From an uncultured Bacteroidia bacterium (lineage in GTDB: Bacteria; Bacteroidota; Bacteroidia; Bacteroidales; UBA932): a stretch of DNA of 54,396 nucleotides. The notes beneath the pieces are model-generated. The model was not told where the DNA came from. It saw only the letters and a program-made list of their open reading frames with translations, and ran no database searches. Positions 1 through 54,396 of the stretch are shown here, in pieces. Position numbers and translations under genes: made by a program. Location: contig CACZUR010000024.1 in assembly GCA_902784435.1 (NCBI GenBank), positions 1-54,396 on the forward strand, read 5' to 3'. Within the stretch, counting starts at the first letter, position 1, and each line of letters begins with the position of its first letter.

Positions 1-248
1 TCGTTATCTGGAGCCATTTCAAACCACCAGGAAAGCTCGTTTCCTACTCCTTCAATGTCCTCAAGGCCAAACATGATATTGAAGGCCTTGTAGATGGCAC
101 CCCAGAATGGCGATATGTAAAACGGGACGTATTGCGCCTGGTCATCGTCCCAGATGAGCTCGAAGGCTTTGTCCAGTTTATCCTCTTTCTCTTGTGCGTA
201 TTGGATGGCGGCAAGGAAGTCTTTGAATTGTTCGCGGGTGGGTATCAT
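1..248 (-). CDS. Hypothetical protein, cut by the window edge
   Basis: A frame starts at the ATG complementary to 246-248 and runs off the left end, giving 82 codons with no stop. The visible N-terminus begins MIPTREQFKDFLAAIQYAQ and is acidic and rich in aromatic residues (a WGAIYKAFN stretch around residue 46). I recognise no domain; short proteins of this style occur in prophage and mobile-element neighbourhoods, but that is only an impression. A -7 box (TATATTTG on the minus strand, 270-263) and a -33 TTTG (294-291) lie upstream with a 20-bp spacer, which supports the start. It is divergent from the 545-aa gene and shares a palindromic control region with it. Confidence 0.6.
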   Translation of the reverse strand, partial: MIPTREQFKDFLAAIQYAQEKEDKLDKAFELIWDDDQAQYVPFYISPFWGAIYKAFNIMFGLEDIEGVGNELSWWFEMAPDN

Positions 249-262
249 AGTCGTTTTTTTGC

Positions 263-294
263 CAAATATAGGGTTGCGGAAGTCGGTTTCCAAA
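263..294 (-). promoter_or_regulatory. Bacteroidetes-type promoter of the leftmost gene
   Basis: On the minus strand TTTG (294-291) is followed after 20 bp by TATATTTG (270-263), matching the Bacteroidetes -33/-7 pattern. The gene start at 248 lies 15 bp beyond the -7 box. Confidence 0.6.
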
Positions 295-319
295 TCTTTG
301 CAAACCTTGCAAGGATTTG
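291..319. promoter_or_regulatory. Palindrome between divergent promoters (putative operator)
   Basis: Arms 291-304 (CAAATCTTTGCAAA) and 306-319 (CTTGCAAGGATTTG) match in inverted orientation except at two positions, around a single central C. Each outer end supplies the TTTG -33 element of one of the two divergent promoters. A protein bound here would cover both -33 boxes. That it is an operator is inference. Confidence 0.5.
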
Positions 320-347
320 CGGGGCGCTTTGGAAGCGAGTAACTTTG
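316..347 (+). promoter_or_regulatory. Bacteroidetes-type promoter of the 545-aa gene
   Basis: TTTG (316-319), a 20-bp spacer and TAACTTTG (340-347) lie 18 bp upstream of the ATG at 365. The -33 box is the right end of the palindrome at 291-319. Confidence 0.6.
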
Positions 348-364
348 CCAAAAATGGAGGACGT

Positions 365-2002
365 ATGAAAAGGGACAAACTGACTGTGCCGCTGATGGAG
401 CGGGCAGAACATGGGAATCAGAATCTGAACGGGACTTGCGTGAACGGGCGTTCGCGGGAGTTGCTGTTGGAAATACGTGAACTGTTGAATGTGTTTGCGC
501 CTGCGGGGGATGATTATCGTCATTCGCTGTGGATGGAGGTGCCCAGAGGGAAGCCGTCAGATTGGGCCTCTTTCCGTGAAATGAAGCGCTGGGACGAGGA
601 TATCAAGACGCGCGCGGATTATCTGAAAGAGTGGAAAGCCAATTATCCGATGGAGTCGCAGTGGTATCACATTTCGGTGAGCCGCTACAAGGGGCACACG
701 TATCTGCATATGGTGGAGAATGACCATTGGTGGTGTGAGGTCCACGATGATGATGGAAAGCACGCACATCAGGAAGATATGGAGTGGCTGCTGAAACCAC
801 TGGCAGAATTCCTGCGGGAGAAGGTGCCGGTCATTGCGGCAGATGTAGAGGCTTATAACCAGTATGTCGATGAACATCTCCCCAAGCGGCAGCGGACGGG
901 GCGGATTGCCCGCAAAGATCTGGACCGGATTGTGCCCTGGCAGAGACGCAAGCCGAGGAATCTGAAGCGCGTTATCAAGATGCTGAAGGAATGTATCGCG
1001 AATGAGGCGGTTTACCGGATGACGGAGCCTAAATGGGTGGGTGATAAGCTGGAGAAACCACAGGCACCAATTTACGATGTGGTTTTGCCGGCATGCTATC
1101 GGGAGCCGCTCCCTCATATGAGCATACGAATCTATGCGAAGTACTTCCGAGTGGCGTATATGGCCTATAAGGAGCACTTCCGGCATCTGATGCGTAGAAG
1201 CCGAAGAGAGCGGGAGGAGTATGAACGATGGGTGGCGGAATCATCAGCTCTATCAGATATTGAATTCTACCGGCGTTACCAGCTCGGCCGGCACGGGGAG
1301 ATTACTGACGAGACGGATTTCGACAGCGAGGAGGCGTTTAAGGAGATGGCCTTTGACCATTACGGAGAGCTGGGCTTGTCGCGGAACGATGTTCATGCGG
1401 TGGATTATTATACGCCTGGCAAATGGCTGATTACTTTTGGCGTGAGTTACTCGGCATGGGTGGATGCGGGCTGCGAGATTGCACTGGCGCTGTACGAGGC
1501 CGGGGCTCCGCTGCTACTGCATAATGCGAAAAAAATGCTTGATATTCTGGAAGGTAAGGATTATGTGAAACTGACGCCACATACCTTCCACGATTACCTG
1601 AATCATCACGAAGAGGGAAGCGTGTTCGATTTGCCTTATGAGTGCTATCTGGGGAATGGGGATGAGATTACGCGGGAGCAGTACGACGAGATTGTATCGC
1701 TGGCCACATGGGAACCGGAGGGTGAGCTGAAGTTGGATGAGACCGTACCGATGAACGATTCTGTATATAATCCCATCCGGGAAGAGGTTTCCGAACCGAT
1801 GACAGTATGCAAGATATTGGAGCGGCTCGAGGAGAAATACGGGATAGGCATTGGAATCAGCAACTACGATGACTATCAGCACTGTTACCTGTATGGTCGA
1901 AAAAGTGGCAGAGATATAGAGATTCAAGATAAGAAGTTTCTGCCGACAAATGAGGCAATGCTGGCGATACTGAGGATGTTTGCTAAGGAGATTGAGGAAT
2001 AA
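365..2002 (+). CDS. Unknown 545-aa protein next to the Wadjet operon
   Basis: The frame is open from further upstream, but I chose the ATG at 365. It follows the -7 box at 340-347 and a purine-rich ATGGAGG seven bases before it, whereas an earlier ATG at 317 would lie upstream of the transcription start. The product is hydrophilic with no signal peptide or membrane segment. It is rich in Trp, Tyr, Glu and Arg and has a basic middle (residues about 175-210) and an acidic C-terminal third. I recognise no catalytic motif and assign no function. It lies 83 bp upstream of jetA on the same strand, but jetA has its own promoter. Its flanking palindrome resembles one on the far side of the Wadjet operon (8916-8940), so the genes may form one island; this is inference. 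Confidence 0.75.
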   Translation: MKRDKLTVPLMERAEHGNQNLNGTCVNGRSRELLLEIRELLNVFAPAGDDYRHSLWMEVPRGKPSDWASFREMKRWDEDIKTRADYLKEWKANYPMESQWYHISVSRYKGHTYLHMVENDHWWCEVHDDDGKHAHQEDMEWLLKPLAEFLREKVPVIAADVEAYNQYVDEHLPKRQRTGRIARKDLDRIVPWQRRKPRNLKRVIKMLKECIANEAVYRMTEPKWVGDKLEKPQAPIYDVVLPACYREPLPHMSIRIYAKYFRVAYMAYKEHFRHLMRRSRREREEYERWVAESSALSDIEFYRRYQLGRHGEITDETDFDSEEAFKEMAFDHYGELGLSRNDVHAVDYYTPGKWLITFGVSYSAWVDAGCEIALALYEAGAPLLLHNAKKMLDILEGKDYVKLTPHTFHDYLNHHEEGSVFDLPYECYLGNGDEITREQYDEIVSLATWEPEGELKLDETVPMNDSVYNPIREEVSEPMTVCKILERLEEKYGIGIGISNYDDYQHCYLYGRKSGRDIEIQDKKFLPTNEAMLAILRMFAKEIEE

Positions 2003-2018
2003 AAATCTCATTTTTTCT

Positions 2019-2048
2019 TTTGCATTTCAACAATCATTTCTATATTTG
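2019..2048 (+). promoter_or_regulatory. Promoter of the Wadjet operon
   Basis: TTTG (2019-2022), 18 bp, then TATATTTG (2041-2048), in an AT-rich gap between the unknown gene and jetA (ATG at 2086). No other promoter-like site is obvious before jetD, so the five frames probably share one transcript. Confidence 0.6.
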
Positions 2049-2085
2049 TAGACGGGTGCCCTAACCACAGCGCCCGTCTGGAACT

Positions 2086-2658
2086 ATGAACGCTTTCAGT
2101 GACATCGATTCGTTGCTGCGCGTCATCTCCCGGGAAAAAGACATACTCAGATTCCTGTTCGTGAGCAGGAAGGCGCCGTCGCTCCGGGCGGAGCAGGCGC
2201 TGGAGCATTTCCTATCCCAGGACAGCCGCCGGCTGGACTATCTTCTGGAACACGGGGTCATCCGCGAGGCGGACGGCCTGCTGGTACTGGAGGATACCTA
2301 CCTGCGCTTTTTCGAGGAGGTACTGGAGGTAAATGAGGAAATCAACGTGCTCTCCGTGAAGCAGCACATCGATGCGCTGAACGAGAACATCGAGCTATGG
2401 CTCACGGTGGGTTCAGACGCGCGGAAGCATCGCTATATGGGGGAGATCCTCCGAATCCTCCGGAGCATCGCCCTTTCCACGCACCGCAATGTGATTGACC
2501 TCAAGCGGGCCATCGACAGCACCTACAAGAATGAGCGGGACTATGCCGTCAAGCGCAAGCGCCTGGAGAACCTGGACCGCAAGCGGGCCGATATCGCCCT
2601 CCTGATCAAGGAGGCGGAAAAGCTCTTTGACGAGCGTCAGCTATGGATGTCCATCTGA
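2086..2658 (+). CDS. jetA: Wadjet JetA, N-terminal part (split gene)
   Basis: This 190-aa product matches the N-terminal half of the JetA kleisin-like subunit of Wadjet, a condensin-type complex that recognises and cleaves small circular DNA. It opens with a winged-helix-like segment (SLLRVISREKDILRFLFVS) and ends in a helical, charged coiled-coil region, and it is the first frame before JetB, JetC and JetD. As far as I know JetA is normally one polypeptide of about 450-500 aa. Here the frame stops at 2658 and the rest continues in another frame from 2643. Both frames are open over 2631-2658, so one missing base there would rejoin them. Either this is a frameshift (mutation or sequencing error) or two translationally coupled subunits with a 16-nt overlap. 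The JetA assignment rests mainly on operon position and the middle region of the next frame. Confidence 0.7.
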   Translation: MNAFSDIDSLLRVISREKDILRFLFVSRKAPSLRAEQALEHFLSQDSRRLDYLLEHGVIREADGLLVLEDTYLRFFEEVLEVNEEINVLSVKQHIDALNENIELWLTVGSDARKHRYMGEILRILRSIALSTHRNVIDLKRAIDSTYKNERDYAVKRKRLENLDRKRADIALLIKEAEKLFDERQLWMSI

Positions 2659-3305
2659 AGGAAACGGTGGCCATGGTAAATGATTCGCTCACAGAGGCTT
2701 ACCATGGATTACTGGAACTGGACCGCCAAATTATTGTGTACCTTAATAAGATTGAGGCAGAGCAGCGGCTGGTGGAGAAAATCCGCCGCATCAAGTTCCT
2801 CAAGGACCAACTGGTGTGGGAGAACAGCACCGATGTGATTTGGGCGCTGCAGACGCATCGGCCCGCCTTTCTGGAAAAACGTCCGTGGTATAACTGCCTG
2901 CCGTCGCTGGAGGCCCTCACCAATACGCCGGATGGCATTGCCGCCCTGAAGGAGGCGCACACGGCGCTGAAAAGCCCCACGGCCCGTCGGAAGACAGACC
3001 CGGAGCCGCTCTCCCCGGAAGAACTCTCCCGCGGAGCCGTGGTAAAGGACACCCTGAACACCTTCGAGGTCCGAAACGCCTTCCTGGGCAGCTCGCAGGA
3101 CCTGATGACTTTTTTATTAGAGAGGTGGGATGTTTTTTCTGGAGCATCGGCCTTCTCTTTAGCTCCAGAAAAAGCGTCCCGCCTCTCCGAGGACGTTCTT
3201 ACCCTTTTCTGCCGCCTGGCGGTGGAATTCGACGAAGATTTCCGCATCACCGGGGAGTACCGTGAGGCGGGAGGCTTTCTGTATCCACTCATTTATCCGC
3301 GTTAG
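2643..3305 (+). CDS. jetA: Wadjet JetA, C-terminal part with a palindromic insert
   Basis: This 220-aa frame begins with the ATG at 2643 inside the end of the preceding frame. Residues about 20-55 (LLELDRQIIVYLNKIEAEQR and then RRIKFLKDQLVW) look like the central helical region of JetA-family kleisins. The C-terminus should contain the second winged-helix that contacts the SMC head. A family-A palindromic element (3121-3186) lies in frame and adds the segment around GASAFSLAPEKAS. The next gene, jetB, starts 3 bp after this stop. Taken with the preceding frame, a rejoined JetA would be about 405 aa. Whether the two halves work as separate chains cannot be told from sequence. Confidence 0.65.
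   Translation: MDVHLKETVAMVNDSLTEAYHGLLELDRQIIVYLNKIEAEQRLVEKIRRIKFLKDQLVWENSTDVIWALQTHRPAFLEKRPWYNCLPSLEALTNTPDGIAALKEAHTALKSPTARRKTDPEPLSPEELSRGAVVKDTLNTFEVRNAFLGSSQDLMTFLLERWDVFSGASAFSLAPEKASRLSEDVLTLFCRLAVEFDEDFRITGEYREAGGFLYPLIYPR
3121..3186 (+). repeat. Family-A palindromic element, copy 1 (in jetA)
   Basis: Arms 3121-3140 and 3167-3186 pair over 20 positions with three mismatches, all of which would be G-U pairs in RNA. The 26-nt core GGAGCATCGGCC...AGCTCC lies between them. Sixty-six bases, exactly 22 codons, are read through in frame as part of JetA, giving GASAFSLA. Confidence 0.8.
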
Positions 3306-3308
3306 ATC

Positions 3309-3863
3309 ATGATCAGGACCAAAGAAATATTCGAGCTCCTCTCCCGGGGAGGATTCATCAGCCAGGACAGCACCCGGGCCGATGTCCGTCGCCTCTATGA
3401 CTATATAGAGGAGAATTTTGACGAATATAAGGCTTATTATCAAGGCATTGGCTTTGTGCTGGAGCAGGGGAACGGGTATTTCCATTTCTCCCGGGAGGAG
3501 TCCCGCACGGAACTCACCCGTAGGCTCACGTCCCTAGGCGTCTGGATTGACCGCCTGGATTTTGTGAAAACCTTCCACAGCGGTTTTTCCACCGGCGTGC
3601 GCTTTACGCCATCGGCTATCACGGAAGCCATTTCGGCCGATGTGGAGCTGAAAGAGAAGGCGCGCAAGCTCTATCCCGGGCAGCACAGCGCCAAGGACAC
3701 GGTCCAGATGCTGGTGGACGATCTGGAAAAGGCGGGATTCATCGAACTGGAGAATGAGTTCGAACAGGTGTACAAGGTGACATCGGCCTTCCATTTCCTG
3801 GAAGGGCTGGTGGAAATGTTAACAATCAGCGAGGAGGAGGCCGCCGATGAGACAGCTCAGTAG
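3309..3863 (+). CDS. jetB: Wadjet JetB (kite-like subunit)
   Basis: A 184-aa soluble protein between jetA and jetC, the position and size of JetB, the MukE/kite-type subunit that binds the kleisin in Wadjet. The start region IRTKEIFELLSRGGFIS, followed by a long acidic helix (YDYIEENFDEYKAYY), resembles the winged-helix fold of MukE-like proteins. Residues 135-160 (LVDDLEKAGFIELENEFEQ) suggest a second winged helix. The gene overlaps jetC by 17 nt, indicating coupled translation. There is no catalytic motif, as expected for this structural subunit. The assignment comes from synteny plus general similarity to JetB, not from a diagnostic motif. Confidence 0.8.
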   Translation: MIRTKEIFELLSRGGFISQDSTRADVRRLYDYIEENFDEYKAYYQGIGFVLEQGNGYFHFSREESRTELTRRLTSLGVWIDRLDFVKTFHSGFSTGVRFTPSAITEAISADVELKEKARKLYPGQHSAKDTVQMLVDDLEKAGFIELENEFEQVYKVTSAFHFLEGLVEMLTISEEEAADETAQ

Positions 3864-6800
3864 AATTGTATTTGTGAACAGCGCCAACATCCGTTACGGA
3901 GAGGTGCGCCTGGACGGAAATGTGCATCTGATTGGTACGCAGGGCGTTGGAAAGAGCACCGTGCTCCGTGCCATCCTGTTTTTCTATACGGGTGACAAGA
4001 TGCACCTGGGCATCAGCCGGGAAAAGAAGTCGTTTGACGATTTCTATCTCCCGGGCGCCAATTCCTACATTGCCTATGAAGTGGAGAGCGAGTTTGGCGC
4101 CTTTACGGTGCTGGTTTTCCGCTCGCACGCGCACAGCGTTTTCCGCTTTATCGGGGCTCCGTTCCGGCAGGAATGGCTTATTGACGAGGCAGGGGAGGTG
4201 ACGGCCGACTCTTCTGTCATCCGCCGCCGCGTGGAGGGCGCTCCCATGACCCGTATCGTGGACGAGTACCAGGAGTACCGGGACATCATCTACGGGAACA
4301 AGCGTGCCACCGGCAAGGAGTTTGCCCGCTTCTGCATCATGGAAACGGCTAAGTATCAGAACATTCCGCGAAGCCTCCAGAATGTGTTCCTGGGCGCCAA
4401 GGTGGATGCCGATTTCATCAAGGATATCATTATAAGGTCCCTCGGAGACGAGGAGCCGGGCATCGACCTGGTGTATTTCCGCAGCCAGCTGGCAGGCTTT
4501 GAACGGGAGTATAACGACATTTCCCAGTGGTTCCAGAAGAACAAGCAAGGGGAGGTGACGGTGCGTCGCCAGGGGGAGAAGGTCGTTGAGTTGTATCGGA
4601 AGCTCCTATATCTGGACGATGAACTGACGGGCAGCCTCCTGGAGCTCCGCTACGCCCGTCGCTATGCCCGGGAGCGGATTCCGCTGCTGGACAGACAGGT
4701 GGAAGAGACGGAGGTGCTGCAACAAAAGTGCAAGGACAGGCTGGCCGATTTGCAGGACAAGTTTAACCACGAGCTCTCTGCCCTGGAGCAGGAACTGGGC
4801 GCCCTGAACGATAAACTGGAGAAGATTCCCAAGCTTCGGAAGCAATACGAAGGACTTGGTATCCAGACAATTATTGAGGAGGATGGGCAGGAGCCGGCGC
4901 TACAGGCCTCGTTGGAATCGGCCCAGGCGCTCCGCAACCGGCTCACCCGGGAGTATGCCGATATCACGGCCAAATACAAGGATCGGGAACGGGAGCTTAA
5001 GCTGGGCTTTGAGGCCTGGCGCGCGGCCCGGCAGGGGAGGAAGGTAGAGATTGGCGCAGCGCTGAATGCGCAGATTCGAAAGCTTTCCGAAGCGCTCCAG
5101 GCGGGGCTCTCCGGCGTTGAAGAGGCCTTCCGGGAGCGGGTATCGGCGCAGGAGAGCCTGCTCACGGACCTGCAGGAGCGGATGGCGGCGGCAGATAAAC
5201 AGCTGGCGCTCGCGGCCCATCTTTCGCCTTTTGCCCAGGAGATTCAGGCTGCCCGGGATGAGCAGTCCCGCCTCGCCGGCGAAAAAGGCCGCCTGGAGGC
5301 ATCGGCAAAAACGCAGGAGGCGCTTGTGGAGAAACTCATGCAGGAAGGGCAGTTCCAGCAGCATCGGGAAGCGCGCGAGTGGGACGACCAGCTTTCGGAG
5401 GTGGGGGCGCAGATGAAGGGCCTGGATGCCCAGATTGCGGAAATCGACCAACTCCTTGCCTCTATGGACGGTTCCCTGATCCAATGGCTTTCCCGGCACA
5501 AGCCCGGCTGGGAAGAGACCATCGGCAAGGTGGCCGATGAACGTACAGTGCTCTATGCCAAGAATTTATACCCTTCCGAGGTGAAGGGGGATTCCCTGTT
5601 TGGGGTGGATTTGGACCTGAGCTCTCTCAAGATGCGTGTGCGCACACCGGAGCAGCTGATGAAGGAAAAAGGGCAGCGGGAAAAGGAACTCTCCGCGCTG
5701 AAAGAGCGGCAGGAGGGTCTTCTGGCAGAGAAAGAGTCAGCGCTTGCTACCCTTCGGAAGAAGTACAACGCGCGCATTAAGCCGCTGAAGGACGAACTCT
5801 CCGGCCTGCAAGCGGCCGCCCTCATGCTTCCGGCTAAGCTGGAGGATGCCGGAAAACGCCTCTCGCTCCTGGAAGAAAACACCCGCAAGGCACGGGAAGA
5901 TGCGATGGGGAAGTGCAGGGAGGCCCTGCAGGCACTGACCGCGGAGAAGGTGCTGGCTGCGGAGGCCCTGAACGCCCTCCTGAAGGAGAAAGAGGCTGAG
6001 GTCCAGAAGCTTAAGGAGGCCGATGCCCGCAAGCGCAAGTCGCTGCAGAAGCAGCACGACGATGCTCTCACCCGGGTGGAGGCGGAGATTTCTACCCGGG
6101 AGAAGGAACTCTCAGCAGAATTGGAAGCACTGTATGCGGAGCAGACCCGGGAACTTTCCGGGCAGGGGGCCGATGCTACGGCGCTGGAACGCTGTGAAAA
6201 AGACATCCGGGAGCTGCAGGAGCGGCTGAAACGGATTGCCCGGAACAAGGAGACCCTTTTCAAATACCGGAAAGACAAGGAGGACTACCTGGACAAGAAG
6301 GAAATCTTCCTCTCGGAAAAGACCAAGGTGGAGGGGAAAAAGACTTCGCTGTCAGAGCGTTACAAACTTAAGCAAAGAAAAGAAGAGGATGCCCTTGCCC
6401 GCGCTACGGAAGCCCTTCAGGAACTGCGGGATGCCGTGAAGCAGCTCCGGGAAGGCCTCTCGGAGGCGGAAAATTTTGAGCAAAGTAACGCCCTGCCTCT
6501 TCTCCCGGAGGGGCGGGAGAATAAAACGGACAAGACCTGCCGGCAGCTCATCGACACCATCCACCGGGTCCTGAGCGAAAAACGGAATACGGAACAGGCT
6601 TTCTATCAGAGCGTTAATGCCTTCACTTCCCACTTCAGCCCCGGCAATATCTTCGATTTCAAGACCGACAACCACTCCGACGAGGAGTACCGCGCCTTTG
6701 CCTCCTCGCTGGTGGAATTCATGGAGAGCGACAAGATAGAGGAATTCCGCAGCCGCACCAGCGGGCATTACACAGAGCTGCTCCTTCGCATCTCCCACGA

Positions 6801-7506
6801 GATGGACGAGGTCTCCCGCAATTCCTCCGAGATTGCCGGCATCGTCAAGGACATCAACTACGACTTCAAGGAGAAAAACTTCATCGGTGCGGTGAAAAGT
6901 ATTGAGCTCCGCACCATCCCGTCGGCCGATAAAATGGTCACCCTGCTGGGCCATATCAAGGAATTTGCCGATGAACACGGCTACGACCTGGACCAGGTGA
7001 ACCTGTTCTCCGGGGCCTCCCGGGACGAATCCCGCAGTGCGGCCGTGGGGCATCTGCTGTCGCTGATGAAACTGCTCACCGGCGGCGAGCATGCCTCGCG
7101 CAGCCGGCTCACCCTCAGCGACACCTTCCAGTTGCAGTTCCGCATCACGGAGAACGACAACGACACCGGCTGGGTGGAGAAAATATCGTCCGTGGGCTCC
7201 GACGGCACGGATGTGCTGGTGAAGGCGATGGTGAACATTATGCTCATCAATGTGTTCAAAGAACGGGTGAGCGGGCGGTTTTCGGATTTCCGCATCCACT
7301 GCGTGATGGACGAGATAGGCCGCCTGCATCCCCGGAATGTCCGCGGCATCCTGGATTTCGCCGGCGCTCGTAACATCTTTCTGGTGAACGGGTCGCCCGT
7401 GCCGTACAATGTGGCCGATTATAAGCACACCTATCTGCTGTCCAAGGACGGAACGCGCACGGTGATTCAGTCACTGCTGAGCCGGAAGGAGGCGGCTGCA
7501 GAATGA
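3847..7506 (+). CDS. jetC: Wadjet JetC (MukB/SMC-like ATPase)
   Basis: The 1219-aa product is the SMC motor of the Wadjet complex, which hydrolyses ATP to extrude DNA loops. Residues 30-38 are a clear Walker A (GTQGVGKST). Residues about 250-960 are heptad-rich, Glu/Lys/Arg/Leu-dense coiled coil with a break near residues 540-620 for the hinge-like region. Near the C-terminus a Walker-B-like stretch (FRIHCVMDEIGRLHPRN) follows a signature-like SVGSDGTDVLVKAM. The length suits JetC (about 1100-1250 aa). It overlaps jetB by 17 nt and jetD by 4 nt (ATGA). Both nucleotide-binding halves are present and the frame is uninterrupted, so the motor appears intact even though jetA is split. Confidence 0.93.
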   Translation: MRQLSRIVFVNSANIRYGEVRLDGNVHLIGTQGVGKSTVLRAILFFYTGDKMHLGISREKKSFDDFYLPGANSYIAYEVESEFGAFTVLVFRSHAHSVFRFIGAPFRQEWLIDEAGEVTADSSVIRRRVEGAPMTRIVDEYQEYRDIIYGNKRATGKEFARFCIMETAKYQNIPRSLQNVFLGAKVDADFIKDIIIRSLGDEEPGIDLVYFRSQLAGFEREYNDISQWFQKNKQGEVTVRRQGEKVVELYRKLLYLDDELTGSLLELRYARRYARERIPLLDRQVEETEVLQQKCKDRLADLQDKFNHELSALEQELGALNDKLEKIPKLRKQYEGLGIQTIIEEDGQEPALQASLESAQALRNRLTREYADITAKYKDRERELKLGFEAWRAARQGRKVEIGAALNAQIRKLSEALQAGLSGVEEAFRERVSAQESLLTDLQERMAAADKQLALAAHLSPFAQEIQAARDEQSRLAGEKGRLEASAKTQEALVEKLMQEGQFQQHREAREWDDQLSEVGAQMKGLDAQIAEIDQLLASMDGSLIQWLSRHKPGWEETIGKVADERTVLYAKNLYPSEVKGDSLFGVDLDLSSLKMRVRTPEQLMKEKGQREKELSALKERQEGLLAEKESALATLRKKYNARIKPLKDELSGLQAAALMLPAKLEDAGKRLSLLEENTRKAREDAMGKCREALQALTAEKVLAAEALNALLKEKEAEVQKLKEADARKRKSLQKQHDDALTRVEAEISTREKELSAELEALYAEQTRELSGQGADATALERCEKDIRELQERLKRIARNKETLFKYRKDKEDYLDKKEIFLSEKTKVEGKKTSLSERYKLKQRKEEDALARATEALQELRDAVKQLREGLSEAENFEQSNALPLLPEGRENKTDKTCRQLIDTIHRVLSEKRNTEQAFYQSVNAFTSHFSPGNIFDFKTDNHSDEEYRAFASSLVEFMESDKIEEFRSRTSGHYTELLLRISHEMDEVSRNSSEIAGIVKDINYDFKEKNFIGAVKSIELRTIPSADKMVTLLGHIKEFADEHGYDLDQVNLFSGASRDESRSAAVGHLLSLMKLLTGGEHASRSRLTLSDTFQLQFRITENDNDTGWVEKISSVGSDGTDVLVKAMVNIMLINVFKERVSGRFSDFRIHCVMDEIGRLHPRNVRGILDFAGARNIFLVNGSPVPYNVADYKHTYLLSKDGTRTVIQSLLSRKEAAAE

Positions 7507-8372
7507 GAGCATCTCTGATTCAGGCGTTTGCGGCCCTGCGGCAGGGCGAGACGGTCCCTTTCAGCCGTTTTCCGGTGGAGTGGGCGGAGGAAATGCTCTC
7601 CGAAGGAGGGGTAAGCAGCATCGTCCGGGGCAGCCGGAAATCCCTGAAGGTGATTTCCAGGGCCGCATTTGATGTGTATCTCAGGAGCAAAGGCTTGCAG
7701 CCGGATAAGCTGGAGGAGACGGTGTCTGTTCTTTCCGGGGCCGATTCCCGTGCGCAGCAGGTGCAGCTCCTCGGAGATTCCAAGGCGGTGGCCGTCCGCT
7801 CCTGCCCAGGCTTTCCGGTGAATGTGGTGGGCCCGCTGAGCGTGCGGCTGGGGAATCGGAAAATCCTGATGTGTCCGTGTCCCGGCAGTTTCCTCTATAT
7901 CAGTGACTTTCTGAACTTCCGCATTCCCTCCAACGCCCTGGTGGTAGGGGTGGAGAACATGGAGAACTTCCGTCTCCCGGAGCGGCAGGCCGCCGTCTGG
8001 GAAGAGATCCGGGACCAGTTCGGCGGCGACGGAATCCCGCCTCTGCTGCTGGTCTCCCGCTACCCCCAGTCGCGGGACCTCGTCACCTGGCTGCAGACCA
8101 TCCCCAACTTCTATGTGCACTTCGGAGACTTCGACCTGGCGGGCATCCACATCTACCTAACCGAGTTCTACCGCTATCTGGGCGCAGAGCGCTCCGCCTT
8201 CTTCGTCCCGGAAGACATCGAGGAGCGTCTCGCTATGGGTAGTCGTGATCGCTATCAGGTTCAGTTTGAGCGCTTTGGCCGTATGCCCATCCCCGACCCC
8301 CGCCTGGCGCTGCTGGTGGAGATGATTCACCGCTACCAGAAGGGTTATGACCAGGAGGGGTATGTGGAATGA
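7503..8372 (+). CDS. jetD: Wadjet JetD (Toprim nuclease subunit)
   Basis: JetD is the Toprim-domain nuclease that cuts the plasmid after loop extrusion stalls. In this 289-aa product the Toprim acidic residues are visible: the Glu in VVGVENMENF (about residue 142) and the Asp pair in HFGDFDLAGIHIY (about residues 206-208), the two halves of the metal-binding site. The N-terminal 120 residues should form the DNA-binding arm. At 289 aa it is shorter than many JetD proteins (350-400 aa), suggesting a compact N-terminus. It starts on the ATGA overlap with jetC and is the last gene of the operon; the next gene is on the opposite strand. Confidence 0.87.
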   Translation: MRASLIQAFAALRQGETVPFSRFPVEWAEEMLSEGGVSSIVRGSRKSLKVISRAAFDVYLRSKGLQPDKLEETVSVLSGADSRAQQVQLLGDSKAVAVRSCPGFPVNVVGPLSVRLGNRKILMCPCPGSFLYISDFLNFRIPSNALVVGVENMENFRLPERQAAVWEEIRDQFGGDGIPPLLLVSRYPQSRDLVTWLQTIPNFYVHFGDFDLAGIHIYLTEFYRYLGAERSAFFVPEDIEERLAMGSRDRYQVQFERFGRMPIPDPRLALLVEMIHRYQKGYDQEGYVE

Positions 8373-8448
8373 GTGCATTCCTCTTCCTGTACTTCTAGGC
8401 CGCCTCAGAATGGGTGGTAGGATGGGCAGATTCCGCCGTAACTTTGCA

Positions 8449-8868
8449 TCAAACTTGGCGGGGGAGGGATGCCGTGCACAGCGTCGCAAGGGTGCGATAC
8501 AGACCATTTGGATACCTTTTGATATAGTATCCCCTGGCCTTCCGGGCGCCAATTGTATCCACAAACTTGCGCTTGATACGGGCGATGTTGGTGTAGAATA
8601 CCCGTTTGGATTCGGAGCAGAGGGACACCAGGGCATCTTCGCGGAGTTTGGGGGCATCGAAGCGGGATTCGTGGGCGTAGATGCCCCATAATTCATCCCA
8701 GTGGAGTACCAGGTCATCGGCCAGAAGACCTTCCGGGTGGGCCAGGAAAAGGCGGTAGAGGGTGCTTTCGGCCGGGTTGAGGCAAAGCTGGGCTTCCTCC
8801 GATGGCAAATGAAACCAGCCCCGGCGACTGTCCGGAACTACGGGCCTGATCTGTAAGTTCTTTGACAT
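8449..8868 (-). CDS. Small winged-helix-like hypothetical protein
   Basis: I chose the ATG at 8868 (MSKNLQIRPVV) because it follows a -7-like sequence (GATCTTTG, 8893-8886 minus); longer versions would start upstream of it. The 139-aa product has no signal peptide or membrane segment. Residues about 25-45 (LCLNPAESTLYRLFLAHPEG) and 90-125 (NIARIKRKFVDTIGARKA, then GYYIKRYPNG) resemble the winged-helix effector domain of PhoB/OmpR-type regulators, with a recognition helix followed by a beta wing. There is no receiver domain. It could be a stand-alone DNA-binding protein acting on the palindrome at 8916-8940 upstream of it. Function is inferred from appearance only. Confidence 0.65.
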   Translation of the reverse strand: MSKNLQIRPVVPDSRRGWFHLPSEEAQLCLNPAESTLYRLFLAHPEGLLADDLVLHWDELWGIYAHESRFDAPKLREDALVSLCSESKRVFYTNIARIKRKFVDTIGARKARGYYIKRYPNGLYRTLATLCTASLPRQV

Positions 8869-8915
8869 ACTGACATTTTTATTCGCAAAGATCGCCGTCC
8901 GGAAGCCGTTTACAT

Positions 8916-8940
8916 AATTTTGGCAAGCCTTGCCAAAATT
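8916..8940. promoter_or_regulatory. Perfect 25-bp palindrome (putative operator)
   Basis: AATTTTGGCAAG, a central C, then CTTGCCAAAATT: twelve perfectly paired positions on each side. It lies between the divergent genes starting at 8868 (minus) and 9014 (plus). Its centre, GCAAgCCTTGC, resembles that of the palindrome at 291-319 (GCAAaCCTTGC), so both may bind the same or a related regulator. Confidence 0.55.
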
Positions 8941-8986
8941 TGGTGAAATCGAAAGAATTGTTATAGGGCGGAAGCACAAAAATGCG

Positions 8987-8994
8987 TATATTCG
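8987..8994 (+). promoter_or_regulatory. -7 box upstream of the rhodanese/MBL gene
   Basis: TATATTCG, a near match to TAnnTTTG, lies 19 bp before the ATG at 9014. No clear -33 TTTG is found at the usual distance. Confidence 0.4.
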
Positions 8995-9013
8995 CGAAGA
9001 TTATGAATGCTAT

Positions 9014-10078
9014 ATGAAAACAAGTTTACTCATGACAGCTCTTCTTTCCCTGCTTTCCTGCCAGGGCGGGGCGTTTGCCAATTTGGACGCAGAGGCGTTC
9101 GAGGACCTCGTGGCGCAGCCGCAGGTGGCTACGCTGGATGTGCGCACGGCCGAGGAATATGCCGCCGGGCATCTTCGCTGGGCCGCCAACGTGGACTGGC
9201 AGGCCGATGGCTTCCTGGAGGCGGTGTCGGCCACCTACCCCAAGGAGACGCCGCTGGCCGTTTACTGCCGCAGCGGCCGGCGCAGTGCAGAGGCTGCCGC
9301 GGTGCTCGCGAAGGCTGGATATACCGTTTCCAACCTCCTGGGCGGGTACATCGCCTGGACAGAGGCCGGGAAACCGGTGTCGGCCTATGCGGTGGAAACG
9401 TTCTTTACGGCATCGGCCCGTCCGGTGGACATTGCCCTGGTGAAGCATGGTACGCTGGCGCTCCGCTACGGCGGCCGCACGCTGCACGTAGACCCGGTGG
9501 GTGCTTACGGAAAGGCCACGGATTACGCCGCCGAGTTTCCCAAGGCCGATGCCATCCTGGTCACCCACGAGCATGGGGACCACTTTGACCGGGCGGCCAT
9601 CGGCGCGCTCACCGAGGAGGGGAGGACGCTGCTGGTAACCAACGCACGTTGCGCCCAAATGCTCTCCGATGAACCCGTGGGCGGCCTGGGCACGGTGACG
9701 GCGCTATCCAACGGAGACCACTTTATGCTGCTCGGAGACATCTCCCTGGATGCCGTGCCAGCCTACAATTACACCGAAGGCCGAACCCAGTTCCACCCCA
9801 AGGGGAGGGATAACGGCTTCGTCCTCACCCTGGATGGCCTTCGTATTTACGTGGCCGGAGACACCGAGGACATCCCGGAGATGTCGGCCCTGAGGGGCAT
9901 TGACGTGGCATTCCTGCCGGTGAATCAGCCATATACCATGACAGTGGAGCAGTGTGTGAACGCCGCCAGGGTCATCGGCCCGCGCGTCCTCATCCCTTAC
10001 CACTTTGGCCGTACAGACCTTTCCGCCCTTCCGTCCCTGCTTTCCGGCATGGATGTAAGGCTTCGGGACATGCAATAA
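9014..10078 (+). CDS. Lipoprotein with rhodanese and metallo-beta-lactamase domains
   Basis: The start at 9014 gives MKTSLLMTALLSLLSCQGG, a lipoprotein signal with lipobox LLSC (Cys16), so the 354-aa protein is probably anchored in an envelope membrane. Residues about 25-120 are a rhodanese domain with active-site loop CRSGRRS (Cys about residue 84), for sulfur transfer or sulfide/thiol chemistry. Residues about 140-354 are an UlaG-like metallo-beta-lactamase fold with the metal motif THEHGDHFD and later GDTED and YHFGR histidine/aspartate positions. Rhodanese plus MBL recalls persulfide dioxygenase fusions, but the order (rhodanese first) and the UlaG-like MBL differ, so the substrate is open. 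It lies 12 bp upstream of bcp, suggesting a shared redox role. Confidence 0.85.
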   Translation: MKTSLLMTALLSLLSCQGGAFANLDAEAFEDLVAQPQVATLDVRTAEEYAAGHLRWAANVDWQADGFLEAVSATYPKETPLAVYCRSGRRSAEAAAVLAKAGYTVSNLLGGYIAWTEAGKPVSAYAVETFFTASARPVDIALVKHGTLALRYGGRTLHVDPVGAYGKATDYAAEFPKADAILVTHEHGDHFDRAAIGALTEEGRTLLVTNARCAQMLSDEPVGGLGTVTALSNGDHFMLLGDISLDAVPAYNYTEGRTQFHPKGRDNGFVLTLDGLRIYVAGDTEDIPEMSALRGIDVAFLPVNQPYTMTVEQCVNAARVIGPRVLIPYHFGRTDLSALPSLLSGMDVRLRDMQ

Positions 10079-10090
10079 GTATTACAGACT

Positions 10091-10540
10091 ATGCTTAGAA
10101 TCGGAGACAAAATGCCCTCCTTCGAGGTGCTGGACCAGGATGGAAATACCGTCCGGTCAGAAGATTTTATCGGCAAAAAGACCATCATTTATTTCTACCC
10201 CAAGGACAATACCTCCGGCTGCACGGCCGAGGCCTGTTCCTTCCGGGATAACTATGCCGCTTTGGTGGCGGCCGGCTACAATGTGGTGGGCGTGAGCAAG
10301 GACAGCGCGCGTTCGCATACCGGTTTCCGGGCGCGGCACGGCCTGCCGTTCCGGTTACTTGCCGACACCACTACCTCCATGCTGCAGGCCTTCGGTGCCT
10401 GGGGCGAGAAGAAAATGTACGGGAAAACCGTCCTGGGTACGCTTCGGCGCACATTCATTTTTGATGAAGCCGGCATCCTGGTGCGCATCATCGAGAAAGT
10501 GGACACCAAGAATGCCGCCGGCCAGGTGCTGGAAGGCTGA
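10091..10540 (+). CDS. bcp: Thioredoxin-dependent peroxiredoxin (Bcp/PrxQ)
   Basis: Bcp reduces hydrogen peroxide and organic hydroperoxides with electrons from thioredoxin. The 149-aa size is typical. The thioredoxin fold begins MLRIGDKMPSFEVLDQDG, and the peroxidatic cysteine is in DNTSGCTAEACSFRD (Cys about residue 40) with a second Cys five residues on, the atypical 2-Cys arrangement of many Bcp proteins. The catalytic Thr and Arg positions are in the expected places. It follows the rhodanese/MBL gene by 12 bp, probably in the same transcript. A strong hairpin (10590-10630) lies 50 bp downstream. Confidence 0.93.
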   Translation: MLRIGDKMPSFEVLDQDGNTVRSEDFIGKKTIIYFYPKDNTSGCTAEACSFRDNYAALVAAGYNVVGVSKDSARSHTGFRARHGLPFRLLADTTTSMLQAFGAWGEKKMYGKTVLGTLRRTFIFDEAGILVRIIEKVDTKNAAGQVLEG

Positions 10541-10589
10541 GGTTGGGCCCGGTGGCCGGCCCCGGAGGGCGGCCTTGGAGGTCTGCCCC

Positions 10590-10630
10590 GGTGCTCCTAA
10601 TGTCCCCAAAAGCGGGACATTAGGAGCACC
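10590..10630 (+). repeat. 17-bp perfect hairpin between bcp and the CDF gene
   Basis: GGTGCTCCTAATGTCCC (10590-10606) and its exact inverse complement (10614-10630) enclose a 7-nt loop. The stem tip and loop, GTCCC-CAAAA-GGGAC, resemble the hairpin tips at 15409-15443, so it may be a relative of the family-C repeats. No T-run follows, so it is not a simple terminator. It overlaps the upstream part of the next gene's promoter region. Confidence 0.6.
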
Positions 10631-10646
10631 CTATGAAAATTATCAC

Positions 10647-10654
10647 TACCTTTG
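10647..10654 (+). promoter_or_regulatory. -7 box very close to the CDF start
   Basis: TACCTTTG is a perfect TAnnTTTG match ending only four bases before the ATG at 10659. If used, transcription would begin at or next to the start codon. Confidence 0.4.
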
Positions 10655-10658
10655 AAGT

Positions 10659-11543
10659 ATGAAACGCGAGGATGAGATAGCAAAAGTGACGCTGGCCGGC
10701 AGTGTGGTAAACCTGCTGCTGGTGGGTCTGAAGGCCGTGGCCGGAGTGGCGGGCCACAGCGCCGCCATGGTGTCGGATGCGGTGCATTCGCTGTCAGACT
10801 TTGTCACGGACATCGTGGTACTGGTGTTCGTTCGGGTATCGGCCCGGCCGCAGGACCAGGGACACGACTACGGACACGGGAAGTTCGAGACGCTGGCTAC
10901 ACTCCTCATCGGCCTGGCGCTGGCGGCGGCTGCGGTGGGTATCGTGGTGAGCGGCGCCACCAAACTGGCCCGCTGGCTGCAGGGGGAGGAACTGCCCAGT
11001 CCTGGCAGCATTGCCCTGTGGGCGGCGCTCATCTCCATCGGCGTGAAGGAAATCCTGTTCCAATACACCCGCGCCAAAGGCAAGAAACTGAATTCCAAAG
11101 CGCTGGAGGCCAATGCGTGGCACCACCGGTCCGACGCGCTCAGTTCCATCGGGGCGGCCATCGGCATCGGCGGGGCCATCCTGCTGGGACAGCGGTGGAC
11201 GGTGCTGGATCCGCTGGCTTCCATCGTCGTGGGCGCCATGCTGGTCAAAGTGGCCTGGGATCTGCTGGGACCCAGTTTCGGGGAGCTCACGGACAGCTCC
11301 CTTCCGGCCGATACCGAGAATGAGATGCTGGAAGTCATCCGGAGCGTGCCGGGCGTGGAAGATCCGCACAACCTCAGGACCCGCCGCATCGGCAACCGGA
11401 TTGCCGCGGAAGTACACATCCGCCTGGATGGAAGTCAGAGCCTCAAACAGGCCCACGAGAAGGCCTCGGAGGTGGAAAAACGCTTCAAGGCCCGTTTCGG
11501 AGAGCAGTCACACATCATTGTACACATGGAGCCCGTCAAATGA
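10659..11543 (+). CDS. Cation diffusion facilitator transporter
   Basis: A 294-aa inner-membrane CDF protein that exports divalent metal (Zn, Fe, Mn or Co) in exchange for protons. It shows the family layout: six transmembrane helices in residues about 10-205, then a cytoplasmic ferredoxin-like domain (about 205-294). Metal-site residues are visible in helix II (HSLSDFVTD) and helix V (HHRSDALSS), giving an Asp/Asp and His/Asp set as in FieF-like members, plus cytoplasmic histidines (EVHIRLDG, HIIVHMEP). The HDYGHGKFETLA loop after helix III is characteristic. Metal specificity cannot be read reliably. It overlaps the next gene by 4 nt (ATGA). Confidence 0.9.
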   Translation: MKREDEIAKVTLAGSVVNLLLVGLKAVAGVAGHSAAMVSDAVHSLSDFVTDIVVLVFVRVSARPQDQGHDYGHGKFETLATLLIGLALAAAAVGIVVSGATKLARWLQGEELPSPGSIALWAALISIGVKEILFQYTRAKGKKLNSKALEANAWHHRSDALSSIGAAIGIGGAILLGQRWTVLDPLASIVVGAMLVKVAWDLLGPSFGELTDSSLPADTENEMLEVIRSVPGVEDPHNLRTRRIGNRIAAEVHIRLDGSQSLKQAHEKASEVEKRFKARFGEQSHIIVHMEPVK

Positions 11544-12424
11544 AAAAGCATTCCCTCAAAGCCCGCGTAAGGGCCATTTCCATCTGGCAGAAGCTGGGTT
11601 TCCTGCCCTGGAAGAAAGCCGGAAAATCGGCTCCCAAAGGCCAGGGCGCCTTCTACAAAGGGGCTTTCGACAGCATCCCTTTCCTGAATGACGATGCCAA
11701 ACGCACCTTCAGCCACCTCCTGCTAAGGCCTGGGTACATGATCCGGGACTATATCCGCGGAGATTACGAGCGTTACCTGGCGCCTCTTACGGCACTCATC
11801 ATTTTCTACGCCTTCTTCGCTTTGGTGTCGGCGCTGCTGCAGCCAGTCCAGCAGCAGGATTCCATCGGCGGTTTCGTGGAGAAATACAACGAAATCCGTC
11901 TGGAAATGGGAGACGAGTTGTCGCCGGAACGGGATGCCATTATCAAGAACATCAGCTTCGTGCTCATGCGAGGCTATACCTACCTCACGCTGGACAAGCA
12001 TCCGGAGGCCGTGAAAACCCGTGGGGAGTCGGCCCTGGCGGCCTTGGAAGGCACTTTGCGCAGCCAGGGTATTCCGCTTTTCATCGGACAGTTCTTCCTG
12101 CTGTGGCTGGCCATGTCCATTGCGCTCCGGAAATATAAGCTGGGGATGGCGGCTACCGCGGCGGCATCGGCCTATATCCTGTGCCAGTTCAGTTTCTTCA
12201 TGCTGTTTGCCCTGCTGTTCACCTTGGGGGAAAGCACTTCCATCAGCCTTCTGCTCATGCTGGTGCTCATCACCGTGGACCTGTATCAGCTGCTGGGTGT
12301 GACTTGGAAACGGAGTCTCCGGCTGGCTGTACGGACGGGTATCTGGTATGGAATCCTGTATCTCATGGTGCTCCTTCTGGTGGGCGTAACTGTTTTCTTA
12401 ATTGCCTGGTTTAGAGTTCATTAG
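11540..12424 (+). CDS. DUF3667-like membrane protein
   Basis: A 294-aa protein translationally coupled to the CDF gene by an ATGA overlap. The soluble N-terminal 85 residues contain RPGYMIRDYIRGDYERYLAP, a hallmark of DUF3667 proteins in Bacteroidetes, followed by several hydrophobic segments (about residues 80-100, 180-200, 205-235, 240-255, 270-292). The N-terminal zinc-ribbon found in many DUF3667 members is missing; instead the protein starts with a basic stretch. The function of the family is unknown to me. Coupling to a metal exporter suggests it belongs to the same membrane unit, but nothing in the sequence shows metal binding. Confidence 0.7.
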   Translation: MKKHSLKARVRAISIWQKLGFLPWKKAGKSAPKGQGAFYKGAFDSIPFLNDDAKRTFSHLLLRPGYMIRDYIRGDYERYLAPLTALIIFYAFFALVSALLQPVQQQDSIGGFVEKYNEIRLEMGDELSPERDAIIKNISFVLMRGYTYLTLDKHPEAVKTRGESALAALEGTLRSQGIPLFIGQFFLLWLAMSIALRKYKLGMAATAAASAYILCQFSFFMLFALLFTLGESTSISLLLMLVLITVDLYQLLGVTWKRSLRLAVRTGIWYGILYLMVLLLVGVTVFLIAWFRVH

Positions 12425-12428
12425 TTTT

Positions 12429-12587
12429 ATGAATCCTGTTGTGACAGCCTTGCTGATCCCTTTCCTGGGCACGGCCCTGGGATCGGCCTTTGTTTTCTTC
12501 ATGAAGCGGGAAATGCACCCGCTGCTGCAGAAGGTGCTGCTGGGTTTTGCTTCCGGGGTGATGGTGCTGGATGTAGTGCTGGGATAA
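12429..12587 (+). pseudogene. Remnant of a ZIP-family metal transporter
   Basis: The 52-codon frame starting at 12429 (MNPVVTALLIPFLGTALGSA) matches the first helix and following segment of ZupT/ZIP-type zinc transporters, ending at LLGFASGVMVLDVVLG just where ZIP proteins continue into helix II. ZIP proteins are normally about 250-300 aa. Nothing resembling the rest follows; the next 90 bp hold a promoter and another gene. It is best read as the 5' stump of a deleted transporter, next to a metal exporter of opposite direction. A functional mini-protein cannot be excluded. Confidence 0.65.
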
Positions 12588-12597
12588 AAAATTTTCC

Positions 12598-12621
12598 AAC
12601 CTTTTGCGTCGGCTTTCCGTC
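12598..12621 (+). promoter_or_regulatory. Predicted ECF-sigma promoter (autoregulatory)
   Basis: AACC (12598-12601), a 16-bp spacer and CGTC (12618-12621) fit the general ECF promoter pattern (AAC then CGT with about 16-17 bp between). It lies 58 bp upstream of a three-gene unit whose second gene encodes an ECF sigma factor, the usual autoregulation arrangement. No TAnnTTTG box is present in this gap. Confidence 0.55.
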
Positions 12622-12679
12622 TAACTGATGAAACCGCTCCGGAAGCGGGAAAAGTTAAACGTTATTAATTGATACAGTT

Positions 12680-13129
12680 ATGGAAGAAGTCGTGTTAATT
12701 ACTTTTGTATGCGTTTTGCTGCCGGTGAGCATCGTCTGGATTGTTGCCCGTACCCGTCAGCACGAAACCAACCGCAAGGCAGAGATTATGCTCAAAGCCA
12801 TCGAAGCGGGAGTACCCGTGGATATGACTCAGTTCCAGTCTGCCAAAAAGAAGTCTACCGGTTCCATCAAGCAGGAGCTCCTGGACAAACTGAGCGGTGC
12901 GTGCATCACCGGACTTATGGGCATCGGCTTTCTCACCCTGGGCATTCTTCGCACCCTCAGCTGGGAGTTTGGACGCAACATGTTCCTGAACAAATTCTGG
13001 CTTCCTGCCGGAGCGGTCCTCCTGGCTGTAGGTATCGGCCTGTTCATCTCCTACTTTGTGGGTAAGAACATGCTGGCCAAGGAGATAGAGGCAGAGGAGA
13101 AAGCCCTGAACCAGCCCAAGGAGCAGTAA
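12680..13129 (+). CDS. DUF6249-like membrane protein, first gene of the sigma operon
   Basis: A 149-aa protein with one N-terminal transmembrane helix (residues about 3-22), a basic cytoplasmic stretch (RTRQHETNRKAEIMLKAIEA), and two further helices (about 75-95 and 108-128). The motif with a helix, MLKAIEAGVPVD and two C-terminal helices is typical of small Bacteroidetes membrane proteins (DUF6249-like) that precede an ECF sigma gene. Its stop lies 3 bp before the sigma start. It may act as part of the membrane signal-sensing or effector arm; that role is inferred from neighbours. Confidence 0.75.
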   Translation: MEEVVLITFVCVLLPVSIVWIVARTRQHETNRKAEIMLKAIEAGVPVDMTQFQSAKKKSTGSIKQELLDKLSGACITGLMGIGFLTLGILRTLSWEFGRNMFLNKFWLPAGAVLLAVGIGLFISYFVGKNMLAKEIEAEEKALNQPKEQ

Positions 13130-13132
13130 AGC

Positions 13133-13612
13133 ATGACCCGGGAGCGGTTCATCGAAGAGGTGCGGCGGCAGCAGGAGCCTTTGCGGCGGTTCCTGCTTGC
13201 GCTGTGTGGGGGCAACGATGCCCTGGCCGATGACATCGCGCAGGACGCCCTGGTGCGGGCCTATGTGGCTTCCGGCTCCTTCCTGGGCTTGTCCAAGTTC
13301 AGCACCTGGCTCTTCCGTATCGCCTATAACTGTTATATCGACCACTGCCGGAAAGCCCGTCCGGAGCAAGTGTCCGTGGAGGAGGCCGTCATTCTCCCGG
13401 CCGATGACGCCACCGATGCAGGATTCCGCTACCAGCAGCTCTATCAGGCCCTGGACCGGCTTCCCGAGAAGGAGAAGGCCGCCATTGCCCTGTTTTACTT
13501 CGAAGACCGCAGCATCAAGGAGATATCGGCCATCCTGGATATGCCGCAGGGCACCGTGAAATACCAGCTTTCCATGGGCCGAAACCACCTCAAACAGCAT
13601 ATTCAGCTATGA
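13133..13612 (+). CDS. ECF-type RNA polymerase sigma factor
   Basis: A 159-aa group-4 sigma factor. Region 2 is visible at residues about 18-80 (DIAQDALVRAYVASGSF, then KFSTWLFRIAYNCYIDHCRK), and region 4 at about 100-155, with the helix-turn-helix IKEISAILDMPQGTVKYQLS. No sigma 1.1 or region 3 is present, as expected. It is the middle gene of a tight unit (3-bp gap before it, 4-nt ATGA overlap after it) preceded by an ECF-like promoter, so it probably drives its own transcription and is restrained by one of the two flanking membrane proteins. Confidence 0.93.
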   Translation: MTRERFIEEVRRQQEPLRRFLLALCGGNDALADDIAQDALVRAYVASGSFLGLSKFSTWLFRIAYNCYIDHCRKARPEQVSVEEAVILPADDATDAGFRYQQLYQALDRLPEKEKAAIALFYFEDRSIKEISAILDMPQGTVKYQLSMGRNHLKQHIQL

Positions 13613-13968
13613 AAGATTTAGAAGCATTCCTGCGGGAAAACAAGCCGCAAGTGAAAGAAGACCCCACTTTCCTCCTGGAAACGCAGCACCGGATGGAGCA
13701 GGTAGAGGGTATCAAGGCCGAGGTTGACCGTCAGCACCGGCGTGGCCGGGTGGCGCTCGTCTTGGCGTTAGTGGTGGGACTGGCTATAGGCGTGCTGGCA
13801 ACTGCGCTCGCTTTCCTGTATCCTGTGGACGTGGAGTCGGTAGGGGAGGGTCTGTGGCAAAGCATCCGGCTGTTCCTGCAGAACTATCGGCAATATCTGC
13901 TGCTGCCCGTTGCGCTGCTGGCTATCCTGTTAGGCGTGGTGCTGTCCCGGAAGCCGGTGCTGCAATAG
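13609..13968 (+). CDS. Small membrane protein, possible anti-sigma factor
   Basis: A 119-aa product with a soluble, charged N-terminal 46 residues (MKDLEAFLRENKPQVKED...) and two transmembrane helices (about 48-70 and 96-114). Its start overlaps the sigma stop (ATGA). Position and topology, a cytoplasmic N-terminus on a membrane anchor, match anti-sigma factors of Bacteroidetes ECF operons. There is no recognisable zinc-binding anti-sigma motif. Its stop abuts the stop of the convergent gene at 13969 with no spacer. Confidence 0.7.
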   Translation: MKDLEAFLRENKPQVKEDPTFLLETQHRMEQVEGIKAEVDRQHRRGRVALVLALVVGLAIGVLATALAFLYPVDVESVGEGLWQSIRLFLQNYRQYLLLPVALLAILLGVVLSRKPVLQ

Positions 13969-15183
13969 TTAGCCAATCAGCGTTAACGTCTTTCCTTCCA
14001 GATACTTATCCAGTAAATCCTGCGTGCGGATCTTGACAAAGCAGGTAGGAGTTCCGTCGGTGCAGGCGAACCATTCGGCATCGGCCAGTCTTTTGTCCAT
14101 TACCAGGTGAACGTTGGCGGCCTCCGGCAGAATGGCGCTCAGGATGGTGGTGGCACCCACCCTTACGCCGGTGAGATCCCATAGTTTATCAGCCGATGCA
14201 AACGACACGCGCGGGATGCCCAGCGCCCCGCAGAAGTCCCTGGTTACGAAGGGCTTGTCGTCGGAGGTGACATAGAGGTAGAACTCTGTCTGCTGCCGGT
14301 TGCACAGGAAGATGGTTTTCACGATATGAATGCCGATTTTTGCGTCGATGTGCTGGCAGTCCTCCATGGTGATGCCGGGGTCTGTATCCACGCGGGTGAA
14401 GGGAATTTGTTTGGCGGCAAACGTTTTATAGACAAGCTGTTGCAGTTTTGTCTTGAACGGTGTCGGAGGGGTGGATAGGGGGTCGCTTACGTAAAAACCT
14501 AAAAGCTGCTTCCGAAGTTCCTCTACGGAATTGACCATGCGGTTTCCCGCCAGTTCCTCTTGGGTCCGATACCCCCAGCTGACGGCAATGGCCTCGATTC
14601 CTCCGTTGGCCGCCGTGCGCATATCGGTAGGGGAGTCCCCGACCATCACGGCATCTTCCGGGCCGATACCTCCTTGGGAAAGCACCTCTTCCACGATTTT
14701 CGGGTCTGGCTTCAGCGGATATCCCGGCCGGTTTCCCAGGATGGCGACAAACGGAATGTCGGGGAAAAACTCCTTGATCAAATGCTCTGTCCCTTCCTGA
14801 AACTTGTTGGAGGCCACTCCCATCTTCACACCCTTTGCCTGCAGTTCCGTAAGCAGTTCCGGCATTCCCGGATACGGCCTTGTATGCACGTCGATGTGTG
14901 CTTGATAGTACGCCTTGAAACCTGCCAGCGCAGTATCTACTTCTGCAGGAGGTACCCGGTTGGGGCCTCCGTCCTCCCCGGCATGACCGGGTTGCTCCCG
15001 GAGCGAAGCCTCCAGTGCCTGCTGCACAAGGTTTCGAACCCCGTGCCCCACCATCTTTCTGTATGCATCCACTGTGTGAAGCGGCAGTCCGCGTAGTTTC
15101 AATGCATAATTTACAGCCTCTGCCAGATCTTCCAACGTGTCTATGAGGGTTCCGTCCAGGTCCCAAAGTATCAGTTTTTTCAT
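13969..15183 (-). CDS. Phosphoglycolate-phosphatase-like HAD fused to a ProX/YbaK deacylase
   Basis: A 404-aa two-domain protein. Residues 1-228 are a Gph-type HAD phosphatase with motif I (LWDLDGTLID), motif II/III (ASNKF, KPDPK) and motif IV (VMVGDSPTDM). Residues about 240-404 are a prolyl-tRNA-editing (ProX/PrdX) domain with typical stretches FTRVDTDPGITMEDC, IFLCNRQQTEFYLYV and GALGIPRVSFASADKLW; that domain hydrolyses mischarged tRNA. These normally occur as separate proteins. There is no stop or obvious internal start at the junction (near 14480). Residues about 61-75 (EQPGHAGEDGG) derive from a degenerate repeat at 14975-15001 and are extra relative to normal Gph. The C-terminus abuts the convergent gene. 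Confidence 0.87.
   Translation of the reverse strand: MKKLILWDLDGTLIDTLEDLAEAVNYALKLRGLPLHTVDAYRKMVGHGVRNLVQQALEASLREQPGHAGEDGGPNRVPPAEVDTALAGFKAYYQAHIDVHTRPYPGMPELLTELQAKGVKMGVASNKFQEGTEHLIKEFFPDIPFVAILGNRPGYPLKPDPKIVEEVLSQGGIGPEDAVMVGDSPTDMRTAANGGIEAIAVSWGYRTQEELAGNRMVNSVEELRKQLLGFYVSDPLSTPPTPFKTKLQQLVYKTFAAKQIPFTRVDTDPGITMEDCQHIDAKIGIHIVKTIFLCNRQQTEFYLYVTSDDKPFVTRDFCGALGIPRVSFASADKLWDLTGVRVGATTILSAILPEAANVHLVMDKRLADAEWFACTDGTPTCFVKIRTQDLLDKYLEGKTLTLIG
14975..15001. repeat. Degenerate family-B palindrome inside the HAD-ProX gene
   Basis: CCCCGGCATGACCGGG followed by TTGCTCCCGG resembles the ATGCCCGG/CCGGGCAT palindromes in alkD and uvrA. It lies in frame between the cap-domain helix and the rest of the phosphatase domain. 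Confidence 0.5.
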
Positions 15184-15243
15184 ATTTCAAATGTACGCAT
15201 TTTCGCCGTCAGTTGCAACAGCTCTACCGTTTCTTCTGGCCTG

Positions 15244-15319
15244 GGCTTGGCTGCCATGCTTTGTCACTGGCGTGGCTGGCATGCTTTTTCACTGGCCTGG
15301 CTGGCATGCTTTTGTCACC
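15244..15319. repeat. Three tandem copies of a 25-26 bp unit
   Basis: Units 15244-15268, 15269-15293 and 15294-15319 follow the pattern GGC-TGGCTG-CATGCTTT and end TCAC, with a few differences each. The function is unknown. Confidence 0.75.
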
Positions 15320-15354
15320 GTTTGGGCCGGTTTGCATGGAGTGGGCTTTTGAAA

Positions 15355-15446
15355 AGTGTAGGAGGTGTCCCAAAAACATGGACACCTCCTGCAAATAACG
15401 CCGATTTTGCGGGTGGTGTCCCTAAAAATGGGACACCACCCGCACT
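15355..15446. repeat. Family-C twin-hairpin element, copy 1
   Basis: Hairpin 1: AGGAGGTGTCC (15360-15370) with its inverse complement (15380-15390). Hairpin 2: GCGGGTGGTGTCCC (15409-15422) with its inverse complement (15430-15443). The linker and second stem share 18 identical bases, 15401-15418, with the copy at 19629-19646 next to the RAYT gene. The two-hairpin layout is that of REP/BIME elements. Confidence 0.75.
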
Positions 15447-15455
15447 AAGGCCTGT

Positions 15456-16361
15456 CTATGGGGCCAAATAGGCCTTCCGCTCCGCTTCCGGAAACTTTTC
15501 GATGGCATAACGCAGCATGGTACGGGGCATTTGGGATGCCCGGTTACTCCCGGGCAGGACGGTGCGGTCATGGCCGGGCATGACGCTACCGCCCTCACCC
15601 CCGGTAGCCCCGGTAGCCCCGACGTTGCCGTTAGCGCCGCTGGTCCTGCCACCGTCATCACCCCCGGCCGGACCGGGGGTTCCGCGGAGCCAGGCCTCCA
15701 GGGCGGCCTTGTCCCGCTTGCCGGCCTCGCGTAGGAGCCAGCCCACGGCTTTGTGAATGAGGTCGTGGGGGTGGTGGAGGAGGATATCGGCAAGGGCGAA
15801 GGTGTCCTGGAGCTGCCCGTGACGGACGAAGGTCATTGTGCTCACCATGCCGATGCGCTGCTCCCAGATGGTGCGGCCGCTGCGGGCCAGATTGTACAGG
15901 AGCGTGCGGTCTTTGTCCAGCAGCCACTGCCCCAGGAGCGGGTAGCAGCTCAGGTCCACCAGGTCCCAGTTGTTGATGAAATCGGTGTGCGCCAGGTAGA
16001 ACTCCACGCACTGCTGCTGAAGATGCCCGGTCGTAGCCGGGCATGACGACAGAGCTGTAGCCGGGCATGACGACGGAACTGGGGCCGGGCTTTTTTTGCC
16101 GGCATGCCGGAAGATCTCTACCAGGGTGAGGAGGGCGGCCAGGCGGACTTCGTGGTACTCGCTGGAGATGCATTCCTCCAGTTCCGGGAAGCCCACGGAC
16201 CGCCAGCAGTCTTTGACCACGGCGCGGGTGACGGGTACCTTGATTCCCAGGAACTTATCTCCGTAGCCATATTGGCCCGGACCGGTCTTGAAGAAACGGG
16301 CAAGGCCTTCCACCTGGGAAGGATCGGCTTTGGCGAGCATGGCGGAATAGAGCAGGTTCAT
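15456..16361 (-). CDS. AlkD-like DNA alkylation repair protein, enlarged by repeats
   Basis: AlkD glycosylases excise alkylated purines with a HEAT-like helical fold. Recognisable stretches are YGYGDKFLGIKVP, CVEFYLAHTDFINNWDLVD, WEQRIGMVSTM, HKAVGWLLREAGKRD and MPRTMLRYAIEKFPEAER, and the catalytic-region Trp/Asp (NNWDLVD) are intact. The family is usually about 220-240 aa; this is 301. The excess lies in two places: residues about 87-112, encoded by tandem palindromes (16033-16090), and residues about 227-277, a Gly-rich segment (NVGATGATGGEGG, VMPGHDRTVLPGS) encoded by repeats at 15535-15680. Both inserts preserve the frame and fall between helices. The start ATG overlaps the stop of the upstream EamA gene by one base. 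Confidence 0.87.
   Translation of the reverse strand: MNLLYSAMLAKADPSQVEGLARFFKTGPGQYGYGDKFLGIKVPVTRAVVKDCWRSVGFPELEECISSEYHEVRLAALLTLVEIFRHAGKKSPAPVPSSCPATALSSCPATTGHLQQQCVEFYLAHTDFINNWDLVDLSCYPLLGQWLLDKDRTLLYNLARSGRTIWEQRIGMVSTMTFVRHGQLQDTFALADILLHHPHDLIHKAVGWLLREAGKRDKAALEAWLRGTPGPAGGDDGGRTSGANGNVGATGATGGEGGSVMPGHDRTVLPGSNRASQMPRTMLRYAIEKFPEAERKAYLAP
15535..15680. repeat. Family-B palindromes inside alkD (distal block)
   Basis: GATGCCCGG...CCGGGCATGAC-type inverted repeats at 15535-15584, then repeated CCCCGGTAG units near 15598-15620 and the hairpin CCCCCGG/CCGGGGG at 15661-15680. The whole block is translated in frame in the AlkD C-terminal region. Confidence 0.65.
16023..16090. repeat. 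Family-B palindrome and tandem copies inside alkD
   Basis: ATGCCCGG (16023-16030) pairs with CCGGGCAT (16037-16044). A 24-bp unit beginning GTAGCCGGGCATGACGAC occurs twice in tandem (16033-16056 and 16057-16080, 22 of 24 identical) with a partial third copy to 16090. Twenty-four bases is eight codons, so copy number changes would keep the frame. Confidence 0.75.
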
Positions 16362-17296
16362 TACAGCAGGAAGAACAGGGCCACACCGGTCATGGAGACA
16401 AGCACACCCAGCAGTTCGCGGAGCTTGATGCGCTGCTTATAGATGACGGCGTAAGGGATGAGGATGAATACCGGCGTGAGCGCCATGAGCGTAGAAGCGA
16501 TACCGGCGTTGGCGTATTGGACAGCCATTAGGGACAGGGACACGCCCAGCACCGGGCCGAAGAGTGTCATCACCAGGGCGTAGCGCATGCCAGTCCGGTC
16601 TTTTACCGCCTGCTTCAGCCTGGGAAGGTCCTTCTGCAGGGCCATCAGGGCCAGGAATCCCGCCGCACCGATGATCGCACGGATCATGGTGGAGGCGAAC
16701 GGCAGCATATCGGCCATCAGGGCGGGTGCATCGGCGGGAATGGAGTTGGCATAATGCTGCAGGCCCACCTTGCTCAGGACCAGGCCCACACCCTGGCCGG
16801 CACCGGCGCCCAGTCCCAGGAGCACGCCCTTGAAGGGCAGAGTCAGCTGCACCTTGTGACCGGCGTCACGGCTCAGGATGGAGAGGGCGATACCGCCCAG
16901 GGTCACCGCCATGGCCAGGCCGGATTTCCAGCTTAACGTTTCTCCCAGGATGGCCCATCCGGCGATGGCGGCCATGGGTGGAGCCAGCGTCATGAACAAC
17001 TGGCCGAAGCGTGCGCCGATGGCCAGATAGCAGTTGAAAAGGCACCAGTCGCCAAAAACGTAACCTACGATGGCCGAAAGGGACAGCCACCACCAGGCCT
17101 TACCGGAGGCATAGACGGGATAGGGGCTGCCCACGGTGACCCACAGCAGTACGCCCAGGAAGACGATGGCCATGGTGAGCCGCAGCACGTTGGCGGTCAT
17201 GGAACCCAGGCGGTGGCTGGCTTTGTCGGCAAACAGCGCCGTAATCGTCCAAGAAACGGCTACGAGCAGCGAGATGATTTCTCCCAGATGGTTCAT
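16361..17296 (-). CDS. EamA/DMT-family transporter
   Basis: A 311-aa inner-membrane protein with ten predicted helices in two five-helix EamA repeats (residues 1-140 and 165-311), the layout of drug/metabolite exporters. Typical features are the N-terminal LLVAVSWTITALFADKAS, the first-repeat LGETLSWKSGLAM, and the second-repeat end LTPVFILIPYAVIYKQRIKL followed by ELLGVLVSMTGVALFF. I chose the ATG at 17296 because it starts just before the first helix and overlaps the upstream protease stop by 4 nt. The substrate is unknown. It sits in a tight minus-strand run with the YhfC-type protease and alkD. Confidence 0.85.
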   Translation of the reverse strand: MNHLGEIISLLVAVSWTITALFADKASHRLGSMTANVLRLTMAIVFLGVLLWVTVGSPYPVYASGKAWWWLSLSAIVGYVFGDWCLFNCYLAIGARFGQLFMTLAPPMAAIAGWAILGETLSWKSGLAMAVTLGGIALSILSRDAGHKVQLTLPFKGVLLGLGAGAGQGVGLVLSKVGLQHYANSIPADAPALMADMLPFASTMIRAIIGAAGFLALMALQKDLPRLKQAVKDRTGMRYALVMTLFGPVLGVSLSLMAVQYANAGIASTLMALTPVFILIPYAVIYKQRIKLRELLGVLVSMTGVALFFLL

Positions 17297-18069
17297 TTCC
17301 TGGCCAGGGCCCAAGCGATGGCCCCGACGGCTACTGCCATGGCGGAAAGAATGACTTCCACGATGGCCATGCTCACGGATTTAGCCAGAATGACGGCGCA
17401 TCCGTCCACCAGGAAATGCAGGAGGATGGCAGCCGGGAACAGCCACAGCCACTTCCCGCCTTTTCGCACGGCCGTCCACACCAGGATGGAAAGGGCAATC
17501 TGCAGGATCAGGGTCGATCCACGCTCCCACAGGCCAATGAAAAACGTTCCGGCCGAGGAAGACTCCAACTGCGCGAACTGGGCCTGCATCTGCGCCTGCG
17601 CCTCTGCGGGGGCCGATGTGAGGAGGATATCGGCCTGACCGGCGTTGATCATGGTAGACAGGGCGATGTTGGAAATCATGGTGAGACCAAAGATAAGGAG
17701 CATTTCTGCGCCGCCGTGGCCAACGCCGTATGCGACGGCTGTCTTTGCTGCCGACGGTTCTTTTTTCAGGAGGAACTTCATGGCCAGGAATCGGCCGGTT
17801 TCTTCAAAGATACCCGCCGCCAGACCACCGTAAAGTGCGTAGTACCAGATGTTTCCTAGAATGGCCTGGCCGTGGGGTCCTTTGAGGACCACCTGGTGAA
17901 GAATCGTTTCCAGCACCAGGGCGAAGACGATAAATACGCCTGCGCCGATGAGGATGGTGCGGACGTTCACCTGATACTTCCTCACAAGCCACCAGCTTAG
18001 CAGGATGGGGGCGGCAATGCCCGTGACGGCACAAAGCGCCATGGCGATAAAGGAACTGACGGGTACCAT
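17293..18069 (-). CDS. YhfC-family intramembrane metalloprotease-like protein
   Basis: A 258-aa polytopic membrane protein with about eight helices. The family signature is visible: EETGR at about residue 89-93 and VGHGGAE at about 115-121, with a C-terminal LLHFLVDG histidine, which resemble the glutamate/histidine sets of CPBP/YhfC intramembrane proteases. Substrates are not known. An unusual Ala/Gln-rich loop (PAEAQAQMQAQFAQLESS, residues about 152-170) separates two helices. It overlaps the downstream EamA gene by 4 nt and follows the TSCPD gene by 3 bp, so the set is probably one transcript. Confidence 0.8.
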   Translation of the reverse strand: MVPVSSFIAMALCAVTGIAAPILLSWWLVRKYQVNVRTILIGAGVFIVFALVLETILHQVVLKGPHGQAILGNIWYYALYGGLAAGIFEETGRFLAMKFLLKKEPSAAKTAVAYGVGHGGAEMLLIFGLTMISNIALSTMINAGQADILLTSAPAEAQAQMQAQFAQLESSSAGTFFIGLWERGSTLILQIALSILVWTAVRKGGKWLWLFPAAILLHFLVDGCAVILAKSVSMAIVEVILSAMAVAVGAIAWALARK

Positions 18070-18072
18070 AGG

Positions 18073-18360
18073 CTATAGAAGTTTTAACGCTTTTGCGAGC
18101 TGGTCCGGGCAGCTGGTGCCGCGGCCCTTGCAGTTGATGCCGTCCAGGCGGGCGATGACCTCTTCTTTTTGCATGCCCTGAATGAGGGCGCCGATGCCCT
18201 GCAGGTTGCCGTGGCAACCACCGGTGTAGCGGACGCTGCGGAGGGTATTGCCCTCCAGTTCGATATCTATCTGCTTGGAACAGACTGCATTACAGGTTTG
18301 GAAGGAGGCTTTGCGGATGCCGGCTTCCGTGCTGTCAGATATTTTGGTAACTTCAAACAT
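18073..18360 (-). CDS. TSCPD-domain protein (TIGR03905-like)
   Basis: The ATG at 18360 gives a 95-aa protein; the longer frame would read through the end of the upstream gene. It carries the cysteine-rich sequence KASFQTCNAVCSKQIDIE, the GGCHGNLQGI stretch and the C-terminal motif GTSCPDQLA that names the family. TSCPD domains occur at the C-terminus of some B12-dependent ribonucleotide reductases and as stand-alone small proteins; the role of the stand-alone form is not known to me. The start overlaps the end of the 75-aa gene by 8 nt. Confidence 0.85.
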   Translation of the reverse strand: MFEVTKISDSTEAGIRKASFQTCNAVCSKQIDIELEGNTLRSVRYTGGCHGNLQGIGALIQGMQKEEVIARLDGINCKGRGTSCPDQLAKALKLL

Positions 18361-18580
18361 GGTGATCGATGGTGTGCAGATTGCCCTTCCGGACAATCAC
18401 GAATTCATTTTCATAGGGCCGCTGGTCCGACACCCGCTTGGTGCGGAATGTCTGGTACTTGATTTTCAATAAAGCGCTTACCTTGGGATCTTCGAACATG
18501 GCTGCCGCCGACCCAAAGTAAATGTGTTCATGGGTGTCCTTGACCTCCACATGAATGATGGTTCTGTCGTGTTTTAACAT
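18353..18580 (-). CDS. Conserved-looking 75-aa protein
   Basis: The ATG at 18580 (MLKHDRTIIHVEV) lies 12 bp after a perfect -7 box (TATCTTTG, 18600-18593 minus) with a TTTG -33 box 20 bp further up, which fixes this start. The product is a small soluble alpha/beta-looking protein with HEHIYFGSAAAMFED and, near the end, NEFVIVRKGNLHTI. I do not recognise the family with certainty and give no function. It is the first gene of the minus-strand run leading to the TSCPD protein, the YhfC-type protease, EamA and AlkD. Confidence 0.75.
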   Translation of the reverse strand: MLKHDRTIIHVEVKDTHEHIYFGSAAAMFEDPKVSALLKIKYQTFRTKRVSDQRPYENEFVIVRKGNLHTIDHHV

Positions 18581-18592
18581 GGTGCTGTAACG

Positions 18593-18624
18593 CAAAGATA
18601 TGTTTTTTTCTACAAAAAATCAAA
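18593..18624 (-). promoter_or_regulatory. Promoter of the small-protein/TSCPD operon
   Basis: Minus-strand TTTG (18624-18621), 20 bp, TATCTTTG (18600-18593). It diverges from the RAYT promoter. Confidence 0.65.
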
Positions 18625-18629
18625 AAAAG

Positions 18630-18660
18630 TTGCAAGTTAGTCAACCAAATAGTATATTTG
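18630..18660 (+). promoter_or_regulatory. Promoter of the RAYT gene
   Basis: TTG (18630-18632), 20 bp, TATATTTG (18653-18660). It rules out an earlier in-frame ATG at 18600 as the start and points to the ATG at 18696. Confidence 0.55.
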
Positions 18661-18695
18661 TAGAGCGCGAGACAGGATGCGATTTAAATCCCTCT

Positions 18696-19568
18696 ATGAA
18701 AAGGATTTATATGTTGTCAACGGAGCATCTGGAAAATGGCCTCTGGTTCCGTGAAGAAGAAGATTTCAAAGTGGCCATGAATTACGTTGCCATAGAAGCT
18801 GCACGCCACCCGGAAGTGGCCGTGCTGGCCTTCACGCTCATGTCCAACCACGTGCATTTTGTCCAGAAAGGAGAGCGCGAAAGGGTGGAAGATTTTGTGA
18901 ACAGTTTCAAGCGCCGGTACTCTATGTATATGCAACTGAAGTACGGCATCCGGGAATTCCTGAGGAATAATGGATTGGATATCAAATTTATCCCGTATGA
19001 AGACGAAGCGCCGGAAAGGGTCATCGCATATGTCCAGATGAACTGTGTCGCAGCTGGCATCTGCGCTCATCCCAGCCAGTACCCATGGGGGAGCGGGAAT
19101 GCATTCTTTTGCTCTACGCCCCTGCGCGGGAAACGGATCGGTGAACTGTCGGCTCGTGCACGGATGAAACTGCTTCACAGTGAAAGTGATGCTGTCCCCA
19201 AGGATTGGATGGTCGGAGACGAAGGCTATGTGCTTCCGGAAAACTATTTGTCTATCAGGGAAATAGAGACGTTATTCCATTCGCCCAAGCGAATGAATTA
19301 CTTCCTGACTTCCTCCTCCAAGGCAAAGAAACGCTTGGAAATAGCCGATGAAAAACTGCCGGCCTTCCGGGACCAGACCATCCTTTCGGCCTTGCCAGAC
19401 CTGTGCATGAGCCTTTTCCGCAAAGAGAGTTTCCGCCAGTTGCTGCCGGAAGAGCAGTCCGAATTTGCCCGCCAGATTCGCTTCCGTTTCAGTGCCGATG
19501 CTACCCAGATTGCCCGTGTCTGCGGCATCACATACGCGCAGGCCGCAGCCCTGCTGGATGCATTATAG
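18696..19568 (+). CDS. REP-associated tyrosine transposase (RAYT)
   Basis: A 290-aa single-strand transposase-like protein of the Y1/HUH group. The HUH motif is LMSNHVHFV (residues about 48-56). The putative catalytic tyrosine lies in the helix SFKRRYSMYMQLKYG (about 70-84). The segment AYVQMNCVAAGICAHPSQYPWGS (read as two pieces around residues 110-132) is the conserved RAYT block before the linker. A C-terminal extension (about 190-290) ends in a helix-turn-helix-like ATQIARVCGITYAQAAALL. RAYTs are single-copy domesticated relatives of IS200/IS605 transposases that process or spread REP palindromes. A family-C twin hairpin starts 13 bp after its stop, and a second copy lies 3 kb upstream. 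The gene has its own promoter and no IS ends are evident. Confidence 0.88.
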   Translation: MKRIYMLSTEHLENGLWFREEEDFKVAMNYVAIEAARHPEVAVLAFTLMSNHVHFVQKGERERVEDFVNSFKRRYSMYMQLKYGIREFLRNNGLDIKFIPYEDEAPERVIAYVQMNCVAAGICAHPSQYPWGSGNAFFCSTPLRGKRIGELSARARMKLLHSESDAVPKDWMVGDEGYVLPENYLSIREIETLFHSPKRMNYFLTSSSKAKKRLEIADEKLPAFRDQTILSALPDLCMSLFRKESFRQLLPEEQSEFARQIRFRFSADATQIARVCGITYAQAAALLDAL

Positions 19569-19581
19569 CGTCTTGCCATGA

Positions 19582-19675
19582 AAGTGCGGGAGGTGTCCTT
19601 AAAAAAGGTAGACCACCTGCAAAAAAGGCCGATTTTGCGGGTGGTGGCACATAATACGGGACACCTCCCGCACTT
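19582..19675. repeat. Family-C twin-hairpin element, copy 2 (next to RAYT)
   Basis: Outer arms 19582-19598 (AAGTGCGGGAGGTGTCC) and 19659-19675 are perfect inverse complements. Inner arms around ACCACCTGCAAAA (from 19612) and TTTTGCGGGTGGT (19633-19645) pair with one mismatch. It shares 18 identical bases with copy 1. It lies directly behind the RAYT stop codon, the usual place for REP elements linked to their transposase. Confidence 0.78.
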
Positions 19676-19678
19676 CGG

Positions 19679-19732
19679 GCCAGGCAGCAGAGGCCAGGCA
19701 GCAGAGGCCAGGCAGCAGAGGCCAGCCAGCAG
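19679..19732. repeat. 14-bp tandem repeat
   Basis: GCCAGGCAGCAGAG is repeated three times (19679-19720), with a fourth degenerate copy to 19732, directly after the family-C element and just before the end of the NUDIX gene. A non-coding minisatellite of unknown role. Confidence 0.8.
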
Positions 19733-19745
19733 GCCGGGCCGGGGC

Positions 19746-20300
19746 CTAGCGCCCGCTGAAGTATTTCCACAGGGGGGCGGCCATCAGGGCCTGGAGAATC
19801 TGGTTTTCTTCCAGGAGCTGCCGCACGAAGGCAGGAGATTTCAGATAGACATCGATGTCTTCCGTGGCGTCCAGGTGCTGGCCGGATACTTTTGACACGC
19901 CTACGGCCAGGAAACTGTGTGCCAGGTTGTTGGAGGTGGCCGGGTTGGGGGAGAGAGTCATCCATTCCTGCCAGGTGCCGCCGGCATAGCCCGTTTCTTC
20001 CAAAAGCTCGCGCCGAGCGGCTTCCAAGGGCGTTTCTCCGGGTTCAATGACCCCACAGGGAAGCTCGTAGCAGGTGTTGCCCAGGCCGTGGCGGTACTGA
20101 CGTTCCAGCACGAAATCCCCGTCGGCCGTAATGGCGATGATATTGACCCAGTCCGGGTATTCCAGTACGTAATATTCGTTGTTGATGCGGCCGTCCGGAA
20201 GCTGTGCCACATCCCGGCGGGCGGTAAGCCAGGGCCGGCGGATTAAATATTCAGTGGACAGGACGGTCCATTTTTTCTCTTGGGTGATGGTGGATTTCAT
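19746..20300 (-). CDS. NUDIX hydrolase (ADP-ribose pyrophosphatase-like)
   Basis: A 184-aa NUDIX protein that would hydrolyse a nucleoside diphosphate linked to another group, ADP-ribose being the likeliest by overall resemblance. The NUDIX box is complete at residues about 91-113: GVIEPGET, then REL, LEETGY in the spacing G-x5-E-x7-RExxEExG. The N-terminus (STEYLIRRPWLTARRD) and the region LSPNPATSNNLAHSFLA are typical of the NudF group. The only plausible ATG (20300) is five bases after a TACCTTTG box (20312-20305 minus), so the transcript may be almost leaderless. It diverges from the symporter gene. Confidence 0.87.
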   Translation of the reverse strand: MKSTITQEKKWTVLSTEYLIRRPWLTARRDVAQLPDGRINNEYYVLEYPDWVNIIAITADGDFVLERQYRHGLGNTCYELPCGVIEPGETPLEAARRELLEETGYAGGTWQEWMTLSPNPATSNNLAHSFLAVGVSKVSGQHLDATEDIDVYLKSPAFVRQLLEENQILQALMAAPLWKYFSGR

Positions 20301-20304
20301 GTTG

Positions 20305-20312
20305 CAAAGGTA
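20305..20312 (-). promoter_or_regulatory. -7 box at the NUDIX start
   Basis: Minus-strand TACCTTTG ends four bases before the ATG at 20300. A TTTTG runs upstream but only about 10 bp away, so the -33 box is unclear. Confidence 0.4.
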
Positions 20313-20357
20313 GCCACTTTTGCAAAAAAAACGTATCTTCGCGCAGATTTTAGCAAA

Positions 20358-21203
20358 ATGGCCATTTGGATTGTATTACCGATTCTGACGCTCCTGATGT
20401 TCGATCTGGGGCTCACGCTGCGTTTCGAGGACTTTGGAAGGGTGTTTAAGCAGCCCTGGCCCATGGCCGTTGCGCTCACGGGTCAGCTGGTGTTGCTGCC
20501 TCTGATTGCCCTGGGACTGGCCTGGGCCTTCCACCTGCCGCCGGTGTTTTTTATCGGCCTGGTACTGATTGCCTGCTGTCCGGGCGGAAGTTCCTCCAAT
20601 GTGTTTTCCAAACTGGCCGGGGGCGATGTAGCCCTGTCGGTCACGCTCACGGCTATCAGCAGCGTCATTACCCTTTTTACCATTCCCCTGATCATGAGCT
20701 GGGCCACGCAGCTGGTGGGGGAGAGCGTAGGAATCCGCCTGCCGATAGGAAACCTGATCAAGCAGAATCTGCTGCTGATGCTGCTGCCGGTGCTGGTGGG
20801 TATCCTCATCCATTATGCCTGGCCCAATGCGGCCCGGCAGACAGACAAGGTCCTTTCCAAGCTGGCCTTCCCGCTGCTGCTGGTGCTCATTACGGTTTTC
20901 TATATCCAGCACCATCAGACCATCCTGGACAATGTTGGCGTCCTGGGCCTTTGCGTCACGCTGCTCATCCTGGTGGCCATCGGATGTTCTTCCCTGCTGT
21001 CGCGCCTGGTAAAAACGGGCCGGGAGCAGCGCAAGACCGTGGTTATCGAAGTGGGCATGCAGAACGCCGCCCAAGCTATCGCCATTGCCTCCAGCCCCTT
21101 TGTCTTTGCCAACGAACAGATGGCCATTCCCGCCATCCTGTATTCGCTCATGATGAATATTGTCCTCCTTATTTACGTGGGCGTTGTGAAGAATAAAAAA
21201 TAA
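20358..21203 (+). CDS. Bile acid:sodium symporter family protein
   Basis: A 281-aa membrane protein with nine to ten helices. The ATG at 20358 is preferred because a -7-like TATCTTCG (20334-20341) precedes it and the first helix starts immediately (MAIWIVLPILTLLMFDLGL). Family markers include CCPGGSSSNVFSKLAGGDVALSV (around residues 76-98, crossing the ion-binding crossover region) and VIEVGMQNAAQAIAIA near residue 230. These match BASS proteins that use the sodium gradient to take up organic anions; the bacterial substrate may be a bile acid, pantoate or another acid. It fits with a sodium-pumping NADH dehydrogenase encoded 17 kb downstream. Confidence 0.88.
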   Translation: MAIWIVLPILTLLMFDLGLTLRFEDFGRVFKQPWPMAVALTGQLVLLPLIALGLAWAFHLPPVFFIGLVLIACCPGGSSSNVFSKLAGGDVALSVTLTAISSVITLFTIPLIMSWATQLVGESVGIRLPIGNLIKQNLLLMLLPVLVGILIHYAWPNAARQTDKVLSKLAFPLLLVLITVFYIQHHQTILDNVGVLGLCVTLLILVAIGCSSLLSRLVKTGREQRKTVVIEVGMQNAAQAIAIASSPFVFANEQMAIPAILYSLMMNIVLLIYVGVVKNKK

Positions 21204-21207
21204 TGTG

Positions 21208-21215
21208 TATCTTTA
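21208..21215 (+). promoter_or_regulatory. -7-like box upstream of rubrerythrin
   Basis: TATCTTTA, one base from the consensus, 24 bp before the ATG at 21240. No clear -33 box. Confidence 0.35.
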
Positions 21216-21239
21216 CGGAACACTTTAAAGACCAATGAA

Positions 21240-21779
21240 ATGAATCTGAAAGGATCCAAGACCGAAAAGAACCTGATGGAAGCCTTCGCCGGCGAATCCC
21301 AGGCCCGTAACAAGTATACGTATTATGCCTCCAAGGCCAAGAAAGACGGGTATGTCCAGATTGCAGCTCTCTTTGAGGAAACGGCGGCCAACGAGAAGGA
21401 ACACGCCAAAATCTGGTTCAAATACCTGCATGGCGGCGCCGTTCCCGGCACCATCGACAACCTGAAAGATGCCGCCAACGGGGAAAACTTCGAATGGACG
21501 GACATGTATGCCCGCATGGCCCGGGAAGCCCGCGAGGAAGGCTTCGAAGAGATTGCCCGCAAGTTCGAGATGGTGGGCGCCATTGAGAAGCACCATGAGG
21601 AACGGTACCGCAAACTGCTGGCCAACATCGAGGACAAGAAGGTGTTCTCCAAGGACGGAGACGCCATCTGGCAGTGCAGCAACTGCGGCCACATCGTCAT
21701 CGGCCCCGCCGCTCCCGAGGTATGTCCTGTCTGCGACCATCCGCAGAGCTATTTCCAGGTGCTGGCCCAGAATTACTAG
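21240..21779 (+). CDS. Rubrerythrin
   Basis: A 179-aa non-haem iron protein that reduces hydrogen peroxide in anaerobes. The N-terminal ferritin-like four-helix domain has the di-iron ligands in [31 protein letters not shown] and later EKHHEERY. The C-terminal rubredoxin domain has CSNCGH and CPVCDH (residues about 146-170) for one Fe(Cys)4 site. The length is typical. An ATG five bases earlier is out of frame and stops at once, so 21240 is the start. Together with bcp it indicates an anaerobe coping with occasional oxygen. Confidence 0.95.
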
Positions 21780-21794
21780 GCCCTGCCCTCTTTT

Positions 21795-21826
21795 TTTGGG
21801 AAAGACGTAAATATTCCGTACATTTG
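21795..21826 (+). promoter_or_regulatory. Promoter of the FlaA1/CapD-like gene
   Basis: TTTG (21795-21798), 20 bp, TACATTTG (21819-21826). The leader that follows (about 21832-21880) contains a GC-rich imperfect hairpin (CCGGGAAGG with CCTTCCCCCCGG). Confidence 0.65.
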
Positions 21827-21880
21827 CAGTTACCCGCCGGGAAGGCCCTTCCCCCCGGGGCTGCAAACGAATGATTTTAT

Positions 21881-23884
21881 ATGAGTACTTTGACCGAGAA
21901 CAAGGGGATTAAGCAAATCTCCGCATGGTACTTCAACAGGAAAGTGCTCCCGTATTGGGTGGTTCTGTTTTTGGATACATTAATCGTATTCCTTTCTTTC
22001 CTTTTTGTATACTGGGTATTCAACAATACGGAAGTGGCCTATGAACACCGCTTGGAAATGCTTTCCGGCGCCGGGTTTTATGCCGTCCTTTCCTGGATTG
22101 GTATCCGTATTTTCAAGACTTATTCCGGCGTGGTCCGGTATTCCAGTTTCGTAGACCTCCTGAATGTGGCGTATGCCGCCGTGGTCTCCGTGTTCCTGGG
22201 TATCGGCTTTCATTTCCTGTTTGCCGCCCTGGGCTGGGAACGCCTGTCCGGTTATACCCCGCTGGAAATCCTGGCGGCCTATACCATCGCCGTGGCCCTG
22301 ATGTGGTCCATGCGTGTGGCGGTGAAGTCCCTTTACGACATTTCTACGCAGAATAGCCAGTCTGTCCGCGTGCTCATCTACGGGGCCCTCACGGGCGGCG
22401 TAGGGGTGGCCAAGTACATCCGTTCCCTGCATCCCGCCCAGTACGAACTGTGCGGTTTCATCTCCCACGAACACCGGATCAAGGACATGAAACTGATGGG
22501 CGTTCCGGTGTATACGCTGGACCAGGACATCAAGACCATCCTGCAGAAACACAGGATTCAGGCGGTACTGGTGAGCCCGCTGCGGGTAGAGGAGTTCCGG
22601 AACAATTCGGCCATCCAGGACATCCTCATCAATGCCGGTGTGAAGATTCTCTTCTCCCAGCAGGCCAAGGAAGCCAGCATCAAGAACGGCGTCCTGTCGG
22701 ACGAAGAAGTGGAAAGCATGCAGCTGCGGGAAGTGAGTGTAGAAGACCTCCTTCCCCGTCAGGAAATCCGCGTAGACCTTAAATCCGTGGGAGACTTGCT
22801 GCAGGGAAAACGCGTCCTCATCACCGGATCGGCGGGGTCCATCGGCTCGGAAATCGTGCGTCAGGTAGCTACCTTCAAGCCGGCCAAGCTCATGCTCATC
22901 GACCAGGCGGAAACCCCCCAGCACGACATCCGCCTCATGATGAACAAAGACTTCCCGGATGTGCCGTACGAGGCCGTGGTCACCAGCATAGACCGCCGCA
23001 CCCGCATGGAGTACATCTTCGAATCCTTCCGTCCGGAATATGTGTTCCATGCCGCCGCCTACAAGCATGTCCCCATGATGGAGGACAATCCCTCGGAGGC
23101 CGTCCTGAACAACATTCAGGGTACCAAGATTATTGCCGACCTCAGCGTCCAGGTGGGCGTGAAGAAGTTCGTGATGATCTCTACGGACAAGGCGGTGAAT
23201 CCCACCAATGTGATGGGCTGCTCCAAGCGCATCTGCGAAATCTATGTCCAGAGCCTGGACCGCAAGCAGAAGCTGGATGCCCTGGCCCGCAAGGAGAAGA
23301 ATCCGCAGTACACCCAGTTCGTGACCACCCGTTTCGGCAATGTGCTAGGCAGTAACGGCAGTGTGATTCCGCTTTTCCGCGAACAGATCAAGCGCGGCGG
23401 CCCCGTCACCGTGACGGACGAGCGCATCGTGCGCTACTTCATGCTCATCCCCGAAGCCTGCAAGCTGGTGCTGGAAGCCGGGACCAAGGGCAACGGCGGA
23501 GAAATCTTCGTCTTCGATATGGGCAAGCCGGTAAAAATTGCCGACCTGGCCAAGCGCATGATCGCCCTGTCCAACGCCAAAGGCGTGGAAATCAAGTACA
23601 CCGGCCTGCGCGACGGCGAAAAGCTGTACGAGGAAGTGCTCAACGAACTGGAGAACACCAAGCCCACCTTCCACGAGAAAATCCGCATCGCCCAGGTGCG
23701 TGAGTACGACTACGAGGAAGTAAACAAGGAAATAGAGGATCTGGTAGCGCTCTCCAAGCAGTATGACAACATGGCCACCGTCCGGAAGATGAAGCAGATT
23801 GTTCCGGAGTACAAGAGCAACAATTCCGTGTATGAAGCCCTGGACCAGGAAATGTCGGGGGGGGGGGGGTACGGAAGTAACTGA
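21881..23884 (+). CDS. Membrane-bound nucleotide-sugar 4,6-dehydratase (FlaA1/CapD family)
   Basis: A 667-aa protein with four N-terminal transmembrane helices (about 20-145), a CoA-binding-like/Rossmann domain (about 160-270) and a C-terminal SDR domain. That domain has the NAD motif VLITGSAGSIGSEIVRQ (about 307-323), the variant catalytic region SYK-less STDKAVNPTNVMGCSKR and the RYFMLIPEA motif of the family. It should convert UDP-GlcNAc to a UDP-4-keto-6-deoxy sugar for surface glycans and could feed the aminotransferase at 28076. The C-terminus ends in a run of glycines encoded by a 13-G tract (23857-23869), so its last residues vary with tract length. Confidence 0.9.
   Translation: MSTLTENKGIKQISAWYFNRKVLPYWVVLFLDTLIVFLSFLFVYWVFNNTEVAYEHRLEMLSGAGFYAVLSWIGIRIFKTYSGVVRYSSFVDLLNVAYAAVVSVFLGIGFHFLFAALGWERLSGYTPLEILAAYTIAVALMWSMRVAVKSLYDISTQNSQSVRVLIYGALTGGVGVAKYIRSLHPAQYELCGFISHEHRIKDMKLMGVPVYTLDQDIKTILQKHRIQAVLVSPLRVEEFRNNSAIQDILINAGVKILFSQQAKEASIKNGVLSDEEVESMQLREVSVEDLLPRQEIRVDLKSVGDLLQGKRVLITGSAGSIGSEIVRQVATFKPAKLMLIDQAETPQHDIRLMMNKDFPDVPYEAVVTSIDRRTRMEYIFESFRPEYVFHAAAYKHVPMMEDNPSEAVLNNIQGTKIIADLSVQVGVKKFVMISTDKAVNPTNVMGCSKRICEIYVQSLDRKQKLDALARKEKNPQYTQFVTTRFGNVLGSNGSVIPLFREQIKRGGPVTVTDERIVRYFMLIPEACKLVLEAGTKGNGGEIFVFDMGKPVKIADLAKRMIALSNAKGVEIKYTGLRDGEKLYEEVLNELENTKPTFHEKIRIAQVREYDYEEVNKEIEDLVALSKQYDNMATVRKMKQIVPEYKSNNSVYEALDQEMSGGGGYGSN
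23857..23869 (+). repeat. Homopolymeric G13 tract
   Basis: Thirteen consecutive G bases near the 3' end of the dehydratase gene, 27 bp upstream of uvrA. Loss of one base would end the protein with GVRK, and gain of one would extend it to GTEVTE, so only the tail changes. Tract length in the assembly should be treated as uncertain. Confidence 0.9.
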
Positions 23885-23895
23885 ATAACAATCAC

Positions 23896-26787
23896 TTGCC
23901 CGCCGAAGGAAATATCATCGTCAAAAGGGCGCGCGTCAACAACCTGAAGGATATCACGGTGGAGATTCCCCGCAACAAGCTGGTTGTTGTGACGGGTGTG
24001 AGCGGCAGTGGCAAGAGTTCGCTGGCCTTCGACACGCTATTTGCCGAGGGCCAGCGCCGTTTTGCGGAAAGCCTGTCTTCTTATGCCCGGCAGTTCCTGG
24101 GCCGCATGGCCAAGCCCGACGTGGACAGCATAGAAGGCATCCCGCCGGCCATCGCCATCGAGCAGAAAGTGAACATCCGCAACCCGCGGAGCACCGTGGC
24201 CACCACCACGGAAATCTATGATTATCTGCGCATTCTGTTCGCGCGCATCGGCCGCACTTTCTCGCCTGTCAGCGGGGAAGAGGTACGGGCCCATACGCCG
24301 CAGGATGTCATGGCCGCCATCGACGACGGCCGCCCGCATGCCCTCTATATTTTGGCCGATATCCGCTGGGACGCCCGCGAGGACCGCGTGGAACTGATGC
24401 TGGCCCTCAAGGAAGAGGGGTATGGCCGCCTTTTCTGTCCTGCCGATGGCAACATCTATCAGATAGAAGATGTCCTGAAAATGGACGGTCATTATCCCGC
24501 CGGCCTGCAGCTCCTGGTGGACCGCGTGAAGACATCCGGCACGCTGGACGAAGACCTGCGTACGCGCCTGTTGTCTTCCATCCAGCAAGCCTTCGACAAA
24601 GGCAGCGGCGACATGGCCCTGTGGGAAAAGGCCGATGCCAAGCCAGAAGAGGCAAGACTTCCGGTCGCTAATAAGAGGGCCGATGCTCCCTCCAGTCTTG
24701 CCTCTTCCGGCCTTATTCGTTTCTGTTCGCGTTTTGAGCGGGACGGGATGGTGTTCCGGAGGCCGGATGAGTACCTTTTCAGCTTTAACAGCCCGCTGGG
24801 GGCATGCCCGGTTTGCGGAGGGCTGGGGAAGATAGTGGGCATCAGCGAAGACCTGGTGATTCCGGACAAGACCAAGAGCATCTACGACGGTGCCGTGGCC
24901 TGCTGGCGCGGAGAGAAGATGAGCTGGTTCAAGGACCTTGTCGTCAAGAATGCCGACAAGTATGACCTTCCTATCTTCGAGCCTTATTGCAAGCTCACGG
25001 AAGCGCAGAAAAAGGTGCTGTGGGAGTCCCGCAGCCATTTCCCGGAGGAGGATGCCATCTGCGGCATCAACGAGTTCTTCGAGTGGGTCGAGGCCAATCG
25101 TTACAAGATTCAGTATAAGTATATGCTGTCCCGGTACAGCGGACGCACCACCTGTCATGCCTGCGGCGGGAGCCGCCTGCGGCCGGAGGCCCTGTATGTA
25201 CAGGTGGCCGGAAAGAACATCCACCAGTTGCTTTCCATGACGGTGGACGAATTCCTGCTGTGGATAGACGCAACGTTGCAGAGCCGGCTTACGGATACGG
25301 AACGGACCGTGGCGGGGAAAGTGCTGGAAGAGATTCAGTACCGTCTGCAATGCATCCAGGACGTGGGACTGGGCTATCTGACGCTGAGCCGCACCATGAA
25401 TACCCTGTCGGGCGGTGAGAGCCAGCGGGTGAATCTGGTAACAGCCCTGGGCAGTTCCCTGGTGGGGTCCATGTACATCCTGGACGAACCTTCCATCGGC
25501 CTGCATCCCCGGGATACGGACCGGCTCATCGCCGTTCTCAAGCGCCTGCGGGACATCGGCAATACCGTGGTGGTGGTGGAGCATGACCAGGAGATTATCC
25601 GGGCGGCCGACCACCTGATAGACCTGGGCCCGAAGGCCGGGGTGAACGGCGGCGAAGTGGTGTTCCAGGGGGCGCCGGGAGAGATGCCCGGTCAAGCCGG
25701 GCATGACGGCACTCCATCTTTGACGCTGCAATACCTGACCGGCATCCGCAAGCCCTATGTGCGGGAAAAGAACCCCTGGCGCTACAGCATCACGGTGGAA
25801 GGGGCTATGCAGAACAACCTGAAGGATATCGACGTGACCTTCCCGCTGAACGCCTTTACGGTGGTGAGCGGGGTGTCCGGCAGTGGCAAGAGCTCGCTGG
25901 TGGGCGATATCCTGTATCCTGCCCTGCACCGGCGCATCAACGAGACGGGGGACCTGCCGGGCGTTTTCAAGGGCCTGTCCGGCGACCTGAACCGCATCAC
26001 GCGGGTGGAATACGTGGACCAGAATCCCATCGGCAAGAGCTCCCGCAGCAATGCCGTCACCTATCTGAAGGTGTACGATGACATCCGTAAACTCCTGAGC
26101 GATCAGCAGTTCGCCCGTATCAACGGCTTCACGCCGTCCTTCTTCTCCTTTAACCAGGAGGGCGGCCGCTGCCCCGAATGCCAGGGCGACGGCTTCGTGA
26201 GAATCGGCATGCAGTTCATGGCCGATGTGACCATGGTTTGCGAAAGCTGTGGCGGCAAGCGCTTCAAACCGGAAATCCTGGAGGTGCGCTACCAGGGGAA
26301 GAATGTGGACGATATCCTGAACCTGAGCGTGGAGGAGGCCATTGCCTTCTTTGGTGCGCAGAAGGAAGATCTGGCCAAGTCCATCGCGGCGCAGCTGCAG
26401 CCGCTCATGGATGTGGGCCTGGGATACATCAAGCTGGGGCAGCCTTCCAGCACACTTTCCGGCGGAGAAAGCCAGCGTATCAAACTGGCCTATTTCCTGT
26501 CGCTGGCCTCCGGCAGCCGGGAAAGGATCCTGTTCCTGTTTGACGAACCTACCACCGGCCTGCATTTCTACGACGTGGAGAAGCTTCTGAAGGCCTTCGA
26601 CGTCCTGCTCTCCAAGGGGCACACGGTCATCGTGGTGGAGCACAACCTGGATGTCATCCGGAGTGCCGACTGGGTGATAGATCTGGGGCCGGACGCCGGC
26701 GACAAAGGCGGCGAAGTGGTGTTCGCCGGTACGCCGGAAGACCTTATCAAGGCCGGCAATACCTTTACAGCCAAGTATTTGGCCTAG
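23896..26787 (+). CDS. uvrA: Excinuclease ABC subunit A
   Basis: UvrA recognises DNA damage as a dimer and loads UvrB. The 963-aa frame has both ABC modules: Walker A GVSGSGKSSLAFD (about residue 35) and GVSGSGKSSLVGD (about 657); signatures LSGGESQRVNL and LSGGESQRIKL; Walker B MYILDEPSIGLHPRD and LFLFDEPTTGLHFYD; and the zinc-finger cysteines CPVCGG, CHACGG, CPECQGDG and CESCGG. There is no ATG near the start; a stop at 23878-23880 limits the frame, so TTG at 23896 is the likely start, 11 bp after the upstream stop and probably coupled to it. Two palindromic repeats are translated in frame: family A near residues 249-272 (NKRADAPSS) and family B near residues 597-604 (MPGQAGHDG). Confidence 0.95.
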   Translation: MPAEGNIIVKRARVNNLKDITVEIPRNKLVVVTGVSGSGKSSLAFDTLFAEGQRRFAESLSSYARQFLGRMAKPDVDSIEGIPPAIAIEQKVNIRNPRSTVATTTEIYDYLRILFARIGRTFSPVSGEEVRAHTPQDVMAAIDDGRPHALYILADIRWDAREDRVELMLALKEEGYGRLFCPADGNIYQIEDVLKMDGHYPAGLQLLVDRVKTSGTLDEDLRTRLLSSIQQAFDKGSGDMALWEKADAKPEEARLPVANKRADAPSSLASSGLIRFCSRFERDGMVFRRPDEYLFSFNSPLGACPVCGGLGKIVGISEDLVIPDKTKSIYDGAVACWRGEKMSWFKDLVVKNADKYDLPIFEPYCKLTEAQKKVLWESRSHFPEEDAICGINEFFEWVEANRYKIQYKYMLSRYSGRTTCHACGGSRLRPEALYVQVAGKNIHQLLSMTVDEFLLWIDATLQSRLTDTERTVAGKVLEEIQYRLQCIQDVGLGYLTLSRTMNTLSGGESQRVNLVTALGSSLVGSMYILDEPSIGLHPRDTDRLIAVLKRLRDIGNTVVVVEHDQEIIRAADHLIDLGPKAGVNGGEVVFQGAPGEMPGQAGHDGTPSLTLQYLTGIRKPYVREKNPWRYSITVEGAMQNNLKDIDVTFPLNAFTVVSGVSGSGKSSLVGDILYPALHRRINETGDLPGVFKGLSGDLNRITRVEYVDQNPIGKSSRSNAVTYLKVYDDIRKLLSDQQFARINGFTPSFFSFNQEGGRCPECQGDGFVRIGMQFMADVTMVCESCGGKRFKPEILEVRYQGKNVDDILNLSVEEAIAFFGAQKEDLAKSIAAQLQPLMDVGLGYIKLGQPSSTLSGGESQRIKLAYFLSLASGSRERILFLFDEPTTGLHFYDVEKLLKAFDVLLSKGHTVIVVEHNLDVIRSADWVIDLGPDAGDKGGEVVFAGTPEDLIKAGNTFTAKYLA
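24642..24711 (-). repeat. Family-A palindromic element, copy 2 (in uvrA)
   Basis: Arms GAAGAGGCAAGACT (24646-24659) and its exact complement (24694-24707), extended to 24642-24711 with one mismatch. The core is in reverse orientation (GTCGCTAATAAGAGGGCCGA, continuing TGCTCC) and is read in uvrA as VANKRADAP. Confidence 0.82.
25684..25704. repeat. Family-B palindrome in uvrA
   Basis: ATGCCCGG (25684-25691), loop TCAAG, CCGGGCAT (25697-25704). It is translated as part of MPGQAGHDG in a surface loop between the two UvrA halves. Confidence 0.8.
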
Positions 26788-27995
26788 CCAAAGATGATTT
26801 CCATGATTTTTTCCGTGGCACCGGCCGATGCCATGCAGTATGCCCGTGCCGCCTGCCCGCTTTTTGAAGGAAATGCCGGATTCGAAGGGGATGCACCTTC
26901 AGTCGCTAAAGAGAAGGCCGATGCTCCTTCAGGTGCATCCCCTTCTAAGGCGAAGGCTTCCAGCTCGGCGGTGTTGGAGATGGAGCGGCCGGCGCCGGCG
27001 GCGATGAGGTTCTGGCAATGGTGATCGCGGGCGTAGTTGGGGCCGAAGGCCACGGGAATGCCGTAGGCGGCGGGCTCGATGACACTGTGCGGGGCGCCTT
27101 CCGTGAAACTGCCGCCCACGTAGGCGGCGTAGCCGTAGCGGTACAGGCGGGAGAGCATGCCCACGGTGTCGATGATGAGGATCTGGGCGCTGCGGAGCCG
27201 GTCATCGGCCTCTTTCCCTTCGTACTCCGTGTAGCGTACACAGCCGTAGGCGCCGGCGGTTTCGGGCTCATGGGGGATGAGGAGAATCTTGCTTCCGGGG
27301 TGCCTGCCGGCCATTTCCAGCACCATGCAGTCTTCCGGGGCGTAGGTGCTGCCGGCCACGAACACTTTCTTTCCGCCGCACCAGGCGTCTACCACGGGAT
27401 TGCTCCAGGCCTGGGCACTCAGGGCCAGCACGCGGTCCATCCGGGGGTCTCCGGTGACACGGACGTCCGGCGCGCCCAGCCGCTGCAGCAGTTCCCGGCT
27501 CTGCTCATTCTGGACCATCACCGTTTTGTAACAGTGACGGAAGATGAAGCGGTAGTTGAAGTCCCACCACTTAAGGTGCTTGGAATCAGGCTCTACGCGG
27601 ACAGACATAATGTAGGTGTCTATGTGACGCCGGTGCAGTTCTCCCAGCAGGAAGGGCCAGTAGTCCGTGATGGTGAAAATGGCCTTGGCCGGACGCACGG
27701 CATCCAGGAAGCGGCGCACGTTCCAGGGCGTGTCCAGCGGCAGGTAGAAGACCCAGTCTACCTGGGCGTAGTGCTGCATGGGCACATAGACTGTGGGGGA
27801 GAAGACGGTCATGAGGATTTTCCGCTCCGGGAAACGGGCGCGGGTGGCTTCGATCACCGGCCGGGCCTCTTCGAATTCCCCGTAGGAGGCTACATGGAAC
27901 CAGATGATGTCCCGGTGCTCCTGGCATGCGGCGGCAATCCGGGGAAGGAGGCCTTTCCGGCCTTGGAAAAACAAGCGTATCTTCTCTGTATTCAC
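26784..27995 (-). CDS. waaA: 3-deoxy-D-manno-octulosonic acid (Kdo) transferase
   Basis: WaaA adds Kdo from CMP-Kdo to lipid A at the inner membrane. The 403-aa protein has the GT-B architecture of the family: IIWFHVASYGEFEEARPVIE near residue 30 (with the catalytic-region Glu), VFSPTVY, the central VTGDPRMDRV, and the C-terminal YVGGSFTEGAPHSVIEPAAY and ATEKIM. The usual membrane anchor at the N-terminus is reduced; the protein begins MNTEKIRLFFQGRKG. A family-A element (26884-26945) is inserted in frame at residues about 351-370 (GASAFSLATEG). Its stop overlaps that of the convergent uvrA by a few bases. It diverges from the glycan operon at 28076. Confidence 0.92.
   Translation of the reverse strand: MNTEKIRLFFQGRKGLLPRIAAACQEHRDIIWFHVASYGEFEEARPVIEATRARFPERKILMTVFSPTVYVPMQHYAQVDWVFYLPLDTPWNVRRFLDAVRPAKAIFTITDYWPFLLGELHRRHIDTYIMSVRVEPDSKHLKWWDFNYRFIFRHCYKTVMVQNEQSRELLQRLGAPDVRVTGDPRMDRVLALSAQAWSNPVVDAWCGGKKVFVAGSTYAPEDCMVLEMAGRHPGSKILLIPHEPETAGAYGCVRYTEYEGKEADDRLRSAQILIIDTVGMLSRLYRYGYAAYVGGSFTEGAPHSVIEPAAYGIPVAFGPNYARDHHCQNLIAAGAGRSISNTAELEAFALEGDAPEGASAFSLATEGASPSNPAFPSKSGQAARAYCMASAGATEKIMEIIFG
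26884..26945 (-). repeat. Family-A palindromic element, copy 3 (in waaA)
   Basis: Arms GAAGGGGATGCACCT (26884-26898) and its exact complement (26931-26945) enclose a 32-nt core. In the sense of the waaA gene the core reads GGAGCATCGGCCTTCTCTTT and then AGCGAC, giving GASAFSLA. Confidence 0.85.
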
Positions 27996-28000
27996 AAGGG

Positions 28001-28008
28001 CAAAGATA
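28001..28008 (-). promoter_or_regulatory. -7 box of waaA
   Basis: Minus-strand TATCTTTG, six bases before the ATG at 27995. It is divergent from the glycan-operon promoter. Confidence 0.45.
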
Positions 28009-28016
28009 CGGCTTTT

Positions 28017-28048
28017 TTTGAAGTTCCCGTAAATAATAAGTATCTTTG
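28017..28048 (+). promoter_or_regulatory. Promoter of the nonulosonate/rhamnose operon
   Basis: TTTG (28017-28020), 20 bp, TATCTTTG (28041-28048), 27 bp before the ATG at 28076. The nine following genes have gaps of 0-2 bp or overlap, so this is probably the only promoter. Confidence 0.65.
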
Positions 28049-28075
28049 TAAGTTATATAATACATAACTGGCAAT

Positions 28076-29272
28076 ATGGAAGAGTTAGCAATATTGGGTG
28101 GCCGGCCCGTCCGGGACAGGAAAATTTTCTATGGCCGCCAATGGGTAGATGAGGAGGACATCCAGGCCGTGGCCGAGGTCCTTCGCAGCCCGTATATCAC
28201 CTGCGGCCCCAAGGTGGAGGAAGGGGAGCGCAAACTGGCCGAATATACCGGTGCGCGGCACGCCGTGCTGTGCAGCAACGGAACGGCCGCGCTGCACTGC
28301 GCCTGCCTGGCCGCCGGCATCGGCCCCGGAGACGAGGTAATCACTACGCCCATGACCTTTGCCGCCAGCGCCAACTGTGCCGTCTACTGCGGTGCAACGC
28401 CGGTTTTCGCAGACATAGACCTGCAAACCTACAACATAGACCCAGAGAGCATCCGCGCGCACATCACGCCCCGAACCAAGGCTGTCGTGGCAGTGGATTT
28501 CACCGGTCAGGCCGTGAAAATCCAGGAAATCCGCGCCATCTGTGACCAGTATGGCCTGGTGTTCATCGAAGATGCCGCCCATGCCATCGGCACGCGGTAT
28601 AATGGCCGGCCGGTGGGCAGCCTGGCAGACATGACCTGCTTCAGTTTCCATCCCGTGAAAACCATCACCAGCGGCGAAGGCGGCGCCATCACCACCAACA
28701 GCGATCAGCTGTACAAAAGGCTTGTACTGGCGCACACGCACGGCATTACGCACGAGGATTCCCTCATGGAAGGCGCCCCGCACGAGGGCCCCTGGTACTA
28801 TGAACAGATCAGCATGGGATTCAACTACCGCATGACAGACTTCCAGGCGGCCCTGCTCCTGAGCCAGCTGGGCAAACTGGAGCAGTTCAAAAAACGCCGC
28901 CAGGAAATCGTGGACAAGTACAATCGGGCCTTCCAGGATGTTCCTGGTATCATCATTCAGCAGGAAATCCCGGAATCGGATACCTGCCGGCACCTGTACA
29001 TCATCCGCCTGGACCTGGAAAAACTCACTTGCACGCGCCGGCAGTTCTTCGACGCCATGAGCGCAGAGAATGTGCAGTGCCAGATCCATTATGTGCCCGT
29101 GTACTGGTTCCCGTTCTACGAACACAGGGGCTACGCCAAAGGCTTGTGCCCCAACGCAGAAAAGGTGTACGCCGGCATCATGAGCATTCCGCTGTATCCC
29201 ATGCTCTCGGATGCCGATACGGACGATGTCATCCACGCCGTGAAAAAGATAGCCGATTACTACGCCAGGTAA
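28076..29272 (+). CDS. pseC: PseC-like sugar aminotransferase (DegT/DnrJ family)
   Basis: A 398-aa PLP enzyme resembling UDP-4-amino-4,6-dideoxy-N-acetyl-beta-L-altrosamine transaminase, the second step of pseudaminic acid synthesis. The substrate-binding N-terminus is GGRPVRDRKIFYGRQWVDEE. The PLP region has SNGTAALHCA and DAAHAIG, and the lysine that forms the Schiff base is in SFHPVKTITSGEGGA (about residue 189). The C-terminus has the typical QIHYVPVYWFPFY substrate loop. It opens the operon and overlaps the next gene by one base. No dedicated PseB is encoded here; the dehydratase at 21881 might supply substrate. Confidence 0.87.
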   Translation: MEELAILGGRPVRDRKIFYGRQWVDEEDIQAVAEVLRSPYITCGPKVEEGERKLAEYTGARHAVLCSNGTAALHCACLAAGIGPGDEVITTPMTFAASANCAVYCGATPVFADIDLQTYNIDPESIRAHITPRTKAVVAVDFTGQAVKIQEIRAICDQYGLVFIEDAAHAIGTRYNGRPVGSLADMTCFSFHPVKTITSGEGGAITTNSDQLYKRLVLAHTHGITHEDSLMEGAPHEGPWYYEQISMGFNYRMTDFQAALLLSQLGKLEQFKKRRQEIVDKYNRAFQDVPGIIIQQEIPESDTCRHLYIIRLDLEKLTCTRRQFFDAMSAENVQCQIHYVPVYWFPFYEHRGYAKGLCPNAEKVYAGIMSIPLYPMLSDADTDDVIHAVKKIADYYAR

Positions 29273-30234
29273 TGAAAGTCAAGTTCATGAAAGACCTGGC
29301 TCCCGAGGAGCTGGAACGCTATCGGCAGTCGGAATTGTATAAGCTCTCGCACGCCGGCTATCGGCAGTGCGGGATTCACCTGGACTATTACCGGGAGTAC
29401 TTCGGACCGGAGTGGGAGGATGTGTCGCTGGTGGCCTATGACGACAAACGCTTTGCCCTGGAACTGTGCCTGTTCCTGGGACATGGGGAATTGTCCTTCT
29501 TCGGCGCGCCGGCAGAGGTGTTTTCAGATCCCGCCACCCCGGTGAAGGACCTGAATTACGCTTTCCAGGAGCTGTTTATCCGGCTGGAACGCCTGAAGGA
29601 GGAAAGGGGCGCGCACACGTTCCGTTTCTTCGAGCATCCGGCTGTGCTCATGAAGTACTACGAATATCCGGAGTTCCGGGCGCAGACCATTTACGAGAAC
29701 GCCATCGACCTCACCCGCTCGGAGGACGACATCTTCATGTGCGTGCGCAAGAGCTACAAATCCCTGATCAACTGGGGCCGGAAGAATCTGGAAATCAAAG
29801 TATATGATGCTTCCAACATGGAAGACGCCGTGATGGAGGACTTCGAAAACTTCCACATTGCCGTGGCCCGGCGGCGCACGCGCTCGCACGAGAGCTGGAT
29901 GCTGCAGTCCCGGGCCGTGAAGGAGGGAATGGGCTTTGTGGTGCTGGGCTACCTGAACGGGGAACTGGTTACCGCCACCCTGATCCTGAACGGCCTTACG
30001 GAGTGCTATTACGGCGTTTGCGTGAACAACCGGGACCTGATGGCGCAGAAACTGCCCATCGGCCACTACGGGCTGTACCTTTCCATCCTGCTGGCCAAGG
30101 AAAAGGGCCTGAAGCTGTTCCACTTTGGCGATGTAAGCCACAGCGAAGACCCGAAGGTGAATGCCATTGTCAAATACAAGCGCGGGTTCTGCAACGAGCT
30201 GTATACCCGGGAGGCCTATGAAGTAAAACTGTAA
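29272..30234 (+). CDS. FemAB/GNAT-like acyltransferase of the glycan operon
   Basis: The frame is open further upstream, but the ATG at 29272 shares a base with the pseC stop (TAATG), which is the arrangement of the whole operon. The 320-aa product is soluble and contains a GNAT-like fold: RKSYKSLINWGRK, then MGFVVLGYLNGELVTATLI and the final LFHFGDVSHSEDP, reminiscent of FemAB-like acetyl/aminoacyl transferases in polysaccharide clusters. It probably modifies an amino group of the nonulosonic acid or its precursor with an acyl or aminoacyl group. The specific substrate is unknown. It overlaps the aldo-keto reductase by one base. Confidence 0.7.
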   Translation: MKVKFMKDLAPEELERYRQSELYKLSHAGYRQCGIHLDYYREYFGPEWEDVSLVAYDDKRFALELCLFLGHGELSFFGAPAEVFSDPATPVKDLNYAFQELFIRLERLKEERGAHTFRFFEHPAVLMKYYEYPEFRAQTIYENAIDLTRSEDDIFMCVRKSYKSLINWGRKNLEIKVYDASNMEDAVMEDFENFHIAVARRRTRSHESWMLQSRAVKEGMGFVVLGYLNGELVTATLILNGLTECYYGVCVNNRDLMAQKLPIGHYGLYLSILLAKEKGLKLFHFGDVSHSEDPKVNAIVKYKRGFCNELYTREAYEVKL

Positions 30235-31058
30235 TGGGAAAACTGATTCTGGGAACTGTGCAGTTCGGGCTGCAGTACGGTGTGAACTCGGCGGGAAGGC
30301 CCGGTGAGGATGCCGTGCGGGATATCCTGGCGGCGGCCTGGCAGGGCGGAATAGACACCCTGGACACTTCCAGCGCCTATGGCAACGCAGAGGAAGTGCT
30401 GGGCCGGTGCCGGAAAGACCCTTTCCGCCTCATTTCCAAATATCCGGCAGGGGCGGGTCCGGTGGCAGAAGTGTTGGCAAAGAGCCTCTCTCGCCTGGGC
30501 ACAGACCGCCTGTACGGTTATCTGCTGCATCATTTCAGCGTTTTCCGGGAGAATCCCGCCATCTGGGAGGAATTCCTGCAGCTGAAGGCCGATGGCCGCG
30601 TGCAGAAGCTGGGCTTCTCCCTGTACGAACCGGAAGAACTGGCGTTCATCCTGGAGCAGGGAGTACCCTTTGACCTGCTGCAGATTCCCTTCAATGTGTT
30701 TGACCGGAAATTCCTGCCTTACATGGAGGAGTTGCACGGCAAGGGTGTGGAAATCCATGTGCGCAGCACTTTCCTGCAGGGGCTTTTCTTCAAGGACCGG
30801 AATGCCCTTCCGGCCCGGTTGCAGCCGCTGCGAAAGTACCTGCTCCAGCTGGACGGTTTTGCCCGGGAGAACGGCCTTTCCGTGGCGGAAGTGGCCCTGA
30901 ATGCCAATCTGCAGCATCCCTGCATAGACGGCGTACTCATTGGTGTAGACAACCTGCAGCAGCTGCAGAGCAACCTGCAGGCCGTGAAGGACACGCCCGT
31001 GCACCTGGATGTGGAAGTAAAAGAGAAAGAACTGTTGAACCCCGTTAATTGGAATTGA
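30234..31058 (+). CDS. Aldo-keto reductase family protein
   Basis: A 274-aa (beta/alpha)8-barrel oxidoreductase. It starts KLILGTVQFGLQYGVN, the AKR beginning used in nonulosonate clusters. The catalytic-region residues are DTSSAYGNAEEVLG (Asp/Tyr) and ISKYPAGAG (Lys), with the His in YGYLLHHFSVF; together these give the Asp-Tyr-Lys-His set. The C-terminal NADP-binding part has VLIGVDNLQQLQSN. A sugar oxidation or reduction step in this glycan pathway is inferred from context. Such AKRs recur with SpsF-like and class-III aminotransferase genes in uncharacterised nonulosonic-acid loci. Confidence 0.85.
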   Translation: MGKLILGTVQFGLQYGVNSAGRPGEDAVRDILAAAWQGGIDTLDTSSAYGNAEEVLGRCRKDPFRLISKYPAGAGPVAEVLAKSLSRLGTDRLYGYLLHHFSVFRENPAIWEEFLQLKADGRVQKLGFSLYEPEELAFILEQGVPFDLLQIPFNVFDRKFLPYMEELHGKGVEIHVRSTFLQGLFFKDRNALPARLQPLRKYLLQLDGFARENGLSVAEVALNANLQHPCIDGVLIGVDNLQQLQSNLQAVKDTPVHLDVEVKEKELLNPVNWN

Positions 31059-31059
31059 T

Positions 31060-31833
31060 ATGAAGGTTCTGGCCATTACGCAGGCGCGCTACGGATCCAC
31101 CCGGCTCCCTGCCAAGATACTGAAGGAAGTGGACGGAAAAACGCTGCTGGAGATCCACCTGCGGCGTATTCTGCAGGCCCGCTGCATCAGCGGCCTCAAG
31201 ATTGCCACCACGGATGAGGAAGGGTCCCGTTTCATTGTGGCGGTGGCCGACAAGGTGGGGGTTTCCTACCACAAGGGCAGCGTAGACGATGTCCTGTCGC
31301 GCTTTTACCACACGGCGGCCCCGGAGCAGCCGGAATGGGTGATCCGTTTCACGTCGGACTGCCCGCTCATCGACCCCACCATCATCGAGGATATCGTAGC
31401 CTTTGCCGTAGCGCACGACTACGACTATGTGCACACAGACCCCAAGTGCTTCCCCGACGGCCTGGATACGGAAGTCATGCGCTTCAGCGCCCTGGAAAGG
31501 GCCTACCAGGAGGCCAACCTTACTTCCGAGCGGGAACACGTTACTCCGTACATCTGGAAGAACGGTACGGCCCGGGGCGGCAGCCTGTTCAAGACTTTTG
31601 ATTTCCAGAACAAGGAAGGCGTCTACGATGCGTCGGATTACCGCATTACCATAGACGAACCCGAGGACTTCGAGGTGCTCAAGGCCCTGATCCAGGCCCT
31701 GGGTCCGGACCGTTACTGGAAAGAGTATATAGATTACCTGCTGGCCCATCCGGAGATTAAGCGGATGAACAGCCGGTTCGGATACAACGAGGGCTACGAC
31801 AAGTCCCTCCAAAACGACAAAGCAATCAAGTAG
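31060..31833 (+). CDS. SpsF/NeuA-like nucleotidyltransferase
   Basis: A 257-aa cytidylyltransferase-like protein in the position of PseF, which would activate the sugar acid with CTP. The N-terminal nucleotide-binding motif is ITQARYGSTRLPAKIL (A-R-x-G-S-x-R-x-P-x-K pattern), followed by VIRFTSDCPLIDPT with the metal-binding Asp. The family label SpsF covers both spore-coat and nonulosonate enzymes; context favours the latter. It follows the aldo-keto reductase by one base and precedes the class-III aminotransferase by two. Confidence 0.82.
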   Translation: MKVLAITQARYGSTRLPAKILKEVDGKTLLEIHLRRILQARCISGLKIATTDEEGSRFIVAVADKVGVSYHKGSVDDVLSRFYHTAAPEQPEWVIRFTSDCPLIDPTIIEDIVAFAVAHDYDYVHTDPKCFPDGLDTEVMRFSALERAYQEANLTSEREHVTPYIWKNGTARGGSLFKTFDFQNKEGVYDASDYRITIDEPEDFEVLKALIQALGPDRYWKEYIDYLLAHPEIKRMNSRFGYNEGYDKSLQNDKAIK

Positions 31834-31835
31834 AT

Positions 31836-33143
31836 ATGGGAAAAGGACAAGAGCTATACAAGAAGGCGAAAACCCTGATACCGGGTGGTACCAGCCTGCT
31901 TTCCAAGCGTCCGGAGCAGCTGCTTCCGGAGCAGTGGCCGGCTTATTACAGCAAATCCAAGGGCTGCCATGTGTGGGACCTGGACGGTCGGGAGTACATA
32001 GACTGCGGCCTCATGGGCGTGGGCACCAATACCCTGGGCTATGCCCGGGAAGAAGTGGACGAGGCTGTGATGAAAGTGGTCCGGGACGGTAACCTGACCA
32101 CGCTCAACTGCCCCGAGGAAGTGTATCTGGCGGAACGCCTGATCCAGATGAATCCCTGGGCAGGCGGTGTTCGCTACACCCGCGGCGGCGGCGAGGCCAA
32201 TTCCATGTGCGTGCGCATCGCCCGCGCTTTCACAGGCAAGGACAAAGTGGCCATCTGCGGCTACCATGGCTGGCACGACTGGTATGTATCCGTGAACCTG
32301 GGAGAGAACGATGCCCTGGCCGGGCATCTGCTTCCGGGCATTCCCACCGCCGGTGTTCCCAAGGGGCTCCGCGGTACGTCCATCCCTTTCCATTACAACG
32401 ACTTCGAGGAAATCGAGGGCATCATCCGCAATACCCCGGACCTGGCGGCCGTGAAAATGGAGGTATGCCGCAACTTCGGCCCGGCCGAAGGATACCTGGA
32501 GCACATCCGCAGCCTGTGCAACGAATATGGCGTGGTGCTCATCTTCGACGAGTGCACTTCCGGCTTCCGCGAAACCTTCGGCGGTCTGCACAAGAAATAC
32601 GGCGTGTACCCGGACATGACCATCTATTCCAAGACCATGGGCAACGGCTATGTGATTGCTGCTGTGTTGGGCAAAAAGGAGATCATGGACGCCGCACAGG
32701 GCTCCTGGATCAGCAGTACCTTCTGGACAGACCGCATCGGCCCTACCGCCGCGCTCGCGGCCCTGGATGTGATGGAAAAGACCCGCTCCTGGGAATTCAT
32801 CACCCGGCAGGGCCTCAAGAACAAGGAACGCTGGCAGGCACTGGCCGACAAATATGGCCTGAAGATCAACCAGTGGGGCATTCCCGCCCTGGCCGGCTAT
32901 ACCTTCGACAGCCCCCATGCGCTGGCCTACAAGACCTACATTACGCAGGAAATGCTCAAGAAAGGCTACATCGCCGGTACGCTGATGTACACCTGCCTGG
33001 AACACACAGACCAGGTGCTGGAAGACTATTACCAGGCCCTGGATCCCATCTTTGCCGATATCCGCGACTTCGAGGACGGCCGGGACGTGATGAAGGCCCT
33101 GGAGGAGCCCGTGTGCCAGTCCGGTTTCAAACGCTTGAATTAA
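31836..33143 (+). CDS. Class-III aminotransferase (glutamate-1-semialdehyde aminomutase-like)
   Basis: A 435-aa PLP enzyme. The Schiff-base lysine is in YSKTMGNGYVIAA (about residue 268). The PLP-phosphate region is TRGGGEANSMCVRIARAF, and the Asp that contacts the PLP nitrogen is in LIFDECTSGFRET. It resembles HemL but sits in a glycan operon, so it probably installs an amino group on a sugar or three-carbon unit rather than making aminolevulinate. Together with the AKR and SpsF-like enzyme it suggests a sugar-acid more elaborate than standard pseudaminic acid. Gaps to its neighbours are 2 and 1 bp. Confidence 0.83.
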   Translation: MGKGQELYKKAKTLIPGGTSLLSKRPEQLLPEQWPAYYSKSKGCHVWDLDGREYIDCGLMGVGTNTLGYAREEVDEAVMKVVRDGNLTTLNCPEEVYLAERLIQMNPWAGGVRYTRGGGEANSMCVRIARAFTGKDKVAICGYHGWHDWYVSVNLGENDALAGHLLPGIPTAGVPKGLRGTSIPFHYNDFEEIEGIIRNTPDLAAVKMEVCRNFGPAEGYLEHIRSLCNEYGVVLIFDECTSGFRETFGGLHKKYGVYPDMTIYSKTMGNGYVIAAVLGKKEIMDAAQGSWISSTFWTDRIGPTAALAALDVMEKTRSWEFITRQGLKNKERWQALADKYGLKINQWGIPALAGYTFDSPHALAYKTYITQEMLKKGYIAGTLMYTCLEHTDQVLEDYYQALDPIFADIRDFEDGRDVMKALEEPVCQSGFKRLN

Positions 33144-33144
33144 C

Positions 33145-34140
33145 ATGACTTACGCTTGTCTTCACCGGCAGGAATGCCACCTGGGAGCCTACAGTCTGGT
33201 ACCCATCCGGTACCAGGACCGCCTGGCCATCATGCGCTGGCGCAACCAGCAAATCTACCATTTGCGGCAGGTGCGGCCCCTTACCGAAGAAGACCAGCAG
33301 AAGTACTTCGACACGGTGGTGGCCGGGCTTTTTCCCCAGCCTCATCCGGATCAGGTGCTGTTTTCCTATCTGGAAAACGGCGTATGCATCGGCTATGGCG
33401 GTCTGGTGCACATCAACTGGACAGACCGCGTGGCAGAGGTGTCCTTCATCATGGACACGGCGCTGGAGGCCCATTCCTTTGCCCTGCACTGGACCAACTA
33501 CCTGACAATGCTCTTTCAGGTGGCCTTCGGCGATTTGCAGCTGCATAAGCTCTTTACCTATGCCTTCGACCTTCGGCCCCACCTGTATCCCGTGCTGGAA
33601 GCCGCCGGTTTTGTGCGGGAGGCAACCCTGAAGGAGCACTGCCTGTTCGAAGGGCAGTATAAGGATGTGGTCATCCACTCGTTCATTGCTTACAAGATCG
33701 TCAATTACGTGGACTGTTCGCGGGAGCGGCTGCTGGAAATCCTCGCGCTCCGCAACCGCGACGACATCCGCTGCCGGATGGTGAATCCCGAACGGATTTC
33801 CGTCGAGGACCACCTCGGGTTCGTAGAGCGCCTGAAAGGCCGCAAGGACCGGCTTTACTATGCCGTGCTGAAGGGGGATACCCTGGTGGGAACGTATAAC
33901 CTTACCCAGGAGGCCCCCGGCATTTGGGAACGCGGCATCATCGCAGCTCCCCAGACGCAGGGGACGGGGGAGACGGCCCGCTGGGAACGCCAGATCCTGG
34001 GCTCGCTGCCCGCTGATATCAAGGCCCTGAGCGCCAAAGTGAAAGAGGATAACCTCCGCTCGGTCCGCTACCATGAAAAAATGGGTTTCCGGGAGCAGTC
34101 CCGCGACGGGGAGTATATCTATTACCGATTGCCGTTATGA
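33145..34140 (+). CDS. Tandem GNAT acetyltransferase (PseH-like)
   Basis: A 331-aa protein made of two GNAT domains. The first (residues about 15-185) begins with a PseH-like substrate loop IMRWRNQQIYHLRQVRPLT and has the acetyl-CoA-region pattern around LHKLFTYAFDLRPHLYPVLE and AAGFVREATLKEH. The second (about 190-331) repeats the layout with LALRNRDDIRCRMVNPERIS and ends HEKMGFREQSRDGEYIYYR. PseH acetylates the 4-amino group before PseG acts. No PseG hydrolase is encoded here, so the second domain or another gene must cover that step, or the route differs. It overlaps pseI by 4 nt (ATGA). Confidence 0.78.
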   Translation: MTYACLHRQECHLGAYSLVPIRYQDRLAIMRWRNQQIYHLRQVRPLTEEDQQKYFDTVVAGLFPQPHPDQVLFSYLENGVCIGYGGLVHINWTDRVAEVSFIMDTALEAHSFALHWTNYLTMLFQVAFGDLQLHKLFTYAFDLRPHLYPVLEAAGFVREATLKEHCLFEGQYKDVVIHSFIAYKIVNYVDCSRERLLEILALRNRDDIRCRMVNPERISVEDHLGFVERLKGRKDRLYYAVLKGDTLVGTYNLTQEAPGIWERGIIAAPQTQGTGETARWERQILGSLPADIKALSAKVKEDNLRSVRYHEKMGFREQSRDGEYIYYRLPL

Positions 34141-35150
34141 GTAAGACCTTCATTGTGGCCGAACTGTCCGCCAACCACGGACACCGGCTGGACATAGCGC
34201 TGGAATCTGTCCGGGCGGCCAAGGCTGCCGGGGCCGATGCCGTGAAAATCCAGACCTATACGGCCGATACCATTACCCTGGACTGCCAGAAGCCCGATTT
34301 TCAGGTAAAAGGCACCCTTTGGGACGGTCGTACACTGTACCATCTCTATCAGGAGGCCTATACCCCCTGGGAGTGGCACAAGGCCATCTTCGAAGAGGCT
34401 GCGAAGGCCGGTCTGGTGTGTTTTTCCACGCCCTTCGACAAGTCGGCCGTAGACTTCCTGGAGGGCTTGGGCAACCCTTACTGCAAGATTGCCAGCTTTG
34501 AGATTACGGATACCCCGCTCATCGCCTATGCGGCTTCTAAAGGAAAGCCCATGATCATTTCTACCGGCGTGGCGCTGCCGGAAGACATCGCCCTGGCGGT
34601 GGAAACCTGCCGGAAGGCCGGCAACGGGGACATTACGCTCCTCAAGTGCACATCGTCCTATCCGGCGCCCGTAGAAGACGCCAACCTGCGCACGATGGTG
34701 GACATGAAGGAGCGCTACGGGGTTAAGGTGGGCCTGTCGGACCATACGATGGGTTACGATGTGGCTGTGGCAGCGGTAGCGCTGGGTGCCACCCTGGTGG
34801 AAAAACACTTTATCCTGGACCGCAGCATCGGCGGACCTGACGCCGCTTTTTCCATGGAAAAGGAGGAGTTCGCGGCCATGGTCAAAGCCATCCGCAATGT
34901 GGAAAAGGCGCTGGGAAGCGTGACCTACCCCACCGACCCTGCGACCATTAAAGGCCGGGAGTTCTGCCGCTCGCTGTATGTGGCGCGGGACATGAAGGCC
35001 GGAGAGGTCATTACGGAGGAAAATGTGCGCAGCGTGCGCCCGGGCTTCGGCCTGCATCCGCGCTATCTGCCGCAGCTGCTGGGCCGGCGCCTCCGCCGGG
35101 ATGCCACGCTGGGAGAGCGTTTCACTTTAGATATGCTGGAAGATGATTAA
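34137..35150 (+). CDS. pseI: Pseudaminic acid synthase-like (NeuB family)
   Basis: A 337-aa enzyme that condenses a six-carbon diacetamido sugar with phosphoenolpyruvate to a nine-carbon nonulosonic acid. The NeuB barrel shows FIVAELSANHGHRLDIALE, GADAVKIQTYTADTITLD, CFSTPFDKSAVDFLE, KIASFEITD and GLSDHTMGYDVAVAA, with EKHFILDRSIGGPDAAFSM marking the Pse rather than the Neu subgroup. The C-terminal SAF/antifreeze-like domain (about 280-337) is present (SLYVARDMKAGEVITEENVR). It overlaps rfbC by 8 nt. It is the clearest proof that the operon makes a nonulosonic acid. Confidence 0.92.
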   Translation: MSKTFIVAELSANHGHRLDIALESVRAAKAAGADAVKIQTYTADTITLDCQKPDFQVKGTLWDGRTLYHLYQEAYTPWEWHKAIFEEAAKAGLVCFSTPFDKSAVDFLEGLGNPYCKIASFEITDTPLIAYAASKGKPMIISTGVALPEDIALAVETCRKAGNGDITLLKCTSSYPAPVEDANLRTMVDMKERYGVKVGLSDHTMGYDVAVAAVALGATLVEKHFILDRSIGGPDAAFSMEKEEFAAMVKAIRNVEKALGSVTYPTDPATIKGREFCRSLYVARDMKAGEVITEENVRSVRPGFGLHPRYLPQLLGRRLRRDATLGERFTLDMLEDD

Positions 35151-35721
35151 CGTAGTAAAGACGCAAATACCCGGCGTGGTCATCATCGAACCGCGTGTGT
35201 TCGGCGATGCGCGGGGCTATTTCCTGGAAAGCTGGAGCCAGCGGGACTTCGATGCCGCGGTGCGTCCGGTGCATTTCGTACAGGACAATGAGAGTAAAAG
35301 CAGGTACGGCGTGGTACGCGGCCTGCACTACCAGAAAGGCGCTTCCTCGCAAAGCAAACTGGTGCGCGTGGTCAGCGGCCGTGTGCTGGACGTGGCGGTG
35401 GATATCCGTCGCGGGTCGCCGTGGTTCGGCAAGCATGTGACGTGCGAACTCAGCGGGGAAAACCATCGGCAATTCTTCATTCCCAAGGGCTTTGCGCACG
35501 GTTTTGCCGTCCTGAGCCCGGAGGCCGTTTTCCAGTACAAGTGCGACATGCCTTACGTCCCCGAGGCCGAAGGCGCCATCGCATGGAACGATCCTGCCCT
35601 GGGGATTGACTGGGGCCTCCCGGAGGCCGATATCCTGCTGTCGGAAAAGGACCGGCACCACGCTCCGCTGGCCCTGACGGAGGATCTTTTCGATTATTCA
35701 CAAGACCTGTACGCCTTATGA
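35143..35721 (+). CDS. rfbC: dTDP-4-dehydrorhamnose 3,5-epimerase
   Basis: A 192-aa cupin enzyme for the third step of dTDP-L-rhamnose synthesis. The family markers are all present: EPRVFGDARGYFLESW, FVQDNESKSRYGVVRGLHYQ (catalytic His), LVRVVSGRVLDVAVDIRRGS, FIPKGFAHGFAVLS (catalytic region) and the C-terminal IAWNDPALGIDWGL. The length is typical. It lies between pseI and rfbD with overlapping ends. The first two rhamnose genes, rfbA and rfbB, are not in this window. Confidence 0.95.
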   Translation: MINVVKTQIPGVVIIEPRVFGDARGYFLESWSQRDFDAAVRPVHFVQDNESKSRYGVVRGLHYQKGASSQSKLVRVVSGRVLDVAVDIRRGSPWFGKHVTCELSGENHRQFFIPKGFAHGFAVLSPEAVFQYKCDMPYVPEAEGAIAWNDPALGIDWGLPEADILLSEKDRHHAPLALTEDLFDYSQDLYAL

Positions 35722-36659
35722 GAATCCTTGTTACAGGGGCCTGCGGGCAGCTCGGGACCAGCCTGCGTCCGCTCCTTCCGGATGCCGTATTTACAGACAT
35801 AGTGGAAGCGCCCGGCACGCGTCGGCTGGATATCACGGATTTGCCTGCCATCCGCACCCTGATTACCGCAGAGAAGATAGACTGCATCGTGAACTGCGCC
35901 GCTTTCACGAATGTAGATGCGGCCGAAGACCAGCCGGAACTGGCAGAACTTCTGAATGCCAAGGCCGTGGAGAATCTGGCCGTAGCCATGCGGGAAGCCG
36001 GCGGTTTCCTCCTGCACATCTCTACGGACTATGTCTTTGGCGGCGAATCCCTGAATACGCCCATCCGGGAAACCCAGACGGGGAAACCCACCGGGGTGTA
36101 TGGCCTTACCAAGCTCCATGGGGAAGAAGCCATCCGGCGCACGGGCGTCCGCTCCATCATCCTCCGCACGGCCTGGCTGTACAGCGAATTCGGCAGGAAC
36201 TTCGTGAAGACCATGCTGCGCCTCACCGCCGAACGGCCCTCCCTGAAGGTGGTTTTCGACCAGGTGGGAACTCCCACCTACGCCGGGGATCTGGCCGATG
36301 CCATCGTTCGCATCCTGCATCAGGAGGATCGCGCCAAGGAGGACGGCACTCCTAAGGGAGCATCGGCCTTCTCTTTAGCGACCGCAGGAGTGCCGTCCTC
36401 CTTGTCTTCCTGTCGTGTGTTCCATTACACGAATGAGGGCGTGTGCTCGTGGTACGACTTTGCCAAGGCCATTGCGGCTTATGCAGGGCACACGGGCTGC
36501 GAGATTCTGCCTTGCCATTCCAGCGAATTCCCGTCCAAGGTGGTCCGTCCGGCCTATTCGGTGCTGGACAAGACCCTGATCAAGGAATCTTTCTCACTGA
36601 AAATACCTTATTGGACAGACGCTTTGCAGCGCTGCCTGAAGGGACTTCTGCAGGGGTGA
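35718..36659 (+). CDS. rfbD: dTDP-4-dehydrorhamnose reductase with a palindromic insert
   Basis: The final enzyme of dTDP-L-rhamnose synthesis, NADPH-dependent. The N-terminus is MRILVTGACGQLGTSLRPLL. The catalytic YxxxK is in GKPTGVYGLTKLHGEEA (Tyr about 131), with STDYVFGG and DQVGTPTYAGDLADAI. The protein has 313 aa where 280-295 is normal. The extra stretch, DGTPKGASAFSLATAGVPSS, corresponds exactly to the family-A element at 36335-36404 and lies between the helix DLADAIVRIL and the strand VFHYTNEGVCSWYDF, a loop where RmlD homologues connect directly. The last 80 bp overlap the 3' end of the convergent fimbrial gene. Confidence 0.93.
   Translation: MRILVTGACGQLGTSLRPLLPDAVFTDIVEAPGTRRLDITDLPAIRTLITAEKIDCIVNCAAFTNVDAAEDQPELAELLNAKAVENLAVAMREAGGFLLHISTDYVFGGESLNTPIRETQTGKPTGVYGLTKLHGEEAIRRTGVRSIILRTAWLYSEFGRNFVKTMLRLTAERPSLKVVFDQVGTPTYAGDLADAIVRILHQEDRAKEDGTPKGASAFSLATAGVPSSLSSCRVFHYTNEGVCSWYDFAKAIAAYAGHTGCEILPCHSSEFPSKVVRPAYSVLDKTLIKESFSLKIPYWTDALQRCLKGLLQG
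36335..36404 (+). repeat. Family-A palindromic element, copy 4 (in rfbD)
   Basis: The clearest copy. Nineteen perfectly paired bases in each arm (36335-36353 and 36386-36404) flank a 32-nt core containing GGAGCATCGGCCTTCTCTTT then AGCGAC. It is translated as GASAFSLA and accounts for the extra residues in RfbD. Confidence 0.9.
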
Positions 36660-37470
36660 CCGTTATGCCGTAGCAGGTATTTCTTGTGACGGCGCCCAGT
36701 TCTACCCTGTAGGAAAGATAGGCTCCCGGAGCGGAGTGCCACTTGGGTGAGTGGTACTCCGTTTTGATTTCCAGAAAGGCTTTTCCGGAGTGGTCTTCCA
36801 GCAGATAGAAGGAGAGGGGTTTCCTCTCGTTCAGGGGGGCCAGTTCCCGTCCTTCCTTCCGGAAACCGCGGGTAAAGCGGTCTTCCGCAGTGCTGGGTGC
36901 AAAAGGGGTTACGGAGGAGGGGCAGTTGCCCACGGTCACTTCCCGGACCAGCCATTTTACGTCGTCCGGGAGGGCGCTGTAGTCCACCTGCAGGTCGATC
37001 CGCGCCATGAGCCTTTCCAGCGGCAGCTCCACGCGTTCTCCCAGCACCGTTTCCTCTAGGCAGGCGGCCATGGGCAGGCCCCGGCTGTATTCGTCCGGAT
37101 AGGCCAGGTGATGGCGGTATTCCCGGGCCTGGTCCATGGACAGGCAGGGGAGTTCGTAGCCCAGGTTCACGGCGGCCAGCACGGTATAAGGCACTTCCCG
37201 CAGCAGGGCGGTGCTGTATTCGATGTGGCCGTCCTGCAGCTGCAAGGCCCTTGCGGGCACATATACCTTCTCTTCCAAGTCGCCGAAGGCATTGTAGATG
37301 AGAAGGTTGTAGTCGCTGATGCGCACCTCGTCAGGGTCTGCTGCACGCGTGGGAATCTGTCCCGGCAATTCGAGGATGAGAGACGTCTGGAAGTACGGGT
37401 TTTCCTCACGCGTGCAGGCAGTTGCCCCATAGACAATACCTAACAAAAACATTAACGCAGACGCTCTCAT
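36580..37470 (-). CDS. FimB/Mfa2-type fimbrial lipoprotein
   Basis: The 296-aa protein starts with a lipoprotein signal (MRASALMFLLGIVYGATACT; lipobox GATAC with Cys at 19). Its body has the Mfa2/FimB pattern: RISDYNLLIYNAFGDLEEKVYV near residue 50, the paired beta-sandwich domains and the C-terminal RNTCYGITVTPAEVP. Such proteins anchor and cap the short fimbriae of Bacteroidales on the outer membrane. Its last 80 bp are antisense to the end of rfbD. It overlaps the upstream lipoprotein gene by 4 nt. No fimbrillin gene is present in the window. Confidence 0.75.
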   Translation of the reverse strand: MRASALMFLLGIVYGATACTREENPYFQTSLILELPGQIPTRAADPDEVRISDYNLLIYNAFGDLEEKVYVPARALQLQDGHIEYSTALLREVPYTVLAAVNLGYELPCLSMDQAREYRHHLAYPDEYSRGLPMAACLEETVLGERVELPLERLMARIDLQVDYSALPDDVKWLVREVTVGNCPSSVTPFAPSTAEDRFTRGFRKEGRELAPLNERKPLSFYLLEDHSGKAFLEIKTEYHSPKWHSAPGAYLSYRVELGAVTRNTCYGITVTPAEVPSGSAAKRLSNKVFSVRKIP

Positions 37471-38453
37471 AGGCTTAGGTTTTTGGAATCCCCCCGGGAC
37501 CAGGGAACAGTAAGGGTTTCTATTGTGACAGTGCCGCTTTCCACGGGCGTGTGGGCATCCGGTGAACCCTTGCGGCGGAGGGTCAGATGCAGGTCGTATC
37601 GGCCCCCCGGCCGGATGCCCCTAAGGGGAATGGGGTAGTAGCAGTAATCCTCTCCGATGCTTCCGCTAAGCACCAGACGGCTGCGCGGACCGGGGTAAAA
37701 GTAAAAGGAACGGTTCAGGTACACTCTTTCCGGGCCGATGGCACCCGTCCCTTCCTGGAGGACCATCTCGGGATGCGGTAACTGCATAACGGCGCAGCTG
37801 TCCGCTTCTCCGTCGTTGATCCAGGATACGGGTGCCCTGTCTCCAGCGCCCAGGGGATGCATTTCGGTGCCGGCAAATTGGATGTAGAGCTTGTCGGACA
37901 GCAAGGGGGTGCCGGCGTAGGGGAGGCCGCTGAAGTCGCAGGAGACAGAACAGAGCCGTATACAGGTCAGAAGGGGGTGGAGCGTGAGTTCCAGATGCCG
38001 GGAAGCGCCCGGCTGCAGCCGGACTTCACCGGCGAGGAGGGGTTTTTCGGGAGATTCATCGGCCAGGCGGAAACTGTACTTGCAAAGCTGCGGGTACGAG
38101 GCCAGGTCCCACCAGGCGCCGCTGTCTCCGGCCCGGGTGCTCAGAACGGCCAATTGCACCGCCGCTTCCGATGAAACCCCATATACGGGTGTACCCCGTG
38201 CAGGCGCGGGCAGCTGCTGGTAAGCATCCAGGCGGCCTTCCGCGTCAAAGAAGAACAGGTCCAGGGCGTCGGCCTCATAACCTTTGGTATGGATGGCCGC
38301 CGGTATGGGAATGGGGCCGATGGGAATGCAACCGCAGAAAAAGGCCGGACACTGCAAGAGCGCAGCGATAGTTGCCACAGAGGTGTGGCGAAAAGAAGAT
38401 CTCCAGAATGTGGATGTAGCAAACGAATGAAGTGGAATCCGGCCTGTTTTCAT
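37467..38453 (-). CDS. Fimbria-associated lipoprotein-like protein
   Basis: I chose the ATG at 38453, which leaves a basic N-terminus and a hydrophobic stretch (TIAALLQCPAFFCGC) ending in a possible lipobox cysteine; an upstream in-frame start would lie inside the terminator region. The 328-aa product has a first domain with DALDLFFFDAEGRLDAYQQL, resembling the opening of Bacteroidales fimbrial tip proteins, and ends with SGTVTIETLTVPWSRG, a strand pattern seen in fimbrillin-like beta-sandwiches. I cannot name the family firmly. Tight coupling to the FimB/Mfa2-like gene supports a shared role in a surface appendage. Confidence 0.65.
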   Translation of the reverse strand: MKTGRIPLHSFATSTFWRSSFRHTSVATIAALLQCPAFFCGCIPIGPIPIPAAIHTKGYEADALDLFFFDAEGRLDAYQQLPAPARGTPVYGVSSEAAVQLAVLSTRAGDSGAWWDLASYPQLCKYSFRLADESPEKPLLAGEVRLQPGASRHLELTLHPLLTCIRLCSVSCDFSGLPYAGTPLLSDKLYIQFAGTEMHPLGAGDRAPVSWINDGEADSCAVMQLPHPEMVLQEGTGAIGPERVYLNRSFYFYPGPRSRLVLSGSIGEDYCYYPIPLRGIRPGGRYDLHLTLRRKGSPDAHTPVESGTVTIETLTVPWSRGDSKNLSL

Positions 38454-38493
38454 TGCGGTCAAACGGTTTTTTGTCTGCCGCAAAACTATAAAA

Positions 38494-38522
38494 CAAGGCC
38501 GGCTAATCCAAAGCCGGCCTTG
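38494..38522 (-). terminator. Intrinsic terminator of the nqr operon
   Basis: CAAGGCCGGCT (38494-38504) and AGCCGGCCTTG (38512-38522) form an 11-bp stem with a 7-nt loop. On the minus strand the stem is followed by TTTTATAGTTTT. It lies about 90 bp beyond the nqrF stop. Confidence 0.8.
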
Positions 38523-38610
38523 CAAAAAGTGTTGTATCACAGTTTTTATTGAAAAGTTTTTCTGTTTTAAAGGTAAAATCCTTTGAAAAAAAACTGTTTC
38601 TTATGATTTT

Positions 38611-39844
38611 TTAACCTCCGAAGTTGTCGAAGAGGATGCTCTCCGGAGCCACGCCGAGGGAATCCAGCAGGTCGCAGACGCACTTGGTCATCATGGGCGG
38701 ACCGCACATGAAGTACTTGATATCCTCCGGAGCCTCGTGGTTCTTGAGGTAGGTTTCGTTCATGACGTTGTGTACGAAACCGGCGGTGTACTTCACGCCT
38801 GCTGCATCTGCTGCCGGGTCCGGACGGTCCAGGGCCAGATGGAAGTGGAAGTTGGGGAAATCCTTTTCGATTTCGGCAAAATCTTCCAGATAGAAGGCTT
38901 CTACCAGGGCACGGGCGCCATAGAAGAAGTGCACTTCCTTCTTGGTCTTGAGGGTCTTGAACAGGTGCATGATGTGGCTGCGGAGCGGTGCCATGCCGGC
39001 GCCGCCGCCGACGAATACGTATTCCTGGCTGTCAGGGTCGTCCTTCGGGAGCAGGAACTCTCCGTAAGGGCCGCTGATCCACACTTTGTCCCCGGGTTTG
39101 CGGGAGAACACATAGGTGGAGGCGATTCCCGGAGGAACGCCCGGGACGAACTTGAACACGCCCTTGGGCTGGGTGCGGTCGAACGGAGGGGTTGCGATAC
39201 GCACGTTCAGTTTGATCAGATCTTTCTCTGCAGGATACGAGGCCATGGAGTAGGCGCGAATGGTGGGCACGGTGTTTTTGAACTTCAGGGAAGTGATACC
39301 GTACTTCTCCCAGTCGCCTTTGTAGATATCGGCCACGCCCATATCGGCAAAGTCTGCCTCGTACTCGGGAATGTCGATCTGGATGTATTCACCGGACTTG
39401 AAGTCGATGTGCTCGCCTTCGGGCAGGCGTACGGTGAATTCCTTGATGAAGGTGGCCACGTTCTCGTTGGAAATGACCTCGCACTCCAGCTTTTTGACGC
39501 TGAGGGCGCTTTCGGGAACGGCGATCTGGATGTTGTCCTTCACCTTTACCTGGCAGCCCAGACGCCAGCCTTCCTTGATCTGTTTGCGGGAGAAGAAGCC
39601 CGTTTCCGTGGGAAGGATGGTGCCGCCGCCTTCCAGCACCTGCAGTTTGCACTGGCCGCAGTTGGCCTTGCCGCCGCAGGCGGAGGGGAGGAAGATGGAC
39701 TTCCAGTTCCTTGGTTCCGCCATTGATGTTGATCTTGACGGTGCCGGAAGGCGTGACGGCCGACTTGATAATCAGGAGCAGGGCAACCAGGATGAGGGTT
39801 ACCACTACGATGACTGCGATAGAAGCAAGAATGGTGTTTGTCAT
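38611..39844 (-). pseudogene. nqrF: Na+-NQR subunit F, frame-disrupted
   Basis: NqrF takes electrons from NADH through FAD and a [2Fe-2S] centre. The first part (from the ATG at 39844) has the membrane anchor NTILASIAVIVVVTLILVAL and KININGGTKELEV, then loses the frame at about 39695-39705. The rest continues in another frame: SIFLPSACGGKANCGQC with all four cluster cysteines, the FAD motif RAYSMASYP and the NADH region EYVFVGGGAGMAPLRS, to FDNFGG. Homologues have about 14 more residues between the two parts, so a roughly 40-44 bp deletion not divisible by three is implied. AAGT could be a microhomology at both ends. An internal ATG (39723) could start a soluble, anchorless 370-aa product. 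This is either a real mutation or an assembly error. Confidence 0.85.
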
Positions 39845-39856
39845 ATCTCAGTCCTC

Positions 39857-40453
39857 CTACAGTGCTATGCCCATGAAGGTCATGAAGGCGATGCCCATCA
39901 GACCCACGGTAATGAATGTGATGCCCAGGCCCTTGAGGGCGTCGGGAACGTTGGAGTAGCTCATCTTTTCACGGATGGCAGCCAGGGAAACGATGGCCAG
40001 GAACCAGCCCAGACCGCTGCCCAGGGAGTATACCGTGGCCTCGCCGATGTTCAGGAAGTCCTTCTGCTGCATGAACAGGGAACCGCCCAGGATGGCGCAG
40101 TTCACGGCGATGAGCGGGAGGAAGATACCCAGCGAGGAGTAGAGCTCCGGAGAGAATTTCTCTACCACCATTTCCACGATCTGCACGATGGCGGCGATGA
40201 CGGCGATGAAGACGATGAAGCTGAGGAAACTCAGGTCTACGCCTTCTACCAGGGCGTCCGGTGCCAGCACATAGGTGTTGAGGAGGTAGTTGACGGGGAG
40301 GGTGACCAGGAGTACGAAGATAACCGCAACGCCGAGGCCCGCAGCCGTCTTCACGTTCTTCGATACTGCCAGGAATGAGCACATTCCCAGGAAGTAAGCG
40401 AAGATCATATTGTCCACAAAGATGGACTTGACGAATAAGCTCAGATATTCCAT
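39857..40453 (-). CDS. nqrE: Na+-NQR subunit E
   Basis: A 198-aa membrane subunit with six helices that, with NqrD, binds the membrane [2Fe-2S] cluster and forms part of the sodium path. The start [32 protein letters not shown] (quoted here as its two halves) is characteristic, with the conserved Cys in FLGMCSFLA at about residue 25. The second family Cys in the inverted repeat is in AVNCAILGG (about residue 114). The frame is intact. It lies between nqrD and nqrF with 12-13 bp gaps. Confidence 0.95.
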
Positions 40454-40466
40454 AAGGCGTTACAGT

Positions 40467-41081
40467 TTATTTTTCCTGAAGGTCTTTCTGGACAGAGCGC
40501 TGCACCCACACGATGCATCCCAGGAGGATGAGGGCGAAAGGAGGCAGGATGACCAGGTTGTTGGGAACATAGCCGAAGCGGTTCAGAATGTCGATGCCGA
40601 ACAGGGTTCCGCTGCCCAGGAGCTCGCGGAAGAAGGCGACAATCAGAAGGATCAGGCCATAGCCGGCGCCGTTGGCAACGCCGTCCAGGAAGCTGGGCCA
40701 GGGCTTGTTGCCCAGGGCGAAGGCTTCGATGCGGCCCATCACGATACAGTTGGTGATGATGAGGCCGATGTACACGGACAGCTGTTTGTCAATGGCGTAG
40801 GTGGCTTCGAAGGACTTGAGGATCTGGTCTACCAGAATGACCATCATGGCCACCACGACCAGCTGGACAATGATACGTACCCGGCCCGGAATGGTTTTCC
40901 GGAGCAGGGAAAGGATGAGGCTGGAGATGCCGCAGACGACAATCACGGAGAGGGCCATCACCAGTGCGCCCTTCAGGGTGACGGTAACCGCCAGCGAAGA
41001 GCAGATACCCAGCACCAGGACGGTAATGGGATTCCCCTTGAAAATGGGGTTCAGAATGGTTTCTTTCAGTTTTGCATCCAT
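40467..41081 (-). CDS. nqrD: Na+-NQR subunit D
   Basis: A 204-aa six-helix subunit, paralogous to NqrE. Conserved features include ILNPIFKGNPITVLVLGICS with the cluster cysteine (about residue 29), TNCIVMGRIEAFALGNKPW with the second cysteine (about 112), and SFLDGVANGAGYGLILL. It partners NqrE in sodium-coupled electron transfer. The frame is intact, with only 3 bp to nqrC. Confidence 0.95.
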   Translation of the reverse strand: MDAKLKETILNPIFKGNPITVLVLGICSSLAVTVTLKGALVMALSVIVVCGISSLILSLLRKTIPGRVRIIVQLVVVAMMVILVDQILKSFEATYAIDKQLSVYIGLIITNCIVMGRIEAFALGNKPWPSFLDGVANGAGYGLILLIVAFFRELLGSGTLFGIDILNRFGYVPNNLVILPPFALILLGCIVWVQRSVQKDLQEK

Positions 41082-41084
41082 GGC

Positions 41085-41864
41085 TTATTCCTCCTCACAT
41101 GCATTAGCGTTATTGGCCCCCAGGAAGTATTTGGCGTAGGCGCCCAGCCAGGTGTCGATGGCGGCATCCAGGCCCTGGGAAGTCATGGTGGCACCGGAAA
41201 TGGCGTCGATCTTGTTGTCTACGACGGACTTTCCTTCGGCGTCCTTGGGGGCGCCGCCCTTCACGATGTCAAAGACATTGGTGTCAGAGAAGTCTGCCAG
41301 TTCTCCCACGAAGGTGGCCTGGAAGGAAGGATCGTCCTTGATCTTGGCACCCAGACCGGCGGTTTCGCTTTCGTGGTCGAAGTAGGCACCGCCGATGGTC
41401 TTGAGGTCTGTCTCGAAGGAAATGTAACCCCAGACGGGACCCCACAGGCCGGCTCCGTAGATGGGAACCACCGTGCGTCCGTTCTTGAACACGAACACGG
41501 GAAGCTCCGGTTCTCCGGTTTTGTTGGGACCGCCCTTGATATTGTAGTTCTGGCGCTTGAGCTGTTTGGGGCTGTAGACATCGTTGCCTTCCAGCTTCCG
41601 GAGCTCGTTGCCTTCCAGATCGATGACGAACGCATCCTCGATCTCTTCGTCGTACTTGGCCAGTACGGCGGTGTTGCCCATGCCGCTGAGGTCTGCCTTG
41701 GAGCCATACTGGGCGGCGGTGAGCATCTGGGAGATGGTGTCGGCCTTTTCGTTGGCCTCCTGCTTGGCCTTCAGGCTCTGGGAAACGAAAGCGAGGATAG
41801 CGGCTACCACCACGACGATGATGGTGGTGTAGACTACGGTATATACATTATTATTGGTATTCAT
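41085..41864 (-). CDS. nqrC: Na+-NQR subunit C
   Basis: A 259-aa periplasmic flavoprotein subunit with one N-terminal membrane helix (VVYTTIIVVVVAAILAFVSQ). The covalent FMN site is the threonine in ISGATMTSQGLD (SGAT, about residue 222), the residue modified by the ApbE flavin transferase. The domain before it (PIYGAGLWGPVWGYISFE) is standard. It overlaps nothing and is spaced 12 bp from nqrB. Confidence 0.95.
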   Translation of the reverse strand: MNTNNNVYTVVYTTIIVVVVAAILAFVSQSLKAKQEANEKADTISQMLTAAQYGSKADLSGMGNTAVLAKYDEEIEDAFVIDLEGNELRKLEGNDVYSPKQLKRQNYNIKGGPNKTGEPELPVFVFKNGRTVVPIYGAGLWGPVWGYISFETDLKTIGGAYFDHESETAGLGAKIKDDPSFQATFVGELADFSDTNVFDIVKGGAPKDAEGKSVVDNKIDAISGATMTSQGLDAAIDTWLGAYAKYFLGANNANACEEE

Positions 41865-41876
41865 AGCGTATCCTCC

Positions 41877-42989
41877 TTAAGCTTTAGCCCTGCGGCTGGT
41901 GTGTACGCTCACGACGCAGTGGTCGATGAGCGGAGCCATGGTATTCATGAACAGGATGGCGAGCATCATGCCTTCCATGTAACCGGGGTTCCACAGGCGG
42001 ACGACAACCGCAAGGGCACCTACCAGGAAGCCGTAGATCCACTTGCCGGTTTCCGTCTGTGCGGCGGTAACGGGGTCTGTGGCCATGAAGACGGAACCGA
42101 AGAGGAAGCCGCCCATGACAATCTGGTAATAGCAGGGCACCAGGGTGGCGCCGCCCAGCTGGCCCAGCCAGCCTACCAGCAGACCGCCCGCGATGGAAGA
42201 GACCATGATTTTCCAGGAAGCCACGCCGCTCCAGACCAGGAGGATGGCGCCCAGGAGAATGGCCACCACGGAGGTTTCACCGGTAGAACCGGGGATGAAG
42301 CCCCAGAACATGTCCATGAAGGAATACTGACCTACAGCACCGGTAGCGGCGTCGAAGGCACCGTCGTGGGCGATGGCCAGGGGCGTAGCGGCGCTGATGG
42401 CGTCTACGTCGCCCAGGCCGGCCCAGGTCTTGGATACCCAGACGGAAGAACCGGACATGCTGGAAGGATAGGAAAAGAAGAGGAAGGCGCGGGCCACCAG
42501 GGCCGGATTCCAGATGTTCATGCCGGTGCCGCCGAACACTTCCTTGACGAAGATGACGGAGAAGGCCACGGCCAGGGCCAGCATCCACAGCGGAACGTCC
42601 ACGGGGACGATGAGAGGGATGAGGAAGCCGGTTACGAGGTATCCCTCGTTCACTTCTTCGCCACGGATTTGGGAACTGGCGAATTCAATGGCCAGACCCA
42701 CTACATAGGAGACCACGAACAGGGGCAGCATCCGGAGCAGTCCGTAGAAGAACATGCGCCAGAATCCCCATTCCAGGCCATAAAGGGTTGCCGTCTGCAG
42801 GCCCACGTTGTACATGCCGAAGAGGGCAGCGGGAACCAGCGCTACGACGACCATGATCATCACACGCTTGAGGTCGATGCCGTCGCGCACATGGGCGCCC
42901 TTCGCGGTTACCGTGCCGGGAACGCGCAGGAAGGTATCGAAGGCATCCACGGTGGAATGCCACCAGGGAGTTTTTTTCTCGTCTGCCAT
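41877..42989 (-). CDS. nqrB: Na+-NQR subunit B
   Basis: A 370-aa polytopic subunit that carries FMN and riboflavin and forms the main sodium channel. The N-terminus (WWHSTVDAFDTFLRVPGTVT) and the helices VMIMVVVALVPAALFGMYNV are typical. The predicted FMN-linked threonine lies in DVDAISAATPLA, so the flavinylation motif reads SAAT rather than the more usual SGAT; whether this affects attachment is not known. The length is slightly shorter than Vibrio NqrB. It is 3 bp from nqrA. Confidence 0.94.
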   Translation of the reverse strand: MADEKKTPWWHSTVDAFDTFLRVPGTVTAKGAHVRDGIDLKRVMIMVVVALVPAALFGMYNVGLQTATLYGLEWGFWRMFFYGLLRMLPLFVVSYVVGLAIEFASSQIRGEEVNEGYLVTGFLIPLIVPVDVPLWMLALAVAFSVIFVKEVFGGTGMNIWNPALVARAFLFFSYPSSMSGSSVWVSKTWAGLGDVDAISAATPLAIAHDGAFDAATGAVGQYSFMDMFWGFIPGSTGETSVVAILLGAILLVWSGVASWKIMVSSIAGGLLVGWLGQLGGATLVPCYYQIVMGGFLFGSVFMATDPVTAAQTETGKWIYGFLVGALAVVVRLWNPGYMEGMMLAILFMNTMAPLIDHCVVSVHTSRRAKA

Positions 42990-42992
42990 ATC

Positions 42993-44318
42993 TTATGCCA
43001 TTTCTTTGATCATCAGGTCAATGCCTTTCTGGATAATGGCCTGGATCTCGTTCTTGGAAGGGTCTACATAGTCGCACAGGGCCAGATCCTCGGGCAGGAC
43101 TTCGTAGATGCCGAATTTTTCCATCTTCTCGATGTCGCCGGCCAGGCAGGCCTTGATGAGGTAGATGGGGAAGATGTCGATGGGGGTGACATCCTCGAAG
43201 CATTTGGTTTCTACGAAAGCGCGGGGACCGCCGTGCAGGTTGGTGTCCATGTCGTACTTCTTGCCGGGGGTGAGCCAGGAGAAGTAGCACCAGGAGCTGC
43301 TGTGTACCTTGGGACGGAAGGGCTTGGCCCAGCCGAACCATTCGCGCTCATAACCTTCCCTCAGTAGGGTGAGCTGGTTCTGGAAGAAGCCCAGGTAGCC
43401 GTCTGCGCCCAGGTTTTCGCCGGAGAGGACATCGCCGCCCACTACCCGGATATCCTGCCCCACGGAGGTGATTTCCTTGACGGGGGTACCGGGGAGGCAG
43501 CATACATAGCCGGTCTGAGGGGCGGCGGGGCCGGTGACGGCCACTTTGCGCATCAGGTCCAGCTTACCGGTTTTGACCAGCTTGCCGATGGCCGCAACAT
43601 GCAGCAGGGAAACGGTCCAGACAATCTCTCCCTTCTTGATGGGGGCGATGTGGCTGATCTGGACACCGACGTTGCCGGCAGGATGCGGGCCGCTCACGAT
43701 GTGCAGCTCTGCGTTCTGCAGCCGGGCAAAGGGAACGTCTTCCTTGCGGATAGAGACATGCACGGGGGCGATCTTGGCCAGGGCGTTCACGCCGGCCTGG
43801 ATATCGGCCAGGGCGTCTCCCAGGACAAAACCTTCGTCCGCTGCGAGCGGAGCCGTGCTGAAAGAGGAGATGAAAATTGCCTTGGGCGTGTCCTCCGGGT
43901 TGGCCATGACGCCGTAGGGGCGCTGTACCAGGGTACCCCAAAGGCCGGAGGTGAGCAGGAGGTTCCGGGTCTGTTCCGCCGTGGCCGGAGCCTTGGCGCC
44001 GAAATCTACGGAATCCTGTTTTCCATCGGCCTTTACGAGAACTGCCAGCAACTTTCTTTTGTCGCCCCTGACGATGCTCTGGACCGTGCCGCTGACCGGC
44101 GAGGTGAAGAGGATCTGGGGGCGCATTTTGTCGGCCATCACGGGCGAGCCTGCCTTTACCGCGTCGCCTTCCTTGACCAGGAGTCTTGCGACCAGCCCGG
44201 GGAAGTCCGTAGGCTTTACGGCAACGATGTCAGGACTCACGCTTTTGATGACCACCGAGGCCGCTTCTCCCTTGACGGGGATGTTGAGGCCCTTGTTCAA
44301 ATGCAGTTTGTTTGACAT
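42993..44318 (-). CDS. nqrA: Na+-NQR subunit A
   Basis: The 441-aa soluble subunit that contacts the quinone side of the sodium-pumping NADH dehydrogenase. I use the ATG at 44318 (MSNKLHLNKGLNIPVKG), which is the conserved start; an upstream in-frame ATG adds nine unlike residues. Barrel-sandwich residues (VKPTDFPGLVARLLVKEGDA) and the C-terminal Rnf/Nqr region with SWLTPGKKYDMDTN and DVTPIDIFPIYLIKACLAGD are present. It is the first gene of nqrABCDEF, the complex that couples NADH oxidation to sodium export. Confidence 0.95.
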   Translation of the reverse strand: MSNKLHLNKGLNIPVKGEAASVVIKSVSPDIVAVKPTDFPGLVARLLVKEGDAVKAGSPVMADKMRPQILFTSPVSGTVQSIVRGDKRKLLAVLVKADGKQDSVDFGAKAPATAEQTRNLLLTSGLWGTLVQRPYGVMANPEDTPKAIFISSFSTAPLAADEGFVLGDALADIQAGVNALAKIAPVHVSIRKEDVPFARLQNAELHIVSGPHPAGNVGVQISHIAPIKKGEIVWTVSLLHVAAIGKLVKTGKLDLMRKVAVTGPAAPQTGYVCCLPGTPVKEITSVGQDIRVVGGDVLSGENLGADGYLGFFQNQLTLLREGYEREWFGWAKPFRPKVHSSSWCYFSWLTPGKKYDMDTNLHGGPRAFVETKCFEDVTPIDIFPIYLIKACLAGDIEKMEKFGIYEVLPEDLALCDYVDPSKNEIQAIIQKGIDLMIKEMA

Positions 44319-44356
44319 TATTTTATAGGTTTTGTGTATTTGCAAAAAATACTGCG

Positions 44357-44364
44357 CGAAGTTA
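44357..44364 (-). promoter_or_regulatory. -7-like box of the nqr operon
   Basis: Minus-strand TAACTTCG, one base from the consensus, 38 bp before the nqrA start. It diverges from the helicase gene; no clear -33 box. Confidence 0.35.
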
Positions 44365-44376
44365 CGAAAAAATTAC

Positions 44377-44384
44377 TAATTTCG
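44377..44384 (+). promoter_or_regulatory. -7-like box of the UvrD/PcrA helicase gene
   Basis: TAATTTCG, one base from the consensus, 20 bp before the ATG at 44405. No clear -33 box. Confidence 0.35.
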
Positions 44385-44404
44385 CCTACTATTTTTGGGG
44401 AGAT

Positions 44405-46801
44405 ATGAGTGAGATTCTAGCGTCCTTGAACAAGGAACAGCAAGCAGCAGTGACATGTACGGAAGGCCCTATGCTCATCGTGGCGGGGGCCGGCTCCGGT
44501 AAAACCCGTGTCTTGACGTCCCGGATTGCCTATCTGATAGAAAAGGGCGTCCCGGCCCAGCAGATCCTGGCCCTCACCTTTACCAAGAAGGCGGCCGGGG
44601 AAATGAAGGAGCGGATCGGCCTCATGGTGGGGGAGCGCCAGGCCCGCCGCATCTGGATGGGCACTTTCCACTCCGTGTTCATCCGTTTCCTTCGGGAATA
44701 TGCCGACAGGATAGGGTTCCCGGCCACTTTCACCATCTACGACACCGCAGACTCGGTGAGCGCGGTCAAGGCCTGTCTGAAGCAACTGGAACTGGACGAC
44801 AAGCTGTACAAGCCCAAGGAAGTGCTTTCCCGCATCTCCCGGGCCAAGAACGACCTGGTCACCCCCACGCCTTACCGGGAAGGGAAAGGCGGGTACCGGG
44901 ACGACGACGTCAAGCACAAGAAGCCGGAAATCTACCGGGTCTATGAACTGTATTGCCGGAACTGCCGGCAGGCCGGGGTGATGGACTTCGACGACATCCT
45001 CCTGTACATGAATATCCTGCTTAAAAGCTGCCCGGATGCCTTGGAGGCCATTGCCGGCCGGTTCCGGCATATTCTGGTGGACGAGTACCAGGACACCAAC
45101 ATGGCGCAGTACCTGATCCTGAAGAAACTGGCCGCCGGTCACCGGAACCTCTGTGTGGTGGGGGACGATTCCCAGTCCATCTATGGCTTCCGCGGCGCCC
45201 AGATCCAGAACATTCTCAATTTCCAGAAGGATTTCCCGGGCGCCCGCCTGTTCCGCCTGGAGCGCAATTACCGCAGCACCAGCACCATCGTAGACGCAGC
45301 CAACTCCGTCATCGCCAACAACGAGGGCCGCATTCCCAAACAGTGCGTGTCCATGGGGGAGAAAGGGGAACCCATCCACCTGGTGCGCGCGTTCACGGAG
45401 CAGGAGGAGGCCATGCTCATTGCATCGGCCATCCTGAACCGGATGCGGGAGGAGCAGTGCGAATACGAGGACTTTGCCATCCTGTACCGCACCAATTCGC
45501 AGTCCCGGGCGCTGGAAGAGCAGCTGCGCCGCCGCAACATTCCGTACATGATCTACTCCGGCAATTCCTTCTTTGAGCGGGCGGAGGTAAAGGATATGAT
45601 GGCCTATTTCAAACTGGCTGTGAACCTGAACGACGACGAATCCTTCAAGCGCATCGTGAACAAGCCCACCAGGGGCATCGGCGACACTTCGCTGAACGCC
45701 CTGGTTTCGGCGGCACAGGCATCGGGCCTGTCGCTGTTCAAGGCTGCGGCGCTGCCGGATTTGGAGAAATACGGCCTGAAGGCGGCCGCCATCGGCAAGA
45801 TCCGCGCTTTCTGCACCCTGATGGAGAAGGCGGCGGTGGAGGCCCGGGAGGGGGATGCGTACGACGTGGCCATGTCACTGGCCTCGGAAAGCGGACTGTA
45901 CCTTTATTACAAAGCCGACGATTCCATCGAGGGCCAGTCGCGTTTTGCCAATGTGCAGGAGCTGCTGGACAGCGTCAAATCCTACGAAGAGGATGTCCAG
46001 GGAGAATGGGCCGAAGAGATGCTGGAGGCCGATGCCATGGTGGAGGACGGAGATACCCCCTTCGTCGCAGAAGAGAGGGCCGATGCTCCTCAGGGGGCAT
46101 CTCCGTCCTCCATGCACCGTGTCTTGCTGGCGGACTATCTGGAGAATGTGTCGCTGCTGTCCAATGTGGATGTGGCGGATGACCAGACCAATAACAAAGT
46201 GGCGCTGATGACGGTGCACACGGCCAAGGGACTGGAATTCCCGTATGTGTTCGTCTCCGGCATGGAGGAAAACCTGTTCCCGTCCGGCGGCTGGATGGTG
46301 ACGCCCTCGGACCTGGAGGAGGAACGCCGGCTGTTCTATGTGGCCATCACCCGCGCCAAGAAGGCGGTTTCGCTGAGTTTCGCCGAAACCCGCATGCGCA
46401 ACGGAAAACACGAGTCCAACGCCCCCAGCCGTTTCCTCCGGGAGATTGCCCCGCAGTATCTGGACCGCCCGCTGCGGCGGGAAGCTACGGCCTGGGAGCA
46501 GCCGCCCGTACGGCGGGAACCGGCCTTTCCACGGCGGGAGCCGGCGCGCCCTGCGCCAGCACCGGTGGTGTCCAGGCCCCGGCCGCAGCAGTTGGAGAAG
46601 CCTCCGCTCATTTCGGACAATTTTGTTCCGGACCCCATGTCCAGCTTCCGGGTGGGGGACCGCATCGAGCACAATAGATTCGGGGCAGGAAAAGTCCTTG
46701 AAATTACCGGGCAGGTCCCGGAATTGAAAGCCAAAATCCTCTTTGAAAAGTACGGAGAAAAACTCCTACTGCTAAAATTTGCGAAAATTCGACATATTTA
46801 G
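44405..46801 (+). CDS. UvrD/PcrA-type DNA helicase with a palindromic insert
   Basis: A 798-aa superfamily-1 3'-5' helicase involved in repair and removal of replication blocks. All core motifs are seen: motif I AGAGSGKTRVLTSR (about residue 32), Ia ALTFTKKAAGEMKER, II ILVDEYQDTNMAQ, III VVGDDSQSIYGFRGA, IV LERNYRSTSTIV, V TVHTAKGLEFPYVFVSG and VI YVAITRAKKAVSLSF. The C-terminal Tudor-like tail (VGDRIEHNRFGAGKVLEI) matches PcrA/UvrD. The start at 44405 follows the -7-like box; an earlier in-frame ATG overlaps the nqrA promoter. A family-A element (46041-46112) inserts residues about 547-570 (AEERADAPQGASPS) in the 2B-2A linker region. Confidence 0.93.
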   Translation: MSEILASLNKEQQAAVTCTEGPMLIVAGAGSGKTRVLTSRIAYLIEKGVPAQQILALTFTKKAAGEMKERIGLMVGERQARRIWMGTFHSVFIRFLREYADRIGFPATFTIYDTADSVSAVKACLKQLELDDKLYKPKEVLSRISRAKNDLVTPTPYREGKGGYRDDDVKHKKPEIYRVYELYCRNCRQAGVMDFDDILLYMNILLKSCPDALEAIAGRFRHILVDEYQDTNMAQYLILKKLAAGHRNLCVVGDDSQSIYGFRGAQIQNILNFQKDFPGARLFRLERNYRSTSTIVDAANSVIANNEGRIPKQCVSMGEKGEPIHLVRAFTEQEEAMLIASAILNRMREEQCEYEDFAILYRTNSQSRALEEQLRRRNIPYMIYSGNSFFERAEVKDMMAYFKLAVNLNDDESFKRIVNKPTRGIGDTSLNALVSAAQASGLSLFKAAALPDLEKYGLKAAAIGKIRAFCTLMEKAAVEAREGDAYDVAMSLASESGLYLYYKADDSIEGQSRFANVQELLDSVKSYEEDVQGEWAEEMLEADAMVEDGDTPFVAEERADAPQGASPSSMHRVLLADYLENVSLLSNVDVADDQTNNKVALMTVHTAKGLEFPYVFVSGMEENLFPSGGWMVTPSDLEEERRLFYVAITRAKKAVSLSFAETRMRNGKHESNAPSRFLREIAPQYLDRPLRREATAWEQPPVRREPAFPRREPARPAPAPVVSRPRPQQLEKPPLISDNFVPDPMSSFRVGDRIEHNRFGAGKVLEITGQVPELKAKILFEKYGEKLLLLKFAKIRHI
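46041..46112 (-). repeat. Family-A palindromic element, copy 5 (in the helicase gene)
   Basis: Arms 46041-46061 and 46092-46112 pair at 20 of 21 positions around a 30-nt core in reverse orientation (GTCGCAGAAGAGAGGGCCGA, then TGCTCC). Read in frame as VAEERADAP. Confidence 0.87.
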
Positions 46802-46831
46802 TTGTACGTAAGAAAAAAATATGTAAATTTG
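46802..46831 (+). promoter_or_regulatory. Orphan promoter downstream of the helicase gene
   Basis: TTG (46802-46804), 19 bp, TAAATTTG (46824-46831). It points towards a gap with no plus-strand gene. Confidence 0.5.
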
Positions 46832-46837
46832 CAGTGA

Positions 46838-46905
46838 AGTTTTTCATAGTTTAAGTTTAGGTTAAGTAGCCGGCCCTCCGCAGCGATGTGAAGGGCCGGT
46901 GTATT
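46838..46905 (+). ncRNA. Candidate small RNA
   Basis: Downstream of the orphan promoter lies an A/T-rich stretch, then a hairpin with an 8-bp stem (CCGGCCCT at 46870-46877, AGGGCCGG at 46892-46899) and a short T-rich tail (TGTATTTTAG). No frame longer than a few codons is present, and the next gene (glnA) is convergent. The ends are estimates. It may be a stand-alone sRNA or a transcript that influences the glnA 3' end. Confidence 0.35.
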
Positions 46906-46944
46906 TTAGTGCCGTTTTGTGATTTCTGAAAGGGTTAAAAAGTC

Positions 46945-48459
46945 CTAACCGCAATAGAAATACTGCGCTACAAGTTTCCTCATTAGTTTGGTGTCGTTAC
47001 GGGCTTCTTTGTGCAGATTGGCATCGTTATGGGCTTTCAGGGCTTTCAGGATGCCGTCGATCATGCGGGGACGGAACACGTCCTTGGCCTCATACACGGC
47101 GCGGACTTCCTGCAGGCAGGCAGCACTTTCCGTGCAGCAGGTAGGGAGCTGCTGGAGCGTGGCCAGACGGGCGGCGTTTTCGCTTCGGTGGATGTCCATG
47201 TCTACGTAAGTGTCCTGGGCCAGCTTGAGAGCTTCTTCCCGCGGCATTTCCAGGCCGATGCGGGCGGCTACGCACAGGCCGGCCATGAGCTGGTAGATAT
47301 CTGCGCTGCAGTCCGGGCTGCGCATCTCGAAGGTTTGCTTGGAGGTGGTGTCGCGGAAGGAATGCTTTTCCTGCGGATTGGCGCTGGAGCACATGTCGAT
47401 GCCGGCGCTCCATCCCAGGGGCACGCGCACCAGGGCGCTGCGGTTGCAGTCTCCCCAGCATACGTTGGTGGGTGCTTCCTGGTGGGGGACCAGACGGAAG
47501 TAGGACGTGGGGTTCTTGTTGCCGAAGGCGGTGATGGACGGGGCCATCTTCATGAGCCCGGCGATGGCGCAGCGGGCCTCGTCGGAGAGTTTGTTGTCGG
47601 CCCCCAGGGTAACGTTGTGTCCGTCTTTCATCAGGCGCATGTGGATGTGCATGCCGCTTCCGGCCTTGCCGGTAGTGATCTTGGGGGCGAAGCTGACGTC
47701 CAGCCCGTAGCGGTAGGCCAGGTTGCGGATGACCCATTTGGCCAGTACAAGCTGGTCTGCGGCCGTTTCCAGCGGGCAGGGGAGGAATTCGATTTCGTTC
47801 TGTTCGTATACTTTTCCGTCCAGGGTGAAGTTGCCCACTTCGCTGTGGCCGTACTTGATCTGGCCACCGGTGCAGGCCACGTGGTCCATGCAGTCGCGGC
47901 GGAAGTCGTTCAGCTTGGCGAAGGGCTCACTCTCGTGGTAGCCCTTCTGGTCCGTGGCGGGGAACAGGGGGTCTTCGTCGCAGATCACGTAGTATTCCAG
48001 TTCTCCCATGGCCTCGAACTGCATGCCGGTGCTTTCCTCAAAGGCTTTTTCGGCCCGCATGAGGGTGGCGTGCGGTGCGCAGTCGAAGGGCTGGCCGCTC
48101 TTGTCGTAGAAGCTGCACAGGAAACACAGGGTGGGGATTTCGTTGAACGGGTCCACGAAGGCGGTGCGGTAACGCGGGATTACGTACAGGTCGCTGTTGC
48201 CGGCTTCGATGAAGGAGGGGAAGAGGCTGGAACCGTCTACCCGTTCGCCTTCCGTGAGGATGGTTTCTGCGTATGCGAGGCTGTGGATGGAGAAGTTCAG
48301 GGTTTTGATGCGGCCGTCTTCGGCGGGATACATGAAGTCTATCATGCGGATGTTCTTTTCCACGATGAAGTGAATCATGTCTTCGCGGGTGAATTCCGCG
48401 GGCATTTTTTCCAGGAATGCCACAACCTCGTTGGGGTTCAGTTCAATCAGTTTGTCCAT
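46945..48459 (-). CDS. glnA: Glutamine synthetase
   Basis: A 504-aa type-I-like glutamine synthetase, which makes glutamine from glutamate, ammonia and ATP. The start MDKLIELNPNEVVAFLEKMP at 48459 is preferred; a longer frame would run back into the tRNA-Gly gene. Active-site stretches include GELEYYVICDEDP (Glu ligands), GKAGSGMHIHMRLM (His ligand, ATP site), NKNPTSYFRLVPHQEAPTN and RSALVRVPLGW. The length is close to the roughly 500-aa Bacteroides GlnA rather than the 729-aa GlnN. No adenylylation site motif is recognised. It is convergent with the candidate sRNA. Confidence 0.93.
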   Translation of the reverse strand: MDKLIELNPNEVVAFLEKMPAEFTREDMIHFIVEKNIRMIDFMYPAEDGRIKTLNFSIHSLAYAETILTEGERVDGSSLFPSFIEAGNSDLYVIPRYRTAFVDPFNEIPTLCFLCSFYDKSGQPFDCAPHATLMRAEKAFEESTGMQFEAMGELEYYVICDEDPLFPATDQKGYHESEPFAKLNDFRRDCMDHVACTGGQIKYGHSEVGNFTLDGKVYEQNEIEFLPCPLETAADQLVLAKWVIRNLAYRYGLDVSFAPKITTGKAGSGMHIHMRLMKDGHNVTLGADNKLSDEARCAIAGLMKMAPSITAFGNKNPTSYFRLVPHQEAPTNVCWGDCNRSALVRVPLGWSAGIDMCSSANPQEKHSFRDTTSKQTFEMRSPDCSADIYQLMAGLCVAARIGLEMPREEALKLAQDTYVDMDIHRSENAARLATLQQLPTCCTESAACLQEVRAVYEAKDVFRPRMIDGILKALKAHNDANLHKEARNDTKLMRKLVAQYFYCG

Positions 48460-48520
48460 TGGTCTTGTGTGGTTAAAACAAAGCACTCCCCGTGCAGAAA
48501 GGCAGGGGGGATTGCTTGGG

Positions 48521-48593
48521 AGCGAGATACGAGTCTCGAACTCGCGACCTTCGGCTTGGGAAGCCAACGCTCTACCAACTGAGCTAATCTCGC
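48521..48593 (-). tRNA. tRNA-Gly (anticodon CCC)
   Basis: Minus strand: acceptor GCGAGAT pairs with ATCTCGC. The D-arm is GCTCAGTTGGTAGAGC. The anticodon stem-loop is TTGGC-TTCCCAA-GCCGA with anticodon CCC, and the T-arm contains GTTCGAG. The discriminator base is T and CCA is not encoded. It lies between glnA and hisS. Confidence 0.95.
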
Positions 48594-48623
48594 ATTCGGA
48601 TTACAAATATAACACTTTTTTCT

Positions 48624-48631
48624 TAACTTTG
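48624..48631 (+). promoter_or_regulatory. -7 box of hisS
   Basis: TAACTTTG, 17 bp before the ATG at 48649. No clear TTTG at -33. It rules out the upstream in-frame ATG at 48631. Confidence 0.5.
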
Positions 48632-48648
48632 TGAAAATTTTCAAGCAA

Positions 48649-50022
48649 ATGGCAATCCAGAAACCCAGTATACCAAAAGGCACGCGGGACTTCGGCCAGA
48701 AAGAGATGGCCCGCCGCAATTATATCTTCGATACCATCCGCTCGGTTTTCCGCACGTACGGCTACCAGGAAATCCAGACACCGGCGCAGGAAAACCTGTC
48801 CACGCTGCTGGGAAAATACGGAGAGGAAGGGGATAAACTGCTGTTCCGCATCCTCAATTCCGGCGATGCCTTCGGCAGCGTAGACTTTGACAGGCCCCTC
48901 ACGCCCCAGGTGTGCGAAAAGGGCCTCCGCTACGACCTTACGGTGCCCTTCGCCCGTTATGTGGTGCAGCACCAAAGCGAGATTTCCTTCCCTTTCAAAC
49001 GGTTCCAGATCCAGCCTGTCTGGCGGGCAGACCGTCCCCAGAAGGGCCGCTACCGCGAGTTCTATCAGTGCGACGTGGATGTAATCGGCAGCCGCAGCCA
49101 GGTGAACGAGCTGGAACTGGTGCAGATGGTAGACCGGGTCTTCGGCCTGCTGGGCGTGCGTGTGGGCATCCACATCAACAACCGCAAGGTACTCACCGGC
49201 TTTGCAGAGATTGCCGGTGCCCCGGACAAGGTGGTGGACATCACCGTGGCCATCGACAAACTGGATAAGATAGGCCTGGAGAAGGTAAAGGAGGAAATGG
49301 CCGATAAAGGCCTTCAGGCCGACGGCATTTCCGTCATTGAGCAAATCCTGTCGCTGAGCGGCTCCTTCGGGGAAAAGCTTGCCGCCATGCGCGGCCTCTT
49401 CAACGGCGGCAGCGCCAGCGGTATCGTCTCTGAGACCGGCCAGAAAGGACTGGATGAGCTGGAGGAACTCTTCGGACTCATCGATGCCGTGGGGGTATCG
49501 GCCCCGGTGGAAATGGACCTCTCGCTGGCACGTGGCCTTAATTATTATACGGGCGCCATCTTCGAGGTGAAGGCGCTGGACTGGGAGATCGGCAGCATCT
49601 GCGGCGGTGGCCGCTACGACAACCTTACCGGCATCTTCGGCCTGCCGGACCTCTCGGGCGTGGGCATCTCCTTCGGCGCAGACCGCATCTACGATGTTCT
49701 GGTGGGACTGGACCTGTTCCCGGCCAGCCTGGAAACCGCCACCACGCTTCTCTTTGCCGTGATGGGGGCCGATGAACTCCGCTACACCCTTCCCGTCGCC
49801 AAGGCGCTCCGGGAGGCGGGCGTGGCCGTGGAGGTGTATCCGGAGGCCGCGAAACTGAAGAAGCAGTTCGACTACGCCGACCGGAAATCCATCGGCTTCA
49901 TCTCTATCAACGGCTCCTCCGAGATAGAGGCCGGCACAGTGAATATCAAGAATTTACGCTCCGGTGAGCAGAAGGCTTTCCCGGCTTCGGACCTGGACGC
50001 TATCCTGGCATTTCTCAAATGA
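48649..50022 (+). CDS. hisS: Histidine-tRNA ligase
   Basis: A class-II synthetase of 457 aa that charges tRNA-His. It starts [20 protein letters not shown] (ATG at 48649, after the -7 box). Motif 1 is in the [13 protein letters not shown] region, motif 2 in [20 protein letters not shown], the histidine-A segment is [14 protein letters not shown], and motif 3 is [17 protein letters not shown]-terminal anticodon-binding domain (about 370-457) follows. The length and motifs are normal. The final TGA overlaps the ATG of the following esterase gene. Confidence 0.96.
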
Positions 50023-51386
50023 TACCGCATATGAACACCCGCAAATCCCTCCTCCTTGCCGCACTGGCTATGGCCTTCGCCGTAGCATCCGGTGCCCAGA
50101 CCCTGAACATGACGCCCCAGGTGGCCGGCATCACCACCTATGAGGCCTCTACGGCAGTAAACCTGATTGTGGTCAAACCCGAAATCCCGCTCCCCGGCCT
50201 GGACCCCTCCCTGCTCACGGTCAATACCAACGGGACGGAGCGCAATGTCCTTTCCGTGTATCGCTCGGACGCCCGGGGTGCCTTCGACCCGGAAGGTGAA
50301 TATCTGGCCCTGGGGCTGGAGAAGGCTTCCGGCCGGCGTCTGGGGCTCACCAAGGGAAACGGCGTGTGGAAAGACGAATACAGCGTAAAAGTGGGCCTGA
50401 AGAAGGGCAAGGTCCTCAAAGTGGGAAAGCAGAAGTTCACGGCCATCGCCTGTGAGACCGACAAGGCACTGAAAGATTTCGTTTCGGAGGCAGACTACTT
50501 TAACAAAGGCACTTTCACGGGCATGTACACGGGAAAGGCCGGTGAGGTTACGCTTACCTATGCGGCTTACGAACCCTGGTCCCTGAAGGGTGACGGGAAG
50601 GCCAATCCGCTGGTTATCTGGCTGCATGGCGGCGGGGAAGGCGGCGTGGATGTGTCCATCACGCTGCTGGGCAACGAGGTGGTCTCCCTGATCCGTCCCC
50701 AGATCCAGTCTCATTTTACCACGGAAGGCGGCAGTGACGGTGCCTATGTCCTGTCCGTCCAGTGCCCCACCATGTGGATGGGAACGTCCAAAGGTTTCGG
50801 CCACGGCGATTATCCTTCCCTGTATGCCGATGTCCTCAAATCCTGCATCGACCATTATCTGGAGCTGAATCCCGACGTGGACCGCCGGCGCGTTTACCTG
50901 GGCGGCTGCTCCAACGGCGGATACATGACCATGCACATGCTCATGCGCAATCCCCGCTATTTCGCCGCGGCTTATCCTACCTGTGAAGCCTATATGGACC
51001 AGTATATCTCGGACACCGAGATTGCCGCCCTGGCAGAGGAAAACATCTGGATCGTCCAGTCTTATGACGACACCACCGTAGACCCCAAGACGCATTGCAT
51101 CCCCACCTTCCAGCGCCTGATGAAGGCCGGCGCCAAGAATGTCTGGATGTCCATGTTCGAGAGCGTGGAAGGGATGGACAATCCCGGCCAGAAACTCTTC
51201 GGTCACTTCTCCTGGTGCTACTTGTTCAATGACGCCGTAACCCATTCGCAGGAGCAGACGACCGGGGAAGTGAAACCCAGCAATGACGGAGGCGGTTCCG
51301 TCGCCCCCCAGGGCCACGCCAACATCTTCGAGTGGATGAATGCCCAGGTACTCGCCGACCCCGAGATTACCCACCCCCGCTGGTAA
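50019..51386 (+). CDS. Secreted alpha/beta-hydrolase (esterase/peptidase-like)
   Basis: A 455-aa product starting on an ATGA overlap with hisS; an alternative ATG at 50031 gives [20 protein letters not shown], a typical signal peptide cleaved after GAQ, so the protein is exported. Residues about 180-400 are an alpha/beta-hydrolase of the PHB-depolymerase/prolyl-oligopeptidase type: oxyanion-region [11 protein letters not shown], nucleophile elbow [12 protein letters not shown] (Ser about 302), an Asp in [10 protein letters not shown] and a His near FGHFSW. The N-terminal 150 residues form a beta-rich domain that may bind substrate. The substrate is unknown; esterase acting on plant or host polymers is plausible. 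Confidence 0.83.
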
Positions 51387-51400
51387 AAGTGCAACAAAAA

Positions 51401-51432
51401 TTTGGAGGTTTTAAAAAAATGAGTTACCTTTG
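51401..51432 (+). promoter_or_regulatory. Promoter of the initiator tRNA
   Basis: TTTG (51401-51404), 20 bp, TACCTTTG (51425-51432); the tRNA starts 12 bp later. Confidence 0.7.
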
Positions 51433-51443
51433 CATTCCCAAAC

Positions 51444-51516
<73 letters not shown>

Positions 51517-51521
51517 CGAAA

Positions 51522-51552
51522 CGAAACGGCAGCCAGTTCGGCTGCCGTTTCG
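51522..51552 (+). terminator. Hairpin terminator after the initiator tRNA
   Basis: CGAAACGGCAGCC (51522-51534) pairs perfectly with 51540-51552 around a 5-nt loop. No long T-run follows; it may act as a terminator or 3' processing signal. Confidence 0.6.
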
Positions 51553-51598
51553 CGTAGCGGGGGCGCCCCGTGATATGCCTACTTATATCGGTTTCTCA

Positions 51599-52462
51599 TT
51601 ACCGATACTCCAGCCCCTTAACTGCAACACCGATGTTGACGGGCAGATGTTCCATCTCACCCAGGGCCACTTCCCTGACATAGCTGCTCTTGAGGTAGAT
51701 ATTGAAGTCCATACTCATCTCCCAGATTTTCCGCTCCTCCTGTTTTTTGGCAAGGAAGGCCTGTAGAGCTTCGTTATTGCATCCGACAATTTGGAAGGCG
51801 ATGAAGTATTTGCCCGGTTCCAGCAGGAGGGTTTCTTCCGGCCGGATGTCGTAATCCTGCGGATCATTCGAAACGGCGACATCGAAATAGATGGGCTTGT
51901 GAAGCACGTTGACAAACGATTCCTTCTTTCCCTCGATCCGGTAGATGTTGATGGATGCGACGCAGCTCGGAATATGGTTGCTGCGGACGGTAAGCAGGAT
52001 GTTTTTCACAAGAAAAGGCTTTTTAGTCTGGGCCACGGAACCGATTTCCCGTCCCGAAGGGTGTCCGCTTCGCATGGACGTGGTAATGATTCCCACGCTC
52101 TTCAGCAAACCCGTTCCGGGCTTAAGCAAATACTTTTCCTTTGTGTCTCCACCAATGAATATGGCTGGAGGCAGTTCCTGTTCGTGCAGGACGATGACCA
52201 CGTCATCGGCAGGGCCGGTGACAGGATAGGTTGCTCTCTGAAAGGATACGTGGAAAAACTCCAGTGTATCACAGGGCATATCTATTTCGAAGCGACCGTC
52301 AGCGGCAGAAATGGACCCTATCTGGAGTTTGGGCACACCGAGCTGGACATATTCGACAGCATTACCTTGTTCATTGATAATCCGCCCTTTAACGGTGACG
52401 TGCTCCTGCGCCGAAAGCAAAGCCGGGAGCAAGGAGAGGGCAATGGCCAACTTAATCCGCAT
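51599..52462 (-). CDS. Secreted protein with a carboxypeptidase-regulatory-like domain
   Basis: The ATG at 52462 gives MRIKLAIALSLLPALLSAQE, a signal peptide cleaved near SAQ, in a 287-aa protein. Residues about 20-110 resemble the beta-sandwich CarboxypepD_reg-like domain found at the start of many Bacteroidetes outer-surface proteins (VTVKGRIINEQGNAVEYVQL, then DGRFEIDMP). The remainder is beta-rich without a recognised domain, so this is not a TonB-dependent receptor. It overlaps the HTH gene start region by 11 bp. Confidence 0.72.
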   Translation of the reverse strand: MRIKLAIALSLLPALLSAQEHVTVKGRIINEQGNAVEYVQLGVPKLQIGSISAADGRFEIDMPCDTLEFFHVSFQRATYPVTGPADDVVIVLHEQELPPAIFIGGDTKEKYLLKPGTGLLKSVGIITTSMRSGHPSGREIGSVAQTKKPFLVKNILLTVRSNHIPSCVASINIYRIEGKKESFVNVLHKPIYFDVAVSNDPQDYDIRPEETLLLEPGKYFIAFQIVGCNNEALQAFLAKKQEERKIWEMSMDFNIYLKSSYVREVALGEMEHLPVNIGVAVKGLEYR

Positions 52463-52694
52463 AAATGTCCTCCTCCATCTCAGTTCCTTCCGGATCGGGC
52501 TGATAGTCCAGGATGTCGCCCGGCAGGCAGTCAAGTACTTTGCAGAGTTTGTTGAGCGTAGTGAAGCGGATGGCACGGCCTTTCCCCGTTTTCAGCAGGG
52601 AAAGGTTGGTAAGGGAGATGCCGATTTTTTCGGAGAGTTCCGAGAGTTTCATATGTCGCTCCCAGAGCATTTTGTCGAGGTTTACCGTAATCAT
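52452..52694 (-). CDS. Small XRE-type helix-turn-helix regulator
   Basis: An 80-aa DNA-binding protein starting at 52694 (MITVNLDKMLWERHMKLSEL). The HTH is LSELSEKIGISLTNLSLLKT, followed by FTTLNKLCKVLDCLPGDIL, the pattern of YozG/Cro-C1-like regulators that pair with DUF2975 membrane proteins. The start overlaps the stop of the DUF2975 gene (ATGA). It probably autoregulates this pair. Confidence 0.88.
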   Translation of the reverse strand: MITVNLDKMLWERHMKLSELSEKIGISLTNLSLLKTGKGRAIRFTTLNKLCKVLDCLPGDILDYQPDPEGTEMEEDIYAD

Positions 52695-53112
52695 ATCGCG
52701 AGCTTGCTGTCTTTTGCTGCCAGATAGGCCATTTTGTAGAGTCCCGCGAAGAGAAGGACGATGAGAGGAATAAGAATAGTGTTGGAATCGAGCATAAACT
52801 CCGATTCGCCTTTCACCACAGCGTCGTAATTGGAGTGGACAAAGGCAAGGAGCGCGGCGACCAAAGCCCCATGTTGATACGGTATAGGAAGACGCAGCAC
52901 AGGGCAAAAAGAAGCGTGATACCGACAAACCTGGCCGCCAGGATAAAAATCTGCCAACCTTTGATATCCGGATTCCAGGTTATGGGTATGATAAAGTTGT
53001 TCAACCACAACTGTGAAATCATCTGAACGTAGGTGTAGATAAGCGTAATGCCACCTATGATGAGGATGGCGATGGAGAGTCTCTTGATACTCTTTTGCGT
53101 AGAATTGTTCAT
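52691..53112 (-). pseudogene. DUF2975-family membrane protein, frameshifted
   Basis: From the ATG at 53112 the frame encodes MNNSTQKSIKRLSIAILIIG, a first helix, a loop, then IFILAARFVGITLLFALCCV and RINMG before losing the frame at about 52867-52870. The continuation ALVAALLAFVHSNYDAVVKG, FMLDSNTILIPLIVLLFAGL and the stop at 52691 are in another frame. Adding one G to the run of four at 52867-52870 restores a single 140-aa protein. It is coupled to the HTH gene as in intact DUF2975/YozG pairs. A homopolymer slip or sequencing error is the likely cause. Confidence 0.8.
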
Positions 53113-53285
53113 ATCCTTGTTGTTTTTGTTTGCGGTATCGATAGACAAAGATAGTGCCAATTTTACGAAAAACATAAATTATATTTACGATTTACATAAA
53201 AGAACCCCATCCATTAGACCCTCCAGGAACCGGAGGTTCGAGATTCGGAGTGCTTGGTCTACTACAGAAAAAGAGTTGAGCAATC
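53113..53285. other. AT-rich gap without a gene
   Basis: The 173-bp gap between the DUF2975 gene and rhuM is AT-rich. It holds the rhuM terminator and a short GC-richer stretch with GGTTCGAGA but no complete tRNA or gene. Confidence 0.6.
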
Positions 53286-53296
53286 TCAACTCTTTT
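53269..53296 (-). terminator. Terminator of rhuM
   Basis: AAAAGAGTTGAG (53269-53280) and CTCAACTCTTTT (53285-53296) form a 12-bp stem with a CAAT loop. The rhuM stop codon lies inside the stem, and a T-run (on the minus strand) follows. Confidence 0.75.
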
Positions 53297-54275
53297 CCTT
53301 TGTTTTGTCTTCCAGTATTCTGATGGTATCAAGATAGGCCTTTTCTACATCGCTCAAAGTGCGTTGCTGGTATTTCTTGTATTCATCCGTGGCCTTTTCT
53401 ATAGCCTGTTGATGACTGACTGAACCAGGGCCCACAAGGAGTTGTTCACCGTTCATAATTAGGACGTTATCCAGATGCTTAGCCCAGTCAGCCATGGTCA
53501 TGAATTCGTGGCGTTCTGCTTTACGTTCGGCAAAATCCAGATAACCTGAGACCAATTGACCAAGAGAGCGTAATTCTTTCTCGTTCAGGTAGTTCTTTGC
53601 TATTACGGCATCCGAGAGATGTGGACGACTCCCTTTGAAAGTTGTCAACCCCATGAATTCCTTTTCGGCATCGGCTCTGGAGTAGATAATTTCTGCTGCC
53701 GTCTGGCCATGAATGGCATAGTGGATCTTGTTCTGGACTTTCTTGAAGAACTCGATGGACATATCGGCTTTGGGATCATAGTCCACGCTGGTAGCGTAGA
53801 TATCCAGAATCTGCCTATAAAACACCTTCTCCGAAGCACGAATGTCCCGTATACGATTTAGAAGTTCCTTCCAATAACCTCCTCCGCCGAGTTGCTTCAG
53901 TCGCTCATCATCCATCGTAAAGCCTTTGACGATGTACTCTTGAATGCGTTCGGCAGCCCACTGTCTGAAGATGACGCCATTTCTGGAACGGACTCGAAAC
54001 CCGACGGCAATAATCATGTCTAGGTTATAGTAGTAGGGAGCTTTCTGCTGAAATTCGGAATTTCCGAATTTCTTTCTGCAGGCCTCTGGAAGCAGTTCTT
54101 TATCGTCAAAAATGTCTCTGATATGCTCGTTAATGGTGGAAGGGGCTTTATCATACAACAAAGCCATTTGTTGCTGAGTAAGCCACACGTTACCATTCTC
54201 CAGCCTTACATCTAGCCGGACATCTCCTCCTTCGGACTCGTAAATAACGATATTACCAGTGTCTTCCATAAACAT
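53286..54275 (-). CDS. rhuM: RhuM-family virulence protein homologue
   Basis: A 329-aa soluble protein of the RhuM family, named after a Salmonella pathogenicity-island gene and frequent on mobile islands. The N-terminal domain has DVRLENGNVWLTQQQMALLY, STINEHIRDIFDDKEL, then RKFGNSEFQQKAPYYYNLDMIIAVGFRVRS as a continuous block (seen around residues 65-100). The C-terminal part (DILYATSVDYDPKAD-like region and PHLSDAVIAKNYLNEKEL) contains the Fic/DOC-neighbour-like helical region. Function is unknown. Starts at 54275 or 54269 are both possible; a minus-strand TATTTTTG (54355-54348) lies upstream of both. Base composition is more AT-rich than the genes to the left, suggesting acquisition. Confidence 0.88.
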   Translation of the reverse strand: MFMEDTGNIVIYESEGGDVRLDVRLENGNVWLTQQQMALLYDKAPSTINEHIRDIFDDKELLPEACRKKFGNSEFQQKAPYYYNLDMIIAVGFRVRSRNGVIFRQWAAERIQEYIVKGFTMDDERLKQLGGGGYWKELLNRIRDIRASEKVFYRQILDIYATSVDYDPKADMSIEFFKKVQNKIHYAIHGQTAAEIIYSRADAEKEFMGLTTFKGSRPHLSDAVIAKNYLNEKELRSLGQLVSGYLDFAERKAERHEFMTMADWAKHLDNVLIMNGEQLLVGPGSVSHQQAIEKATDEYKKYQQRTLSDVEKAYLDTIRILEDKTKEKS

Positions 54276-54347
54276 TGATTCCCGATGAGACGGGTTCTTA
54301 CAAACCTTAGATTTGCAGCGTAGTTTTCTGTTCCAAAGTTTGTATGA

Positions 54348-54355
54348 CAAAAATA
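54348..54355 (-). promoter_or_regulatory. -7 box of rhuM
   Basis: Minus-strand TATTTTTG matches TAnnTTTG and lies about 70 bp before the start. Confidence 0.4.
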
Positions 54356-54396
54356 GTAAATTTATGCCGATATTGAAAGTTTAACTAAAGGACAAT

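Follow-up and report, generated by a model that had tools for sequence, protein, structure and literature searches.

Short in-frame palindromes with a constant core and copy-specific, matching arms in genes of a Bacteroidales genus

We describe a group of short palindromic elements that lie in frame inside protein-coding genes of Bacteroidales and whose two arms are free in sequence yet complementary, orthologous copies changing via paired substitutions. By a narrow preference, we regard them as short non-autonomous selfish coding palindromes of one genus of this order, similar in behaviour to the Rickettsia palindromic elements (RPEs), with a core that acts at the DNA level and arms that are kept matched by template switching. 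They would extend protein-coding palindromes from Rickettsiales to Bacteroidales, with a design that reverses that of ordinary small mobile repeats: the centre is constant and the ends are free.

The window, that is, the whole stretch of DNA analysed, comprises 54,396 nt of an uncultured Bacteroidia bacterium (Bacteroidales; UBA932; assembly GCA_902784435.1, contig CACZUR010000024.1). It contains five elements of the family here referred to as F1:

3120..3187, core on the + strand: element 1, in a small conserved gene (2643-3305), encoding ERWDVFSGASAFSLAPEKASRLS
24642..24711, core on the - strand (24667-24689): element 2, in uvrA (23896-26787, +), encoding PEEARLPVANKRADAPSSLASSG
26884..26945, core on the - strand (26905-26927): element 3, in waaA (26784-27995, -), encoding EGDAPEGASAFSLATEGASPS
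36335..36404, core on the + strand (36357-36379): element 4, in rmlD/rfbD (35718-36659, +), encoding KEDGTPKGASAFSLATAGVPSSL
46041..46112, core on the - strand (46067-46089): element 5, in a PcrA/UvrD helicase gene (44312-46801, +), encoding VEDGDTPFVAEERADAPQGASPSSM

All five palindromes are located where an earlier note on this DNA had placed them, the arm pair of element 1 reaching 3120-3187 instead of 3121-3186, and all five interrupt coding sequence in frame, as was also claimed, within open frames of 220-963 amino acids. Folded as single-stranded DNA, they gave z-scores of -5.6 to -6.9. Pfam agrees with the host names UvrA, WaaA, RmlD (= rfbD) and PcrA/UvrD given earlier, and the UvrA and RmlD hosts also exceed NCBIfam cut-offs. 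The name 'jetA' for the first host is unconfirmed: the gene at 2643-3305 had zero matches in Pfam, PADLOC and NCBIfam, its neighbour at 3847-7503 showed a weak JetC/SMC-like match, and the first host itself has flanks with 84-85% identity to two hairpin-free relatives. Rfam at the gathering score gave no match to the window elements and only two tRNAs in the window; below that score, microRNA-type hairpin matches lay over the elements at three of the five loci.

In the 2.23 Mb genome the core was matched 53 times with up to 3 mismatches allowed vs 2 times for a reversed control pattern, and in the window the core pattern was matched 5 times vs 0.11 expected (100 shuffles), so the core is far commoner than chance predicts. 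The conserved 26-nt core of the earlier description stands as a constant centre and is refined here to an invariant loop of 20 nt, GCATCGGCCYTCTYWTYAGC, flanked on either side by a short internal loop that is semi-conserved. The stem-bearing copies share one common symmetric pairing register, and those with a resolved stem are 46-84 bp long, mostly 60-76 bp. Among 24 exact core matches that had not been selected on stems, 21 possess a clear stem (score 11 or more), while the other three score merely 5, two of them within closely spaced multiple copies; the 12 core matches found in unrelated taxa have stem scores of 3-7.

The arms match each other rather than a common sequence. In a set of 104 copies, the value for left against right arm within a copy was 14.57, vs 5.78 against other copies of the same genome; this set was picked by core and stem score, which raises its pairing level, and the 24 exact core matches therefore serve as the unselected check. 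Per position, the arms paired in 82-97% of 39 copies vs 28-79% after shuffling. The arms are not random but drift away from a weak consensus that shows a G periodicity of 3 bases. Their G+C content tracks that of the flanks, weakly when all copies are taken together (rho 0.22) and strongly in the genome G176 alone. Pairing can also decay: in G175 the mean is 11.2 of 15 pairs, and none of 22 copies is perfect. The view that a constant core with copy-specific matching arms, in frame, is unlike an insertion sequence (IS) or MITE is strengthened by these stem, arm and register comparisons. That we are dealing with chance, low-complexity coding repeats or an assembly artefact has a practically negligible probability; the peptides are of low complexity (ADA, GAS) and the genomes are MAGs or incomplete, but the reversed-pattern, shuffle, unrelated-taxa and arm controls all speak against it, as does the family's recurrence across this genome and a further five named MAGs.

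Canonical ORFs of at least 100 amino acids cover 37 of the 39 stem-bearing copies in this genome. Two of these 37 have no Pfam support, and one, L015 in an RsmF gene, truly lies in the third, non-canonical frame of rsmF. The two copies with no covering canonical ORF of that length are OWN_L029 and OWN_L025, the latter sitting upstream of a gyrase/topo IV A domain; the earlier statement that no copy is intergenic thus applies to the window and not to the whole genome. The hosts include CysRS, IleRS, MetRS, MurE, MiaA, UvrA, PolI and DnaX, so that many essential enzymes in these bacteria would each contain about 15-28 inserted residues that are foreign in origin. In 82 of the 104 copies the longest covering ORF is the canonical one, which gives two preferred frames.

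Relative to the gene, 25 cores in this genome are antisense and 12 are sense (n = 37). The core is the same in either orientation, and its conservation is thus explained by neither the encoded peptide nor the mRNA. A regulatory or co-translational role as mRNA hairpins would suit the stable folds and the location of nearly all copies within ORFs, but the mRNA loop differs between the two orientations, and on the assumed mRNA strand stem mismatches were A.C in 82 cases and G.T in 44, the reverse of what tolerance of RNA wobble pairs would give, with the gene strand for this count set by the canonical frame, which is wrong in at least one copy. We consider such a role hardly tenable. Counted on the core strand, G.T mismatches prevailed, 94 vs 32 (70:20 for sense-minus and 24:12 for sense-plus copies, the latter not significant). 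Such an excess would be in keeping with a fixed-polarity, single-stranded form, and it is only suggestive because mismatches at three positions recur in many copies.

We compared the host genes with hairpin-free relatives. As had been set in advance as a test, the inserted residues are absent from the compared relatives and PDB homologues. In the clearest genes the insert is as long as the entire hairpin: the net insert is 60-63 nt vs a 64-nt hairpin in MiaA, mostly 72-78 nt (range 57-78) vs 70 nt in UvrA, 69-78 nt vs 70 nt in RmlD against six insert-free relatives (51 nt against G028), and 66-75 nt vs 66 nt in GH28. At the uvrA site nine relatives are hairpin-free, and G019 has an element of a related family, F2, at the same place. 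The PDB homologues have no counterpart of the MiaA or RmlD insert, residues 203-233 of RmlD being unmatched in its best homologue, and the IleRS insert is mostly gap. The PcrA/UvrD gene is variable in this region, and the compared relatives have no hairpin at the place of element 5. These empty-site relatives are too diverged for base-exact insert borders, and no target-site duplication is readable. Copies at comparable positions in many species offer a natural experiment on how far proteins tolerate inserts.

Shorter net inserts occur as well: 42-57 vs 70 nt in IleRS, 54-63 vs 68 nt in MurE and 57 vs 62 nt in WaaA, where the sole relative compared (G176) is insert-free. In the first window gene, hairpin-free in G019 and G034, the palindrome measures 68 bp but the net difference is just 39-45 nt; its left arm can be aligned with the G034 host sequence. 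In these four genes part of an arm may therefore be host DNA. The first window gene would suit an origin by inverted copying, whereby one arm derives from old host sequence and only the core and this arm's inverted copy are inserted, but the whole-hairpin inserts in MiaA, UvrA, RmlD and GH28 leave such an origin highly improbable. Duplication of a host arm as a general rule is thus unsupported in those four genes and is still compatible with the first window gene.

F1 occurs in five named MAGs besides this genome, and F2 in 14 of the 151 genomes searched within the genus. The same gene positions are occupied by different families in different species. The strict count of shared sites, requiring a match in both flanks and positions within 60 nt, yields 41 pairs (19 of 74 clusters), as against 59 pairs (28 of 62 clusters) in a looser count that admitted neighbours matched by a single flank.

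Over three orthologous F2 pairs, with flanks 78-91% identical, 48 stem pairs were unchanged, 3 were changed on one side and 6 were doubly changed yet paired, and 1 of 96 core bases differed. A fourth F2 pair (Fmt, L280/L263) was omitted from these totals for an apparent internal deletion in one arm; it has 6 unchanged, 7 one-sided, 1 paired and 5 other positions, with 30 of 32 core bases kept. Among same-site F1 pairs, 9 of 41 have at least 60% identical stem pairs, and in these nine 24 paired double changes were counted vs about 4 expected if the arms had changed independently. Moreover, in one gene, MetRS, the core has flipped inside kept arms: between G019 and G150, 18 of 19 stem pairs are identical and the flanking DNA is 86-87% identical, while the core matches at 32 of 32 positions to the reverse complement and at 10 of 32 directly. 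Template switching is reported to homogenise the arms of inverted repeats and to invert their spacers (PMC8604942), which are both of the in-place changes seen here. However, quasipalindrome template switching is a mutational process and not an element, and it does not explain why dozens of sites share a conserved core. The elements also inform template switching in coding DNA, through paired substitutions and loop inversion.

The same data bear on whether the core could move alone. Loop homing of this kind, swapping the loops of pre-existing genic hairpins whose arms belong to the site, would agree with the flipped MetRS core within kept arms, with the presence of distinct core families at shared positions, and with identical cores on unrelated arms within one genome. 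Yet the arms at one site are only somewhat more alike across species than those at unrelated sites (identical stem pairs 0.485 vs 0.354), arms at new sites would still need a source, and plain template switching alone accounts for the flip; we judge it quite unlikely. As a point against our preferred reading, plain copying of a donor hairpin is not seen, because F2 copies with an exact core within one genome have arms just 32-74% identical (14 pairs). A broader formulation has a somewhat better, though clearly minor, chance: the core may act at the DNA level as a unit of homing or recognition, passed between hairpin loops or kept by a putative loop-recognising factor, with the arms free under template-switch homogenisation. 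If true, this would be a class of mobile DNA with a constant hairpin loop and free ends, in which rival core families re-use positions in essential genes.

Conservation of the core could equally reflect host function. A host protein might bind the core on an extruded or single-stranded hairpin, selection keeping core and pairing at dozens of loci. The core is nearly invariant across diverged species and in both orientations, and it is intact in two F2 copies with weakened arms, G170_L263, with 7 of 20 pairs left in part because of an apparent arm deletion, and G106_L261, with 12 of 20. Against host sites stand the turnover between the sister species G175 and G176, which differ at the UvrA, MurE and MiaA sites, the absence of F2 from 137 of the 151 genus genomes, the prominence of F1 in only one of 36 other sampled genus members, and the interior of essential genes as an odd location for such a site. 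We therefore regard host sites as unlikely.

Under our preferred reading of selfish palindromes, the element would spread as a folded single strand, its core being the recognition sequence of a putative enzyme and its arms being required only as a stem. After insertion, template switching between the arms in replication would mend mismatches, which would produce concerted arms, and would occasionally invert the loop. The survivors would be in-frame copies with small, hydrophilic, flexible peptides in tolerant loops, and such survival would explain why two frames are preferred and positions recur.

The elements raise the question of which enzyme might mobilise a hairpin that it recognises by the loop. 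Searches for Y1 transposases and reverse transcriptases and of viral contigs found no mobilising enzyme linked to them. Of 16 genomes, 14 have Y1 (REP-type) transposases, among them non-carriers, and the F2 carrier G163 has none; as their distribution does not track the elements, REP/RAYT was rejected as the mobiliser. The flanks of seven Y1 genes, covering two of the three in this genome, hold other hairpins or none. Reverse-transcribed spread was rejected too: RVT_1 is absent from this genome, G028, G175, G176 and G177 as far as these incomplete genomes extend, and G178 has one. Viral contigs had no exact F1 or F2 core, which leaves phage carriage unsupported.

Our literature search, which was of open-access papers and left most subscription papers outside its scope, found no description of such a family in Bacteroidales. 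The closest analogy, as first proposed, is with the RPEs: the elements are palindromic, in frame and in housekeeping genes, with different families at the same sites. RPEs are described as in-frame palindromes of several families that form solvent-exposed inserts in protein genes, and in Rickettsia japonica the families RPE-4/6/7 occupy the same sites in orthologues (PMC3767692). The likeness to RPEs and WPEs, as in-frame genic palindromes, is one of behaviour, and membership is not implied by it. The Bacteroidales elements are shorter, 46-84 bp, outside the 100-150 bp of RPEs, for which one RPE-4 entry has 84 bp (PMC3767692), and differ in their constant, flippable core, in hosts, and in copy-specific arms that mostly stay paired, though with the decay noted in G175; for RPEs, a loss of repeat identity over time is reported (PMC6649704). 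Mitochondria of Nematomorpha also have coding inverted repeats with arms seemingly kept matched, possibly by template switching; there the arms encode conserved protein regions and not inserts, and the abstract and discussion of that account mention no common core (PMC6649704). REPs are short hairpins too, and Y1 transposase genes are found in this genome, but REPs are described as extragenic with a tag at one end (PMC3733652), whereas here the loop defines the element, nearly all copies are intragenic and the Y1-adjacent hairpins look unrelated. IS elements and MITEs conserve their terminal inverted repeats, while here the ends vary and the centre is conserved. PARCELs are palindromic amphipathic repeat coding elements. 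They are palindromic coding repeats of bacteria (PMC2996958) and form intragenic tandem repeats, in contrast to the single inserts dispersed over housekeeping genes here.

The five palindromes that the earlier note had claimed for the window were present by direct reading and were recovered again by an inverted-repeat search. The core pattern GGAGCATCGGCCNTCTNNTNNGC has five window matches with at most three mismatches, against 0.11 expected. The genome-wide core search that the note had suggested returned 53 matches in 2,232,861 bases (24 exact, eight with one, eight with two and 13 with three mismatches) against two for the reversed pattern, so the core is commoner than its control and the five window elements are a sample of a genome-wide family, here referred to as F1. 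A stricter palindrome scan of the 54-kb window yielded the five F1 elements and two other palindromes. The same scan gave three palindromes, none of F1 type or of the F2 type described below, across 20 stretches of 20 kb each from twelve members of the genus (including the carriers G019 and G028), and 16 in order-level samples, most of them outside long ORFs.

Alignment on the core gave a stem score of at least 11 for 21 of the 24 exact matches and a score of 5 for the remaining three; matches with three mismatches are a mixture, and the stem is absent from most. Stem-bearing copies share one symmetric register, with loop GCATCGGCCYTCTYWTYAGC, a short internal loop on each side and arms extending outward. 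Among copies picked by core and stem score, a choice favouring pairing, stem positions 7–21 are 82–97% Watson-Crick paired in 39 copies of this genome, versus 28–79% with the 3' letters shuffled among copies, and the own-arm score exceeds the 95th percentile of other-copy scores in 97% of 104 copies. Many stem positions show three or four pair types in the 39 copies. In these 104 copies a left arm scores 14.57 when set against its own right arm and 5.78 when set against those of its genome's other copies. Arm decay is also present: out of 15 pairs, stems in G175 keep 11.2 on average and stems in this genome 13.7.

An exact 20-nt pattern, run against 84,980 species genomes, hit 44 stretches; 32 of them belong to five MAGs, and the 12 from unrelated taxa have stem scores of 3–7. 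All five MAGs are named 'Bacteroidales bacterium' (Tb.RUG.143, Tb.RUG.329, Tb.RUG.533, RGIG7856 and RGIG9187, the last two with water buffalo and water deer reticulum in their names). Contig ends truncate two of the MAG stretches; the scores of the remaining 30 run from 6 to 23, with three at 6 or 7. In a sample of 36 further members of the genus and 24 of the order, F1 is conspicuous in G028 only. A second family, F2, with core GCGTCGCTTCGCGACCNTGTNCGGGCAAATGC, was seen at orthologous sites of G019 and G028. Of the 151 genomes of the genus that were searched, 14 carry it, with zero control matches, and a search of this genome found none. The ends GTCGCT...ATGCTCC are common to F2 and the reverse strand of F1, and by this sequence likeness the two may form one superfamily.

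As for the host genes, 37 of the 39 copies in this genome are covered by an ORF of 100 aa or more that reads in a canonical frame; the two such frames give GASAF-like or KKADAP-like peptides, and the core strand is antisense in 25 and sense in 12. One of the 37 (L015) truly lies in an RsmF gene in a non-canonical frame, and Pfam support is absent for two more (L033 and L045). The exceptions are L029, for which a covering ORF of 100 aa was not found, and L025, which sits upstream of the A domain of a gyrase/topoisomerase IV. Taking every genome together, 82 of 104 copies have their longest covering ORF in a canonical frame, and 19 of the other 22 are spanned by a canonical ORF of 100 aa or more as well. 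Hosts identified by Pfam include CysRS, IleRS, MetRS, MurE, MiaA (IPPT), Fmt, UvrA, WaaA, RmlD, PcrA/UvrD, DNA polymerase I, DnaX, AtpG, shikimate dehydrogenase, a pterin-binding enzyme and a DHH phosphoesterase, among others. Near the miaA gene, L030:2195-2253 matches the SAM-II riboswitch at 63.7 bits, above the gathering score.

The comparison with insert-free homologues and the hunt for empty sites, also proposed earlier, revealed hairpin-free sites in relatives. We aligned 14 genes at the DNA level with those of up to four relatives and made a flank-anchored comparison with up to twelve; most genomes are incomplete, and at about 10–30% protein divergence the exact limits of the insertions, any target duplications and the sequence of gains and losses lie below this resolution. 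The hairpin is absent at the UvrA site in nine relatives and at the MiaA site in four (G175, G028, G034 and G003), where the junction ...AL/AEILSADS... is kept.

Net insert (own gene minus relative's) and palindrome length
MiaA: 60–63 nt; palindrome 64
UvrA: mostly 72–78 nt (57 in G175); palindrome 70
RmlD: 69–78 nt (51 in G028); palindrome 70
GH28: 66–75 nt; palindrome 66
MurE: 54–63 nt; palindrome 68, insert short of it
WaaA: 57 nt; palindrome 62, insert short of it
IleRS: 42–57 nt; palindrome 70, insert short of it
First window gene (2643-3305): 39–45 nt; palindrome 68, left arm aligns to host sequence

In MiaA, UvrA, RmlD and GH28 the inserted piece is the whole hairpin. Given the shortfall in MurE, WaaA, IleRS and the first window gene, an arm there may be partly host DNA, or host residues may have been lost. 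As a general account, we consider it very improbable that one arm is old host sequence and the insert consists of the core plus an inverted copy of that arm. The insert has no counterpart residues in PDB homologues of MiaA (query 82–98 unmatched) and RmlD (203–233 unmatched), and the IleRS alignment is mostly gap at this place.

Occupancy of these positions varies among species. The UvrA position carries F1 in this genome, F2 in G019 and a third kind of palindrome in G176; the MiaA position carries F1 in this genome and G177, F2 in G178 and an insert without clear stem in G176; and the CysRS position holds F1 in both orientations and also F2. At the DHH site six of seven carriers have an insert, and at the Fmt site all seven; a few of these inserts are without clear stem. 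When both flanks had to match and positions to agree to within 60 nt, 41 between-genome F1 pairs were at a common site (core orientation same in 30, opposite in 11), and shared sites make up 19 of 74 site clusters. Counting retrieved copies only, those at sites where this genome also has F1 are 7 of 22 in G175, 7 of 13 in G176, 11 of 23 in G177 and 1 of 6 in G028. A 16-gene tree, which includes a minority of the F2 carriers, places seven carriers as a clade against six others (support 97) and joins G175 and G176 (100), the remaining inner nodes being weak. These sisters differ in occupancy at UvrA, MurE and MiaA, a pattern suggesting that copies have repeatedly been gained (or lost) at a small number of positions that tolerate them.

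Further inserts were seen at some of these genes. The G176 uvrA site (L369/L389) has an in-frame insert of about 200 nt with several TGGACCAGGTCC-type palindromic pieces, a further family. The rmlD genes of G176 and G175 (L357, L367) carry a second F1-like insert near the N-terminus, besides one at the window gene's site. F2 in G019 ileS (L132) has an extra insertion of about 40 nt mid-core, frame still kept. In a G028 nucleotidyltransferase gene (L164, G028:C56:5500-7000), F1 is followed by a third coding palindrome (TCGAGCACCAGAAGGGCC...TTCGTGCTCGA), which is repeated in tandem and in frame.

Arms are only somewhat more alike at shared F1 sites (0.485 identical stem pairs) than at unrelated ones (0.354). 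Closer pairs tell more. For F2 in MetRS of G019 and G150 (flank DNA 86–87% identical), 18 of 19 stem pairs are identical and the core matches the reverse complement at 32 of 32 positions, against 10 of 32 directly; the core has therefore been inverted between arms that were retained, and the encoded peptide is different (GAFARTGSRSDA versus SASLRDPVRANA). MurE F2 copies of G163 and G164, in the same orientation (flanks 86–91%), have 16 unchanged pairs, one one-sided and two paired double changes; for F2 copies of G119 and G164 (flanks 78–81%) these counts are 14, one and four. Summed over the three F2 pairs, excluding a fourth (Fmt) whose arms are mostly unmatched, there are six paired double versus three one-sided changes, and 1 of 96 core bases changed. 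Eleven genomes each have at least one copy whose F2 core shows no difference at the 30 fixed positions, and the arms of such copies within one genome are 32–74% identical (14 pairs). Nine of the 41 same-site F1 pairs have at least 60% identical stem pairs and give 24 paired double changes, versus about 4 expected for independent arms, though this cut-off is the 95th percentile of unrelated pairs and some of the nine may be unrelated.

Since the core is conserved in both gene orientations and flipped at one site, its conservation cannot come from peptide or mRNA; the core must act as DNA, whether through selection or through spread in trans. A passage of PMC8604942 has template switching between inverted-repeat arms yielding arm matching and loop inversion; the paired arm changes and loop inversion found here are the two products named in it. 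A section of a Nematomorpha paper (PMC6649704) likewise argues for template switching as the source of arm identity. The model we prefer, with moderate confidence, is that the elements are selfish hairpins like the Rickettsia palindromic elements, recognised through their loop, and that protein tolerance filters which insertions survive. The distributions of Y1 transposases and of reverse transcriptases do not track the elements. Mismatch asymmetry follows the core strand, not the mRNA strand, which hints at a single-stranded form of fixed polarity, a hint weakened by mismatches common to copies.

Other palindromes of the window and a transposase gene probably form a separate REP/RAYT system:

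18600-19568, Y1 transposase gene (Pfam above cut-off; REP-associated transposase model below its cut-off)
19582-19675, hairpin with GGAGGTGTCC/GGACACCTCC arms, directly after this gene
15355-15446, hairpin resembling the preceding one (inverted-repeat search)
10590-10630, another hairpin (inverted-repeat search)

Besides, window 3847-7503 encodes an SMC/MukB-like ATPase that has JetC-like and LmuB matches, both weak, and is flanked by small genes lacking any family match; together they are possibly a divergent Wadjet-like or MukBEF-like operon.
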